Shown here: in pieces, positions 1 to 64,000 of the stretch
How the letters are laid out: the number at the start of each line of letters is the position of its first letter
How positions within the stretch are numbered: the first letter of the stretch is position 1
Assembly (NCBI GenBank): GCA_031763025.1
Contig: JASSKH010000043.1
Location: 888,501-952,500 of the forward strand
Reading direction: 5' to 3'
From: Macrocystis pyrifera
Lineage: Eukaryota; Sar; Phaeophyceae; Laminariales; Laminariaceae
Length of the DNA stretch: 64,000 nucleotides
Program-made: the position numbers and the translations under genes
The notes under the pieces: generated by a model
Database searches by the model: none
The model's input: only the letters and a program-made list of their open reading frames with translations
What the model was told of the DNA's origin: nothing

Positions 1-147
1 TCAGGCTACCAGTTGTTACCTGTCTTCCTTTAGGACTGCACTCCCTGTGTAGGGACAATTGGCGAACAATTACTTGGAATTTGACTCAGATACACTTTTT
101 TTTTTACAGTGCAGCACCATAAGGGCTAAACGTGCCTCGTATTAATA

Positions 148-251
148 TTACGGGGGACCATAGTAAATAGGACTTACGGTACAAACAAAACCTATATATT
201 TACCTATTTTTACTGGCCACATTTGGTCCTACTTACTATGGTCCCCCGTAA
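148..251 (+). mobile_element. MITE family 1, copy 1
   Basis: Terminal inverted repeats TTACGGGGGACCATAG / CTATGGTCCCCCGTAA flank an A/T-rich core; TA lies on both sides, consistent with a TA target duplication. Plus orientation is defined here by the core order AAAACCTATA then TTTTTACT. Confidence 0.88.
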
Positions 252-257
252 TAGGTT

Positions 258-540
258 TTACTCTGAGCGATCTTCTGGGCATGCCGTGGACACAGGTGTC
301 GTCCCTGTCGTCCCTTCTTCCCCCCCGCTACGTGCCTTCATTTTTAGCGCGCGTAGGGTACAGCATTCCCACTGCTCGTCGATTTTCATCGAATACCGCA
401 AACTCACGCTCTCGCGCTTTCCGCTTATCAATTTTTATGCAAGACAAAAATACCTTCGAGGACGTATGCACTGGTTGAGACTCGAACCCAAGAAATTGTA
501 AGCACGCGGACCATCTACCAGGCCACCGGCGACGTCGGCT
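258..540 (-). mobile_element. tRNA-derived SINE, copy 1
   Basis: On the minus strand the element starts with a tRNA-like head: an A-box-like GGTGGCCTGGTAGATGG and a B-box-like GGGTTCGAGTCTC about 35 nt later. A body of about 200 bp ends near a CCCAGAAGATCGCT motif. Head and body align over their whole length with the + strand copy at 54527-54806, showing a family rather than a lone tRNA pseudogene. Its 3' end lies 6 bp from a MITE at 148-251. Confidence 0.75.
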
Positions 541-544
541 TGGG

Positions 545-735
545 CCCAGTCATTGACTCGCGAGTCGGAGTCCTGTATTGAAGCACTGAGTACCCAGGGC
601 GCCAGAAGCTGAAATGACTGAGTCCTCGCGAGTCCCCAGGGTACCACAAGCAGGAGTGACTGAGTCCTCGCGAGCCCCGGGGGTACCGAAAGCCGAAAAT
701 TATCGGAGTCCTCGCGAGTACCGATCCAAAGGGTC
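545..735. repeat. Short degenerate tandem repeat with CTCGCGAGT palindromes
   Basis: Units of about 54 bp containing GAGTCCTCGCGAGT followed by a GGTACC-like motif repeat about three times. The same paired motifs recur at 20220-20350 and 20560-20780. Confidence 0.6.
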
Positions 736-1904
736 AAACAAAGAGTCAACTATTAATAGGTTTTTCGTGTATTTTGGTATCGCCCGTTTAAAGATAGTAT
801 AGTTATCGCTACGTGAGGGACTCGCGCAGCAGGATATTATAGCTGTCGTCAACTAGTCTGCGTCGGCGTGTGTTGATGAAAACCGAAAAAACAAAATCCA
901 CAAGAGGTATCCGACGTACTGGATACAAAGAAAACAAATATGCAGCAACTTCTACACGAGTGTTACTTGCTGCTGTTTTCCTGTCCGAGTAGCAACTTCC
1001 CAAGTCCAATTCCCTCGATTTACACCCCACCCCACCAGCCACCGTCGACCTTCCCGCCGCGATCAAACCCCACGCCACTGGCCCCCGTTCAACTGGCTGC
1101 CAGTCCGTGAGCGGCCGCCTCCGACGGTACCCATAGCCGTGCTGCGTTTCGGCATACAGCTGTTGGGCCGGTTACAACCCGCTACACCTGCTAAACCTCC
1201 GACACACCCGGCAGCAGTAGTAGTAGCGTTTCACCGAAGTCCGGAGAGGTTGCTGTAGAGTACAACAGGGAGTACTGGGTGCGCACGGCCTCGGCGGCGG
1301 CTGTCCTGCTGTGCTGATGATGATGCAGAGTATGAGGTATACTTCAACCATCTGTGCACCGTTTCGACCATTCTATCCCCAATGTATTACAGAAAGTATC
1401 ACGGATGGACCCACAAGTGGCAGTTACCGTAGAGCAAATTACTTCATGGGGGGGGACATCTGGAGTAACTTGAGAGTACCGGCAGTATATCGGGAGTATA
1501 TACCGCGAGTACTCGCAGTATTGACTGGTTCAATACTCTTAATACTCGGAGTACTCCAAGTATTTCGGATGTTTGTGTTCCGGGCATCGCTTATACTCGG
1601 GGTTCTGTACTGCTGATATTCCCCGCACTCGCAGTTTTTTCGTCGACGGTAGTACTGCAATACCCTCAGTACTCGGAGCGCGAAAAATGGTCGGAAATCC
1701 GAGTATAATCTGAGTGTGAAGTGTACTGGGAGCATCTGTGTTGGACAACTGCTGTACTCACAGCAACAGCACTATTAATAGCAGCATCACCATCAACGAC
1801 AGGCCATATACTATCACCTACACCTATTCTACAGCATCAACAACGAGAGCAATGGCAATATCAGCAATACCGCCAACACCACCACCAACCCACCCCTAAC
1901 ACCA

Positions 1905-2190
1905 CCAATACCCGGGCTTGTCATGGGCCGATAGTCCGGGTCGGGCGGGGCCGGGCCGAGAATTTTGGAAATGTGATGGTCCACGCCGGGCGGATAATTT
2001 TGAACGTTCGGTGGGCCGGGCCGCGAAATTTAGGAATGTGATGGCCCACGCCGGGGGGACAACTTTAAACGTTCGATGGGTCGGACCGAGAATTTCGGAA
2101 ATGTGATCGGCCACGCCGGGCGGATAGCCATAAACCTTCGGTGGGTCGGGCCTCGACCTAGTGTCTAAGAAATTTGATGGGCCGGGCCGG
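1905..2190. repeat. 65-bp GC-rich tandem repeat
   Basis: Units share GGGCCGGGCCGAGAATTT, GGAATGTGATGG and CCACGCCGGGCGGATA, with ATGTG anchors at 1971, 2036 and 2101, giving a 65-bp period. Looser copies lie at 3010-3300. Confidence 0.8.
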
Positions 2191-3439
2191 TCTGCGCCCG
2201 AAGAGATGTGGGGTCTATGTGGACCGCTCCGCCCTACCCACGAGGCGGCCCACGCGTTTGAAAGGGCCGGCCCGGGCCGCAGGCCATGGTCGTGGTGTAC
2301 TTTTTGATACCTCGGCGAACGCCTCCGCGCGCTGACTCTTCGCCTATGCTGATAGGCTTACTCGCAGCGAGAATCAACTTCTACTCCGCTTCGTGGTCCT
2401 TGTGTGAAAAGTCTGACCAAGGCCTATGCGCCGTTGTGGGTGTACAGATGCCACTTCTTGCCGCCTGCGCGACGCGGGCAGCATTTGACGTTCTTGGCCT
2501 GGTTCGGTCCGGACGGAACCGCCGGCGAAGAAATCGTGAGGAAGACCCAGACCAGACAGGGGATGTCTTCTGACGGAAAGTAGCAGCGACGTTCACCTTC
2601 GTGTGTTTCGTTGTTGAGCCGAGAATGAGGACTGCGGTCGTAGCATGCCGCCCCCCCGCTGATATATCGCTAGTGTTATCTTCTTTCTCTTTGGATGACA
2701 GATCGATAGCAGGTGTTGCAGCAGCAGCAACGCAGCAGCGGATGTTGCAACAGCAGTGCTGCTGTGGGCATCGCAGGAGTAGAAGGGGGTGGCGGTCCAC
2801 CAATCTGAAGGAAAGCCATCGGACCTACCTGTTAATGGAACACCACTATGTTGGTAGTGGTGGTGGTGTGCGTACCCCACAGACCGGAAGCGAGTTGCTC
2901 TACTCATACGGAATCCAGAAGGAGAACATACGCCAGAAGCAAATAGTACCAAAAAAAACAAATAATACCCAAAACCAAAGCACATCAGCACATATTGTCC
3001 ACCTTTTAGTACGGGACACCACGTGGACGGGCCTCAGGCCCGTCCTGTCAAATCCACACGCCGGTTCATGGAATTGGCGGGCCGGCCCGTATAAAGTCCG
3101 TATCTCATGGACCTCATTGCCAATGTCATGGACTGGGCCGTGTCGGGCCGACAAGTTCGAAAATGTCATGGCCCGTGCCGGGCCGAGCCGAGCCGAGAAT
3201 TTTGACGATTTGGTGGGCCGGGCGGGGCTGGCTGCGGCCCTTTCTTCGAAAATAAGGAGAGGTCGGGCCGGACCGGCCCACCAGCGCCGGCCCGTGACAA
3301 GCGCTAACCAGTGCCGACACCAATATCACCACCTAAACACCAACACCACCACCAATTACGCTATCCCCCCCCCCCACCCACGAGGCAGTTACATTGTAAA
3401 CCCATTGCTTTCTGTGGAAGTGGCCACACCAGAAATTAA

Positions 3440-3665
3440 ATCAATTCATTGATGCTGTCGTCCATATGCAAGAAAATCCGCCTCTGAAGCGGTTCTTAGT
3501 AGGATGCAGCTCACCCTTCATGCAACTCGCCCAACACATCACGGCGCTTCGCGCTTGGTGCAAGCAATGTCTGGCTGGTCGGTGAAAACCCGACGCGCTC
3601 CGTCCCGGCATTGTAGGGATGCGAGGGTCTATGGTCATACGACTACGGCCATGCATGATAATGAG
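3440..3665. repeat. Dispersed 220-bp repeat, copy 1
   Basis: Shares GGATGCAGCT, CACCCTTCATGC, GCGCTTCGCGCTTGGTGC and CCCGGCATTGTAGGGATGC in order with 13980-14205. A shorter related piece lies at 6640-6720. Confidence 0.75.
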
Positions 3666-4137
3666 TACACCTCCCCCCCCCCCCCCCCTCACCTAACCCG
3701 ATCACCCCCCCCCCCCTCCTCCAACACCAACACCACCACATACGCCTCCACCGACGACACCAACACGACCAACACTAATAGTGTTAAAGGCACTACAATA
3801 GACAAGAGCTTAAATAACACAATCACCATCAATGACGGCAGCAACACATCATGACCACCACCCACCCTTCCCACGGCCCACCGCCACCACCTACACCACC
3901 ACCACCTCCTCACCAACATTGTTTACCACCACCACCAATAACAGTAAAACAACACCGCAAATGACACCGACTTAACTACATGACAAGAGCAGCAATAACA
4001 ACGACCACCGCCATCGCCACCACCGCTGCCGTCGCTGCCGCCGCCGCAATCATAAGCACGACCACAAGCACCACCCCCCCCCCTTCCAGCACCACCAACA
4101 ACTGCAACGCCAATCCTAACGCTGACGGAAACTGCAG

Positions 4138-4251
4138 GTTCGAGACACGTACGTCTGCGACGAGGCGATCCTTCTAGTAACTACCGACCGCCAGAGCGCG
4201 TTCGACCGACAGCTGGCCAGGGTGCCCTTCAAGGGGGCGGTTCTCAACCAG
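4138..4251 (+). CDS. purC: SAICAR synthetase exon A (first one found)
   Basis: This is a 38-codon exon, phase 0 at both ends, after acceptor ctgcag and before donor gtatta. It reads [19 protein letters not shown] and ends FKGAVLNQ, the conserved nucleotide-binding N-terminal block. The open frame runs a little upstream, but those residues (RKLQ) do not match the family, so the acceptor is preferred as the boundary. Confidence 0.9.
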
Positions 4252-7200
4252 GTATTAGTCGACGGTGTGTTTTCAATGTGGTAACCGTCAATCGACATGA
4301 CTAGAGCTTGTCTTAATCTCGCCGCATGTAGGATGTGGGGCGACATCGAGTTGGCCAGGGTGCCAGGGTGTCGTGAACAGTTTATATACATCAGAAATGT
4401 GGGCTTTCTTCTGGGAAGTTAGACAACATTCCTCAATTGCTACTACGTATAGAGCATTGCTTACCCTTGGTAGACTAGTAGCAATAGTGCTACTGACAAT
4501 CTCGCCGCATGTTATACGTGGGCCGACATTGAGTTTCCCGGGGTGCCAGTCAAGGGGGGGTTTGTGCAAGCCGTTATGTAAGCGCGTGTTTTGAGTGTCC
4601 CAACGGTCAATGCTCTGCTACGTGTTTCTTAATGTTGTGAATCTCAACAAAGTCAATGCCCTCCAGGAGTGCGCTTGGGCGTGTTGGTTGTGCAGAATTA
4701 AGGGTATCACTAAGGTGAGGCAAGCGATGAGGGAAAGGGGGTGGGGAAGGGGTGGTCCTTGTGGTGGGAGGAGTAGGAGGAGGACGAGGAGAAGGGGCAA
4801 TGACACCGGCAGTAGTACGCCGCGAGAAGAGCAGGAGGTGGAGAGGTGATAATATTTGAAGTGCTGGAGCAGCAGGGAGACGGCCCTTGCTGGTGCCCTT
4901 ATATATTGCTGTCGGTGTTCCTCCTCCTACTGCTGCTGCTCCTGCCGTCGCTGCAAATGTTGATGCTGTAGTCGTTGCTGCCGGCGCTGGTTCGACTTGA
5001 TGTTGTTGTTTCTGCTGGTGGCACGCTTACTCCCGCTGGTGCTAGTGGTGCAGCCACCGCTGCTTCTGTTGCCGCTGTTTGCTGCTGCGTTATTAAACAG
5101 TTGGTTATACTTGCTGCTGCTGCCGCTGGTTGCTGCTGCCTTTGTTGGTTATACTTGCTGCTGCTGTCGGTGTTGCTGGCGTGTGGCTTCTGTTAGTGTT
5201 GCAGCTGCTGCTGCACCTGTTGCTGCTGCTGCTGCTGCTGCCGTTGCTCTGTGCGCTGCTTGTCCACAATTTCCCAGATGAGGTAGTCAGCAGTCAGCAG
5301 TGATCGGTGCGTCTACGAGCTAGCCCATAACCATGGCAATTACATCAAGCGGTTTATTTCCGGAGAGATACTGCGTTACAGCAGTGGTCGTTCTTTGAGG
5401 TTCATCATAACGGTTGGCTGAGGAGGTACACCGCACGTGTTGTAACGTGGATACGCTCGTTCAGGAGGTACGTGTGTAGTTCGCACACACAGTATGGAAT
5501 GACATTGCCAGCGCTAACGAACCGGAGGAAAATTGGCGCTAAACGACCCCTGACGCGGCCATGCTAGTGGCTGCCTGGTTGACTCTGTCTCTCTCTCGGC
5601 GCCCATCCCCTTGTCGGTCGGAACCGTATCTCCGGTACGAACAACAACGGGCAACGGCGATGATAATGACGACGACGATGGCACCACCACCACCACGAAC
5701 ACCATCACCACCGCCACCACACACCCCACGACCAACAACCACCACGACATCGTTGGAACCCCTCCCCTGCTGAATCGAGAAGACGAGTGCCTGGTGGTTC
5801 GAGGAGACCCGACGCATCGCGCCGAACCACCTGCTATCGTGCCCTCACCCCAATGTCTGCGTCGGAAAGAAGTGCGAGGTGAGGCGTCGCGTTTCTTCTC
5901 CCCAAACATATATGTGGTGATTATTGAGTCGTTTGTGGTGTTTACGGCTTGTCCCAGCCTCGCAAGAATCGTTACTAGTTCTCAATTTCTTTCCGATATT
6001 TCTCAACCCAGCCGGTCGGCATTTGGGTTAGGGTTAGGGTAGGGGTTGACGTCGTTTGATATTTCAACCATCTGTGGGAGGTTGATTATGTTGGAAAGAG
6101 CTCTCCGTTTTTGAGACACGAGCTACGACAAAGAACTTGCCGTGATTCCTCTCAGGTTGATATGGCAAGGAACCTCTACCGCATAAAAAATACAAGTTGG
6201 ATTTAAAAAGAAAAACACGCGCGACCCGACGAGGTGTTCCGTGGCTAGTCATAGAATAGTCAAACCTTTTTCTGACACAGTCGAGATCGCACGCGTATTG
6301 AGTTGAGGATCCCCGCCAGTCAGAATTATTTGGGCGCGCAAGAACCCCACCTATATAAGGTGGCATAGCTCTTCTGTTTGTTTTGTTTCGTTTTGTTTCG
6401 TGCTGTTTGTTTGTTGGTTGGTTTGTTTGTTTGCCTGTTAGCCTTTTTTTGTCTGCTTCTTTGTTTTTTTGTTTGCGTCGAGTATTGGCCACGTACTAAA
6501 ACCTGCGGGAACGCCGACAACGAAACCACCACCACCAACAACGACAACCATTGCTACTCTTACCACACGTATCACTACAAGTAAAGCACTATAGTTACCA
6601 CGACCACCACCAGCACCACCACCTCCCCTGGTGGAAACACGACTTGCCACGTCTCGGCATTATAGGAATGCCAGGATCTATGGTCACAGTACTATGGCCA
6701 TGAATGACAACGAGTGCACCCCCCCCCCCCCGCTACGACGAGCCGTGTTTACAGCTCGACGCAGTGTCGAAGAAATGTTTGAAGGGTAAAGGATGCTTGA
6801 CTCTAAACTGTACACACACCCTGACCCTACCCAGCTTTGTGCACCATCCAGCGTTTTTTTCCGAACCCTGGCCAAGTCGTAACAGCACTACCGAAGGCCA
6901 ATACCACCGCCACTACCGCCGCGAAACCGCCACCACTTCCCCCAACCATCGACCAACCAATCAATGTTTCCAGGTGTTCCCGATCGAGTTCGTGATGCGC
7001 GGGTACATGACCGGTTCCACCTCGACCTCCATCTGGAAGAACTACGAGAAGGGGACCAGGAGGTACTGCGGCCACGATCTGCCCGACGGCATGACCAAGA
7101 ATCAGGCGCTTCCGATGGGGAACATCCTCACGCCAACGACAAAGGTCAGCGGAGTCGTGACTCTTTGATTGCGCGTCGCTATCTAACAGGTTTGTTTCCG

Positions 7201-10200
7201 ACGGCAACGTTTGTTTGCGGCTTCGTGCGTGTACGTCCTAGGTTAGTTTAGTTTATTTAGGTTGTGGGACGGTAGTCCCGCAGCAAGTTGTCTCTTGCTG
7301 TGACTTTGGGTTTGGAGACACACCGAGGGGGCTTGTGCGGCGTTATTACACTCCCTGGGGCCAGCAACTCCTACTATCATAACGGTGATCTCCGAGTGCC
7401 CCCGAGGAGCCAGGATGGCCTTGGAGGGTTGCAGTGATAGTGAGGCTGTACGATCTAGGGAATAGGACCCGGTATCCACGATTTTTTTTTTGCGTTCGTC
7501 CGTGTTTGCTTGTTTGTTTTGCTTGCTTGTTTGCTTGGTTATCTTTTCTACAACACCACCCTCATCGGCGCTAAACAATATTGACGTCTTGCCCATGGGG
7601 AACATACCCCCGTCTCCGCTGCGATGACGACGGGGATACGTAGCTGGGTCGAGTCGTGCTGGCGCTCGCGAGTCGTTGGGTGGGTTTTGTTCGTATTCAA
7701 CGTCCGCTGTGTAGATCCAGCCGTGCAGGACACGTGTTTGCATACCCACTATGCTGTTGATGTTAGTAGTGGTGGTGGTGATGGTATTGTCGCTGCTGCT
7801 ATCGCTGTTGTCGGTGCTGGTTGTCAGTATTGGTGGTGATGGCGTTGGTTCAAGTGGGTGCCGATGATGCTGACGTTTGAACTCATCAGTAGCAGGAAGC
7901 AGCAATGCTGGATGAGCCTGGACCTCTCTCTCCTCTTCGAAAGGTCGGATTCTACTCCACAGCAGTTTCAGTACAAGTGAACAAACAGTTATCTGCGGCC
8001 TAAAGGCAACTCCATGGGATGGATCTTCCAGGGGCCGGCCTGTTTCGCCGCCTTTTGCGAGCGGCCTAGTGGAAGAAGGCACGGGCGTAGACCCAACCCA
8101 ACCCAACCCAACCCCTAACCCCAACCAACGCTGACCCCAACCCGGAGCTAAACCGTGTCGGAAACGGGCCAGAAACGCGGCTGTGCCGCTTTTCAGCTCC
8201 AGAATGTTATTGTTTCCGATATGCAGACAACGATTTGCCTCCCTGGCCGACCATGTGCCTGGTAGGCAGTCAATACTCCTCGTAAAATTTTGAATCCGAA
8301 GGCGTTGCAAAACTACAGTATATTGTTATTGGTACCTCGCGAGTCCTGGTGGAGGCGCGCCAACTTCGGGGACATACCATGTTCACAGCCAAACGGTGCC
8401 AAACAACGGAAATTGTCGACCGTACCCTCGACAGAGATGACGATCGAGATCTCCGCATAACCTAACAAACCGAAAGAAACTTGAATTGGTAGGTACGTAC
8501 AAGGCGTTTCGCTCCGCGGGCGGCCTACGCCGCCCGCTACGCTCGCTCAGGAAGGAAACATCAAATTATGCGAAGCGGACACAGGTCCATGATTGACTAT
8601 TGTTTTTTTTATGGCCCCTGTAGTTAGCTGCAAACTGGCGACTTGACAATGCCAAGAGTCCCGCCGCCATGCTTCAGGAGAAAACAGCTCGGACGCCACA
8701 TATGCTTCGCGTCGCGGGCGGTTTTCCGCTACGCTCGCTCACACGTCGTACATACGTACATACCCCAGGTAGGGTACTTATTTTTCTTCTTTCGATATAT
8801 GCTCTGTGTCTGTGTACTCGTATGTACTGAAAGATAAAGCACAGAACGGCACAGCAACACAGCAAAAACAACGAAAATGAAACCGAAAAGTTCTAAAAGA
8901 AAAAAAATCCCCGTCTCCTTTCGTGTAATAATTTACTACCTGAGTGGAACACCTTACACGAGTAAAAAAAAAATGAAAAAAGAAAAAATCTTACAGCAGA
9001 GCTTCTCTCTCAGCCTCGTACGCCGCCCGCCCCTCTCGCGACCATCTCGCCACCGATTCAGTCCGAGTAAAGCTTCGCTCCCTCTCTTCCGCAGTGAGCC
9101 CCGACGCCCGCCTCGCGTGAAGCCCGGTGCTCACCGTGGACCTGGACGCAAGCTCGACAATGTTGGTGCTCATTCGGGGTACCTCCCTCTTGTGACTCTC
9201 AGCCCGGTCGCGAAAATAAGCACCGCTTGAATATTATCTTACAATACCAAACGACCCTTAAATACTCGTACGTACTCTATTCAAAATCACAAATGGAGGC
9301 CAGACAGAGCCTATTGTTGCATCCCTCGTGTCTCGAGGCACACGCGACGCCTAGGCACGAAAGCGGCGACCGCGCTCCTTGCAACTCCCCCTCTACTCGC
9401 CAGCATCCGCTGACATCCGCGACGGTGCCGGGTTCGCCCGCGCAACCGTGCTCGGAGTATACGCACGCACACGAAACGAAAGAAGAAAAAAGGGAAGGAC
9501 TGAACGTACGACCAGAAATGGAGAAGACAAAGACTCGCTGGAACGGTCCGGCAAGTAATAAACGGAGGCGATTCCCAAGTGGGAGCTCTGAGAGGCCAGG
9601 GATGTACCAACCGGGCACGCTCAGAGATCGAGATCTAAGTAAGTATATCTATGTACGCGCTGGCTTCTGAATTCCTATTGGTTTGATTAAAGCTGCCAGG
9701 TAGCATGTATTCCTCTGCTGTTTGAGACGCACCACTACATATTAATGACGGGATTTACAGCCCACTTTTTTCGAGGCGGAGCTTTCAAATTGACCGCCTT
9801 TGGTTCTATTGACGTTCGTTCTCCGTTCATAAATAAGTGCCTGGTGACAATAACCCCACGTAAGATTTTTGGACAAAATTATTTGCTTCGCACAAACGAA
9901 CTTGCCGAATACTGCTCGTGTCGTTAAGAAGAGCCCAAACTGTATGAAATTTGGCATTTTTTATGATGTCGGATCAGAACTGCCGATGAATCTGAAGTCG
10001 CACTGGTATTGTTTATAAGTTCGGAAAACAACGTGTCCCGATATGCGACACTAATTCTTTTCTTTGAGAGTTCGGGGGGGGTTGTCGCTCTCCTCTATCC
10101 CCATTCTCCTGTAAAGAGTGGCCTATGTTCGGTGTCGGGAGAAAACGAAGCGTGCTCCTCGGTAGTGCCATGACCTGCCTGTTCGTGTTCCCGCCTCGCA

Positions 10201-12574
10201 CGTCGTTTACCATATCGGCATCGGAGTGTTTAGTGATCCCACCCGATCCGATCAAAATAGCGTGAATTATGTATGGGATAGTCGTACCGGGTTTTGTAGG
10301 CCACTATATGTATATCAGATCGGAATGGTTTCGTGCTCCGATGTCCAAAAGTCATTTATATAGTAGTGAATCGCGTCAATGGTCGGAATGATGAAAGTCG
10401 TCATCGGTAAAAATTGGAACGATTCGTGCAGAGAAGGTTCAGTATGGCCCCTAGAGTGAGGACGACACGCATAAATCGAGAGGTGTATCGAAACTTTTTT
10501 TTTTTTTGCTATTTGAACTCTTACAATAATGTTTTTATCATTCAAAAGGCACACTAATTTCTTCTTTAGTTGGTGTCTCCTTTTCTTTTAAGTTTCCCTT
10601 TTTTCTTCGTCCTATCTCTTTCGTGGAGTTCTGTTTTTTGACCTATTGTACTACAGTAGCACCTGCTGCTGTAGCGTTTCTTCTTTCAATTGAACAAGCG
10701 ACAAACATTTTTTTCAGCCGTTCTTCTAGGTATCGACCAACCACTATACAGCAGTAGATCAACGTTTATTTATTTATTTTTTTTACCGCGTGCGGTATGC
10801 CGTGCACAACGAGCTTTCCAACGCGCACACGGCGTGGTTCTGCTTTACATCGGCCAACCCCCGCACGGCGCATCCCGCTTCCTTTTGACTAACTACTATT
10901 AATAGCACCGCTTTTAGTATCGACCCATCCCTAGCGCCCCCCCTTAGATAGCGCAACCACTGCAGCATCGTTTGTTTGTTTTTTTTTCCTTTTTTATTTT
11001 GGTTGTTAGTGCCGCGCCCAGGATGCCGTGCGCGACGGAGCTTATCATCGCGCCCAGGGCTTCTGTTTTACACTGACCAGTCACCGGGTTTTCTTCTTCT
11101 ATCTGGCCGATCACTAGCCTTTGCGCTTTTTAAATGACGAACACCTGTTGTTCGTAACCGCGAGTTTTTTCCCCGTTTTTTTTCGATACCGCAGGATGCC
11201 GTCCACGACGAACTGATCAGCGCCGACGAGGTTGTTTCCACTGGGAGGATGAGCAAAGAGGACTGGGACGAGTGCAGCCGGCTGGCCCACGCATTGTTCC
11301 GGTTCGGACAAGAGGTCAGGTTATGCCACTTACCGGGCCGTATGTATATCGTCAACACCGTCCTATTCCGTCCTATTCTATTCCGTCCCATTCCTCCCCG
11401 CTCTATGCTATGCCATCATGCCCCGTCCCCTATTGTGTCCCATCCCATCTCGTTCCGTCGCTTTCCGTCATATTCAAGCCCATTCCATCTTATTCCATCC
11501 GTTCCGTCTTCTCCATTCCTTTCTGGCTCATCCATCCCATCGCATCCCATTCCATCCCATCCAATCCAATCCCATCCTATCCCATCCCATCCCATCCCAT
11601 CCCATCCCATCCCATCCCATCCCATCCCATCCCATCCCATCCCATCCCATCCCATCCCATCCCATCCCATCCCATCCCATCCCATCCCATCCCAGTCCAC
11701 CCCAGCCCACCCCATCTCCTTCCTTTTCCGTCCCGTTTGTTCCCGTTTCCTATATGTTCTGTCCTGCGTTGTTTGTGTCAGACGGCGGCAAAAAAGGGTC
11801 TTATTCTGGTGGACACAAAGTACGAGATGGGTAAGGATGCGAACGGGACCGTCATCGTCGTCGATGAGATTCACACGCCGGACTCGAGCCGTTACTGGGT
11901 CCAGGTGTGTGCTACCTGTGCCTGGTTATATAGGGTATGGTACTACTGCAGTGTGGGATCTTGTGTGCAGTGCATGGAATATATTTACATGTTACGAATT
12001 AATGCTACAGGAGAACTGGTCCCAGGTGCACTTTTGGACGATACGGGTACAACAACCCGCGTTGATCTAATTGGTGAGCTTCTCCCGCACATACGAAACA
12101 CACACTCCGCGTATTCAGTGCATGGATGCGTGCGGAGCTGCCATGCTCGTCTAAGAAACTCTCACACGCCACTCTCGGCCGGTTTTGGGTTCAGGGGTGT
12201 GCGGGTATGCGGTATACGGTAACTGGTGGACGGCACCTGCCTGATTCGTATGTGGTACTGTATTTGTCTGTGTATGAAATGCATTTTTTTTGTTGAAAAC
12301 AAAACTTTTCTCTTTGGGCTGCCAGCCTTCTCTCCCGCTCTCGGCCGCATAGCACGCAGAGGGCCCGCGTGTACTGTACACCACGGCGCAAGTACGGGTC
12401 CAGGCCGAGGCCTGTAGCGCGTGTGCTCTTGGTTTTGCTTCGGGGTTTTACTGCCGAGGATCCGTTTGCTGCAGGTTCGTCGGTTGATGTGAGGGTTTTC
12501 GTGTTTGGTATTTCAGCGGTCACTCCGAGGCACATCGCGTACAATCTGGACATCACAGCAACGCCAGCAGCAGC

Positions 12575-12606
<32 letters not shown>

Positions 12607-15600
12607 TCCATCCAGGCAGCAGCAGATTATGCCCGGAACACTTCCTTTGAATCCCCGAAAAAGCGCCCGCCCATAATACGGTCCAACAACAGCGGTACAA
12701 CAACAGCAGCAGCGAACCTCACATGCTCGTGTCATATGGACCGCATGTGTTCTGTGTCCCCTCTTTTCAACTTGCGACGCCCCCCCGGATTCCAAAGTCA
12801 ACCTAATCCCGATGGGGAACCTTGTAAAGTATGTGGTATACAGAGGGAGCGTCACCGCCGCGGCGGGCTGACGCCCGCCTGCTTCGCGCATGCTCGTATT
12901 ACGGGGGCCCATAGTAAATAGGACCTACGGTACTCACAACAACCTATATATTTACCAGTTTTTACCAACAATATTTGGTCCTATTTACTATGGTCCCCCG
13001 CAATAGTGGGCGAGGATGTCCTGTTGGCGAAAAGCGGCTGTAAATGCGACATTAACTACCAAGAGGGAGCACAAAACTGCGTAGTGTTTGAGTGTGGGAC
13101 GTGGAAAATGGAATACCTGGTATGACTTATCGGTTATAGTACTGGGTTCTTGGTATGGTGTTGGTGGTATATCGCTTGTGGTATGGTGCTTCTGGTAATG
13201 CGCTTGTGTTACGATGCTTGTGGTGCGGTGTACGGGTGTTTTTTTTGTTTGGTGTGTTGTACGTGGGAGGCGTTGCACTCCCGGTGTTTGCTGTGGTGCA
13301 TCATATGTTTATGTTTTTTTTTTGTGCTTCTGTTTTTGGCATGGTATTCCGCTGTTGCCTATTCTGAATGGGCATGGATGTGCACTCTGAATCTCGGTGT
13401 GTTGGTGCACGTGCCCCCCTCCTACCCGCAGACAAAACCGTCGTTTTGTATTATGCACCCTTTTCGCTTCCTTCCCACGGCTTTCCTACGATTTTTGATT
13501 TCTTGCCCCCCCCTTCACCCCTCGAAAGGGGTGCGTGGCCAATGGTTAAATGATTATGGCGAGCATCTAATGAGTACGCCTCCCCCCTTACACCTGCTCC
13601 CTTCCTTCCTTTTGTGACCGTCGTCTAACTATCGTGGTGTCCAGTACTCCCTCCTCGAGGTCCCCGACACCCAGCCACGGCTCGCATGGCCAACATTCAC
13701 CCCTCCCATCCATTGTATATATATATTAGGTTGGCGTCGGTTGGCGACGACGTTGCAAAACACGCCCTTCACTGTGTGAGCTAGATAACCTGGGTACCGT
13801 TTTTTTTTAAATTCCTTTTGGCGGTCACCGCGGCTGGCGGTCTAGTTAGATGCTTTGTGTCGGGTGGAGAACCTTTTTATTCGCACAAGGGGAATTATCT
13901 TATCTCTTAGCGTGTACCGGGTATATGTTGAGGCACCCACGAGACAGATACACGGTATACCTGCTGAGAAAAAGCAAATGAATGGATTCGACGCTGTCGT
14001 CCGTATGTAAGAAACATCGCTTCACAACTTATTCTTGGTAGGATGCAGCTAGCTCACCCTTCATGCGACTCGCCCACCACCTCATCGCGCTTCGCGCTTG
14101 GTGCGAACAATGCCTGCCTGGTCGGCGAAACCCGACGTTTACCGTCCCGGCATTGTAGGGATGCTACGGTCTAAAGGTCATACAACTACGGTCATGCATG
14201 AGAATATATACACTCACCTTTTCTCCTCCCTTCCTTTATTTAGTTGCATGTTGTCGTCTATCTACCGCGGGGTTCAGTACTCCCTTATAAAAGCCCCCAA
14301 CGCCCAGCCAGAGCTTCCTACGATCAACACTACCCCCCCCCCCCACCCTGTACCTCCGCCTCGTTTGTTTTAGGAAACCTATGCGACGAACGTATCGGCC
14401 GGCCGAGAGCCTGAGAACATTGACAAGGAGTTCCTCCGCCGCTGGTACACTCAGGTAGGCCCTTCGACAAATCTGTATGTAGCAGTAGCTGTAGCTGTCG
14501 CTATAGCTGTCACTGTACCTGTCGCTGCAGCTGTAGATGTTTTTGTTTTTGTTGCTGCTTGATTTCTCCCCACAAACGAGTGGGTGCTACAGCGGCTGGA
14601 TACGGACTTGAGGCGGGGGGTGGGTGGCTGTTGCTCTGTTACTGCCGTTTCTGCTGCTGCTGCTGCCGCCGCCGCCGCCGCCGCCGCTGGTGTTGTTGTT
14701 GTTGTTGTTGTTGGTGGTGGTGGTGTTGGTGTTGTTGCTGCTTGATTTCTCCCCACAAATGAGTGGGTGTTACAGCGGCTGGATACGGCTTGAGGCGGGA
14801 TGGGTGGCTGTTGCTCTGGTACTGCCGTTTCTGCTGCTGCTGCTGCTGCTGCTGCGGCCGCTTCTGGTACCGCCGCCGCCGCTGCTATTGTTGTTGTTGT
14901 ACTGCCGCCGCCGCAGCCTCTCCAAGATTTATCTACCTCGGCACGACCACATGCGCTCTCGGGAAGGGGTAAAATGAGCCCCCCCCCCCCCCCTTCTCCT
15001 TCCTACTCCCGACTCCGACGCTCGAAACTATTAATAGTGTAGCAGAGTCAAGGGGTGGTGAGTTGTCCGAGCCCCACTCCTCCTTCAGGCTCCGACCCCT
15101 GCACCACAACAACCAACCCGTTTCCCCTCAATCAACGTGTGAGCATAATTCTACGGAGTTTAATCCATGAGTAATACAACGCGAAACAAGAGTGCATGGT
15201 GATAATAAAGATCAGGTACATGCCCGTGCATTCTTCCCCCGAACGCGCTCAACGCTCTTCAGCCCTACGAGTGCGGCGGAAAGTCGTAGATACCTGGCAC
15301 TTGGTGGTGCATGACAAGTGTGTGTAGTAGTCATTCTTACAGTAGGGGTTGTTTCGATGGTGGTATCCTATTAAGGCCGAGGGTCAGACAACAGAAGTTT
15401 TGGTGGGCTCAACCGACTCACGGCCGTAGGTATTGGATTCGTAGCCCTGTCATGTCTAGCCCCCCCCCCCGCCCTCTCCACCCCCGACAACCCACGCTGC
15501 CTCCTTCCACTAAGGTTTCCATGGGTACATGTTCGAGTTTGTCTTCCGTTGATGAGTGAAGAACTAACCTCAGCATCCCGCCGTCTCTCCCTTGCTCTCC

Positions 15601-17137
15601 CTACTTCCCCCTCCTTTCCCCCCCGGCCGAACTAAACACGACAAACTTCACCCCTAAAAGCACTGCGACCCTTACAAAGATGAGACAATCCCGGACGCTC
15701 CGAAGGATCTGGTGGCGGAGCTGTCGCGGAGATACATCATGCTCTACGAGATCATCACTGGACAGGTTACGACCAACTTCCTCTTGCTTTGCTTTTTGGA
15801 ATTGTTTCAGGGTGTGTTTGATAGGTTACTATTACGGGGGACTATAGTAAATAGGACCTATGGCACGCACAAAAACCTATAGATTTCCCTATTTTTACCA
15901 ACAATATTTGGTCCTGTTTACTATGCCCCCCCGTCATACTAGTCGTACGTTCCCTGGTGTACCCGGGTACAAAACCTGGTTATGTTGGTCGTACGTACAC
16001 CCGGGTACTTGCCCGAAGAGAGTTTCTTCGAATGCCTTACTACTAAACACAACTGTGTAGAAGTGTGTCGTTGTCGTTGCTGTGTTCATCGTTGACACAT
16101 GTTCGTTTTTTGCATGCAGGACTATATCTGTGTTTTAGCTTGGGGCTATGGCTGTCGCTGTTGTTGTGATTGTCTTACCCTGCCCACCTATTCTACTAGT
16201 GGGCGTAGATGGTGGTGTGACGTGGTGATGGTGCTTGTGCTGTTGCTGTTTTTGCTGCTGTTGCTGCTTCTGCCTCCGCTTCTGCTGCCCCGATAGTCTG
16301 TCGCTTCGGCGAGAAGCATTCCTTTCGCTCCCTCGCTTCTATACCACCCACCAGATCCTCACTTTTTTGCTGCGCTTCGGACGCCGCCGACGTGCGGTAT
16401 ATTGCTCACGGCGTCCGTCCTAGACACACTAGCAGACTTTTCCTGTACTTGTCGTGGGGTCCTGTCTTGTCCTGCGTTGTCCTACCAACCGCGTTCCCTC
16501 TCATGTGTCCCGTCCAGTCCCGTCCTGTCCTGTTCCGTCCCGTGTTCCCTGTCCTATCTTGTCCTCTCGAGTTCTGTCCTGTCCTGCCCGCGCCGTCCCC
16601 GCCCTACCATATCCAGCCACATATCATATCCTGTCGTGTTTTGTTCAACCCTGTCCTGTGCTATCCTTCTCTGGCGTTTCTCCGGTCCCGTCCTGTCCTG
16701 TTTGTCCTGGTCTGCCCTCTCCCGTCATGTCCTGTCCCGTCCGGTGATATCGTGTCCTATTCCGTCATGAGCTGTTGTGTCCTATCCTTCGTTTTTTTTT
16801 CACTGTCCGCTTCCATCGTGTCCTCTCCTGTCCTAATCTGCTGTTTCCTGTCCCCATATCCTGCCTGTTATGTCCTGTCCTGTCCGGTCCATACCTATCC
16901 CCTCTCCTGCCCTTTCCTGTCCTTTCCTGTTCTCATGTCCTATCCTGTCCTATGTCCCCTCCTATTCTGTCCTGTTCCCTCATATTCTTTCCCGTCCATC
17001 TGGCACGTTAGACCTTTGTGTTCCCGAGCGAGGACGGTCCCCCAGTCGACCAACTCATGTCCTCGGCGATATCGGATGCTTTGAAGACGCGAGCGGTAGC
17101 CGGGGTAGAGGTGACGTCGGAGCAGTCGACAAGCTGA
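4138..17137 (+). CDS. purC: SAICAR synthetase (phosphoribosylaminoimidazole-succinocarboxamide synthase), 8 exons, 5' end not found
   Basis: Joining 4138-4251, 5783-5878, 6974-7144, 11195-11314, 11782-11904, 14374-14454, 15661-15765 and 17012-17137 gives one open frame of 311 residues ending in TGA. Every intron is GT-AG and phase 0. Family landmarks appear in order: VRDTY and TTDRQSAFD near the N-terminal ATP site, WWFEETR followed by [59 protein letters not shown] and CDPYKDE. The family ligates L-aspartate to CAIR using ATP (EC 6.3.2.6) in de novo purine synthesis; the [12 protein letters not shown] form is that of plant and fungal-type enzymes. The residues normally before VRDTY (an xGK segment and any targeting peptide) are not visible between 1 and 4137, so the first exon is missing, very short, or outside the window. 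The coding exons look intact. Introns range from 467 to 4050 nt and are packed with simple and tandem repeats. Confidence 0.93.
4316..4600 (+). repeat. Decayed partial duplications of SAICAR synthetase exon A and its donor side
   Basis: Two blocks about 180 bp apart share AATCTCGCCGCATGT and then a stretch resembling the 3' half of exon A: TTGGCCAGGGTGCC at 4352 and GGGGTGCCAGTCAAGGGGGG at 4539, compared with CTGGCCAGGGTGCCCTTCA in the exon. Downstream intron sequence (GCGTGTTTTGAGTG, AACGGTCAATGC) also resembles the start of the true intron. Confidence 0.55.
4915..5265 (+). repeat. CTG/GCT trinucleotide-rich tract in intron 1
   Basis: Interrupted GCTGCTG repeats, with the purest run near 5205-5245. 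Confidence 0.75.
5783..5878 (+). CDS. purC: SAICAR synthetase exon B
   Basis: A 32-codon phase 0 exon reading [18 protein letters not shown] and ending GKKCE, followed by donor gtgagg. It carries the conserved WWF and PNH segment that follows the ATP-site block. Confidence 0.9.
6025..6050 (+). repeat. Short interstitial telomere-like repeat
   Basis: GGGTTAGGGTTAGGGTAGGGG gives about three TTAGGG units, the telomere unit reported for brown algae. It is too short to be a telomere. Confidence 0.5.
6974..7144 (+). CDS. purC: SAICAR synthetase exon C
   Basis: A 57-codon phase 0 exon after acceptor tttccag and before donor gtcagc. It holds the family signature [20 protein letters not shown], then [12 protein letters not shown] and ILTPTTK. 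This is the most diagnostic exon of the gene. Confidence 0.95.
7145..11194 (+). other. Intron 3 of the SAICAR synthetase gene (4050 nt)
   Basis: No nested gene is convincing. A 355-codon open frame runs antisense at 7243-8310, but it crosses low-complexity Thr/Asn and Lys/Gln-rich stretches and shows no domain. The intron also contains an AACCC-rich patch (8095-8130), a CGCTACGCTCGCTCA motif seen twice (8533, 8729), and a 45-bp segment near 9035-9080 related to 35127-35163. Confidence 0.5.
11195..11314 (+). CDS. purC: SAICAR synthetase exon D
   Basis: A 40-codon phase 0 exon reading [14 protein letters not shown] through ALFRFGQE, with acceptor accgcag and donor gtcagg. It corresponds to the helical segment after the LTPTTK motif in plant and fungal relatives. 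It follows the longest intron (4050 nt). Confidence 0.9.
11528..11712 (+). repeat. (CCCAT)n pentanucleotide array
   Basis: About 30 nearly perfect CCCAT units lie in the 467-nt intron between exons D and E. Flanks (11360-11520) are degenerate CCNTT/CCATT relatives. Confidence 0.95.
11782..11904 (+). CDS. purC: SAICAR synthetase exon E
   Basis: A 41-codon phase 0 exon containing [11 protein letters not shown] and [14 protein letters not shown], both signature motifs of the active site. The 467-nt intron before it is dominated by a CCCAT array. Confidence 0.95.
12560..12608 (+). repeat. (CAG)n tract in intron 5
   Basis: An interrupted run of about 15 CAG units, with a second CAG patch near 12700. 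Confidence 0.85.
12899..13003 (+). mobile_element. MITE family 1, copy 2
   Basis: Same arms and core as the family, TA on both sides, inside intron 5 of the SAICAR synthetase gene. Confidence 0.88.
13980..14205. repeat. Dispersed 220-bp repeat, copy 2
   Basis: Collinear with 3440-3665; located in intron 5 of the SAICAR synthetase gene, just before exon F. Confidence 0.75.
14374..14454 (+). CDS. purC: SAICAR synthetase exon F
   Basis: A 27-codon phase 0 exon with [18 protein letters not shown], matching the family motif [13 protein letters not shown]; acceptor gttttag and donor gtaggc. Confidence 0.93.
14560..14930 (+). repeat. 183-bp tandem duplication carrying trinucleotide tracts
   Basis: GATTTCTCCCCACAAA recurs at 14561 and 14744 (period 183), each followed by GCGGCTGGATACGG and a CTG/CCG/TTG trinucleotide tract that differs between copies. 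Confidence 0.85.
15661..15765 (+). CDS. purC: SAICAR synthetase exon G
   Basis: A 35-codon phase 0 exon reading [18 protein letters not shown] through YEIITGQ, the conserved C-terminal block of the longer eukaryotic enzymes. Donor is gttacg. Confidence 0.92.
15832..15936 (+). mobile_element. MITE family 1, copy 3
   Basis: TA-flanked copy in the last intron of the SAICAR synthetase gene; right arm slightly altered (CCCCCCCGTCA). Confidence 0.87.
16450..17000 (+). repeat. Degenerate (CCTGT)n pyrimidine-rich array
   Basis: CCTGTCCTGTC-type units, heavily diverged, fill the intron up to the acceptor of the last SAICAR synthetase exon. The sense strand is strongly C/T rich. Confidence 0.85.
17012..17137 (+). 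CDS. purC: SAICAR synthetase terminal exon
   Basis: Forty-one codons plus TGA, starting [11 protein letters not shown] and ending SEQSTS. The TFxFP opening fits the family C-terminus; the tail after it is variable. The acceptor (cacgttag) closes a 1246-nt intron full of CCTGT-like repeats. Confidence 0.85.
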   Translation, partial: TFVFPSEDGPPVDQLMSSAISDALKTRAVAGVEVTSEQSTS

Positions 17138-17229
17138 TAGTCCCAACGGTATCCCACGTTTTCAAAAGCGAAGCGGGGACGGGGGTTGACATGGCTGTGC
17201 GGCAGTCGGTTGCCTCGTGGGAATTTCCG

Positions 17230-18010
17230 GACGATGCTGGTGGAAAGCGCCTAGGCAGAGAGTTTCGACGATGTTTGCGAGAGTTGGTTGCGGTTTTGGC
17301 CTGGGTTTCGGAGCTAACGTGGTAGCCATTCGCGATAGGGTGTTCAAAGCTGTCGGAGTGGTCTTCTGGCGAGGGCTCTTGAGATCGTTCGGAATATCTT
17401 TCTCGCGACACAGCTTTGGAAGCTATCGGTCTGGTCGTTCTTTGTAGACATATTGGGGCTTCGAGGCGATCGAGCCCTTCCGAGAGGGTCTTCTTGAGGA
17501 GATATTTCGAGGTTGTCGGGTGGCCTCCGGGCAAGAAAGAGGTTTCGAGCTTTTTTGGAGTGGCCTTTGAGCGAAGAATTTGGGGTTATTGGAAGGCTAT
17601 TCTATCCAGGAACTGCTTGGAGCCTCGCTTGGAGTGCCTGTCTTGGCAGGGGTCTTGGCAGGGGACTCGAGGCTATCGCAGTGCCTCCGTCGCGAGAGCT
17701 TTGGGGATCATTTTGAGCACCTTCTGAAGGGGACGATTTGGTTCCATAGGGGCTTCTAGCGAGAGATTTGGGGTCACTGAGGTTTAATAGACAGGGGCTG
17801 CGTGATAACGATCGGAGTGGCTGTTGAAATAGGATTCGTTTTCTATGCAGGCGTTTCGAGTGTCGGAATGCCCCCTAGGGAGAGCTCTGAAGTCGTCGTT
17901 TGGAGTTCCTTGTCTTACGTGGCGAGGGGGCTCAAGCTAGAGTTGCCATCTCGCGAGAGATTTGGGGTCATCGGCATGCCGTTCTTGCGGATTGGAGTAT
18001 TATTGTCTTG
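17230..18010. repeat. Degenerate 60-70-bp tandem repeat
   Basis: A unit resembling GCGAGAGATTTGGGGTCAT followed by CGGAGTGCC recurs at irregular spacing (for example near 17568, 17690, 17757 and 17948). Confidence 0.65.
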
Positions 18011-19023
18011 ATCGAATAGCAAGGGAGGGGGGGGGGGGGGTTAGGGCATATACTTTTTTTTTTTGACTGAAAGTTTAATATTTCGAAAAAGCGCACCGTT
18101 TAATGCACCAAGAAAATGAACCATGAAACATTGGTACGCAGGGGTTGTAGTGATGTGCCGACCGACACACCCGGAGGAAATTGGAAGAAAGTCGACGTCT
18201 TTTCAATAGTTCTTCGAACGTTTTTTTTTTTTTCATCTAAAGCGCGCGTCATACGAATCGTCTCCCAAAATAGACAACCAACCTTTTCCTTGCTGCTTTC
18301 CTTACTGTGGGGAACAAATATATAAAAAAAGCCGAAAACGAAGTAGCGCCGTCAACCATGGATATATGGCGCCAAAAACCTCGGACAATGATCGAGTAGC
18401 CTTTCACTACAACTGCTGCACGGCCTCAAATTTGTGATGTCGTTTCTAGAATCTTGTTCGCTGAGTGTATAACATTTTATGTTGGAAATGGCGATTTTAA
18501 GTCTTTACTTGCGACAATCGTATTCAAGGACACCAAAAAGCAAAAAAGCAAAAATAATCTGAAAGTGAATTTTCATTTTGACTCGGGGCATGGTTGGAAA
18601 GAGCGGGCGAATTGCTGTCTTGGTCCTTTCGTATTGAAATCGCGGTACCCGCAAAAAAAGCGAGTATTTCTACATAGGAGACCCCTGTGTAGGGATCACG
18701 CAGTCCTCCGGTTTGTTCATCCTGACATTTGGTCACATCTATGCATGTTGGTCCCGATTGTGTGAGCTGTGCTCGTGTGATGGGCTGAGTCACATGTCAT
18801 ACCTACCTCAAAACCTTGGAGGAGCGACGACTGAACTCATCTACGAACGAGCACATAGAGCGGGGAAACGGCGCCGGCCGACGCCCGAGGAGCCCACACG
18901 GAAGGGCACACGATCAGGTGCGCTCCAACTGATCGAGTACTATCGCAAATGTCGCGAACATGTGTTGCTCACGAGTTCCCTTGCAATACGTAGTCCGAAG
19001 TTCTTGGGCAGATCGATGCTATT

Positions 19024-19144
19024 TTACGGGGGACCACAGTAAATGGGAACAAAAAATTGTCAGAAAGAAGTAGGGAAATATATACCTGGTAGGTTTTAGC
19101 GTGTACCGTAGATGCTACCAGGTATTTACTATGGTCCTCCGTAA
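19024..19144 (-). mobile_element. MITE family 1, copy 4
   Basis: Reverse-oriented copy with a diverged core and slightly longer length (121 bp). Confidence 0.8.
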
Positions 19145-19236
19145 TACTAGATGCAACTGATGTCGGTGCCATTTACTGAAACCGCTCTGAGATGAGGGCG
19201 GACGACCCTGTTGTTGTGTTGCGCAACATGCTCATA

Positions 19237-19349
19237 TTACGGGGGATCATAGTATATAGGACCCTCGTTGGACACAAAAACCTACCTGGTATATATTTCC
19301 CAATTTTTACTGACAATAATTTGGTCCTATTCACTATGGTCCCCCGTAC
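19237..19349 (+). mobile_element. MITE family 1, copy 5
   Basis: TA-flanked copy only about 90 bp from copy 4 and in the opposite orientation. Confidence 0.87.
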
Positions 19350-20219
19350 TAGCTGGGTGGTGTTAGCACTTTACCGGAGACCCATGTCTTGTTACAAACT
19401 CCATCTTATTCATGCGCGGGACATTTGTCAGTAACAAGACATGTTTAGGGCTAATATAGTGATGTGTGTTGTGAGGTTGCCACGCGCGACAAGGAGGACG
19501 CGGTCAGAACCTTGTCTGCGCATCAGGCTTGCCAAAACACACACGGGCGCCAACGAAGCGGAGACTTGGCGCAAGGCGATGCCGGTGCCAGGGAAGTCCA
19601 GAGGCGGCGCCTGACGCATTCGTCAATTGCACCCATCGGTCTTCTTGCCTCGAAACCGGTGCTAGAAGGTGAAATCCGTTTGATGATACACGAGACACAG
19701 GCCTCCTTCGCAAGTGGGATGTCGATTCAGGAGACCGTGACATCTGCAAGATGACGGTGTTTGGGTGGGTACCAGCTGGCTTGATGCACAAGGAGCCAGA
19801 ACAGCTGTGAGTCGACGCAAACCACTCGCCGGTACATGTCTAAATAAGCAGTCGATATTCGTGGCGGTATGCTTTCGACGGAAACACAACTGCTACCCGA
19901 AAGGGCCGTGCCATCGGGTGGGAGGAAGAGACACATTGTCGTTTTCGAAGACACTACTGTAGTGTAACTCCTGGAGAAGTCGGCTTTGCGCTGGTTGTGT
20001 CGAAACACGTGTCGGCCCGGAAACTATCGCGACGTGGGGTACGTGGGCACCACTGGGGATACGTGTATCTCAAGCATTATCAAATATAACCAATCTTCCA
20101 ATTGGTTGCGGTTACGTAGATCGCTGCTGCCAATCGGTACAGTATGTATCATGTTCACATACAAAGTACATTGAAGTTATGTGTATCCATGACCTCCAGC
20201 TAGAGGTGTTAACCTATTG

Positions 20220-20780
20220 CAAATTACTCGGGTACTCGCGAGTATTTTCCGGCTTAATATTACCCGTCACGGGTATGAGTAACACTTCGTACTCTCCGAG
20301 TATTTGAGGCACGGGTACCCGGGTACTCGGGTACCCGGTTCCTACGAGTACCTGGCTTTACCTTGGAAATCGCGAAAATGGCAACTTATGACCTGCTAAA
20401 TTATTTCCCCTGGGTATTATTTGGGACATACTTTCGAGGAAACCTTTCAAAACGACAATGCTGACTAATACCTCACATCTCACAACGAACTGGAAGTGTT
20501 GCCCTTTGTCCAATTCCCCGGATGCTCACCAGTACTACCCGACATGGTAATGCCCGTCACGGGGCACGGGTAACACTCCATACTCGCCGAGTACTTGGGC
20601 CCCGGGCACTTGGGTACCCGGCTGTTAGACAGGTATCCGGGTGTTCTACGGGTGGCCGCTGTTGAACGGGTAACCAGATACACGCCCAAAATCGCCGCAA
20701 AATGCTCGGGACTACCCCCGAGGTTTTTTTCCCAAAGTTCGGGGGTATCCGTTTCAAGACGGGTACTCGTCGGGTAACAC
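20220..20780. repeat. Palindrome-rich repeat with CTCGCGAGTA and GGGTACCCGGGTAC motifs
   Basis: Two related blocks (20220-20350 and 20540-20650) share ACCCGTCACGGG, CTCNCCGAGTA and GGGTACCCGG; they resemble the block at 545-735. Confidence 0.65.
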
Positions 20781-20883
20781 CTCTACGTTCAGTACACCCA
20801 CAATCCGGACTTGTTTTTGATGCTTGACAGCAGAGAAATAACACCTCCGTGTTCACCAGCTACGGTAACGGGTTACGCTGCTA

Positions 20884-20986
20884 TTCCGGGGGACCAGAGT
20901 GAATAGGACAAATATTGTTAGTAAAAATAGGTTAATATCTCGGTTTTATGTGTTCCATAGGTGCTATTAACTATGGGCCCCCGAAA
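20884..20986 (-). mobile_element. MITE family 1, copy 6
   Basis: Reverse-oriented copy, TA on both sides, terminal bases diverged (TTCCGGGGG, CCCCCGAAA). Confidence 0.83.
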
Positions 20987-21078
20987 TACTAAGGATATCT
21001 AGGCCAAAATGAAAAGCCACACGTGCTCTTGCAGATGCCTGCCGAAAGTGAACCAAACAGATCGGAGCAGAGAAGACA

Positions 21079-21843
21079 ATGCGGACCCAGTTGCGGGAGA
21101 CCGAACCAACAAGACTGCAAAACAAGACACTAAAGGGAAGAAAAGAAACGACGTCTACACCCAAGGTGAAAAGCCCCCGAAAACAACGAGGTGGGACTCA
21201 ACGCGAACACTCTTGTAAAAGAAAGATACAAAGGAAAAAAACAAGATATGAAGCGAACATCCGTACGTCTCTACGAGTTTCCCGTTTGAGTACGAATATT
21301 GAACTCGGGAAAAGGCTACCTGGCCCTCCTCTTAATTGCCCAGCTCCCGATCGCACCTACCACATATTGGCTGAACTGTTCCAGTTGCACCTCCGCGTTG
21401 CTAATGATTTTGGGCTTCAACTAATGTTTACCCCAAATGTCTGGACCTCTACACGGCCCAACTTGCACCCAGAAAGGGCTTCTTGGTCAATCAAGAGATG
21501 TTCTCTTACGCAACAGCCCAGCTTATGTAATGAGTGTGTGGTACTCTGCAACAAAACGCTTACCTCCCCCGAAAGGATATACGTATCGCAATCGGATCCT
21601 GCTTGTCTGATAAGAGCTTGGGTCACCCGGTCCCAACGGGCCGGTGAATACGCTTCAGCTTTGCCAGAAAAGGGGTCAATTCAGCCATTTATAGGTCAAC
21701 AAAGAAAAACCACGCCAAAACAACAAGCACGACGCGAAGCAGCAACGCAGCATGGAGAGGTTCGGACTGCAAATTTCTGCCCTTTCCTTATTGTCTCTGT
21801 CGTCCTTTCACCGCTTTCATCCCCTCCCGGCCCTCACAAATAG
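21079..21843 (+). CDS. Unrecognised 254-codon open frame
   Basis: The start of the frame is Lys/Arg/Thr rich and the rest shows no family motif, transmembrane segment or repeat that I recognise. It is intronless as read and long for random DNA at this GC content, but nothing else supports it as a gene. Confidence 0.15.
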   Translation: MRTQLRETEPTRLQNKTLKGRKETTSTPKVKSPRKQRGGTQREHSCKRKIQRKKTRYEANIRTSLRVSRLSTNIELGKRLPGPPLNCPAPDRTYHILAELFQLHLRVANDFGLQLMFTPNVWTSTRPNLHPERASWSIKRCSLTQQPSLCNECVVLCNKTLTSPERIYVSQSDPACLIRAWVTRSQRAGEYASALPEKGSIQPFIGQQRKTTPKQQARREAATQHGEVRTANFCPFLIVSVVLSPLSSPPGPHK

Positions 21844-22321
21844 CACAATGCAGAACAGACAAAACGGAGAAAATACAAGAGGCCTTCAAAATTACTTCGC
21901 GCTTGCGTGACTGGCTGGATGAAAGGTAACGTGATTCACGTTCTTGGGTGAAGATCAGATCATCCAGAAACAGCTGATACCACGCATCAAACTTAAAAAG
22001 CGATTTGAATTTCCTTCTGAGAAATGATGGGACGACCAAGCAACGTTTCTTGGGACGGTACCTCTGGCGCGCTAACGCTACACACAGACCCTACAAATTG
22101 AGGCCGTTGCCGTTGACAGCTCTATTTGCTTTAACTTCGCCCATACGTATTTACGCGGTGTTGTTCATCAGGCTTCGGCAGTGACCCCCTACGGCGAGCT
22201 TGGACGTACCAACAGCAAGCGCGCATCGCTACGAACAAACGAAATACACGCACTTACTCACAAAACCTACTAAGGCGAGAGTACGTGTGTCCGTACCAGA
22301 CGTTTTTTCGGGCGAATACCA

Positions 22322-22672
22322 GAGGCGTTCTATGGTCGAGGTTCACCCTAAATTTTCTGAGGCTCCTCACTTGACGAGCTCCATGCCTCACCCCAAAAAT
22401 GACTTCATCAAGAATCAAGTTGCATCCCGATGCGCAATTCCATGGCCCAAGCAAACAAAAGGTCATTCTCCATGCTTCACCCCAAAAATGACTCCAGCAA
22501 GAATCAAGTCGCATCCCGATGAACAATTCCATGACCCAAGCACAACAAACAAGTCATTCTTCGAAACAAGACTGAGACATTCCGATGATTTTGGGGGTTT
22601 AGGAGATCCGTCGTTCAGAAAACGTTTTTATTAATAGCGGAAATGTGCTGCCTCTATCTCGTAGAACGTGTG
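22322..22672 (+). mobile_element. MITE family 2, copy 1, with internal duplication
   Basis: Left end GAGGCGTTCTATGGTCGAGG, right end complementary in design (CTCTATCTCGTAGAACGTG). A block of about 100 bp (AAAAATGACTNCANCAAGAATCAAG onward) occurs twice inside, making this copy longer than the others. Confidence 0.75.
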
Positions 22673-23028
22673 GTTCAGCAACTCGAACGTTGCGTGTGTA
22701 CAGGAAACGATTGCTTCGCATTAGTCGTCTGTGAGGTCCCGGCCTTGACTTTAAAGCAAGACGCACAGCCACCGACGATTGCTCGATCATAGCCCCCCTG
22801 ACCTTGCACGTAGAACGCTCTAAGCTAAGCTCGTCTACGTATCTGCCCCCTGCAAAAAAGGCGTTTTTTTTTTTCTTCACCACCGCCGCCACAAGCACCA
22901 CACGAAGACTCCTCCTCAAGCTACTTTGACGTTCGCACTGGGTGTTTGTCGAACGATCAAAGGGGAAATACCAGGGGGTGGAAACAACACGCCCGCGCCT
23001 AGCATACACCAGTCTTACAGGCGACGCG

Positions 23029-23505
23029 CTAGGCATCTGTAGATACCACGGACCAGTCGGCCTCTCGGCAGATCTTCTCCTTGTACGCTGCCTCGTTGGC
23101 CTTTTTCACCCAAACCAACCCGCCCTTTCCATTCCGAACCCTGACCATTTCATCTCTCCAGCTTACACAGTAGCAGTTATTCCGCTGGGTGGACCCGCAG
23201 GTAGAGCACCGACCGCGTATCCCGCAGCACAACGTCGCTGGTGGGGTTTCCAGTTTCTGCATAAACTCACACAAGGCTGCATAACCCTGTTTCTGCAGCC
23301 TGTGCTGTTCCCCTTGCTCCAAAACCCCATTCGACTCGTCGGGCAACCGCGTAGCTTTGGTCAAACCGGAGATGGATATGCTCGTGCCCATAGCCGCCAG
23401 AACCTCAGCCGATGCTGACATCGTCAACGCCGCCATAAGGTTGTCAAGGGGCAGATCCACGTGTGAGACCATCCCCACCGCCACACGCAGGGCGTAGTAT
23501 GACAC
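23029..23505 (-). CDS. Terminal exon of the ROCO gene, with a cysteine-rich insert
   Basis: The exon starts phase 0 after gggcag and ends at a stop. It reads VSYYALRVAVGMVSHVDLP, MGTSISISGLTKATRLPDE, then HRLQKQGYAALCEFMQKLE, and closes with WRDEMVRVRNGKGGLVWVK. Between them is a cluster of six cysteines (CC, C, C, C, C within about 22 residues, residues about 101-122 of the exon). The flanking text resembles the C-terminal region of Ectocarpus ROCO proteins as I remember it; the cysteine cluster could be a small metal site, which is inference. Confidence 0.75.
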   Translation of the reverse strand: MSYYALRVAVGMVSHVDLPLDNLMAALTMSASAEVLAAMGTSISISGLTKATRLPDESNGVLEQGEQHRLQKQGYAALCEFMQKLETPPATLCCGIRGRCSTCGSTQRNNCYCVSWRDEMVRVRNGKGGLVWVKKANEAAYKEKICREADWSVVSTDA

Positions 23506-26500
23506 CTGCCCAACAAAGAAATATGTACGAGGTAAGTTAAATGTCACGAGCAACTAGCCCCTCCGCCAATGGTCACACGCAACGACGTTTACCAGGATGA
23601 TACGCTGTCGACGTCGTCCGGCGGTTTTAGCTCGACACCTCGCCATGGAGACCAGGAACGTTTGCAGGGTAATATTTTTTTTTATCTGCTGTAACCACCG
23701 GTCCGATGCAAGATCCGACAATTCTGTCATTCGTTCTAACTCACATGACATCGCCATTGAGGTTCTAAACCGCCCGTTATCGTCATTAGTCTCCACCCCC
23801 TTTGCCACGGTGTGCCACTGCTAACGCCCAACGTTTATGAAACAATCAACACATACTTTGTTTTACACGAAGCTATAACTCATAGACGCTATAAGCGTTT
23901 TTCACACGAACCTTAAACCGCAGAGCTGCTGACGGAAAAAAAAAACGAAGTCCACCTTCATGGTATGTTCGTCACAAAATAAGTGTGTGTGTCTTTGGTC
24001 ACTTCAACAAGATCAGGCAACATGAAATTTGCTATGGTGCATGCCAGGTGTAAACATTCTCGTCAGGTTTGGGCGACTGTGCCCTCTGGCAACCGACGTT
24101 TGTCCGTCAATCGACACATGAAAATAAACCCGATTCGAATAGTGTGCCTCTCATGCACGGCAGGTATTGTGGGGGGGGTTATATCCGGTTGGGGACAAGT
24201 TTCATGAACAAAAGTGCACTATGCCCTAGCCTGTGCGCTTTATTCCAGTCACACACACGTTGTTCGTTCGGGATGTTTTTTTTTTTTCAGCCTCACAGGT
24301 GAAGTGTGACCTCTAGCCCCACGAAGGGAGAACTGAACCAATCCCAGCCGTAACCCCTAAGGCTGACGGAATCAATTTTTTTCGACACATTTGAGGCGTT
24401 CTACGATAGAGGTTCAACCTAAATTTTCTTAGGCTCCGCACTTGAGGAGCTCCACACCTCACCGGAAAGATGACTTCAGCAGAAGTCAAGCGGCATCCCG
24501 AAAAATAATCCCACGGACCGAGTGTACAATCATGGCATTCTGACGATTTTGGGTTAAGGAGCCCCGTCATGCAGAAAAAAAATAGCGGAAATGTGCTACT
24601 TCTATCGTAGAACGCGTCATTTACATAAAAAACAGTAAGGTGCGAGTGGTAATCGAGCACCCGTGACACGACATGGCAATATATTGCCCATATACAGGCC
24701 ATTTCGGACACAATCGCGCCGCAACTCCTTTGTCCTTCGCAAGACAAAACATGTCACGCTCGGGCACAAACGAAAATGACGTGTCAGTTCGAGAATAACT
24801 CAAACAATCCCCCTGGGTCAAGGGAAAAGAAACGACGTCCATCAAGATGTTTGCTGCCGATATCTTCATCCTTAGCTGATCTTGCTTCAGGCAGAAAATA
24901 CACCGTTCCTGCACGCGATCGAGGGCTGCCCCAATCGGTCGTACACCGTACTTCCTGAAACATGCACGCCAAACACAATACGAATTATCGAACGTTTCTT
25001 CTGTACATCGACGATAACGAGATCAATATTGAGTGGAATCGAATAGGGTACGCTATCTATTTCAGATATGCCCTGGTTTCAAGCTGACCATTTCAACGCT
25101 GGGTCCTGGTTACAAGGTTACAAGAACCCCCGACCAATCCCAAAAGCGCGCGTTGGTGCTATTACGGGGGTCCATAGTTAATAGGACCTACGGTACACAA
25201 AACAACGCATAACTTTTAACTTTTTTTTCTAACAATATTTGGTCCTACTTACTATGGTCCTCCGTAATAGGAAACATTATGGATGCCAATATCACGGGCA
25301 ACGTACATCCCTGTTGGTGTGTGGCGCTCTGGGACGTGGTAAAAATACCCGCGGATTTCGGGATCCTGATGACGTTTTTCGCCCCACGCCCCCCGGGGTG
25401 GTGCACGGGAACAAAGTAAAGAGAGATGAGGGAGATCACTACTTCATATATTTAGATGGCACCCACGGAATATATATGTTTAACCTTCTGATCGTCGCCC
25501 ACGTACGAGGCGTTCTACGATAGAGGGTCACCCGAATTTTTCTGAGACCTTAAGGAGCTCCACAACCTCACCCAAAAACTGACTTTAACAAAAATCAAGT
25601 TGCATCCCGATGAATACTCTCATGACGCCCTGTATGCTAAAACATCATTTTTCGAAACAAGATTTTAGGCATCCCGACGATTTTCGGTTAAGGAACCCCG
25701 TCAATCAGAAAACATGTTGGCGGAAACGTGCTACCTTTATCGTTGAACGCGTCATATCGTCTACCGGTTCTGGGAGCATAAGTGATGGCTATGTACTCTT
25801 GAACTACGTTAAATAACCCAAACACATTCTTTTCTCAGCGGTATTTTTGCGACTAGCCGGGCACATAGGTCGGTGGTTGTCGAGGACAGCGTAGCCAATT
25901 GAAAGTTTTCGGTGGCTCAATGCGTGATACAAGCAACATAGTTGTCCCGGTTGTTTGATTGTTCTAATTGTTTGAGAGGGACTGCCATCGCGTGAAGCAA
26001 ACTATCTCAGGAGTTCCGTGCTTACACCGTCCTTGATCCCTCTAAACAGCTATGTCACGAACGCGAGGCGTTCGAGGTCCTGTAGCAAGGGTAGTCTCCG
26101 GCAAATACACGTACATAAGTCCAGGTGCTCCCACAAGTGGTCGATGGCGATGCTGTGGCAGAAAGCAACAGACGCAGTGCGCCGTAATGATTGAGGTAAG
26201 CTTCCCCGTGAGCCGTAAGTATACGAATTGTGTGTGGGTCGGGGCCTCTGCTTGCCTTGTAGATTCACTAAGACGCTGAATCGCAACATCCAATCGAAGC
26301 GGTTGGGGAGTTCACAAAATGGGGCAACGGTGGGAATAACATCACCTGCAGTAGAGGCAGGCAAACCTTCACCAGGTTTGGTAGATCCTTGACAAGGTAG
26401 CCGTTTCCATCCGGCCCACACCGTACCTCCGTCAAGTCGTGCTCGCAGATGAAGACCATTCGGAATGTCTTCCGCTCCGTCAACGCCTTCATCCACTTGT

Positions 26501-29500
26501 CCCACGTTTCGCGCTGCATGGCCTCGGCTGATGCTGCCGCAGCATTGCCCCCCCCGCCCTTTGTCGCGAAGGCCGTGGGAGACGATGCCGGCGTTGGTGA
26601 TGTCCTGACATCCGGCTCGAGTTTAGGTGGGTTGTCTGGTTTCAAGATCACGAGGCGAGGATAACGATTTTCCTCCTCGGCGGCCAGGTAGAATGGCTCC
26701 AGCACCTTGCGTGTCTCTCCTGCTACCCTCTCCACCAAAGCTCCCAACTGATCAAGGCGGTTTTCGAGGTAAGTGCGAAGGCCACTTGTGAGATCGCTGA
26801 CACGAACCTCGTCGGTGTCCTCAAACACCACAGAGCAGAGGCCAGGGTACCCGTGCACTTTGTCCTGAAGGAGCCTTTTAACTTCCGCCGTCAGGCTGTC
26901 GAGAACGTCTCGGGCTGCAGGCGAACTGCCTTTGACACACAGCACGAGCCCAGGGAAAACGACACAGCCGTTATCGTTTTTTTTTTTCCGAGGAGTGAGT
27001 CTCGTACAATAGGACATCGTGCGAGCCAGGCCTCAAAAATGAGGTGAGCTCCGTGTTGCCAACACTCCCTGGCCTCCTTGATGTGAGCATTCGCGAATGC
27101 GAGGAAACGGCCGATAAGGCCAGGCGGGGCGTAGCTCCGTCTAAACGAGCATCTGGTCCGCACCACGGCGTCTCCCAATCCGATGTTACCCTTTTCCAGC
27201 ACCTGTTGATCACCATACTCGGGCAAGCGCGCAGGGACGACAAAGCGCACACAGTGTGTGCCTTCTGCGGTAGGCACTCTATACAATACCAGGAGCGTTT
27301 CCATGGTTTCCAGCACTCTGTTGAACTCGTCGAGGTTCAGGGTCAACTTGAGCTCGTCGTCTAGGTGGCGGTGCAGCCAAAGAAAGCGGAGATACGTCTG
27401 ACCAAGCGTGCCAGATCGTCGGTACGATCTTCGACATGTAGGTCGTGCGTATTGAGCAACCGTATGAACGAGAGCCGAGTCATATTTGTACCGGCCGAAA
27501 CAGCGAGGGCAAGAGGGGCATCACAAGTTGTCTGTAAAAATCACTGCACATAGTGATCTTGGACCTGCATCAAGATGTAGGTGAACAGCCGCTGCATACA
27601 ACTCCGATACGTCCGAGTAGGGTATGCGACCAAGCAGTGTAGACGCGTACTTCTCGCTTACATATACGCGTTTGGGTCTCCATCGATCCGTATTGGGCTG
27701 GACCTTGAATAACTCCCAAGTAGAATCAATTCTCAGATGTATTACGTAGAGTGAGGGTGGCAGTAATGCTTCACAGTAGCTGCGCCTGAATGCGCTAGAG
27801 TGCCAAGAAACAGCGCATACATTTGGAGCAGACGCAATACTGTATAAACACCTGGTTGAGCTACCTTCGAAAGCTTGCACACCTTCCATCCCTAGGTCTA
27901 CGTTCGGTGCAAACAATGCCACTGTGAACCTGCCTGTGTTGTTCCCAGAGCATGTCGAGTTCCAAGGGAGGGTTGTGTTTCTCGCCGTACTTCTCCAACT
28001 CGTTCTTGAGCGTGCCCTCCTTGCTTGTGTCCACCAAGTTATGGTCCGTCAATCGCCGGATTAACTCGATCAACCATGTAGGATCCAGGTAAAGCATTCC
28101 AGTCGATGGTCCCGGGTGTTGCGGATTATGCCCGAGCGAAAGCAGAACATCTCCCTCCGCCTCCCGGTGTCGCATTGCTCGCAGAAGAATCTCCTCGGAA
28201 TCCGGAATGGGAGTGCCTTTGGCCTCCATGAAGTACTCAAACGTTTGGACGGCCTCTCCCCACGTGACGTACCGTTTGCCGGCCTGTCCTGCCTTGAGAC
28301 CATCCATTGCCGAGTTCGCGTCGAGCCAGGCTTGGGGGATCGTGGCGCGAACGCCGGGAAAGTTGAATCCGGTAGGGCAGTCGAGAAGCGTCGCGGCTTT
28401 CGAGACCCAATTCTGAAGTTCCGTCGTGCTTTTGCTGTCGAGGGACGTCCTGAAGATCTTGTCGTGAATAAAAAGAGGCGAAGAATGTTTGCGTGATGAC
28501 CGTTGACAGGCCGTCTTCTCCTCACGATGAATGGAGCCGTTTCCATTCTTCGGGTCCGCAACCCATTGTCCGTGCCTTGCCTCCGTTTTCGCAATCTCCT
28601 TTGCTTTGTCCTTGCGGTAGCGAGCGACAACTGGGACAACAGCAAACACAATGCATTGTTCAAGGGACATGTGGGGGGGATGTCGGGCGCGGTGCGGGTA
28701 CATCCGTGAAGGTTTCTTCGCTGCATGCTCGGTGGCAACCGTGATCGGGTGAGTTGACGTCGCGGAAGCGAGGTGTTTCCGATATAACGTCACAGATGAA
28801 TCCAGACACGGGCGAACTAAAAGAACGTGCAAGCCGTGTTCTGGTCAGTTTTGGTTAAGGTTTTCCTCTCTTACTGCAGGGCGATTTGTTTAGCGACGAT
28901 TCTTATTGATGCACAGCAGTAGCCCAAAAGTATATGATACACAAGATATATACCCTACAAGCAACCGCGGCAAATTAAAATGATGCATGTACTGTAGGTT
29001 GGACTCACGGTGCTCCAAACGGTGGACGGCCGTGTCCAACTCCACTGCATCCTTGAACTCATCAGTGTGGGTTCCTACGAGAGCGACAGCAGCTCCCGGC
29101 ACACGAAGGTGCAGCATCTCCAGCCATCGGTAAACACGACCATGGGGATCTCCGTCTTTCTCAACTCCACTTGCAGCCTCCACGAATAGGGCTCGAAGGT
29201 CCACAACCAGCAAGAAGAGAGAACCTTTCGTGAGGAAAATCTGATGCGACGCATAGTAATTCGCCTGGCCAGCGAAATCCCAAATACTAACCTCCAGCGG
29301 GCCACCGTCAATAGGCTTCCAGCCTTCTATGATGTCGATGCCTACTGTGCTCTCCAATTTCTTGGAAACGGCCCTGCGCGTGATGTTCCGCACGACGGTT
29401 GTTTTGCCTGCTTCGACAAGGCCCACCAGCACCATCTTCAGCTTGTTGGAGGTTTCTTCACCGAACCGTTCGATGTCTTTCCACCAAGAGATGGCCTGGT

Positions 29501-32500
29501 CAGTACCCAAGCCCATGATGGTTTGTGGCGGACGCAACAATGGGTTGTCGGCAACGTCGAGGAACTCGTCGCAGACATTCCTCTTGCGTAGGGCCTGAAG
29601 AAATTCCATGGGCACTTCTGTGAATCGGATTCGAGTTGACGGCGGTTCAACGCGGGTCAACCAGGGTATGTAATGCAGTCGGTACATCACAACACTACGT
29701 CCAACAGCACCTAAAGTACGTGGCTGAACAGTTTGTGTACTGCAGCAGAGACTGACACATGTGCGGCATTTCTAAGCCTTCTGGGATAATCCCTCCATAT
29801 CAAAAGGGAAACACAACCCACATATCATAGCTGTGGAAATGCGGCCTCAACAGCTTCAAACAGAACGTTAGCCATCGGTTGCGTACGATAGGCGTGCTAG
29901 GTGTTCTACGTACATATACAACAGCAGCTCGGCCGCAGGGGAGCCTGTCTGAAGAGTCGAACAACACACAGCAGCTGGTTGGCACCTAACCACACAAGGA
30001 TATGCGGCAAACTCATAGTGTTTCGGAAATATACATGGCGAACCTGGTGTCGCGCGTCAACATTGTTCGTCGATGTATCGTATACTTCCTAGATAAAGCG
30101 GTCCCCCATGGAAAAGGACAAGAGACATATGCCATTGTTCAAACATTGTTTTTGTGGGAGGATGAAACCAAACGCGTGACACACTGAACGAACGGAGGGC
30201 GACATCGTTTAAGGTTTGTGGACACGTGAAGCATCACCTGAGCGCCACGAACTCCCCCAGCAAATCATCGCATCATAGGGTGGACGTTTGAACTCGCCCG
30301 CAGTAATGATGTGGTGCAGCCAAATCCAAGCAAGGCAATATACTGCAGTATCCCGACGTGAGATAATTGGGTGGCCTCGACGCATTCTTAGGCCTGACCG
30401 CTTCACGCAGCCAATAAAAAATTAAGATATCCCAGAAAAAAACGGCGAGGCGGTTGAGGAGCTTGCCTGAATTCCGTCACACACTTACCGCTGAGGTGAT
30501 TGCCCTGCAGACGCAGGTTTCGAAGAGTGGCGAGCTCGCCAAATTCCTTCGGGATTTTTCCTGCGCATGTCACAATAAATATGCAAGTATGTCGTTGCTA
30601 TTCGGGAGAAACATAGAGCACGACAAGGACAAATATTTGTGGCCATGCTTCTAGAGGCGGTCAAAGTGATGAAATTCTGAACCAACATTTTTTTTGTTTG
30701 GGCGCTTGCCGATGGTGCGACACAGGGCAAGGGGCATGCGCTTGAAGATATTGAAACACGCCCGGCCCCGAAAAGCTCTGCGAATAGGACAAACGACCCG
30801 GCGCCGGTTTGATCGAGTGAAATAGCACTATAGTCCTACCATGGAGTGGTCTCTTTCGCGGGAGCCTTTGTACCAACGAACTGTCGCCCGCGTCGCAGCT
30901 GTTTAGCAACACCATGTGGTGCATGGCGTATTTGGTTTGAGGGAATACACCCGTTATTCTTCGCGAGTGCAACTGCTGTAGGTAAGCGGTTCACAAGATA
31001 TGTATGTACAGTATTTCTGTCGGCTATTCAAACCCGAAGCAAACAGACAACACGCTCATTTGCACGTAGTTCCCAGTGTCAACTTCAGATGACGACTGCC
31101 GTTTTTTACATCCTTCTACGCTATCCTATTACGGGGGTCCATAGTTAACAGGACCTTTGGCATACATAAAAACCTATATATTTAGGTGTTTTTACTAACA
31201 ATATTTGGTCATGTTTACTATGTTTCCCCCGTAATAGTGGCACGTCAGTGTTATCACCGAAACGTTCACGCAACCATTGTTCTGACAAATTCATGTTTTT
31301 ATCACATTGTTCAGAAGCTTGAAACAAGTCTGAGCTGGTGAATATCTTTACGACAAGAGGCTGGACGCTTGGACCAAGTATATATATTCACTTGAAGTCG
31401 CGTCAGAGTGAAGAGGTAAACACGGTTGGCAGGTTAGGGATGCCCGCAAGCGTTCGAGATCGCCCCAGCGCTCATTGCCTCAACATCGACTCGGCGAACC
31501 GCTGGAGATTTGCATGATTGCGTACAAAACATTGTGAAATCTTGATGGAACCGAGGTGCAAAGACCGGCCAATGCTGACGCCCTGTTCTGCAGGTGCAGT
31601 ACCACGCTCCAACTGCATTGCACGCCAACTTGCAGTGTAGTTCGGGTATTTCATGTAGGATCCCCAAACGTGTGATTACTGGTTTACTCTGTGTGGCCAG
31701 TCCGTCGTTTGCTACGACGGACCTTTGTGTTCACATTGCAAACATATAGTGCTTTGCCTTCAGGATAGTTTTTGCCCGGTATCGGGAGGAAATCGAGTCG
31801 GCTCTTCTTCTGCGTCCACCAGTGGATGCAATCCTGACAACTTCTTCACGTCCTGCTTCACGAGCAACCACACATGCTCCAACCTCTCGTGTGACCACGT
31901 CCACAGGAACGCCTGATGATCAAGCTCCTCCTTTCCAAGTTGAGACACCGCCAGGATTTCACATTAGCAACACCCAAACAATGCGCAGTCGACGAAAGGT
32001 TTCGACGATGCTCCGGTCGGGAGCAATCGCGACTGCTGTGGGAGCCGTTTGAGAGGTGAAGAAATGACATATGTATGTGGGATCTCGTATTGTGGCCGGC
32101 CGAGTAGTCCAAGCTCAGAGGTTTGTCAGCTGAGACTATACCCGAAAGCATCACAATACGAAGGGAGGAATAAAAACGACTTGTGCGAGAATTTTCACTG
32201 CGTTTTCCCGACAACACAACGACAAGGTGTGGGCCCCCAACAACTATTTCGGGAACACCATCGTACTCCCGGGTGAGCTGGACTGTTAAAAAGCAGCTGA
32301 CGGCGATGTCGTTCGACAAGATCCGGCTGGAAACGGAAGCCTTGCCAGACGTCTTCGTGTGATGAAAGCGTCCTAAAAGAATTTGAAAAGTTAGTGTCGG
32401 GTTGTATCATCGAAAACATAAGTCATTCTGTATCTGGTACTACCAGGTATTCAATAGACAGCTTGAGTATTACGGTTCAGGCTGATATGTTCAGTACTTC

Positions 32501-35500
32501 GTGCAGTAATCACACCGCTTCGTGCAATATCATCAGCTCTACCCTGTAAAATTATGGTCAATAATAATACGAATGGGGAACTACAAGAACAGGCAAGCGG
32601 GAGGGGAGGATAAATGCCGTGCCACAATGAACGATGTATGAACGCCAGGCGAAACCACGAATTTCACGGGCTTCAATAGTGCTGTTTGAGACGCACTTGA
32701 GATATCGGCATCTACATGCACGCCGAGCGAGCGATTTCTCATCGCAAAACCTGTCAGGAATCGTGAACATTCTGCGTAAACATTGCGGTATCTTTGTAAT
32801 CTAATGTACTGCCCCGTGCCGTGAAATAAGCCACAATTTGAGCGGCCCTTGCAATGGCGATGCATTGTACTTTTTTTGTGAAAAAACAAAACTCAAGTAC
32901 GCCGCCAGTAGAGTTAGAATGCCGTGTCGGCTTTAAAAAAAAAAAATGTTCAGCACCAACAAGGTGGCCAAGCAACCCAAAGCTACCAGATGGCCAGGCC
33001 CATCGACTACGATGCAGCAGCCGACAAAAAGCGCAAGGCACAGGATCACAAGCATCAGCACCTGCTGAAGAACTGCACTGCAAATAGCTCGAAAGTCACC
33101 ACCGGAGCTGTGGGCCGGTCGAGTAATAGTGACGCAGTGAGGTGCTCGAGCAAACTCCAGCGGCGTTGTGCTTGCATAGCAACAGGCGCCGGGGCAACAC
33201 GCACTGGTATCGCTGAAATGCCGGTAAATATTCTCCACATTATCCCGTGTGAAAGGTCCAGAGTCAACCGCCGCCTGGACATGCTGTAGTTACAGGTGTG
33301 CTTCGCTGTTTCCCCGGTCACGCGCCAGGTGGTTACCACAACGTTTCGATTTCACGTAGTTTCGGCGGGTGCCGGTTTGGCACCATATTATGCAACTGTA
33401 ACGCCAGAAACAAGGTCGGCAGGAGCGACGATCTTGCTGCGCCGTAGGCAAGTGGTATCGCCGTAGTGCCACATGGTGCGGGTCTATACTTGGTTAGTCG
33501 TGGCTAGTCGCCACCCGTCTGAGACGGTCACGCGTTCCCACATGGTGCGGGTCTACACTTGGTTAGTCGTGGCTAGTCGCCACCCGTCTGAGACGGTCAC
33601 GCCGTTCATCATACTTTGTGAGACGACTAAACGAAAAGCAGGACAGTGCAAAGTCATCTCAACACGCCTGCCACAACTTTCCCCAAGCACGGGCCAAATC
33701 GTATGGCTTTAGTCGACCGAGGATCCGAGTGCTATACGTACTGTATTGCACGTACAAGTGTCTACTCAAGACAGTGCAGAGTACAATCCGGTCGGCCTTA
33801 CCCGTTTTACCGCACACCTTCCATGTTTATCACTTACCGTTCAGTTGATTGTTGTCCAGACGTAGACGTGCTAAAGTCGGAATATTGCAAAGCTCCTTAG
33901 GAATCTCTCCTGCGCAGTAGTTGGAGTTTGAGTGAGCAAAACGAGCGTTACATTTTACACACGAATGTACCCAAGGAGTTGTTTCAAGACGATAATACGT
34001 GGCGTTTCACGGCATCCAAGTTCCGCCAACCATTTTGGCTGCCTTTTCCCTAGGAAATAATATACCTTGGGATTTGTTTGAGCGATTGGGAGGGTCTCAT
34101 TTTCACCGCACGAAGCAATAGATACCTCAGTCGAGAGACAACATCAATTAAACTATCTCCGCTGCCCAAAATTATAATAAAAAACGGGTACTTACTGCAG
34201 ACCGCAGTACCCACGACAGTTGCGATCGACGTCCACGGGGGACCATAGTAAATACGACCTACGGTACACACAAAACCTCTATCTTTAACTAGCTTTACTC
34301 CCAATATTTGGCTTTATTTTATTTAGTCCCCCGCAATAAAATGCCGAGTCAACGCGCAGGCTCCCCGAGTGCAAACCCAAAGACCAATGAGCGCTATGGG
34401 GGGAGGGGTATGATCGGCGGACAGAGAACAAGGAAAACTGCAGTCGATGGCTTCTGTTTTTAAAACTAGTGTTTGACTTTTGTCCTGACTCGGTGTGTTG
34501 GACGGTTTTCTATCTCGTCTAAACGTGACGACCTCAGCAGGAGCACTGATCGCGAAAACATGTTCCAGGTACAAAACGTATAGCGCAGCTTGCAAAGTTA
34601 GGTATCAACTATTCAATCAGTCCAATTCACAGCTGACGTATTTGTGAGAGGTTTACAAAACCCATCTGTGTCTGTGTAAGTAAACCCGAATTTTAGCCGT
34701 AAATCGTAGAAGCCATAGGTCGTAGTGGAAGGTAGGTGTTGTAGTATTTCGTTGGTATTTTGGCTTCGTTAGGCCCGCGCCGATGCACTGATCAGAGGTG
34801 TTTCGACCCCTCATCTCGACGTGGGCATGGTGACTGAGGTGTGCACAGAGGGCGGAACCATCCGTCTCGCGAGGCGACCGCCCGCCCTCGTCGAGGCACG
34901 AGGAAGGCACCAGTGCGGCCTTGGGCGAGCTTCTGTTGCGCGGCTTCACTTACATGTGCGAGATACGAAGGTCCTTAAGTCTCAGAATGAAGCGTCAATG
35001 CGGTATTGGGTTGGCGGACAGAGAGGGTGTCGAGGCGGAGAGAACGGGCGCCGCAAGGCACCACGCGCTCAACGCGACAAGGGCGGCGGAGTGCATTGGG
35101 CCAGAAAGGGGGAAGGCTTTGCGCACACCGAATCGGTGGCGAGGTGGTCAAGAGACGGGCGCAAAGCCTACTACTGTTGGCTGACAGGGCCAACTGTGTT
35201 CCATTGGTTTTTGAACGAAACAAGGAATTCTGACCTGCCCGGGAATAATCATTCGGGACGGAATCATGTTTTTGTAAGGAATGAACGTCCGAATTATCGG
35301 TTTCGAATCGTTTCCATTTTTTCTCAAGAAATGATGAGTACTGTTGTAGTGGTACGGCCGCTGTCACACCGCCGGGGCCGACATATTTACGCATCCACTC
35401 ACCTAACCCCCACAACCTACCCACCCACTAATTCACCCTACCCCACACAGCCACCCGCCTACCTGCTCACCCACCTACCCGCGATGTGAACAGCTATACA

Positions 35501-35987
35501 GCACTACCGACGTACCCACGCTCCCAACCCACGCCTCCACCCTACACCCCCCGCGTTCCAATACTTACGCAAGAAGCATAAGTTGTTCTGTTGTTCAAAA
35601 CACAGCACCGTTACGCGTATGTATGCCGGTGCTTGCTCAAGAAGTGTTTGCGTTTCCGTTGGCAACATGTCCTTGATGTAATACCTGGATTCAATACAGT
35701 GCCCTCTTCATATTGCTTCCGATGCGTGTTATACGTACGCACTACATACCACCGGAATCGCTTCTTCTCCGCTGCTGTACGGACGATACGTTGTATCACC
35801 ACACACCCACCCGTCACCTGCACCAATCCCTGTCGGGAAAAGCAGCTCCGTTTGAAGTGGATGCTGCGGCATTTTCAGTCCGTCCGTGCGTCGTCCCACC
35901 TTTGGGCGTTTCATTTATTTATTTTTTCCCTCTTTCCTTTTTTTAGTATTATTTGTTTTTCGCCTGGGTGATAGATGCAACAATAGT

Positions 35988-36025
<38 letters not shown>

Positions 36026-39000
36026 CACCGGTGGGTAAGTGTTTCGTATCAACGTTTTGTTTCTGTTGTAAACAGCTGTGGTGGTTATTCTCCCGGCCAC
36101 CGTCGCTCACGCCGTCCCATGGAAGTCGATTTGTTCGCTCGCTCTTTCGCTCGCTCCCGCTGCTGCATCATTCGCACGATTTTCACCGCTGTCTCTAAAT
36201 ATATGGACATAGTAGTACGTAAAAGATCCTCGTGTTTGGGGACGGGCTGGTATACACCTCGTACCTGGTACCACCGAGACAGGGAAAATGAGCAACCGTT
36301 TGATATCCTTGCATCATGCTATCAGGACCATTGCCACGATATACTGCAGGGCGTCTGCGAAACACCCGGCCATTCTCTGACGAGAGAGCCTAATTCGTCG
36401 CCTTCTTTCTATACTGGGGCTTCTTTCCCTGCAGGTCTACGAGCACAGCAGCAGCAGAAGTACCAGGTGGGCACCGGCTGTTTGTTTGCTGTGCAGCTTG
36501 GACCACGGGAACTGCAACGTTCACCGGGGAGAGAGGGCGGCTCCACCGTCGTTTTTTTTTTTTTTCAGTTTTCGCTTTGTTGTTGTCCTACCGGTGCGAT
36601 GGGTTTTATAGTTCGACTACAATAGTTTTTGCTTTAATCGTATACCTGGTAATTTGTTTTTACCGCCATATGTTCAAGCCAATACGATGAGTTTGCACAC
36701 TGAAATAATACACTCCATGCGTAGTAAGGCCAGGCCAGTACCTAGGTACGCGGAGTGGGTGTGGGGTCTGTGGGTGGGCGTACAACAAAAACGTACTCCA
36801 GTACGTATGTTGCCCTCAATTGTGCGTGGGTTGATAGGTGGATGGGGCAGTACGTGGGTAGCGGTTTTCGCCGGGGGATGGAACACCAACCCCCCTATAT
36901 GTTCTACGTACAGGAGTATTGGGTATATATTCCCGGCCACCGCAGCTCGCTCGCGCCACTGCTCAACCGCCGATCATTCACTCGCTCGCTCGTTCGCTTG
37001 ACCGTCGATCGTCCGTTCGCTCGGTAGTTTGCTGGTGGCCTTGGGCGGGCCTTTGTCGATCGCACGCCGCCCGCCCACCCGCCCGCCCGCTCGACCCGTT
37101 AATCGCGCCGTCGCTCACGCGCCGCCCCTCCCGCATACGGCAAGACCTACAGGAGTATTGATCTGAGAAAGCCCTGCTTCTGATTGTGCTGGGAATTGTG
37201 ATAATGGGAAGAACCAAGGCGAGACTCTGCCCGCCGTTCGTTGTTTTCAAGTGAGACTCGGGGATTAAGACGGAAATTAGCTTTCTTATATTCCTCCTAA
37301 ATCCCGGCACAAGACGTCAGACATCCGCAAGAATGATATCACGAGACGTCGAGACTCCGCTCCCTTGACCGGTGGGTGTCCCCGGGGATGGAGCAGACAC
37401 CCCCACGCGCGCGCAAGCAGCGTGGGCAGAGCTGTCGAGCATCAAAGTTGGGGTGGAAACTCGAGGCATTTCCTTTCTGGGGGGCGGAACCTCCGGAGTG
37501 GAAGGAATTTGAGCAGTTGCTCAAGCTATGCTTTTAGAGGTACTGGACTATCGTTGTTCGGTAATCATTCAAAAGGGCCAATTTAATTCACCTAGAAGCT
37601 GTTGAAACAAAATCGCAGAATTTGCCCAGGAGGCTAATATGGTAGCCTAAACCGTAGCGGTTAACCTTGACCTCTACTGTGAATATTTACACCGAAATAA
37701 CTTGTGTTATCATCAAGTTGGCGATGGCATTGATCACAAGCGACCAGATATTGAACGTGAGGTCTACAATGTGCTTCACGATAAATAGTCAATCATGTGT
37801 ATTGATTAGCTTATCCAACAACTGCAGTACGATGAACATATACACCACCCAACAAATATAGCCATGCTGAGGATACCACCCAAGCGATGGAAAACGTATC
37901 AAACACGTCAGTAGGGCGTCGTTGGATGAATAGTACGGGTGAACTATACTCTTCTCGGTTCTATCGATAACACAGTGTTCAGCACCGGCCATAAAATGGG
38001 TATTCTATAAAATATAGCTCTGTACTGTGGTCCAAGCTCCCTGAACAGAAAATAGGGGACGGAAAACAGTACGGGCACGATCTACCAATAGAGCGGTGGC
38101 GTGCTTCAAGCAGGAAGTGAATGGGCGCGACACACGCATGGAATAGACATAAAACGAAAACAGACGTCGACGCACACGCGTTGACGACCGGTATATGTAC
38201 ATGTCTTGCGGCACGAGGTTTTTTGCGCTAGCCTTCCTACTACAGCAGAAGCGGCCCCGTCGGTCTGTACGTGTAGGCGCACTTGAGACGCAATGGCTTG
38301 ACTGAGGAGCTGTGCTTGAGTTGGCATATTTGATGAACTAATGATGCAGGGACCAGGAACCGCATCTTACGGGCCTCATGATGCCGGGCACGAGGGCCTT
38401 GTAGGGAAATGAAGCGCCCACACATAAGATAAAACGTGTTCCAGCAACTCTGATGCTGCCAAAATGTTCTACGTGACGGAAGGTGATAACGTCGCGACAA
38501 CGAAAGGGCCAGAAAATAGGTGTTCTGATTGACGGCGAACGAATCTGCAGACAGCCCTTCCGCATGGTCGTCAATGCGGTTATATACACGGAATAAACCA
38601 CAACTTAAATCTGCGCCCCTGTCTTCAAATTGTGTGCATCAAAAATGCGTTTAGGTCCATCAATGCTGCGTTGGAGACTACAGTAATGTTGTCACAAACC
38701 CAATGTTCGCCTGGTCGAACGACAGCATTCTGCAGTAGCAGCGGTGGTCAACTTACCTGTAAGTCGGTTTTCCGAAAGATCAATCCACTGGACGGACGCG
38801 AGATCGCCGAGTTCTTTCGGTATTGCACCTGCGCGGAAAGGGACGATGTCCCGACTTAAAGAAACATACGTTACATGTCGCACGTCGAGTTGGAACCCTC
38901 CCACCCACTCATCGTAGCTTCCTATAACCTTTTTTGCAACAAAAAAAAAGGCGTCGCGCTTTAAGACGGCCGTAGAGGCGAAGTCAGATCTACACCGGCT

Positions 39001-42000
39001 GTGCTACCTTAGGTTGGGTTTCCGATTTTTTCGCCTGTTTTTTCACGCTCGGTATGGACGAGCTATGCTGCACCATGTGGCGCAGTACATGCACCGTGTG
39101 GCACAGTTCACCCCTAAATGGGTTAACCTGGAGACTAACGGTGCTTCGAGAAATCGGTGTGCATTTTTCAACGTGAAAATAGTTTGTTACAGCTGCCGAA
39201 ACCAGGGTAGCTGATACATCAAGCACGATGCAGTGGACAAAAATATCCTGACGGCGTATTTAGAATAAGCCATGGGTACCGCTATCCGGAACCTAATGGA
39301 TGGATATCGTTAGGTCTTTGCTGCGCTGAGTTGCTCCACTGAAAGGCATCGGGTCGTGGCTGATGTCGCTAACTATGCATCCAATACCAAACCCGGCACC
39401 AAGAAGCTCGCAAACGGCAGTGAGCTGGGATGCAACACACGTGGTAGTATTCTACGTTCAAGTTGTTGGCAATACTTTCATGGTGAATCTGCGGGATTTG
39501 TGTCCACCACCAGACCCCTCGGCCGTGGTCACAGGTGCAATTCGTTATCCCGGTCGGCTTGGCCGCCTGGTTGGTGCCTCTACTCATACGCATTGTCCAT
39601 CTTCGTACTGGTTCAGAAAAATCACTCGTCGTTGACGTTCCCTCTGTTTTTCAACCCGTGCTTTAGTACGACCGGCCGCTCGATACGTGTTCAGAGGCCT
39701 TGCTATTGACTACACCAGGCGAGCAATCAGTGTCCGGCAAACACGTGAGCAGGAGCGAGATACGTTTCAAGTCCACAGTGGAGGCTGTTACAATGCAGAC
39801 GCGCAACAATTATTCGCCGGGGATCGATAGTTGATTTCTTGCGCAAGAAAAATTCTGAGGGGGGAGGCCAGGGGTAATATGTAATGATGTAGAAATCTTA
39901 GCGGAACGTACTTACATAAACTACAATAAGATTCACGACAACATCCACCTCGGCGACGTCCATTTTCTTCTTTCGTGAAGGCGATGACGAATTTTGCCGT
40001 GCACTGCGGGGTTTTAAAGTTGTCCAAACAAGTATATAACACGTTCAACCATCAGACCAAACCCGTTTCACATGCATCGCCACACACGACAACGCTTTTC
40101 ACCATCCGCACCCTGCATAAACACGGTAGATAACACGTCTACACGTTTCCGAAGCGCATCGCACAAACTTACCGGTCAGACGGTTCTGATCAAGGTATAG
40201 AGCTGAGAGCCTCGGTAGCTTGCCAAGCTCCTTCGGGATTTGTCCTGGTATGTGTTGGAACCAAGGACCAGCACAGCGTTAGAAATAAAACACTATAGGC
40301 CATCTCTTACGGGATGATACGGAAAACCGAAACAAAGATACCCGAAGCTGTGTTTTGTACGTGCGTTCACGTGTTAAAGAAGCAGCGTCCGACCGAATCG
40401 GGCTTGCTTTTCCCACAACCCGGCCCTTTGGTGATCGGTATCTCGACCGGTTCTTCTTTTCTCCAAGGGAGTAGTTCGAAGTGTTTAATCATGTTTTCAC
40501 TTTCGGACAAACAAATCAGAAAAAGACTATTACGGGGGATCATAGTTAATAGGACTTCCGGTACACACAAATATATTATATATATATATTCACCTACTTT
40601 TACCATTTTTTTTTGGTCCTATTTACTATGCCCCCCGCAATACCAGATGGATATATCCAAGTTATATCCGAAACCTTTGGCTATTTTGTCAGACAGACCG
40701 CGCCCAAAACTGACTTGGAGGAGATTGAAGTGCATGCATCGACAATTTTCAAACTGATATCTGGAAGAATCGGGAAACGGCTTTGGGTGCCCCTCGCCAA
40801 ATAGTTTGTGTGGAGGGGAAACAAACGGGACAGACATGCCAGATTCCCGGGCCATACAAATATACACGTACGAAGGTGCTGCAATCTCCATTTCCAATCC
40901 ATACAACAAAATCAGTTTGCCGGACTCGGGCGGTGATCAGACTACTCGTGTGCTCCTCAGAATAAGCCACCCTGCCATCCCCGGAGGTATCCTGATAACC
41001 AATCGGCTTCTACATCGATGCAGTTAGATATTTTATTCATCAAAACCGTTTCCAATCATGCCCAATACGAATATAACCAAATCAAAGCAACATTCTCTCC
41101 GAACTCCTCGACGTCTCTCACTACTGTAGGGAGTACCATGGCGCCATTGCATATTTTGAGTAGCTTCTATTCTAAAATATCTGGAAATTGTACGGTCCAC
41201 GCGGGACCAATTTGTCAACTTTGGGTTCGCCTGAAGACATCGAAAATACGCCCAAATCTATACTAAAACGGCCTAGCTCATGATCGCCATGGCTGAGAGA
41301 ATCGGACACAGTCGAACCAAACCACAACCGTGTACCGAAGTCAAGTTATCTAAGGGTGGCCACCTGAACCGCAACAATCGTTTTTGTGCAAATGGAATAC
41401 AGACCGCCGGCTGAATCCCAAGACACCTCGATTGTACCCTATTTAATGGCGCTTGTGCGTAGGTGAGCCTCAACGGAAACTAGACTTCAAGCTATGGTTT
41501 ATTGCTCAGACGATCTGGTACCAGCTGAGGTCAACACGTTTTTTATGCGTCGGATGACCACATCATGTTTCAGGCATACATCGAGACATCGAAAATACGC
41601 CCAAATCTATACTAAAACGGCCTAGCTCATGATCGCCATGGCTGAGAGAATCGGACACAGTCGAATCAAACCACAACCGTGTACCGAAGTCAAGTTATCT
41701 AAGGGTGGCCACCTGAACCGCAACAATCGTTTTTGTGCAAATGGAATACAGACCGCCTGCTGAATCCCAAGACACCTCGATTATACCCTATTTAATGGCG
41801 CTTGTGCGTAGGTGAGCCTCAACGGAAACTAGACTTCAAGCTATGGTTTAATGCTCAGACGAGCTGGTACCAGCTGAGGTCAACACGTTTTTTATGCGTC
41901 GGATGACCACATCATGTTTCAGGCATACATCGTGAGTTTGTGCACGTTTCACGTGGATTGTGAGCTCCTGTCGGTCTGTTGATGGCCGGTGTTTTTTTTT

Positions 42001-45000
42001 GTTGCTTTTGGCTTTGGCGAGGTATTTCGGTTGCCGGGGATTACCTTCTGGACATGCCGTAGACAAAGAGGTGTGCTTGTTGACTCCCCCGTTTACACGC
42101 CAGACACTTACCACGGCTTGTCGATTGATAGCGATAGATTGCCGAGCGCCGCTTCGCAACGGCCTTGGGAGAGAACTACACCACATGCTAGAACACCCGA
42201 AAGTTCGTCAACAGGATAGTGCATTATCTTACTGTAGTATCAGGTGTGGTCTAGCACTTACCGCACAGCTGATTGACGTTGAGATATAGACCTTCCACAG
42301 CGGGAAGGTTACCAAGCTCCTTCGGAATATCTCCTGCGTAGTTGTCAGAGAAAATAAGGAATCTCAAGCGTAGAAAATTCGACAGCGGTATACCCCCGAA
42401 CTGCTGTACACACGATGGTGGACGAGTTGCTCGTCGATCGTATCGTTGGCGTTTACTTGAAGAAGGTCGAAACGAAGGGGCTGCTTGTTGTTTGTCAAAC
42501 GTACCACTCGTAAAAAAATTACTCTGTTGCGAGCAAATCAAGTTTGTAGTGTACACAGGGTGACATGATATTACGGGAGTCCGTAGTTAACAGGACCGAA
42601 TATTGTTAGTAAAAATACCTAAATTTATAGATTTTTATGTATGCCATAGGTCCTGTTAACTATAGACCCCCGTAATAGTGACCGTTCACGAGAACGACCG
42701 CGGTACCCATGCGTAGGACCGCGGGTATGATCTCCGACACGATTGAAAGAACCAAGTCTTTTTCCCACGACATTTGTGGCTGACTAACCGCGACCAACGA
42801 ACCTAGAGGCTAGCCGGGTTCAAGTCGAACGTGCAACGATGCTCAGTGACGTGGGAATGCGTCGGCGGCGGGAAGATCAGCGGTGGCTGGTGGGGTAGGG
42901 TGCGATCGGATGAGCCAGACAAGAGACAGCTACACGCATCTTGCCTATAATTTTAAGTAAGATATCGTTTTTGGTGTGGCAGATTCAGCGAGATGTATCG
43001 AATAGGATTTTGTATTCTGCTGTGTCATCGGTGTATTCGGATGCACATCTCCTTGTCTATAAAGGCATGCTTATTTCTCCTACTATGAATAGTTAGAATC
43101 ACATATATCGAAGTACAGGACATAGAACTAGTTCAAAAAAACTAATAGGGCGATAACCAGCTCATACACTGCTTGTTTGGAGGCGATGTGCTGCATGAAG
43201 GAAGTCGGTGAGTGCGATATACCAGTACAAAGAACACATCACATCCCAACGCACACAAGTTGACGATATGTACATAGATATGTGTCAAGAGCTCCATGCT
43301 CCAAGATAACAACCCGGAGCCGCATGCACGTATTTACGCAATATATGATACCTACTCTTTTGACATGCCCGAAAGAGAAAGCTTAGCGTAGCCCGCACTG
43401 CGCTGCACTGCGCTGCACTGCGCTGCACTGCGCTGCACTGCGCTGCACTGCGCTGCAGTGCGCTGCACTGCGCTGCAGTGCGCTGCACTGCGTTGCACTG
43501 CGCTGCACGGCGCTGCACGGCGCTGCACTGCGCTGCACTGCGCTGCACTGCGCTGCACTGCGCTGCACTGCGCTGCACTGCGCTGCACTGCGCTGCACTG
43601 CGCTGCACTGCGCTGCACTGCGCTGCACTGCGCTGCACTGCGCTGCACTGCGCTGCACTGCGCTGAAACGCGCTGCACTGCGCCACACTGCGCTACGCTG
43701 TGCTGCTATCCGCTGCACCGCGCTGCACTGTGCCGTACTGCGCTACTGCGCTGCGCTGCACCGCGCTGCACTGCGCTGCACTGTGCTGCACCGCGCTGCA
43801 ACGCGCTGCTCTGCGCTGCACTGCGCTGCATTGCGCTGCACTGCGCTGCACTGCGCTACACTGCGCCGCACTGCGCTGCACTGCGCTTCACCGGGATACA
43901 CCGCGGTGATCTGGGCTGCACTGCACTGCACTGCCCTGCACTCCACTGCGTTGAGCTGCATCGTGAGAGCAGCTGAGCTGAGTGTGCCTTCCTTCCCTGC
44001 TACTATATGTGGTACTTTGTATATTGGACACAGGGTATGTACGAAAGCTCTCGCTGTGCTGCGCTACTGATCTCTGAGCTAAGCAAAGCTGGGTGTGACT
44101 ATTACGGGGGTCCATAGTTAACAGGACCTATGGTATACATAAAACCTATATACTTACCTATTTTTACTAACAAAATTTGGTCCCGTTAACTATGGACCCC
44201 CGTAACAGTGTCTTTTTCGAAATCTTGCAATAGTGTGGCATCTTTTTACTTCGGATTTGAGGTGAGCTCAGCTCGACTGGGTGTGATTTTCGAAAAAAGG
44301 GAAAATGAAACGAAGACAAGGAAGAAAGCGAAGAAAGGCTGGAAGAACTCGAGGATCGATCCCCAACGAGCATTTACGAGTTGAGGAGGGCTGCGAGGTG
44401 GGAGAATATACGGAGCGACACAGCTGAGGATGTGATTATGACAGTGTACCAGGCATGTTTGTACATGGTTAGTTCAGCGTGACTGCACACGGTCAGTTCT
44501 AATCACTTTCAGGCGTTCCGCCGAACGTGTCGCGGATTATGCAAGAAGCAGATCCGTTATTGCGGAGGACCATAGAAAATAGGACCAAATATTGTTAGTA
44601 AAAAGAGGGAAATATACTGTTTTTTTTGTGTGTACGTAGGTCCTATTTACTATGGTCCCCCGTAACTAGTTTGATCGCAAAGACACGTTTGTTTTAGGCC
44701 TGCTGGCCGATAGAAACCGTCGTTTAGTGGATAAAGTTTGCGACTAAGTGCCATCGCCAGAAGCGCATCTGATAGACATCAGAAACATAGTAGACCACTG
44801 TCTTGTTCGGCACGTGTACATACGCTCCACCTGCAAGACGAAACACGAGGGGTGAATTATGGCTGAGAACGTCGCAAAAAGGAAGGTGTCGTATGCATAG
44901 TTTTTGTCAATTTCAGTTAGTAGGTCTGTTCACAGGCTCTCATTACCTCGTCACTCACCTTAGTAGGATACGCTGAGAACGCGGAAAAGCACGCTTGAAG

Positions 45001-48000
45001 CACAAAACGCCTTTCATACTTGGTGCGGCAGTATCGTGTTTTTCGTGTTTGGGATAATCAATACCGCGTTGAGGTCTATCGGCCTACTGCCACAGAGCCA
45101 ATCGTTTTACTGTCGAACCACGACGGCATGCGGCTGTAGAGCGCATTGTGAACGCACCTGTCAGTTGGTTTCCCGAGAGATCAAGCCACCGGACGGACAC
45201 AAGATCGCCCAGTTCCTTCGGTATTTCACCTGTTGCCAAAGGGATACAAAACAAGGACGACAAAATAAGCAAATAAACTACGGAAAATACTGGTTCGAAC
45301 ACCAATCACATGTCGTAGTCGTGTATCACCTTCGATGCAACATAAGAACGCAATGCCAGCTTCAGACGGCCGTGAAGGTAAATTAGGCCTGGGCTCGTCG
45401 TGCTCGTCTTTCCCACCGCATGGTCTATGTCTGTGTTGGGCCAATTGTGAAGTACCATGTTGCAAAACACGAACGGTCGTTTTGTATGTTTGGGATGATT
45501 TTATTGCATTGATCCATCGGTGGCGCAACGTTCAACCTGCAACTGTTCGTGCACAACGGCCTACTCTTGCCTAACGAGGCTAGTGTGTCAAGTACAATGC
45601 AGTCGACGACATGTCCTGACAACGGATACGCGATCATATTGCATACTGTTCTAGAGTCTACTGGATGGCTTATCTCTAGCGTGGCAGCGTTGGATTGTTG
45701 TCGAACTATTGTATGTGTGATACCTTGTGCACTGTACTGGTCTGCGGATATCTGGGGTTTCGTATTGTGTGGCGAGGTGCATTATGATCTGAGACTATGC
45801 TTGGGTACTTGAATTCGGTGTGAACGGATGCTCCCTCTTTGGAGGCAGTCGTGGATAATCACGAGATGCGGCCTGGGATTTTATAACAAGTTTTTTGTGT
45901 CCGTATATATGTGTCGGTGGAGCGTGACGACGAGGTGCGCCTCATCCCTGTGCTGTGTGTGTACGACCGCACTATGCTGGTCCTATGGGCTATGACGGTA
46001 AAAAAAGGGTTGCGTAGCACGCGTTCGACAGCAGCGTGTAGAAACACGATTATCGTCGTGTCAAGGCTCGGAGCTTGCTGAAGGGGTATTGCTATGACCA
46101 AAGGTGATCGAGCTGCTTCGGTGAACACTTGATAAGATGGTGGCCGAGCGAGAAGCGGCTTTGGCGGCAGAGAGAACGCTCAGGGTATTAGGCGAGGCAG
46201 CGACTGAGCGAGACGTGGTCTCTGCAGCGGCTTTTTGTAGCTGAGAAAGCACTGCTAGTATCAGCCGAGGCATCGAATCAGGATGGTACCCAGTAGTAGG
46301 ACCGGGCAGCCTATGAAGCAAGCGAGTGCTAGACAACAAGTGCCGGGCCAAGGCTACCGTCGCCATGCCGGCACTTCGCGCATCATGCAAAACAGCATGC
46401 GAGCACCAAGTTTGTTAGTTGCAGTCAGGTCCACTTGTGGTCGGGTCGGTTACAGAATTTCTTGACGGCCCAGGCTTTTTCTATGCGCTTGAGCCTACGA
46501 GCGAGCTCGTTCGGATCGCTGGAGGTTACGGGGGCATGGTGGAGCGCAACCGGTCTGGCCCCCGTGAATTTGAAGGAGGAAGGAGAAATGTGTGAGAAGG
46601 CATGAGACTAATTGACGGAATCCATGCCAGGGCAGCTTTTCGAGGAGCGCATGCATGTCACTGGGTCAGTGGAGGGGGCTTGGAAGGTTCTGGTGGACAG
46701 GTACCAGCCGAACGGTGATGCCGAGAGGAACTAACTGGAGATGGAGGTCTTCGCTCGTGTCGAAAGGAAGGTGCATGCATCGGTTAGATGAGGTATCTAC
46801 TAGTCGGACCGCAGAGTTGCTTGCCTACTCATACGTCGTCTTCCGTCGAAGTTATAAGACTTAGAGAAGCGATCAAGGTTGTTTCGGCCCGACATCACGC
46901 GCTCGGAGATGGAAAATATCGTTCGCACCCCCTAGACTAACCGCAAGACCAAGGCGTTAGAGGAGCAGAAGTACGAGACGGTCGTATAAGCGGTTCTATG
47001 GCCGTCGGTGGATCCCCAAACCCTCGTCGTTGGTGGTGAGGCTCAGGTCAATAACGTAGGGGAGATCGTTGGAGGATTTTGTCAGCAGCAACCTCCTCCT
47101 CCTCCTCCTCCTCAGCAGCAGCAGCACTAGCAGCATGGAGATGCCGGACAGCAGCAGCAGCAGCAACAGCAGTCTAGGTACCGTGCAGTTGCAGACGCGG
47201 CAATAGCGAGGTTCCAGTCCTCAGCCGCAGCACGGGAGTGGCGACCAGGGGTACTACCAGCAGCACCAACGCTAGCAGCAGCGTCACCATCAGCAGAACC
47301 CGGTAGACACGGTTTGGGTAGACAACACGGGAAGTGGGTGGTACCAGCTGGAGTTCAGTCCGCCTCCAGAGCGTCGGTGGGGGCGGGGTGCACTTATGCG
47401 GGTTGGTGTGATGCCCCTCGGGCAAAAGGTCCCTCTTCGCAGAGCGCCGAACGCTTATGGGTATTTGTGGGGCCTACGGTCCCCCGACCAGGCAGGGAAG
47501 CCCTGCCCAGCTCACCCGTAAGCATTCGAGCATTGCTACGGACTCTCCGCTTGGCCCTACGACCCCGCAAGAGCACTAGAGCAACTTGCCGCAACAGGGG
47601 GTTGGCTACCGCAGCAAGACAACCTTGTAATGAACGGCGACGGTGTTAGTGGACCAGGGGGGGCGATGGGAAGGGGACAACGAGGGAAGGGGGCGATGAG
47701 GGTGGTGGCGTACAACAATTGGCTGGGGGCGGTATAGACGGCAGGAAACAGCATCCGGACGGGGGCGGTATGAGCGGCGGCGAACCACAAGGGGGCCAGG
47801 GCGGTACCGGCAGAAGGGAATCACACTAGGGCGGGGGAGGTGCTGGCAAAGGTGAGCCACGACGGGACGGGGGCGGTGTGCGCGGTGGAGTGCAGGGGGG
47901 TAGAGTGCAGGCACGGCCAGAGCCAGGGGGGGGGGGCAAACCCACGAGGGTTGGCCGTTTTCCTCCACTATCGACAGCCGAACAGCTGCGAGCAGCGAGC

Positions 48001-51000
48001 AGCGGACCGCAGGCTATGTTGTCCATCCTCTTCGTGACCTATCTATCACATTAGGCAAATCACATGACCTGTCTGTTGGGGATGGTCCCGTCAGGCCTAC
48101 AAGGTCTGGGAGTATTTATTTCTATTGGAGATATAGTGCTGATTCAGTCCACCGCACTGGTGATTCTGGCATTTTTCTACAACAGGAGCCCCCCCTGCCC
48201 TCGACGAAAAATACTTTATCATGTGATGGGGGAGATGACAGAGGCCGAGCGCTTTGATTGGGTTGGTTGTGTTGTTGATGAACTGTGCCGAGAACGCATT
48301 ACCGGGGACCATAGTAAGTAGGACCTGCGGTACACACAAAAAACTATACATTTACCTATTTTTACTAACAATATTTGGTCCTATTTACTATGGTCCCCCG
48401 TAAGAGAAGTGACCTGAAAGAATGTGGCCTTCGTGCCTGGGATACGATTTGATTTTTGCTCGCTGCCTGCACTCATCCTGAAATAATTGTCTATTACAAC
48501 ATACGGATACAAAATCAAACAAACTCCGAACTCTGAAACTTGTACTGTATATAGGTTGGAGACCAGGGTGGGCAATGGACAACGTGGAAACGGTGAATGC
48601 ACACCTACAGCACCTAGCATACCCGATACGCCAAGCACAATGCAACCGGCAAGATGTCCTAAAAACTGTTAAATGACAGACTAGTGAGAATGCCGCTAAA
48701 GCTGTGGGACATTTGTACTGTATCCCCGCGGCGTTGGCTTGTCATACGACGGTCGCCAGTTTTGAGTAGCAATAAACGAGGTCGAATACTAGTACGTCTT
48801 GGGGCAATACACAGCTACAGTCAAGATGGACTCTTGAGAGTTGTTGCCTTCAGCACACTTCTAGATATGCCGTGATAACACGTGTCCCTATCGTGGAGAA
48901 CAAGAGTATTCCGATCTCGTGCTAAACTAGGCGCCCGTGTTTTGAGGTCAAAGTTACACACCAGGTATCGTATACCAGTTGTTTAAAACCCTACTGCTTG
49001 ATGAGTTTGGTTGTGCTTGGAAAACTCTCTTCTCGCACGTTCGGCCACTAGTCACGAGATATACAACCACTGTAAATGAATACACCATGTGAGTGTCATC
49101 CCCCAGCGCATCCGTTGGCGACAGCAGTGCTCCGCACCTACAAGAGACATCATTCATGTACAACAACAAGCAGTCAAGGGAGGCGGAGAAGCAACGTTCG
49201 TCTACCTCGATACGCTATCTCTGGTCGGGACAACTCTAGACATAACTGTTGCTTGATTTAAGTGTATTGCGGGAACGCACAAAAAAACGTTTAAAATCGA
49301 CGAAAAAGTCGATGATTTTCTTAGTCCGTCGTTTGTTTCAATACCCGCGATCGATATTTAGTTGCCAGAACGTGCTTCAACTACAGCACCTGGATCGTAG
49401 TGAACATGTCCTCGACGCTAATGCCCCGCGTCCATTTGCAGTGAACGCGTGTAAACAAAGGGGAATGAAAAAGGGCACACGGCGACCCGAGACCTGCTTC
49501 ACACTCATCGCTAGAGTAACAAGGTTTTCAAACTCTTCATTGTTTCCGGAACGAAAAAGCGTGTGCAATGTGTGCACGAGTAGTCCTCCCGAATACACCG
49601 CTTAAACCTCACCGGTGAGCTTGTTTTCGATGAGATTTAAAACTTCCAAGGCCGGGAGACTGCCGAGCTCTTTTGGGATTTCGCCTGCGCAGTTGTCGGA
49701 ACCAAGAATCAGCAGCACAAGGATGCAAGTATTAGTATGCAGACGCGCTGTAGTTACGTTGACTGATGGTGCTGTTGGCGGTGGTGTACTGTTTGGAACA
49801 TTGAGCGGGAGTGTGTTGCTGTGGATAGCATATACGTCGAACATAGCACAACAGATTCACATCAGAAACGCGTGACCACCAAATGCGATTTTAAGACGGG
49901 ATCGTCGGGCTTTAAGGTGCTAGAACTATTCGACCTGATAGCCACGACCATCAGGCTGATACAGATAACCCTAAGCCCAAATCCCATGGGCGCTCCGGCA
50001 GCAAGGCAACACCAAAAATGGTCCCACACCATGCAATCCCTTATGGTGATGACAGAAAATGTCTAATACATTGTTCCAAGATACAAAATATAGTCGGACT
50101 AGGCTACTACGGGGGACCATACAAAGTGGGACCAAACATTGTTAGTAAAAATAGGTAAATAGATAGGTTTTAGTGTGTACCGTATGTCCTACTTACTATA
50201 GTCCCCCGTAAAAGTTGTAAACTCTGACATGGCTGAAGTTGTAGAATGGTCCAGAGGTCCCAACAATATGTCAGGCGTTTGGAAGCAATAATTTTGCAGA
50301 ACTGGGTTTCCGACATCATATTGTGTGGGGGGTCATGCAGCATGTGCCTGTGGTCACTCATTAGCAGAAAGAGTCCAATAGCAACCGTCCGGAAAGGACA
50401 GTAGTCTTACTGAAACAGCTTATTACGTGGGTAACAGATGTATGGCGGGGTGCGCGGGTTTTTGAGTTCCGTACCGCGTCACTCTTGTCGCCGACCCCAA
50501 CCTATGCGCGAGTTGCCAAGGGACAGATGGCCTCAACACGGAGCAAGCGTTGGCCTACTCGCACGCCCGTATGAGTATTACGTTTCGTCGTGAACACATA
50601 AATTTCGCTGCGTCACGAGCCTCAGTATTATACCTCCAGTTCTCGAACTTTCGAGGCGGCCGTTATGATGTACACACATGCTTTATCTTGGGCGTCATAT
50701 ATCGCTTTCGATAGTTACGTTTCTGCATGTTGCCATCTCGATGCTGGTTGGAGCAGCCTCGACCAGAGGTTGGTCACCCCGGCTCAACAGCATGCTCCTA
50801 CAGCGTCAGTAACTGATATGGTTTGGGAAATAAACGGCAACATTGGTTTGGATTGCAGTTGAAAACCCTACGCTTAACTGGAGTTCAAGGGAAAATCCAT
50901 GGCGGTGTCTCACTCACCACTGAGGTCGTTGTCAGGAAGGTATAACTTAACTACCCGGCTCTCGTCGTTGACGGTAACACCGTACCAGTCGCCGATGTTG

Positions 51001-51094
51001 AGGTCGGTAGCCCAGCCATCATGCCTCCACCAGGACTCTCCACCTGTTGCCTGGTACAGGCGAATGAGCGCTTCACGATCGTGGAGAGCCGAAC
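23029..51094 (-). CDS. LRR-ROCO family GTPase gene, about 13 exons, first exon not found
   Basis: In transcript order the gene has an LRR N-cap exon (51094-50918), seven 72-nt LRR exons, a Roc GTPase exon (29617-28993), two COR exons (about 28650-27930 and 27397-26367) and two C-terminal exons (23820-23593, 23505-23029). The LRR exons all enter and leave in phase 1, and the last joins the Roc exon in frame as HLSEVPMEF. Roc carries G1 GLVEAGKT, G3 DFAGQ and G4 THTD. ROCO proteins are intracellular GTPases that signal through Roc-COR dimers; in Ectocarpus, LRR-ROCO genes were proposed as recognition receptors that diversify by LRR exon shuffling (Zambounis et al. 2012). No signal peptide or start codon was found upstream of the N-cap. 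The Roc-to-COR splice phase is unresolved and the second COR exon contains two single-base frame shifts at homopolymers, so the gene may be mis-sequenced or inactive. Confidence 0.85.
23593..23820 (-). CDS. Probable penultimate exon of the ROCO gene
   Basis: A 76-codon stretch open between acceptor gcgttag and donor gtaaac, phase 0 at both ends, compatible with the exons on either side. It reads QWHTVAKGVETNDD, then CELERMTELSDLASDRWLQ and SMARCRAKTAGRRRQRIIL. I do not recognise a domain; support comes from phase, splice sites and position. Confidence 0.5.
24393..24618 (+). mobile_element. MITE family 2, copy 2
   Basis: Ends GAGGCGTTCTACGATAGAGG and CTATCGTAGAACGCGTC form inverted repeats of about 18-20 bp; internal sequence matches the other copies. 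Confidence 0.8.
25162..25267 (+). mobile_element. MITE family 1, copy 7
   Basis: TA-flanked; left arm is the TCCATAGTTAAT variant, right arm the TTACTATGGTCC variant. Lies in a ROCO intron. Confidence 0.87.
25507..25753 (+). mobile_element. MITE family 2, copy 3
   Basis: Same ends and interior (CACCC...GAGGAGCTCC-like, TTGCATCCCGATGAATA, GCGGAAACGTGCTACC). Lies in the same ROCO intron as copy 2. Confidence 0.8.
26367..27397 (-). CDS. COR-domain exon, C-terminal part, with two single-base frame shifts
   Basis: The exon starts phase 0 after ggtcag (TYLRFLWLHRHLDDELK) and continues LDEFNRVLETMETLLVLYR, FVVPARLPEYGD, RCSFRRSYAPPGLIGRFLAF and ECWQHG. The family-like text then moves to a second frame (LRPGSHDVLLYETHSSE) and to a third (NGCVVFPGLVLCVKGSSPAA), continuing to YLVKDLPNLVK at donor gtttgc. 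The two changes sit near a T5 run (27035-27041) and an A10 run (26980-26990), and each is explained by one extra base. Homopolymer base-calling error is the simplest reading; true decay is the alternative. The exon length (1031 nt) is not a multiple of three although both ends are phase 0. Confidence 0.75.
27930..28650 (-). CDS. COR-domain exon, N-terminal part (5' boundary uncertain)
   Basis: The frame runs through ARYRKDKAKEIAKTEARHG, PLFIHDKIFRTSLDS, FPGVRATIPQAWLDA, GEAVQTFEYFMEAKG, REAEGDVLLSLG, LYLDPTWLIELIRRLTDHN and ends DMLWEQHRQ at a phase 0 donor (gttcac). The LDPxWL and DHN segments match the COR region that follows Roc in this family. I could not find an acceptor matching the phase 2 donor of the Roc exon, so the start is approximate and a small extra exon is possible. 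Confidence 0.75.
28993..29617 (-). CDS. Roc GTPase exon of the ROCO gene
   Basis: A 625-nt exon that starts in phase 1 after ttcacag and ends in phase 2 before gtacat. It encodes a linker (EVPMEFLQALRKRNVCDEF, ADNPLLRPP) and then the Roc domain: KMVLVGLVEAGKTTVVRN (P-loop), STVGIDI (switch I region), SIWDFAGQANYYASHQIFL (G3), LFLLVVDLRAL, and VALVGTHTDEF (G4, with the THxD form common in Roc). All nucleotide-binding motifs are intact. Confidence 0.92.
30489..30560 (-). CDS. 72-nt LRR exon 7 of the ROCO gene
   Basis: Phase 1-1 exon reading GKIPKEFGELATLRNLRL then QGNHLS, acceptor gcgcag, donor gtaagt. It joins in frame to the Roc exon, giving HLSEVPMEFLQAL, which supports both boundaries. Confidence 0.9.
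31139..31234 (+). mobile_element. MITE family 1, copy 8
   Basis: TA-flanked; left arm GTTAAC variant, right arm TTTACTATG variant with a slight length change. Confidence 0.85.
31764..32052 (+). CDS. Possible orphan terminal exon inside a ROCO intron, opposite strand
   Basis: After a good acceptor (ttgccttcag) a frame runs IVFARYREEIESALLLRPP, a Ser/Thr/Pro-rich middle and TMRSRRKVSTMLRSGAIATA to a stop, about 95 residues. No matching upstream exon was found and no domain is recognised, so it may be a relic or chance. Confidence 0.2.
33470..33605. repeat. 69-bp direct repeat, two copies
   Basis: CACATGGTGCGGGTCTA through GAGACGGTCACGC occurs twice with a 69-bp period and about one mismatch, ending about 230 bp downstream (in transcript terms) of LRR exon 6. 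Confidence 0.92.
33838..33909 (-). CDS. 72-nt LRR exon 6 of the ROCO gene
   Basis: Phase 1-1 exon reading GEIPKELCNIPTLARLRL then DNNQLNG, acceptor gcgcag, donor gtaagt. Confidence 0.9.
34233..34336 (+). mobile_element. MITE family 1, copy 9, degenerate
   Basis: Left arm good (CGGGGGACCATAGTAAATA), right arm strongly diverged but ending CCCCCGCAA then TA. Confidence 0.75.
35989..36022 (+). repeat. Uninterrupted run of 34 cytosines
   Basis: Mononucleotide C tract in a ROCO intron, followed by TCCCACCGGTGGG, a short palindrome. Confidence 0.95.
38757..38828 (-). CDS. 72-nt LRR exon 5 of the ROCO gene
   Basis: Phase 1-1 exon reading GAIPKELGDLASVQWIDL then SENRLTG, acceptor gcgcag, donor gtaagt. 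Paired by similarity with the exon at 45158-45229, including intron sequence. Confidence 0.9.
40173..40244 (-). CDS. 72-nt LRR exon 4 of the ROCO gene
   Basis: Phase 1-1 exon reading GQIPKELGKLPRLSALYL then DQNRLTG, acceptor taccag, donor gtaagt. Confidence 0.9.
40530..40640 (+). mobile_element. MITE family 1, copy 10
   Basis: TA-flanked copy with an expanded TA dinucleotide stretch in the core. Confidence 0.86.
41235..41932. repeat. 349-bp tandem duplication, two copies
   Basis: AGACATCGAAAATACGCC begins units at 41235 and 41584. I count about five mismatches over 349 bp, so the duplication is recent. It lies in the ROCO intron between LRR exons 3 and 4. Confidence 0.95.
42262..42333 (-). 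CDS. 72-nt LRR exon 3 of the ROCO gene
   Basis: Phase 1-1 exon reading GDIPKELGNLPAVEGLYL then NVNQLCG, acceptor tacgcag, donor gtaagt. A cysteine replaces the usual threonine near the end of the repeat. Confidence 0.9.
42572..42675 (-). mobile_element. MITE family 1, copy 11
   Basis: Reverse-oriented, both arms of the GTTAAC variant and matching each other; TA-flanked. Confidence 0.87.
43395..43965. repeat. 10-bp minisatellite, unit CTGCACTGCG
   Basis: About 55 units, nearly perfect in the middle (43510-43660) and diverging outward. Because 10 is not a multiple of 3, every frame cycles through the same decapeptide; the unit has no stop on either strand, so long open frames (about 110-170 codons) appear on both strands without implying a gene. 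Confidence 0.95.
44102..44205 (+). mobile_element. MITE family 1, copy 12
   Basis: Both arms of the GTTAAC variant; TA on the left, CA on the right. Confidence 0.86.
44560..44665 (-). mobile_element. MITE family 1, copy 13
   Basis: Reverse-oriented relative to copy 12 and about 350 bp away, so the two could pair as an inverted repeat in a transcript. Confidence 0.84.
45158..45229 (-). CDS. 72-nt LRR exon 2 of the ROCO gene
   Basis: Phase 1-1 exon reading GEIPKELGDLVSVRWLDL then SGNQLTG, acceptor caacag, donor gtgcgt. It is the closest relative of the exon at 38757-38828, and similarity continues into the introns on both sides. Confidence 0.9.
46600..47200 (+). mobile_element. Possible gag-like relic of an LTR retroelement (copia-like), broken
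   Basis: A stretch reading VEGAWKVLVDRYQPNGDAE resembles the gag segment of copia-type elements, and is followed by a glutamine- and proline-rich region near 47085-47175. No reverse transcriptase, integrase or terminal repeats were recognised around it. The copy is clearly interrupted several times and old. It sits inside an intron of the ROCO gene, antisense to it. The family call is tentative. Confidence 0.3.
48299..48402 (+). mobile_element. MITE family 1, copy 14
   Basis: Arms TTACCGGGGACCATAGTAA and TTTACTATGGTCCCCCG; flanking TA degraded. Confidence 0.85.
49613..49684 (-). CDS. 72-nt LRR exon 1 of the ROCO gene
   Basis: Phase 1-1 exon of 72 nt encoding one 24-residue repeat, GEIPKELGSLPALEVLNL then IENKLTG. 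Acceptor gcgcag, donor gtgagg. The intron just upstream shares a ttgg/cggaaccaag-like stretch with the exon at 40173-40244. Confidence 0.9.
50107..50211 (-). mobile_element. MITE family 1, copy 15
   Basis: Reverse-oriented copy; left terminus CTACGGGGG preceded by TA. Confidence 0.84.
50918..51094 (-). CDS. LRR N-cap exon of the ROCO gene
   Basis: A 177-nt exon, phase 1 at both ends, with acceptor aacag and donor gtgagt. It begins SALHDREALIRLYQATGG and continues WWRHDGWATD, DWYGVTV, then VVKLYLPDNDLSG. This is the cap plus first repeat found at the start of many LRR proteins in stramenopiles and plants. It contains no initiator methionine, so a short upstream exon ending in phase 1 must exist. 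Confidence 0.88.
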
Positions 51095-51205
51095 CTGTTA
51101 AGATGTCACCATTAATGAGTTTTTAGTACGCTAGCTTTTGTCGGCATAAATCGACAAACGGGTTTATAAACTCTATATATACGAAACGAAACGTTTGAGG
51201 TATTA

Positions 51206-51312
51206 TTACGGGGGACCATAGTAAATAGGACCAAATATTGCTAGTAAAAATAGGTAAATATATAGTTTTTTTTATGTATACCATAGGTCCTATTAACTAT
51301 GGACCCCCGTTG
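51206..51312 (-). mobile_element. MITE family 1, copy 16
   Basis: Reverse-oriented, TA on both sides, about 110 bp upstream of the LRR N-cap exon of the ROCO gene. Left arm AGTAAAT variant, right arm TTAACT variant. Confidence 0.86.
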
Positions 51313-52150
51313 TAGGAAGATGCAAAGAACCGGGTAATCCGTGTTACACGTTTAGGGAGGGTTGCACAACTGCTGTGGTTCGCGGCGTTGCTTGACAGAC
51401 TCTGTCAACCGCAGACACAAAACTCCAATCGCTGGAGCCCCGTAAACCACCGCCCCACAGTTTTGCGATGGGCGTTGGCGCCTTTGTCTAGTCGCGGTTC
51501 TCCTTACGTAGCCTGTGTTGTCCTTGTGGCTACCTCAACCATTTGTTAAGTCCGGTGGTAGCATTCAACACGCACGAAAGGCTGGCCCATATTACTTGGG
51601 ACACCGTAGTTTTTTTTTCCGTGAACATACCAGAGCGAGTATGTTTCTCCAGGGGTAACAGCAGCCTGTTCTGATGTTGCAACGGGGATCTATGGGCTAA
51701 ATTGACAAACGACACGAAACTGGAACGTGGAAGTGTGGTGAGCTTAAGCTTGACTTGTACCAATCCGCCGGAGCATAAGCAAAAAAAATAAAATAAATCG
51801 GTGCAGACGCTGGACGAAGAAATATATTCGGCGTTCCCGTAGAGCCGCTATGCCCCTCAAAACTTGCGGCTCGAGTAACATGGGCGCCGCGGACGAATCT
51901 GTTATCAACACGCACTTACTTACTCATGCGAAGGCGGAGACGTGATCAATCTTGTTTAAGGAGCTGCCGGCTGGTGAAGTGGGCTTCTTGCAAAGGACCC
52001 GTGTGCTAACGTACGGGTAACACCTACGACAATGACTCAAAATATCGGGACCGTTTTAGGAAAATATTTATGCGTCAACTGTCCCTTTATTTCGGGTCAG
52101 AGCGGTAAACGTTATGAGGCCCCTCCACTGAGCAGATCTATACTGTCAAT

Positions 52151-52403
52151 GAGGCGTTTTGAGGTAGAAGTTCACCCTAAATGTTATGAGGGTCCTCACT
52201 TGAGGAGCTCCATGCTTCACCCCAAAAATGACCTCAGCAAGACTCAAATTGCATCCCGATGAATAATTCCATGACCCAAGCATACAAACAAAAGCATCAT
52301 TTTTAAAAAATAAGATTGACCTCCCGATTATTTTGGGTTAAGGAGCTCCGTCGTTCAGAAAACACTTTATCGGAAATGTGCTACCTCTATCGTAGAACGC
52401 GTC
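52151..52403 (+). mobile_element. MITE family 2, copy 4
   Basis: Left end partly eroded (GAGGCGTTTTGAGGTAGA), right end CTCTATCGTAGAACGCGTC complete; interior collinear with the other copies. Confidence 0.78.
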
Positions 52404-52663
52404 TAACAAGTCGCTCGAAAGTTGACCCCGGCCAAAAAAGGAAGTGCATCCCGATGGACAGCCCCGACGCGTAGCAATCCTCTTCCAAAACTGCAGCCCC
52501 GTTCAGGGGAACGAAACACTCAGATTCCACGTAGATCTGTCCCCCAAACGGGACTGTAGACAGGTGTATCACGAGCAATATTGTTGAGAAATCTGATGGT
52601 ACTCCAACGATTTCGGGTCAACGAACTCGGTCCGGTCGTGACTATTTCGGATAAAAGGTGCTA

Positions 52664-52769
52664 TTACGGGGGGCCATTTTAAATGAGACCTACGGTACAC
52701 AAGAAAACCTATATATTTTGATATTTTTACGGACAATACTTTAATCCTGCTTACCATGGTCTCCCGTAA
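52664..52769 (+). mobile_element. MITE family 1, copy 17, diverged
   Basis: TA-flanked with several substitutions in both arms. Confidence 0.8.
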
Positions 52770-54526
52770 TATTAGTAACTGCGCCGCAATCGTTGCACGC
52801 CTCACAGAACGCCTGTGTTTGCGGTCGTTTGACCCTGATTGTGACAGCACCGGACCATGTAGGGGCAGTAATACTTTCCATGTGCTGTAATAAGGATTAC
52901 CCTGGGCTGTTCGGTGTAGCCGCTACATGTAGTTGCGGAGGATGTGTGTTTCCGCATGTATCATGGTCGATATATATGCGTGCTGAACACCTCTGCGTGG
53001 ATACTGTCCCCTCAGTTTTGTTTGTCTCTGGCCCGACAGCGCCACCTATTTACATCACACAACTCTCCTGAGGACACTCTTCTGCACCAGCTCGTCTATA
53101 CAGCACCCCAGGACTCGGGAACCCAATCAAGCAGTACGTTCGCCTTGTATGCTTTATATATACAGGAATTTTGCCGTGCAAAACATGCAAGCACTGAACA
53201 CTGCCCACAACAAGGCCATGGCTGTGGCGACTGGCGTGAAATTCGCCAAATACACTCAGGCTGCTGAAATCGCGGTTCACAGCTGCTGATGTGAGATGAG
53301 TTTCACAGACGAAACGAGCGCGAAGAACTTTTAATCCTACATAAATGCGTTCTTCCTTTGGATTGGCAGTAGTCGTACTTCGCCCGCGGCACACCACACC
53401 ACATGCGGATATTCCACTAGCTCACCTCTCGTCATTGTTTTTGTTTTCTCGGTGGTGCCAGGTTGTGCTCCCTGGGAACTTTACAGCCCGCTTGAAACAG
53501 ATCCTAGACCAGTAAGCATTTGCGCAAAGAGACAAAATGAGGCGAGCAACAAGGGCAAAGGGGGTGCCTGCCACTTTTTGAGGCGGGACCAAATACTTCG
53601 CGGAGTTCGTTACGTGAGCACCCATATTTCACCCTGACTGTGACACTGGGAACAAGTGTACACGCAACCTGATGAGAGCCCCCAAAGCTAATATAATGGG
53701 GACTGTGAGTGTAGTAGACAAGGTCTTTTAGCTCGGCAGCTCCGCGGGTTAGAACTGTTGGGTTTCCGGAGCGCCCCCTGCCGCCTTAGCCCGGTCTGAC
53801 GTCACAGAGAAACGCGCACACACGAAATTCCCCAAAATATAGGAATTAATAGTTCATTCCGAGACAACATTTTCTCTCAAGTTTGGAAGAGTGTGCTACT
53901 TGCTGCATTGACTAAAGCGTATTTGTCTCCCACATACCTACCTCGTACAATATTTCGCGCTATTAGTTCGAAGATCTGGCTGCGCAGCGCCAACATCGAG
54001 TTATCTTTAGCAACCTAGGTTGAGACTGCAGTTGAACCAAGTCATTACGAGGCAATTGCGCAAATGCGCATGTTCTCCGCACCAAAGTCCGACTGTTCAC
54101 GCATTTTGTTTTAGGTTGATCCTGATTTTTTCCACACGTGTTCTGTGAGCCCCTGCTGGCGCCTCGACAAAAGGTGGTGTTTATTTGTCGTTGTTTTTTA
54201 ATCGGGACTTCGGGGCCCAGAAACCAGATACAAAAAAAAACGAAAAAAAAACACTCATCTGAGGAAAAAACACACACATATGCACACCGTTCGCTCACGG
54301 GTATAGAGGAATATAACACGTGCGCGAAACATCGCGACCAAATATCCCAAAAATGGTGTGAAGTTCCGACTCTTAATTACAGTAGTGCACAGCCCCGAAA
54401 ACTTGACACTTGATGTTTGATCTTAATGATAGGCGTCAGCGGAAATATTTCGTAACAATTTCTGTTCCTCGGTCTTTTTTGGAACAACACTACACGTTGT
54501 CGGATGGCAAGCATATGAATATATAG

Positions 54527-54806
54527 CAGCCGGCGTCCCTGGTGGCTTGGCAGGTGGTCTGCGTGCCTACCAAGATCAATTTCGTGGGTTCGAGTCTCAC
54601 CCGAGTGCGTACTTGCAGGGACTTTTTCTTGCGTAGATATTGAAGAGCGGAAAGCGCGAGAGCCGTGAGGTAGGAACCTTCGACGAAAACCGAGGAGCAG
54701 TGGGAATATTGAACCCTATTCGCGATAAAATTCAAGGCACGTACCGGGGGGGAGAAGGAACGACACCTGTAACCACGGCTTGTCCAGAAGATCGCTGAGG
54801 GCAACA
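54527..54806 (+). mobile_element. tRNA-derived SINE, copy 2
   Basis: The tRNA-like head carries an A-box-like CTGGTGGCTTGGCAGG and B-box-like GGGTTCGAGTCTC, followed by the same body as copy 1 (AGCGGAAAGCGCGAGAG, GAGCAGTGGGAAT, GGCACGTA, CCAGAAGATCGCTGAGG). Such elements are transcribed by RNA polymerase III and mobilised by a partner LINE; the partner is not identifiable here. Confidence 0.75.
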
Positions 54807-54985
54807 CCTCCCACGAGTTGAACTGGAAAGTAAAAGTGATTTAGAAAAAAACGTTACTACGTCATCGTGTTCGTAAGTGATGTGAGGACATCGTGTTACT
54901 AATATTAATAGTACGATGCGATATCGTCCGTCGATCGCCTAACGAAACGTTAGAGTGTTGTGTTGCGTCAGTATTGTAGTTACTA

Positions 54986-55090
54986 TTACGGGGGTCCACC
55001 GTTAACGGGACCAAATTTTGTTCGTAAAAAAAGGCAAATGTATAGGTTTTTATGTACACTATAGGCCCCGTTAACTATGGACCCCCGTAA
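54986..55090 (-). mobile_element. MITE family 1, copy 18
   Basis: Both arms carry a matched variant (CCGTTAACGGGACC and GGCCCCGTTAAC), showing the arms changing together; TA-flanked. Confidence 0.87.
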
Positions 55091-55546
55091 TAGTGTGTTA
55101 CCGCTGGGTCGCTAGCTCAATTATTGCGTGTAACGTAACGCTAGTATTGCGGCGTTTTTAGGATTCCTACATGCTATCGTAACGCACTTAAGGTGGGCAA
55201 CGTACATGCCCAATGTATCGCTGACATTATGTCACCGCGTTAGCTCGTTCGCCAAACCCAGGTGTAACGTACAACGTTACGCCGGCTAACAGGGTCGGCA
55301 GCCTATTACGAGGAACGCTACGCCATGGCGTTAGCGGAATTCCTACTTGTTTCCGCAGCAACCGCCTTTAATACGCAGGTATCGTACATACTAAATGCAA
55401 GGCTGTTAATAACACAACGATACTGTGTCAGCTCGAGTGCATACTCGGGTGTAACATAGTGCGTAAAGCAGTATAGTAAGTAGTGTTTGTCATTCGACCA
55501 TCACGTCGTATTGCTTTTTTACCGCAAGCAAATAAATCGCACAACA

Positions 55547-55648
55547 TACCGGTCCATAGTTAATAGGACCTATGGTATATATAAAAACCTACACATTTGC
55601 TTATTTTTACTAACAATATTTGGTCCTATTTACTATGGTCCCCCGTAC
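55547..55648 (+). mobile_element. MITE family 1, copy 19, left end eroded
   Basis: Left terminus reduced (CCGGTCCATAGTTAATAGG); core and right arm intact. Confidence 0.8.
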
Positions 55649-55909
55649 TAAGACATACCTATTATTGGTATAAAATACACACCCAGAAAAAAAACGGGGG
55701 GGGGGGGGGGTTAGTAACTCGTGACAAGCTACGCGCAACCTCCGGATTAAGAAACAAAAAGGAAAACATAAACAAATAAATTTAGACTCACGTACTCTTT
55801 GAATAAACTGCAGCTTGAGATTATGTCTTCCTCGTTTATATACGGAATGTTTATCCTGCATTGTGCCATGTATCAGTATAAGCCGTCGTACCGGCGCGAA
55901 TTACGAATA

Positions 55910-56014
55910 TTACGGGGGTCCATAGTTAATAGGACATATGGTATACATATAAACCTATATATTTAAATAATTTTAATAACAAATGTTGGTCCTATTAACT
56001 ATGGTCCCCCGTAA
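55910..56014 (+). mobile_element. MITE family 1, copy 20
   Basis: TA-flanked copy about 260 bp from copy 19 and in the same orientation. Confidence 0.87.
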
Positions 56015-56644
56015 TATTATTAGTATGGCGCACAGCTTGAAAATATGAGTTTCGACGTAATGCTCCAACAAAACACAGCTGCCGTGTGTGGTTATTTTTA
56101 AATTGTAAATGTGCCAGTATGTGTATTCATGGGCCCAAGAGTCCACAACGGTAATTTACAGCAACTTTATGGTACAGGGGGAATGACAGGTCCAACTGTT
56201 TGCTGTGTGCTCACGAGACGGATGGGTACTGGCAGAAGCGCTGATGCTCAGCGCAGCGCTGAACAGCATACTTCAAAACGTTGTTACTAATTAATATGCA
56301 AAAAAATGATGACATCCATCAATCCATCCACCCATCTACAATATTTTGTGTGACATTTGTGCGTGTTGTTTTCTTTACGTTTACGGCGTTCGCTCTTTCT
56401 TGCTGTCGATTGCGACGGCACACAAGCGGGGCGTGTCTGAACCGAGCTTTCATCCTCGAAAATTGAAGATACAGCCAGCTTGCTTGATGTGCAACGAGAG
56501 AGAAGATTCGGTCGAAGGTCATGTATGTATGTACCTGGCATACATTGTGCAAGCTGTGCGATACTACGATCGCGGGTGCATACAATGGTTGAGCTGAATG
56601 TCGGGCACGAAAGAACGGACCAGTGTCAAGAAAACACACTACTA

Positions 56645-56750
56645 TTACGGGGGGACCATGGAAAATAGGACCAAATATTGTTAGCAAAAATAGGTAAATA
56701 TACAGGGTTTCATGTATACCATAGGTCCTATTACCTATGGTCCCCCGTAA
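56645..56750 (-). mobile_element. MITE family 1, copy 21
   Basis: Reverse-oriented, TA on both sides, complete arms. Confidence 0.87.
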
Positions 56751-57359
56751 TATATACATATAATTTAAATATAACCACACACGTGTGTGAGATGGAGGAT
56801 TTCGTCGAAACTCATCTTTGCAAACTGTGTGTGATACTATTATTAATATTAATAGTCATACTCCGATCGCCGGTACGACGGCTTTTATAGGGCCCCACGC
56901 AGGATAAACATTCCGTACATAAACGAGGAAGACAAAATCTGAAGCTGCAGAATTCAAAGAGTGCGTGGGTCTAAATTTTATTTATTGTGTATGTTTTTCT
57001 TTTTTGGAGGTATATTTATAGCAGGAGCACCCTCTGGTACCAAACCAACCACCAACCACTAACCCACAACTAAAATCAACCAAAATAGACGCAAGGCAGA
57101 CCACAACAGGACTCGACGCACAGCAGAGAGATGGGGGTTCCGAGCTGCCGAGTTCATCTGTAAACATTTTCCGAGCAGTCTGTCTCCTACGTACTCGTAC
57201 GATAATTAGGTCTTGGCGGCGGCCACACCGATATCATTGTGGGTCTATACGCCCACAGGGACACACCAAAAGGCGAGAAAGGAAAAAGCAGACGAGGGAG
57301 AAAGAGAAAGAATATTACCGAAACAAAAACGACGTACTACACAAAACTAAACGAAAACG

Positions 57360-57465
57360 GGAGAACCACTGGGAACCGCACGAGGCGTGTGAAGGTGTCA
57401 CCTACTGAGCTATAGGGGTAAGAGATCCAGGACGGGGTAATCCTTACAACACTCAGAGTCTTCCC
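57360..57465 (-). repeat. tRNA-like sequence, copy 1 (SINE head or tRNA pseudogene)
   Basis: The minus strand reads CCCCTATAGCTCAGTAGG, a near-perfect tRNA A box, in a context shared with 57605-57760. The B-box half is degenerate and stems do not pair well, so it is not a functional tRNA. Confidence 0.45.
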
Positions 57466-57604
57466 CTTCCTCTGGACGGCGAGATCTTTGGGGCGTCAGA
57501 ACCGCATACGTCTTGTACACTGACCTACCCGCTTCGTTTCATTTCCTGGGGAACCAGGGAGACGTGTTTTGGTTTTTGGGGTTGCTCGCGCAAGCGTTTC
57601 TTTT

Positions 57605-57760
57605 GAAAAAAAACGTTCGAAGTGAGGTTCGAACCCATGACCTGGACGACGCCAATTGTGAGGGTGTAACCTACTATAAGCTAATAGGGGTAAAATATCG
57701 ATCGCTTACTACCCAGCCCAGGGTAATGCTTATAACACGCGCGGAAGAGATGCCCAAGAA
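57605..57760 (-). repeat. tRNA-like sequence, copy 2 (SINE head or tRNA pseudogene)
   Basis: The minus strand has CCCCTATTAGCTTATAGTAGG (A-box-like, with small insertions) and GGGTTCGAACCTC (a perfect B box). Flanking sequence (GGGTAATNCTTA on the + strand) is shared with the copy 250 bp upstream. Confidence 0.5.
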
Positions 57761-59814
57761 AGGAAGCCGAGTGTCGCGAGAGAAACCCCACACACAAAAA
57801 AAGAGACGAATGCCGCCTGTTTCTTTCGTACTTCGTCAACATGGGTGTAGTAGTGTCGCAGTCGTGCCCCCCATCGACGATATACCACACGCAACACCAA
57901 TATCACAGTAGTCCATACCTGGTACAGGGTTACGGTAAGAGCGCAACACTCGGCAGACACATTCTCATGTGACCACACTATACTACTTTGTATAGCCGGC
58001 CTGGCACCTTTTTGCCCTCTCCCTGATGTCTGACGTGTACGAAGTATCAAACGCGTACTGGTTGTTGTAGTGGTACAGAGTCTATCACGATTCAGTCGTG
58101 TCCTGGCGAATATCGAGGCAGCTTGGAAACGCTTGATTGACAACACTTTTCTGGTAAGGAAATATCTTACCGCCACAACTGCCGTGTCGAATGTGTGCTC
58201 TCTCCGACGTTGTTGTACCGAAAAAAGGACGAGGATCCCCTTCAGAGATCCAGAGGGAAGCTTTTACTATGCCTCCTCTGCTAATATTATACGTACACGT
58301 CTTCGACCAAACTGCACGTACGTGATAAACGCTGCCATTGATGATAAACCGACTCACGGGGAAATTTTGCAGTTGCTCCAGAGCCATTACTGCTTTGTTG
58401 TCAGTATCAGAGGGGCGTGTCAAGTGTCAAAGGACGTGGGTTCAATGAAGACATTGCCAACCTTGTATTCGTCACCTCGCACGAAGAGCCGCACAGTCGA
58501 AGTATATTCACCTACCAGGTAAAGTGTTGCCGTTCCCGTCGAAATGCGTCGGGCGTAGGTTCAGGGGGGCGTGCCGGCAGGTTCAGGTCCACTGATGGGG
58601 ACCTTGAAGGTGGAGCACCCAAGAAATTCCCCCGTCGATGGTGAGGTTTTCTAGAATAGACGTCTCTGGAAGACCTCAGCAGTAATAGAAGGCATTGTTG
58701 TGTGACAGCTCACATATATTTTGAAAGTCACCTAAATTAATTAATAATACATGTTCACTCCAGAACCTAGTGAAAATATTCAGCTGGTAATATGTACGTG
58801 TCTCGTGAAAAAATTGGGAGCCGAGTTCACAACTAACTACTGCTGTGCAGACAACTGTGCAGAACGACATATTTTTCCAGGAATATTCCTTCGCTCTGCA
58901 TAAATATGGTATACGTACACGTACTGCGAGCATAAATGTTTGGAGACACGTCAAGCAAGGCTAAACGCGCGCTGTCAAGGGGGTGTAGGACGGTTGTTCC
59001 ACACTAAAAACTAGTAATTTGGTGTCAGTCAAGGTATGTCAAGGTAAAGTTGCTGTCTGCCAAGGGGTGAAAGTGCTGTCTCCTGACATGGTTGACTGCG
59101 AGTATATATCTAGCCTAAAAATACCGTGGGGGTGGTGAGTGTGTCCTTCACATTAAACCGTTCTTTCTATCCGTCGACATTCAGCACAACCAGTGTCCGT
59201 GTCGATTCTTCAATCCTAGAGAGACACAAGTTCTGTGGTCACGAAACTACGCCACAGAGACACTACATTGCCACGTATGCAGAAGCACAGAGCAGTGGAT
59301 AATGCAATGCCATGTCACCATACTGGATACGACAGACATGACATCCACACTCTATGAAATAGATAAACGATAGAAAACAAAGAAGTCAAAATGAAAGATA
59401 AAAAGAAAAAAAAAAAATAGAGGAAAACAAAAAACAAAAAACTGCACCGCAGGGGATGTGGCACGCAACGACCTGAAGGAAAACGATATAGCTCCGCCGT
59501 TGATGGTATCCAGCACCATGATGTTAATGCTGGGTTCACTACCCGAGTTTTTGACCGTTCGACAAGTTATGACCGTTACGGGTCGCGCATCACGCTCACG
59601 GACTTTGACGGCTCCTGGGAAGGACTAAATATAATTCCGCACCTTGCGGGTGGGAGCAGGATGCCAAATGGGATGACATCCGGGTGAGATCAAGTCCGAG
59701 CCGGATCACGAGAGCCTGGCTGGGGCCCGTTTTGTTTCCCCGTTTTTTTAAAGAATATTTCCAGAAATAGATGTATCTACAACGTGGAGAGCTCTACTAG
59801 CAGGTGGACACTCG

Positions 59815-60870
59815 GCTGTGCCCTGTGAACACCCTGCCAGGGTCGTGTGAAGACCCTGTGACGACCTCGCCGGGGGTCTGGAACCCTGTTGAGGTTTTGT
59901 GGTAGCACACTGTCAGGGTAAGAACCCTGTACAGGGTACTGCGAACAGACCTTGCACAGGGTAAAGACCTTGTCAAGGTACTGGGTACAAACCCTGTACA
60001 GCTTGGCTACCCTGTACAGGGTCAATCATACACACCCCGTGCAGGTTAAGACCCTGCCAGGGTCGTGTTGTCTAACCTCACAAGGTCGAGCACACGGTCG
60101 ACACCCTGTACAGGGTCAATCATACACACCCTGTGCAGCTTAAGACCCTGCCAGGGTCGTTTTGTCTAACCTCACAAGGTCGAGCACATGGTCGACACCC
60201 TGTACCGGGTCAATCATACACACCCTGTGCAGGTCAAGACCCTGCCAGGGTCATGTTGTCCAACCTCACAAGGTCGAGAACATGGTCGACAACCTGTACA
60301 GTGTCAATCATACACGCCCTGTGCAGGTTAAGACCCTGCCAGGGTCGTGTTGTCTAACCTCACAAGGTCGAGCACATGGTCGACACCCTGTATAGGGTCG
60401 ATTATACACGCCCTGTGCCTGCCAGGGTCGTGTTGTCTGGCCTTCACAAGGTCGACTATAAGGTCGATACCTTGTACAGGGTCAATCACACACGCCCTGT
60501 GCAGGTCAAGACCCTGCCAGTAGGGTCGTATTGTTTAGCCTCCACAGGGTCGACACCCTGTACAGGATCAATATTTCACACCCTGTGCAAGTGAATACCC
60601 TGCCAGGGTCGTGTTGTCTAACCTTCACAGGGTCGATACTCTGTGTAATGTCAACAATATGCACCCGTTGCAGGTTAAGGCCGTGGCAGGGTCTTTTGAC
60701 AAAAGGACCTTTTACCAGGTGGACAGTCACCCGACCCTGTTAGGGTCTTGATGCCTTACCTTGACAGGGTCGACACCCTGCACGGGGTCGATTATCCAGA
60801 CCTTATGCTGCTTAAGACTTCGGCAGGTTCTGGATAATCGGACCCGGTACTAGGTGGACAGACATCCGAC
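59815..60870. repeat. 94-bp tandem array rich in GACCCTGNNCAGGGTC-type palindromes
   Basis: AAGACCCTGCCAGGGTC recurs at 60048, 60142, 60236 and 60330, a 94-bp period. Each unit contains ACCCTGCCAGGGT and ACCCTGTACAGGGT and a third half-diverged ACCCTGTGCAGG, with shorter, degenerate units on both flanks. Confidence 0.93.
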
Positions 60871-61379
60871 GTGATGAGTGTCTTATTGTCTTACGTTGAA
60901 GATTAACAGTACATAGGCCATCTACAGCCTGAGGAATAGTGGTAACGCCATCGGACAAGAAAACGATGTCACGTGTCGTGTATTACACCTACCCACTCAC
61001 ACACCCATGACGCTCTTTTCTCCAACTTTGTCCACTTTAAGGCCACGATGGCACCCAATCGCCTCCTGTGCTCGGGTTTCCAGTGACTTTCATCTCCAGA
61101 TGCTTTGTCCGAACAGTAAAAAGTCAATAAACAAAAAACGAACAGTCAAGGACGACTGGACGACACAACCGACACAAAGAGAACAGAGACGGACGGACCT
61201 AGGGGGGGCTAAACAATAGGAAAAAAGGAAGAGTAGCAAAGGGTACCATCAATATGACAATAAGGTTACGCAGCTTACGCAGATTGGCAGGGTACGGGGG
61301 AGGGATACCATCGACTCGACAGAGATATGAGCACCACAACAAAATATTTAATAATATTAACACAGAGAATGTAACACAA

Positions 61380-62660
61380 CATTAAGCAGTGGTCACTGGG
61401 CGTCTCGACTGCAAAGACGGCCAGTGCCGCTATTCGGCGGGAGCCTTCACTTCCTCAACCGTCTTAGCCGCTGTTGTTGCGCCTCCTTCAACGCGACCCC
61501 CCTTCCCACTCCCCCGGACCTTGGGCCCAAAGTCGTCTTGATTAAATCGCTGCGCTTTTTGTACCTCAAGCGCTCGTCGTTTTGCTACATTTTCCTTCTA
61601 CTTAACGAACCAGCGCTTCATGTACTGCTCTGCCGCTTTTTCAACACGTCTGAACCACTTGCTCGATTTCTTCGCTGCCAGCGTCCATTGCTGCTCTTCG
61701 ATGGGCAAGTTAAACAACGACAGGTCCAGTTCGAGACAACCCATCCAGTCCTGCTCTTTCTCTCCCAGCCAGTAACCCTTTCCCCCCTCCAGTTTCCCAA
61801 CCAACGCTCGTGTGGGTTGTCTCTCGTTGACCACACGAGTCACGAGCACCGCGAAAAAAAATCCTCTGCTTTCGCGCCGTCGTCTTGACGTTCTCACAAC
61901 CCGTCTGGGCCAGTACGTCTGCGTATGGAAGCATGTGGTAGCCGTCGCTAGGATTTCGGCATCACCCGATGCAGCGGAAGAGCAATCGGTGGTGAGCTGT
62001 ACACAGTTTGCCGAGAGGGGCCACGATGGGGTTCCACGTGACACACCCGTATACCATGGTCTCCATTACCTCGGCTTTGAGCATCCGCACTTCAAACCGG
62101 AGGGGTGCCGTGGGCTGATCCTCCAGTGGCAAACTATGCCGCCTGAAGCATATGTTGGCCAGCAGCACGCGCCGGTTGATTTCAGAAGTACGGTCGGCGT
62201 TCTCGCACACAGTTGCCCCACGACACACAAACTTGGCAGTTTGTCTGTACATCTGGCCGGCTGCCTCAGTGACGAAAACGACCCTGTCCACACGTTTCGT
62301 CACCAGGTACATGGTCTCCGTCTTGGCTTCCGAAACTCTCAATCCGAACGAGCAACACATTGTACCGATATCTGCCATAATCTTCCCCACTATTAATGGG
62401 TGCCGTGCAGACTCCATCCACCCGACACCCTCGCGCCTTACCCGTCGCTGCCCTCGCTGTACTCGCTCTGACGTGGGCCATACCACCGCAGGTGTCACCT
62501 CTACAGTCGGCAGGACGGGCGCCGACCTTGTGCCGTCCTCTACCGCCACCAAGGCACTCAGTCGTCCGGGCGATGGAATGCCCGCAGTTGAACAACACCT
62601 CTGTACTTGGAACCTACGACTTCTGTAACGGTCCTTGACGACCCCCACGCCCCGTCAAGC
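61380..62660 (-). mobile_element. LINE fragment: 3' part of a non-LTR reverse transcriptase ORF, 5' truncated
   Basis: Reading on the minus strand, recognisable segments are FGLRVSEAKTETMYLVTK (after the catalytic region), AAGQMYRQTAKFVCRGATV, EINRRVLLANICFRRHSLPL, FEVRMLKAEVMETMVYGCV and HHRLLFRCIG, then in another frame KLEGGKGYWLGEKEQDWMGC, WFRRVEKAAEQYMKRWFV, and a basic tail ending at a stop near 61428. This is the jockey/RTE-like LINE type common in stramenopiles, where the end of the reverse transcriptase runs into a long C-terminal region. The palm with its YADD box and the endonuclease are absent upstream, so the copy is 5' truncated, as usual for LINEs. At least one frame change near 61960 and an in-frame stop near 61593 show it is dead. 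An A/T-rich stretch lies at the 3' side (61330-61385). Confidence 0.8.
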
Positions 62661-64000
62661 CCTTCTCTTTTGCCGCGCCACGCTCTTTCCCATTGGCTTC
62701 ACTGCATATATTCCAGGCCGTCGAGGAGGCGTATAAGGGAAGTGAGATGTCAAGCCCAAGATGCCCTAAGGTGCCGCAGCAACAGATACGGGGGTCGAGC
62801 GCTCCAGCGTTGATTTGTGTGTCTCGAGCGTGCAATAGTTTGCATAATATTTCACTTAGGATTTAAAACGTAGCAAACCAAGTTGTTTAATTTAACAGCT
62901 TGGTTCGGTCGAAGCGTCATCGACTTGAAGTGTTTTGCAGTTCTGCTTTTGTTCCGAGTTTTTAAGCCGGGGTGACACGAAACAGACGAGAAGTACAAAC
63001 TTGTACGCTCAGCGGCTGTGGCGGCATGGTCTTTCAATATCCAATTATATGGTAAGATTAGGAACCACCAGCCCTTGCCTCACACCTTAAAGCACATGAA
63101 TTAAACGGGACTACAAAAAGTCAAACGTCCACGTAGTTTGGGCGGGGGGGAAATTTATTGCATGTAAGGGGTTTAGCCTCGCTTTGTTTGAGACAAAAAT
63201 CGTTCCAAGTTTTTCGCACGAACTGTTTGTCTCTGTTGATGCGTTCGCGTCGTTCAGTGACTTGTAGTTTCGTCTTTTGTTCTGGGTTTTAGTCGGGAAG
63301 AGGGTGCCGCGTGAAAAACAAATCGACCAGCATCGTTTTGTGCGATCGGCGACTATTTACGGCATAGTTGTTCATGATGTCGGACTGAGAGCATCATAGC
63401 GTGTCTAGCAAGGTGTAACACTTGTTATGAATGCCACTTGCTGTACTGTTGTGGGGGGTTGTGATAGTGACTAAATCGAAGCACCTGTCATTATGGTTTT
63501 CAGGCGGCGGCGATTGAGACACCATAGATGTTTTCTCGCGAGACATTTTACTGATACAATAATAGCATCGTCGCGGATGCGGATTATTCTGAATTGTGAA
63601 ATAGAAAAATTCGATGTCTGCTACATGTGTATCGTTTTGATATCGTACGTCTCGACAGACGTATCATTCGCGTCCGTACATTTTTCGCCCTTCTGCGTGT
63701 CGAAAGTATTTACCACGAGCGCAACGTCAGACTACTGTGGGCGTCTGTAAGCTGACGATGTTAAACAACAGACCTAACAAGCGAAATATGCACATTCAGA
63801 AATACCTAAGGATCCCGCACTTAGTATATATTCACATATTCTTGTGAGTTCTCACCAGGCGTCTTACACTACCGACCGACACGTGCATTGAACACAGAAG
63901 GAAATGCACAGAGCTAAACAGTAACGTTATTATCAATAACTACAGTACTACAAACCCACCCTGACCCATGCACACCAGGAGGATATACCAAAACTACGTG
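62661..64000. other. No feature recognised
   Basis: No exon chain, element end or tandem repeat was recognised in this stretch beyond the start of the LINE fragment. Short open frames here show no domain. Confidence 0.4.

What the first reader, a model, noticed from the sequence alone, without database searches (positions are those of the whole stretch)
30489..51094. Seven interchangeable 72-nt phase 1-1 LRR exons feeding a Roc-COR GTPase
Seen: seven exons of exactly 72 nt, each one 24-residue LRR with the frame xxIPKExGxL, all entering and leaving in phase 1, preceded by a phase 1-1 cap exon and followed by a Roc exon that accepts phase 1. Any exon can be gained, lost or reordered without breaking the frame. 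Known: Ectocarpus LRR-ROCO genes were proposed as pathogen-recognition receptors that diversify by LRR exon shuffling. Inference: this locus is a member with the shuffling substrate intact, spread over about 20 kb of repeat-rich intron.
Basis: partly seen in the sequence, partly recalled or inferred. Interest (0 to 1): 0.8.

Follow-up and report, generated by a model that had tools for sequence, protein, structure and literature searches.

The report
Kelp LRR-ROCO gene with shuffled exons
This is very probably a giant-kelp version of a brown-algal receptor-like gene whose binding surface is built from interchangeable 72-base exons; the design is already known, and a sister copy elsewhere in the same genome shows such exons being multiplied and gained or lost.

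Summary
On the minus strand a 177-nt cap exon and seven 72-nt exons, each one LRR, all phase 1-1 with AG/GT borders, lead to a Roc exon that accepts phase 1. A profile found no eighth.

The design is the known brown-algal LRR-ROCO type (Zambounis 2012; Teng 2024): a new member of a known kind.

What I add is a paralogue on contig C200 whose introns still align with this gene (about 67-78%). There the segment holding E7 is absent, E6 is a degraded relic, and the E5-type exon exists in four copies, each within homologous blocks of 1.2-4.0 kb. So exons here change by duplication and loss of intron blocks.

Caveats: C200 looks like a pseudogene, so its turnover may be neutral. The window gene has two frame breaks in homopolymer runs, perhaps errors of a long-read assembly. 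COR is confirmed by no profile. Splicing, expression and immune role cannot be tested here.

The parts
50918..51094 (-). Cap exon, 177 nt, phase 1-1 (DREALIRLYQATGG motif), N-terminal cap of the LRR solenoid
   Evidence: Direct reading; homologous caps with the same phase-1 acceptor at C210:1042.8k and C223:5192.0k, 49-53% aa identity
49613..49684 (-). LRR exon E1, 72 nt, phase 1-1
45158..45229 (-). LRR exon E2, 72 nt, phase 1-1; 85% nt identical to E5
42262..42333 (-). LRR exon E3, 72 nt, phase 1-1
40173..40244 (-). LRR exon E4, 72 nt, phase 1-1
38757..38828 (-). LRR exon E5, 72 nt, phase 1-1; its block (about 38479-39072) has four homologous copies at C200
33838..33909 (-). LRR exon E6, 72 nt, phase 1-1; at the collinear place of C200 only a relic remains
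30489..30560 (-). LRR exon E7, 72 nt, phase 1-1
30087..30829 (-). 743-nt segment with E7 that is absent at the collinear place of C200 (1764014/1764019); both ends carry the short repeat TCCATGG, present once at the C200 junction
   Evidence: DNA search of the genome returned only the window
29009..29617 (-). Roc GTPase exon, enters and leaves in phase 1
   Evidence: Pfam PF08477 1.5e-16; best PDB match 4wnr 7.7e-17; borders read
27934..28630 (-). Exon after Roc (COR-A position); enters phase 1, leaves phase 2, donor reads GC where C210a reads GT
   Evidence: 61% aa identity to C210a, 74% to the C200 part; donor comparison; no Pfam or PDB match
26346..27428 (-). Exon with the COR-B-like (recalled) and C-terminal region; two +1 frame breaks in homopolymer runs near 27.04 kb and 26.98 kb against C210a
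31127..31236 (+). Copy of a ~110-bp palindromic repeat (MITE-like, recalled class) in intron 7; absent at the collinear C200 site
34235..34338 (+). Copy of the same repeat in intron 6; absent at the collinear C200 site

Best explanation
A kelp LRR-ROCO gene. Shown from sequence: a cap exon and seven one-repeat LRR exons of identical length and phase would splice in frame onto a Roc GTPase exon and the exons after it. Inferred: the product is a short LRR solenoid on a Roc-COR GTPase switch, binding a ligand on the concave face. Shown by a paralogue: the number of such exons changes by duplication of intron blocks (about 1.2-4 kb) carrying an exon, by gain or loss of a segment flanked by short direct repeats, and by decay of an exon. 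Because every exon is 72 nt in phase 1-1, adding or removing one would not break the reading frame. Inferred, as proposed in the literature: this turnover, taken to be germline, diversifies recognition, perhaps of pathogens.
For: Exons, phases, Roc. In four loci, 18 of 19 LRR profile hits with i-Evalue below 1e-6 sit in AG-72-GT; the exception is C223:5194421 (acceptor AT). The 18 built the profile, so only their borders are informative. C200 paralogue collinear with window 25753-39072, E7 segment absent, E5-type exon in four copies whose upstream flanks (250 nt) are 84-93% alike. E6 relic and E7 junction. Roc dN/dS about 0.2 against C210a and C223, with dS near 1. Positions 14, 16, 18, 19, reported as positively selected, are among the most variable: 4 of 715 sets of four non-consensus positions, this one included, are as variable in the 18 exons, 23 of 715 in the window's seven.
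Against: No transcript, no strain data. The last large exon has two frame breaks in this assembly. COR has no profile, PDB or fold support. C200 looks like a pseudogene (frameshift in Roc, no cap found in 50 kb, 141 against 56 lineage changes over 741 codons), so its exon turnover may be neutral. Selection inside the E5 class is unclear: pairwise pN/pS 1.69 at the four positions against 0.38 elsewhere, pairs not independent, while a minimum-change count is not significant (5 of 19 changes, p 0.22; 5 of 14 at non-consensus positions, p 0.44).
Confidence: 0.82

Rival explanations
1. The window gene is a pseudogene: the LRR exons are remains of an array and the frame breaks in the last large exon are real.
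For: Two frame breaks against C210a; many ROCO genes of brown algae are called pseudogenes (20 of 37 in Ectocarpus earlier, ten in the newer annotation; Teng 2024); C223 has an in-frame stop and a 1-nt deletion, C200 a frameshift in Roc.
Against: All seven LRR exons, the cap and Roc are open with AG/GT borders; Roc dN/dS about 0.2; both breaks lie in or next to homopolymer runs (T5, A11), and in the passages seen the published assembly was PacBio, Canu, polished with Racon.
Confidence: 0.3
2. Exon turnover is neutral: frame-neutral exons in long introns simply duplicate and decay, without any gain in recognition.
For: The clearest turnover is in C200, which looks dead. In five of six C200 pairs the exons are about as alike as, or less alike than, their upstream flanks (exons 79-85%, flanks 84-89%); the sixth pair is 97% against 93%.
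Against: In all eight C133-C200 pairs of the E5 class the exon is more alike than either flank (74-85% against 63-76%), so the exons were constrained for part of their history; the variable positions include those on the concave face.
Confidence: 0.35
3. The array is mainly used by alternative splicing: each transcript takes a subset of the seven exons (Dscam-like), rather than by evolution of exon number.
For: Reported for Ectocarpus ROCO genes, as many as nine transcripts (Teng 2024); all exons here are mutually compatible in phase.
Against: Nothing in this window tests it; no transcripts are held.
Confidence: 0.3

Closest known systems
LRR-ROCO genes of Ectocarpus (Zambounis et al. 2012, Mol Biol Evol 29:1263; not held, known here from passages in PMC4104024 and PMC7317505 and from PMC11378527)
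   Same: One LRR per 72-nt exon, N-terminal LRRs followed by Roc-COR, proposed exon shuffling and immune role
   Different: Ectocarpus is credited with 37 (Zambounis) or 31 (Teng) genes; here the window's Roc exon finds eight matches that I group into six loci. More distant ROCO genes would be missed by that query: Pfam Roc gives 53 matches in the genome, other GTPases not excluded
ROCO genes of Saccharina japonica and other brown algae (Teng et al. 2024, PMC11378527, parts 1-5 of 6 read)
   Same: 72-bp exons, nucleotides 3-71 coding 23 residues; selected positions 14, 16, 18, 19; COR mostly missed by profiles (found in 18 of 111). Their 'phase 2' I take as the GFF convention for what is intron phase 1 here (my reading)
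   Different: They infer shuffling from structure and selection; here a paralogue with alignable introns shows individual exon duplications and gains or losses
Bacterial and archaeal Roco proteins and LRRK2 (PDB 4wnr, 6hlu, 6ojf)
   Same: Roc domain; the window exon shows a P-loop (GLVEAGKTT) and DFAGQ
   Different: No kinase domain was seen in the exons read; one exon per repeat has no counterpart in prokaryotes (recalled)
Dscam exon arrays of arthropods (recalled; also named in PMC11378527)
   Same: Arrays of interchangeable exons of equal phase
   Different: Dscam exons are mutually exclusive in splicing (recalled); here there are no splice data and each exon is one repeat that can be added in series

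Membership tests
Brown-algal LRR-ROCO (groups 1/2 of Teng 2024) | Each LRR on its own 72-nt exon | tested here: met
   7 of 7; 18 of 19 strong profile hits in four loci
Brown-algal LRR-ROCO (groups 1/2 of Teng 2024) | All LRR exons in the same phase, compatible with cap and Roc exons | tested here: met
Brown-algal LRR-ROCO (groups 1/2 of Teng 2024) | Roc domain (PF08477) downstream of the LRRs | tested here: met
   61.2 bits, cut-off 27
Brown-algal LRR-ROCO (groups 1/2 of Teng 2024) | COR domain after Roc | tested here: inconclusive
   PF16095: 0 matches at E up to 0.001 in the whole genome; profile of three paralogues: 0 PDB chains at E up to 5; AlphaFold2 model pLDDT 37.9. The exons are conserved between paralogues; COR-like motifs are recalled only
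Brown-algal LRR-ROCO (groups 1/2 of Teng 2024) | Exon number and content differ between paralogues (shuffling) | tested here: met
   7, 4, 3, 4 exons in the four loci read, of six found; E7 segment and E5 copies differ in alignable introns
Brown-algal LRR-ROCO (groups 1/2 of Teng 2024) | Diversifying selection at positions 14, 16, 18, 19 | tested here: inconclusive
   Variability ranks high; pN/pS 1.69 against 0.38; minimum-change count p 0.22
Brown-algal LRR-ROCO (groups 1/2 of Teng 2024) | Alternative splicing of LRR exons | not testable with these tools
   No transcripts held
Immune receptor | Ligand binding or pathogen response | not testable with these tools
   None

The most novel reading that the evidence does not exclude
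In this kelp lineage LRR exons are units of rapid germline copy-number change: each exon rides in an intron block that is duplicated or deleted, so that individuals or populations differ in exon number and order at ROCO loci, giving a receptor repertoire that evolves by block turnover without a recombinase. The window's long introns would be an active substrate.
Probability: 0.2. Interest if true: 0.7.

Novelty: new member of a known kind. Interest (0 to 1): 0.38.

Why it matters
How brown algae recognise pathogens is open, and ROCO exon shuffling is a leading proposal that, in the papers seen here, rests on exon structure, selection tests and splice variants. A pair of paralogues whose introns still align, in a genome that appears to be that of one haploid gametophyte, lets the shuffling be read event by event (gain, loss, breakpoints), and gives defined sites to test in population data.

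Tried and rejected
Further LRR exons in the window: none by profile. COR by Pfam over the genome, by profile against PDB, by AlphaFold2: nothing usable. Copies of stretches around E7, E1 and E2: only the window itself was returned; around E4: beyond itself only a dispersed ~225-nt repeat, with 40 of 195 candidates scored. That search is insensitive: the E2 query did not return E5 (85% over 72 nt). E3, E5 and E6 stretches were not searched this way. The palindromic repeat as the cause of exon turnover: not supported, since the C200 region, where turnover is clearest, has no copy in 50 kb, and the two window copies checked (31127, 34235) are absent from collinear C200 sites. Concentration of amino-acid change at concave positions in the E5 class: suggestive by pairwise pN/pS, not significant by minimum changes. 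Lineage test for a dead window gene: replacement/silent 32/24 against 95/46 in C200, Fisher p 0.19, but far fewer changes in the window gene. In one search rows in which a copy met itself or a neighbouring copy in the 5-kb stretch were set aside. The first exon with the start codon and the last exon were not settled.

Full report
Observation. Each is bordered by AG and GT, is 72 nt long, and codes one repeat of the form xIPKELGxLxxLxxLxLxxNxLT, with small departures, between its third and seventy-first nucleotide. A scan of both strands for AG-72-GT/GC frames open in this phase gave 427 candidates; the seven score 10-12 of 12 on an LRR template and only two others reach 6 or more, at 7 and 6. 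A profile built from the seven finds no further exon in six frames. The motif IPKExGxL holds in six of seven; E6 reads IPKELCNI. The cap exon is 51094-50918, 177 nt, phase 1-1. The Roc exon opens after ACAG at 29617 and leaves in phase 1 at 29009; Pfam Roc scores 61.2 bits against a cut-off of 27, and the best solved relative is 4wnr at 7.7e-17. Introns between the cap and E7 are 1.2-4.8 kb.

Genome. The window is part of contig C133 of a 537,376,219-base genome in 223 contigs. The Macrocystis pyrifera assembly of PMC10498591 is given as 537 Mb, 223 contigs and 50.37% GC, from one haploid female gametophyte, PacBio reads, Canu, polished with Racon (passages only); window GC is 50.4%. If so, paralogues are not two haplotypes of a diploid.

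Rest of the gene. Two further exons are conserved with paralogues: 28630-27934, entering in phase 1 and leaving in phase 2 with a GC donor where C210a has GT, and 27428-26346. They sit where COR should be, but PF16095 has no match in the genome, a profile of the first of them has none in the PDB, and a three-sequence AlphaFold2 model is unusable (pLDDT 37.9). Teng 2024 likewise found COR in only 18 of 111 genes. Against the C210a frame, which is open there by my reading of the alignment, the last large exon has two +1 breaks, in or next to runs of T and A near 27.04 and 26.98 kb. Whether these are errors or decay cannot be told here. Roc is under constraint: dS 1.05 and dN 0.19 against C210a, 0.87 and 0.19 against C223.

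Paralogues. The Roc exon finds eight matches, which I group into six loci including the window; Pfam Roc gives 53 matches in the genome, not sorted further. Selecting for 72-nt frames, C210a has four LRR exons, C223 three, C200 four. A profile search without a length rule gave 19 strong hits in the four loci, 18 of them AG-72-GT; the exception, C223:5194421, lacks the acceptor. The profile was built from those 18, so only their borders, not their detection, are informative. By blastn, C210a and C223 align with the window only in Roc, the later exons and a few short repeat-like stretches; their caps align at protein level. C200 is different: it aligns collinearly with window 25753-39072, at 76-78% around the 3' exons and about 67-74% over the introns further up.

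Exon events. (1) Window 30087-30829, holding E7, is absent at C200 1764014/1764019. Both ends of the window segment carry TCCATGG, the C200 junction has one copy, as expected from deletion between short repeats. The direction is not settled; loss in C200 is favoured weakly because E7's closest exon outside the window, though only 68% alike in DNA, is the last LRR exon of C223. (2) At the collinear place of E6, C200 has a relic: the acceptor and the first 13 nt of the exon lie in a deletion, another AG happens to lie in register, and the in-register donor reads GG; the profile gives it 12.3 bits. (3) E5 lies in a block that aligns to four C200 exons (1775460, 1777765, 1791539, 1793853). Pairs of these share 0.9-2.5 kb upstream and 60-695 nt downstream at 82-90% (which looked at 2.5 kb on each side), within self-matches of 1.2-4.0 kb. 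(4) In the window E2 is 85% identical to E5 while all other pairs are 49-71%. E2 and E5 flanks are 64-68% alike over 250 nt in a forced alignment; their local scores, 31 upstream and 32 downstream, only just exceed the maximum of 29 from 40 shuffles, made for the upstream side only. E2 looks like an older duplicate. What is shown at C200 is duplication and loss of intron blocks that carry an exon, not exchange of bare exons.

Caution on C200. Its Roc is frameshifted, no cap exon was found within the 50 kb, and it carries 141 lineage changes against 56 for the window gene over 741 codons, counted where both outgroups agree (95 replacement and 46 silent against 32 and 24, Fisher p 0.19). It is probably a pseudogene, so its turnover may be neutral and may post-date its death. 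Against that, in all eight C133-C200 pairs of the E5 class the exon is more alike than its flanks, while among the C200 copies it is not clearly so in five of six pairs.

Selection. Positions 14, 16, 18 and 19 are those reported as positively selected. Among 715 sets of four non-consensus positions, 4 (this one included) are at least as variable in the 18 exons and 23 in the window's seven; positions 1 and 11 are more variable than 19 in the 18. In the E5 class pairwise pN/pS is 1.69 there and 0.38 elsewhere; the pairs are not independent, and a minimum-change count gives 5 of 19 changes, p 0.22.

Intron repeats. A palindromic repeat of about 110 bp occurs at about 20 places in the 64-kb window (my merging of 35 rows), none in the C200 region, 1 in C210a and 2 in C223, 50 kb each. 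Two window copies are absent from collinear C200 sites. These look like later insertions, not needed for exon turnover.

Known work. Zambounis 2012 is not held; a passage in PMC4104024 states 72-nt LRR exons, 37 ROCO genes and C-terminal parts that can resemble transmembrane proteins, and passages there and in PMC7317505 give the immune proposal. Teng 2024 (parts 1-5 of 6 read) describes 72-bp exons, selection and alternative splicing in four brown algae, notes 15 further non-ROCO sequences with such exons in Saccharina, and argues that splicing is the simpler source of diversity. A search for Macrocystis pyrifera with ROCO gave nine papers; by title and start of abstract none but Teng 2024 is about these genes, and its four species do not include this kelp. 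So the locus is a new member of a known kind; what is added is the event-level comparison with C200.

Noticed in passing
L033 (C153:22001-32000) and contigs C1, C7, C8, C11, C52, C73, C82, C103, C113, C149, C153, C160, C161, C169, C187: A gene-like stretch with a cap-like hit and two 72-nt LRR exons. One 600-nt piece of it has 18 copies at 98-100% identity on these 15 low-numbered contigs (C153 is 385 kb), with more diverged copies on C214, C129 and C200:1912k; a piece 7 kb away has 15 copies at 98-100% (40 of 1305 candidates scored). A recently amplified LRR locus, or many assembled versions of one repeated region.
   Followed up: partly
L032/L034 (C213:1846001-1866000), cap hit at C213:1843042: Four 72-nt LRR exons (1849278, 1851046, 1851812, 1853806) with no Roc match nearby; about 6 kb downstream an open frame that looks hydrophobic by eye has a phase-1 acceptor and no Pfam match, so the same exon type may feed a membrane protein.
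   Followed up: partly
window, about 20 places, e.g. 31127-31236, 51204-51310: About 110-bp palindromic repeat, much denser at this locus than at three paralogous loci.
   Followed up: partly
window 10390-10497 (+): Full-length U6 snRNA match just over the Rfam cut-off (44.1 against 44).
   Followed up: no
window 41235-41932; 43395-43960; 60009-60636: A 349-bp tandem duplicate (98%) and a 10-bp array of 56 copies in introns, and a 94-bp array of 7 copies beyond the gene.
   Followed up: no
C223:5194421: LRR exon with AT in place of the AG acceptor in an otherwise 72-nt frame, and an in-frame stop in the exon after Roc of the same locus.
   Followed up: no
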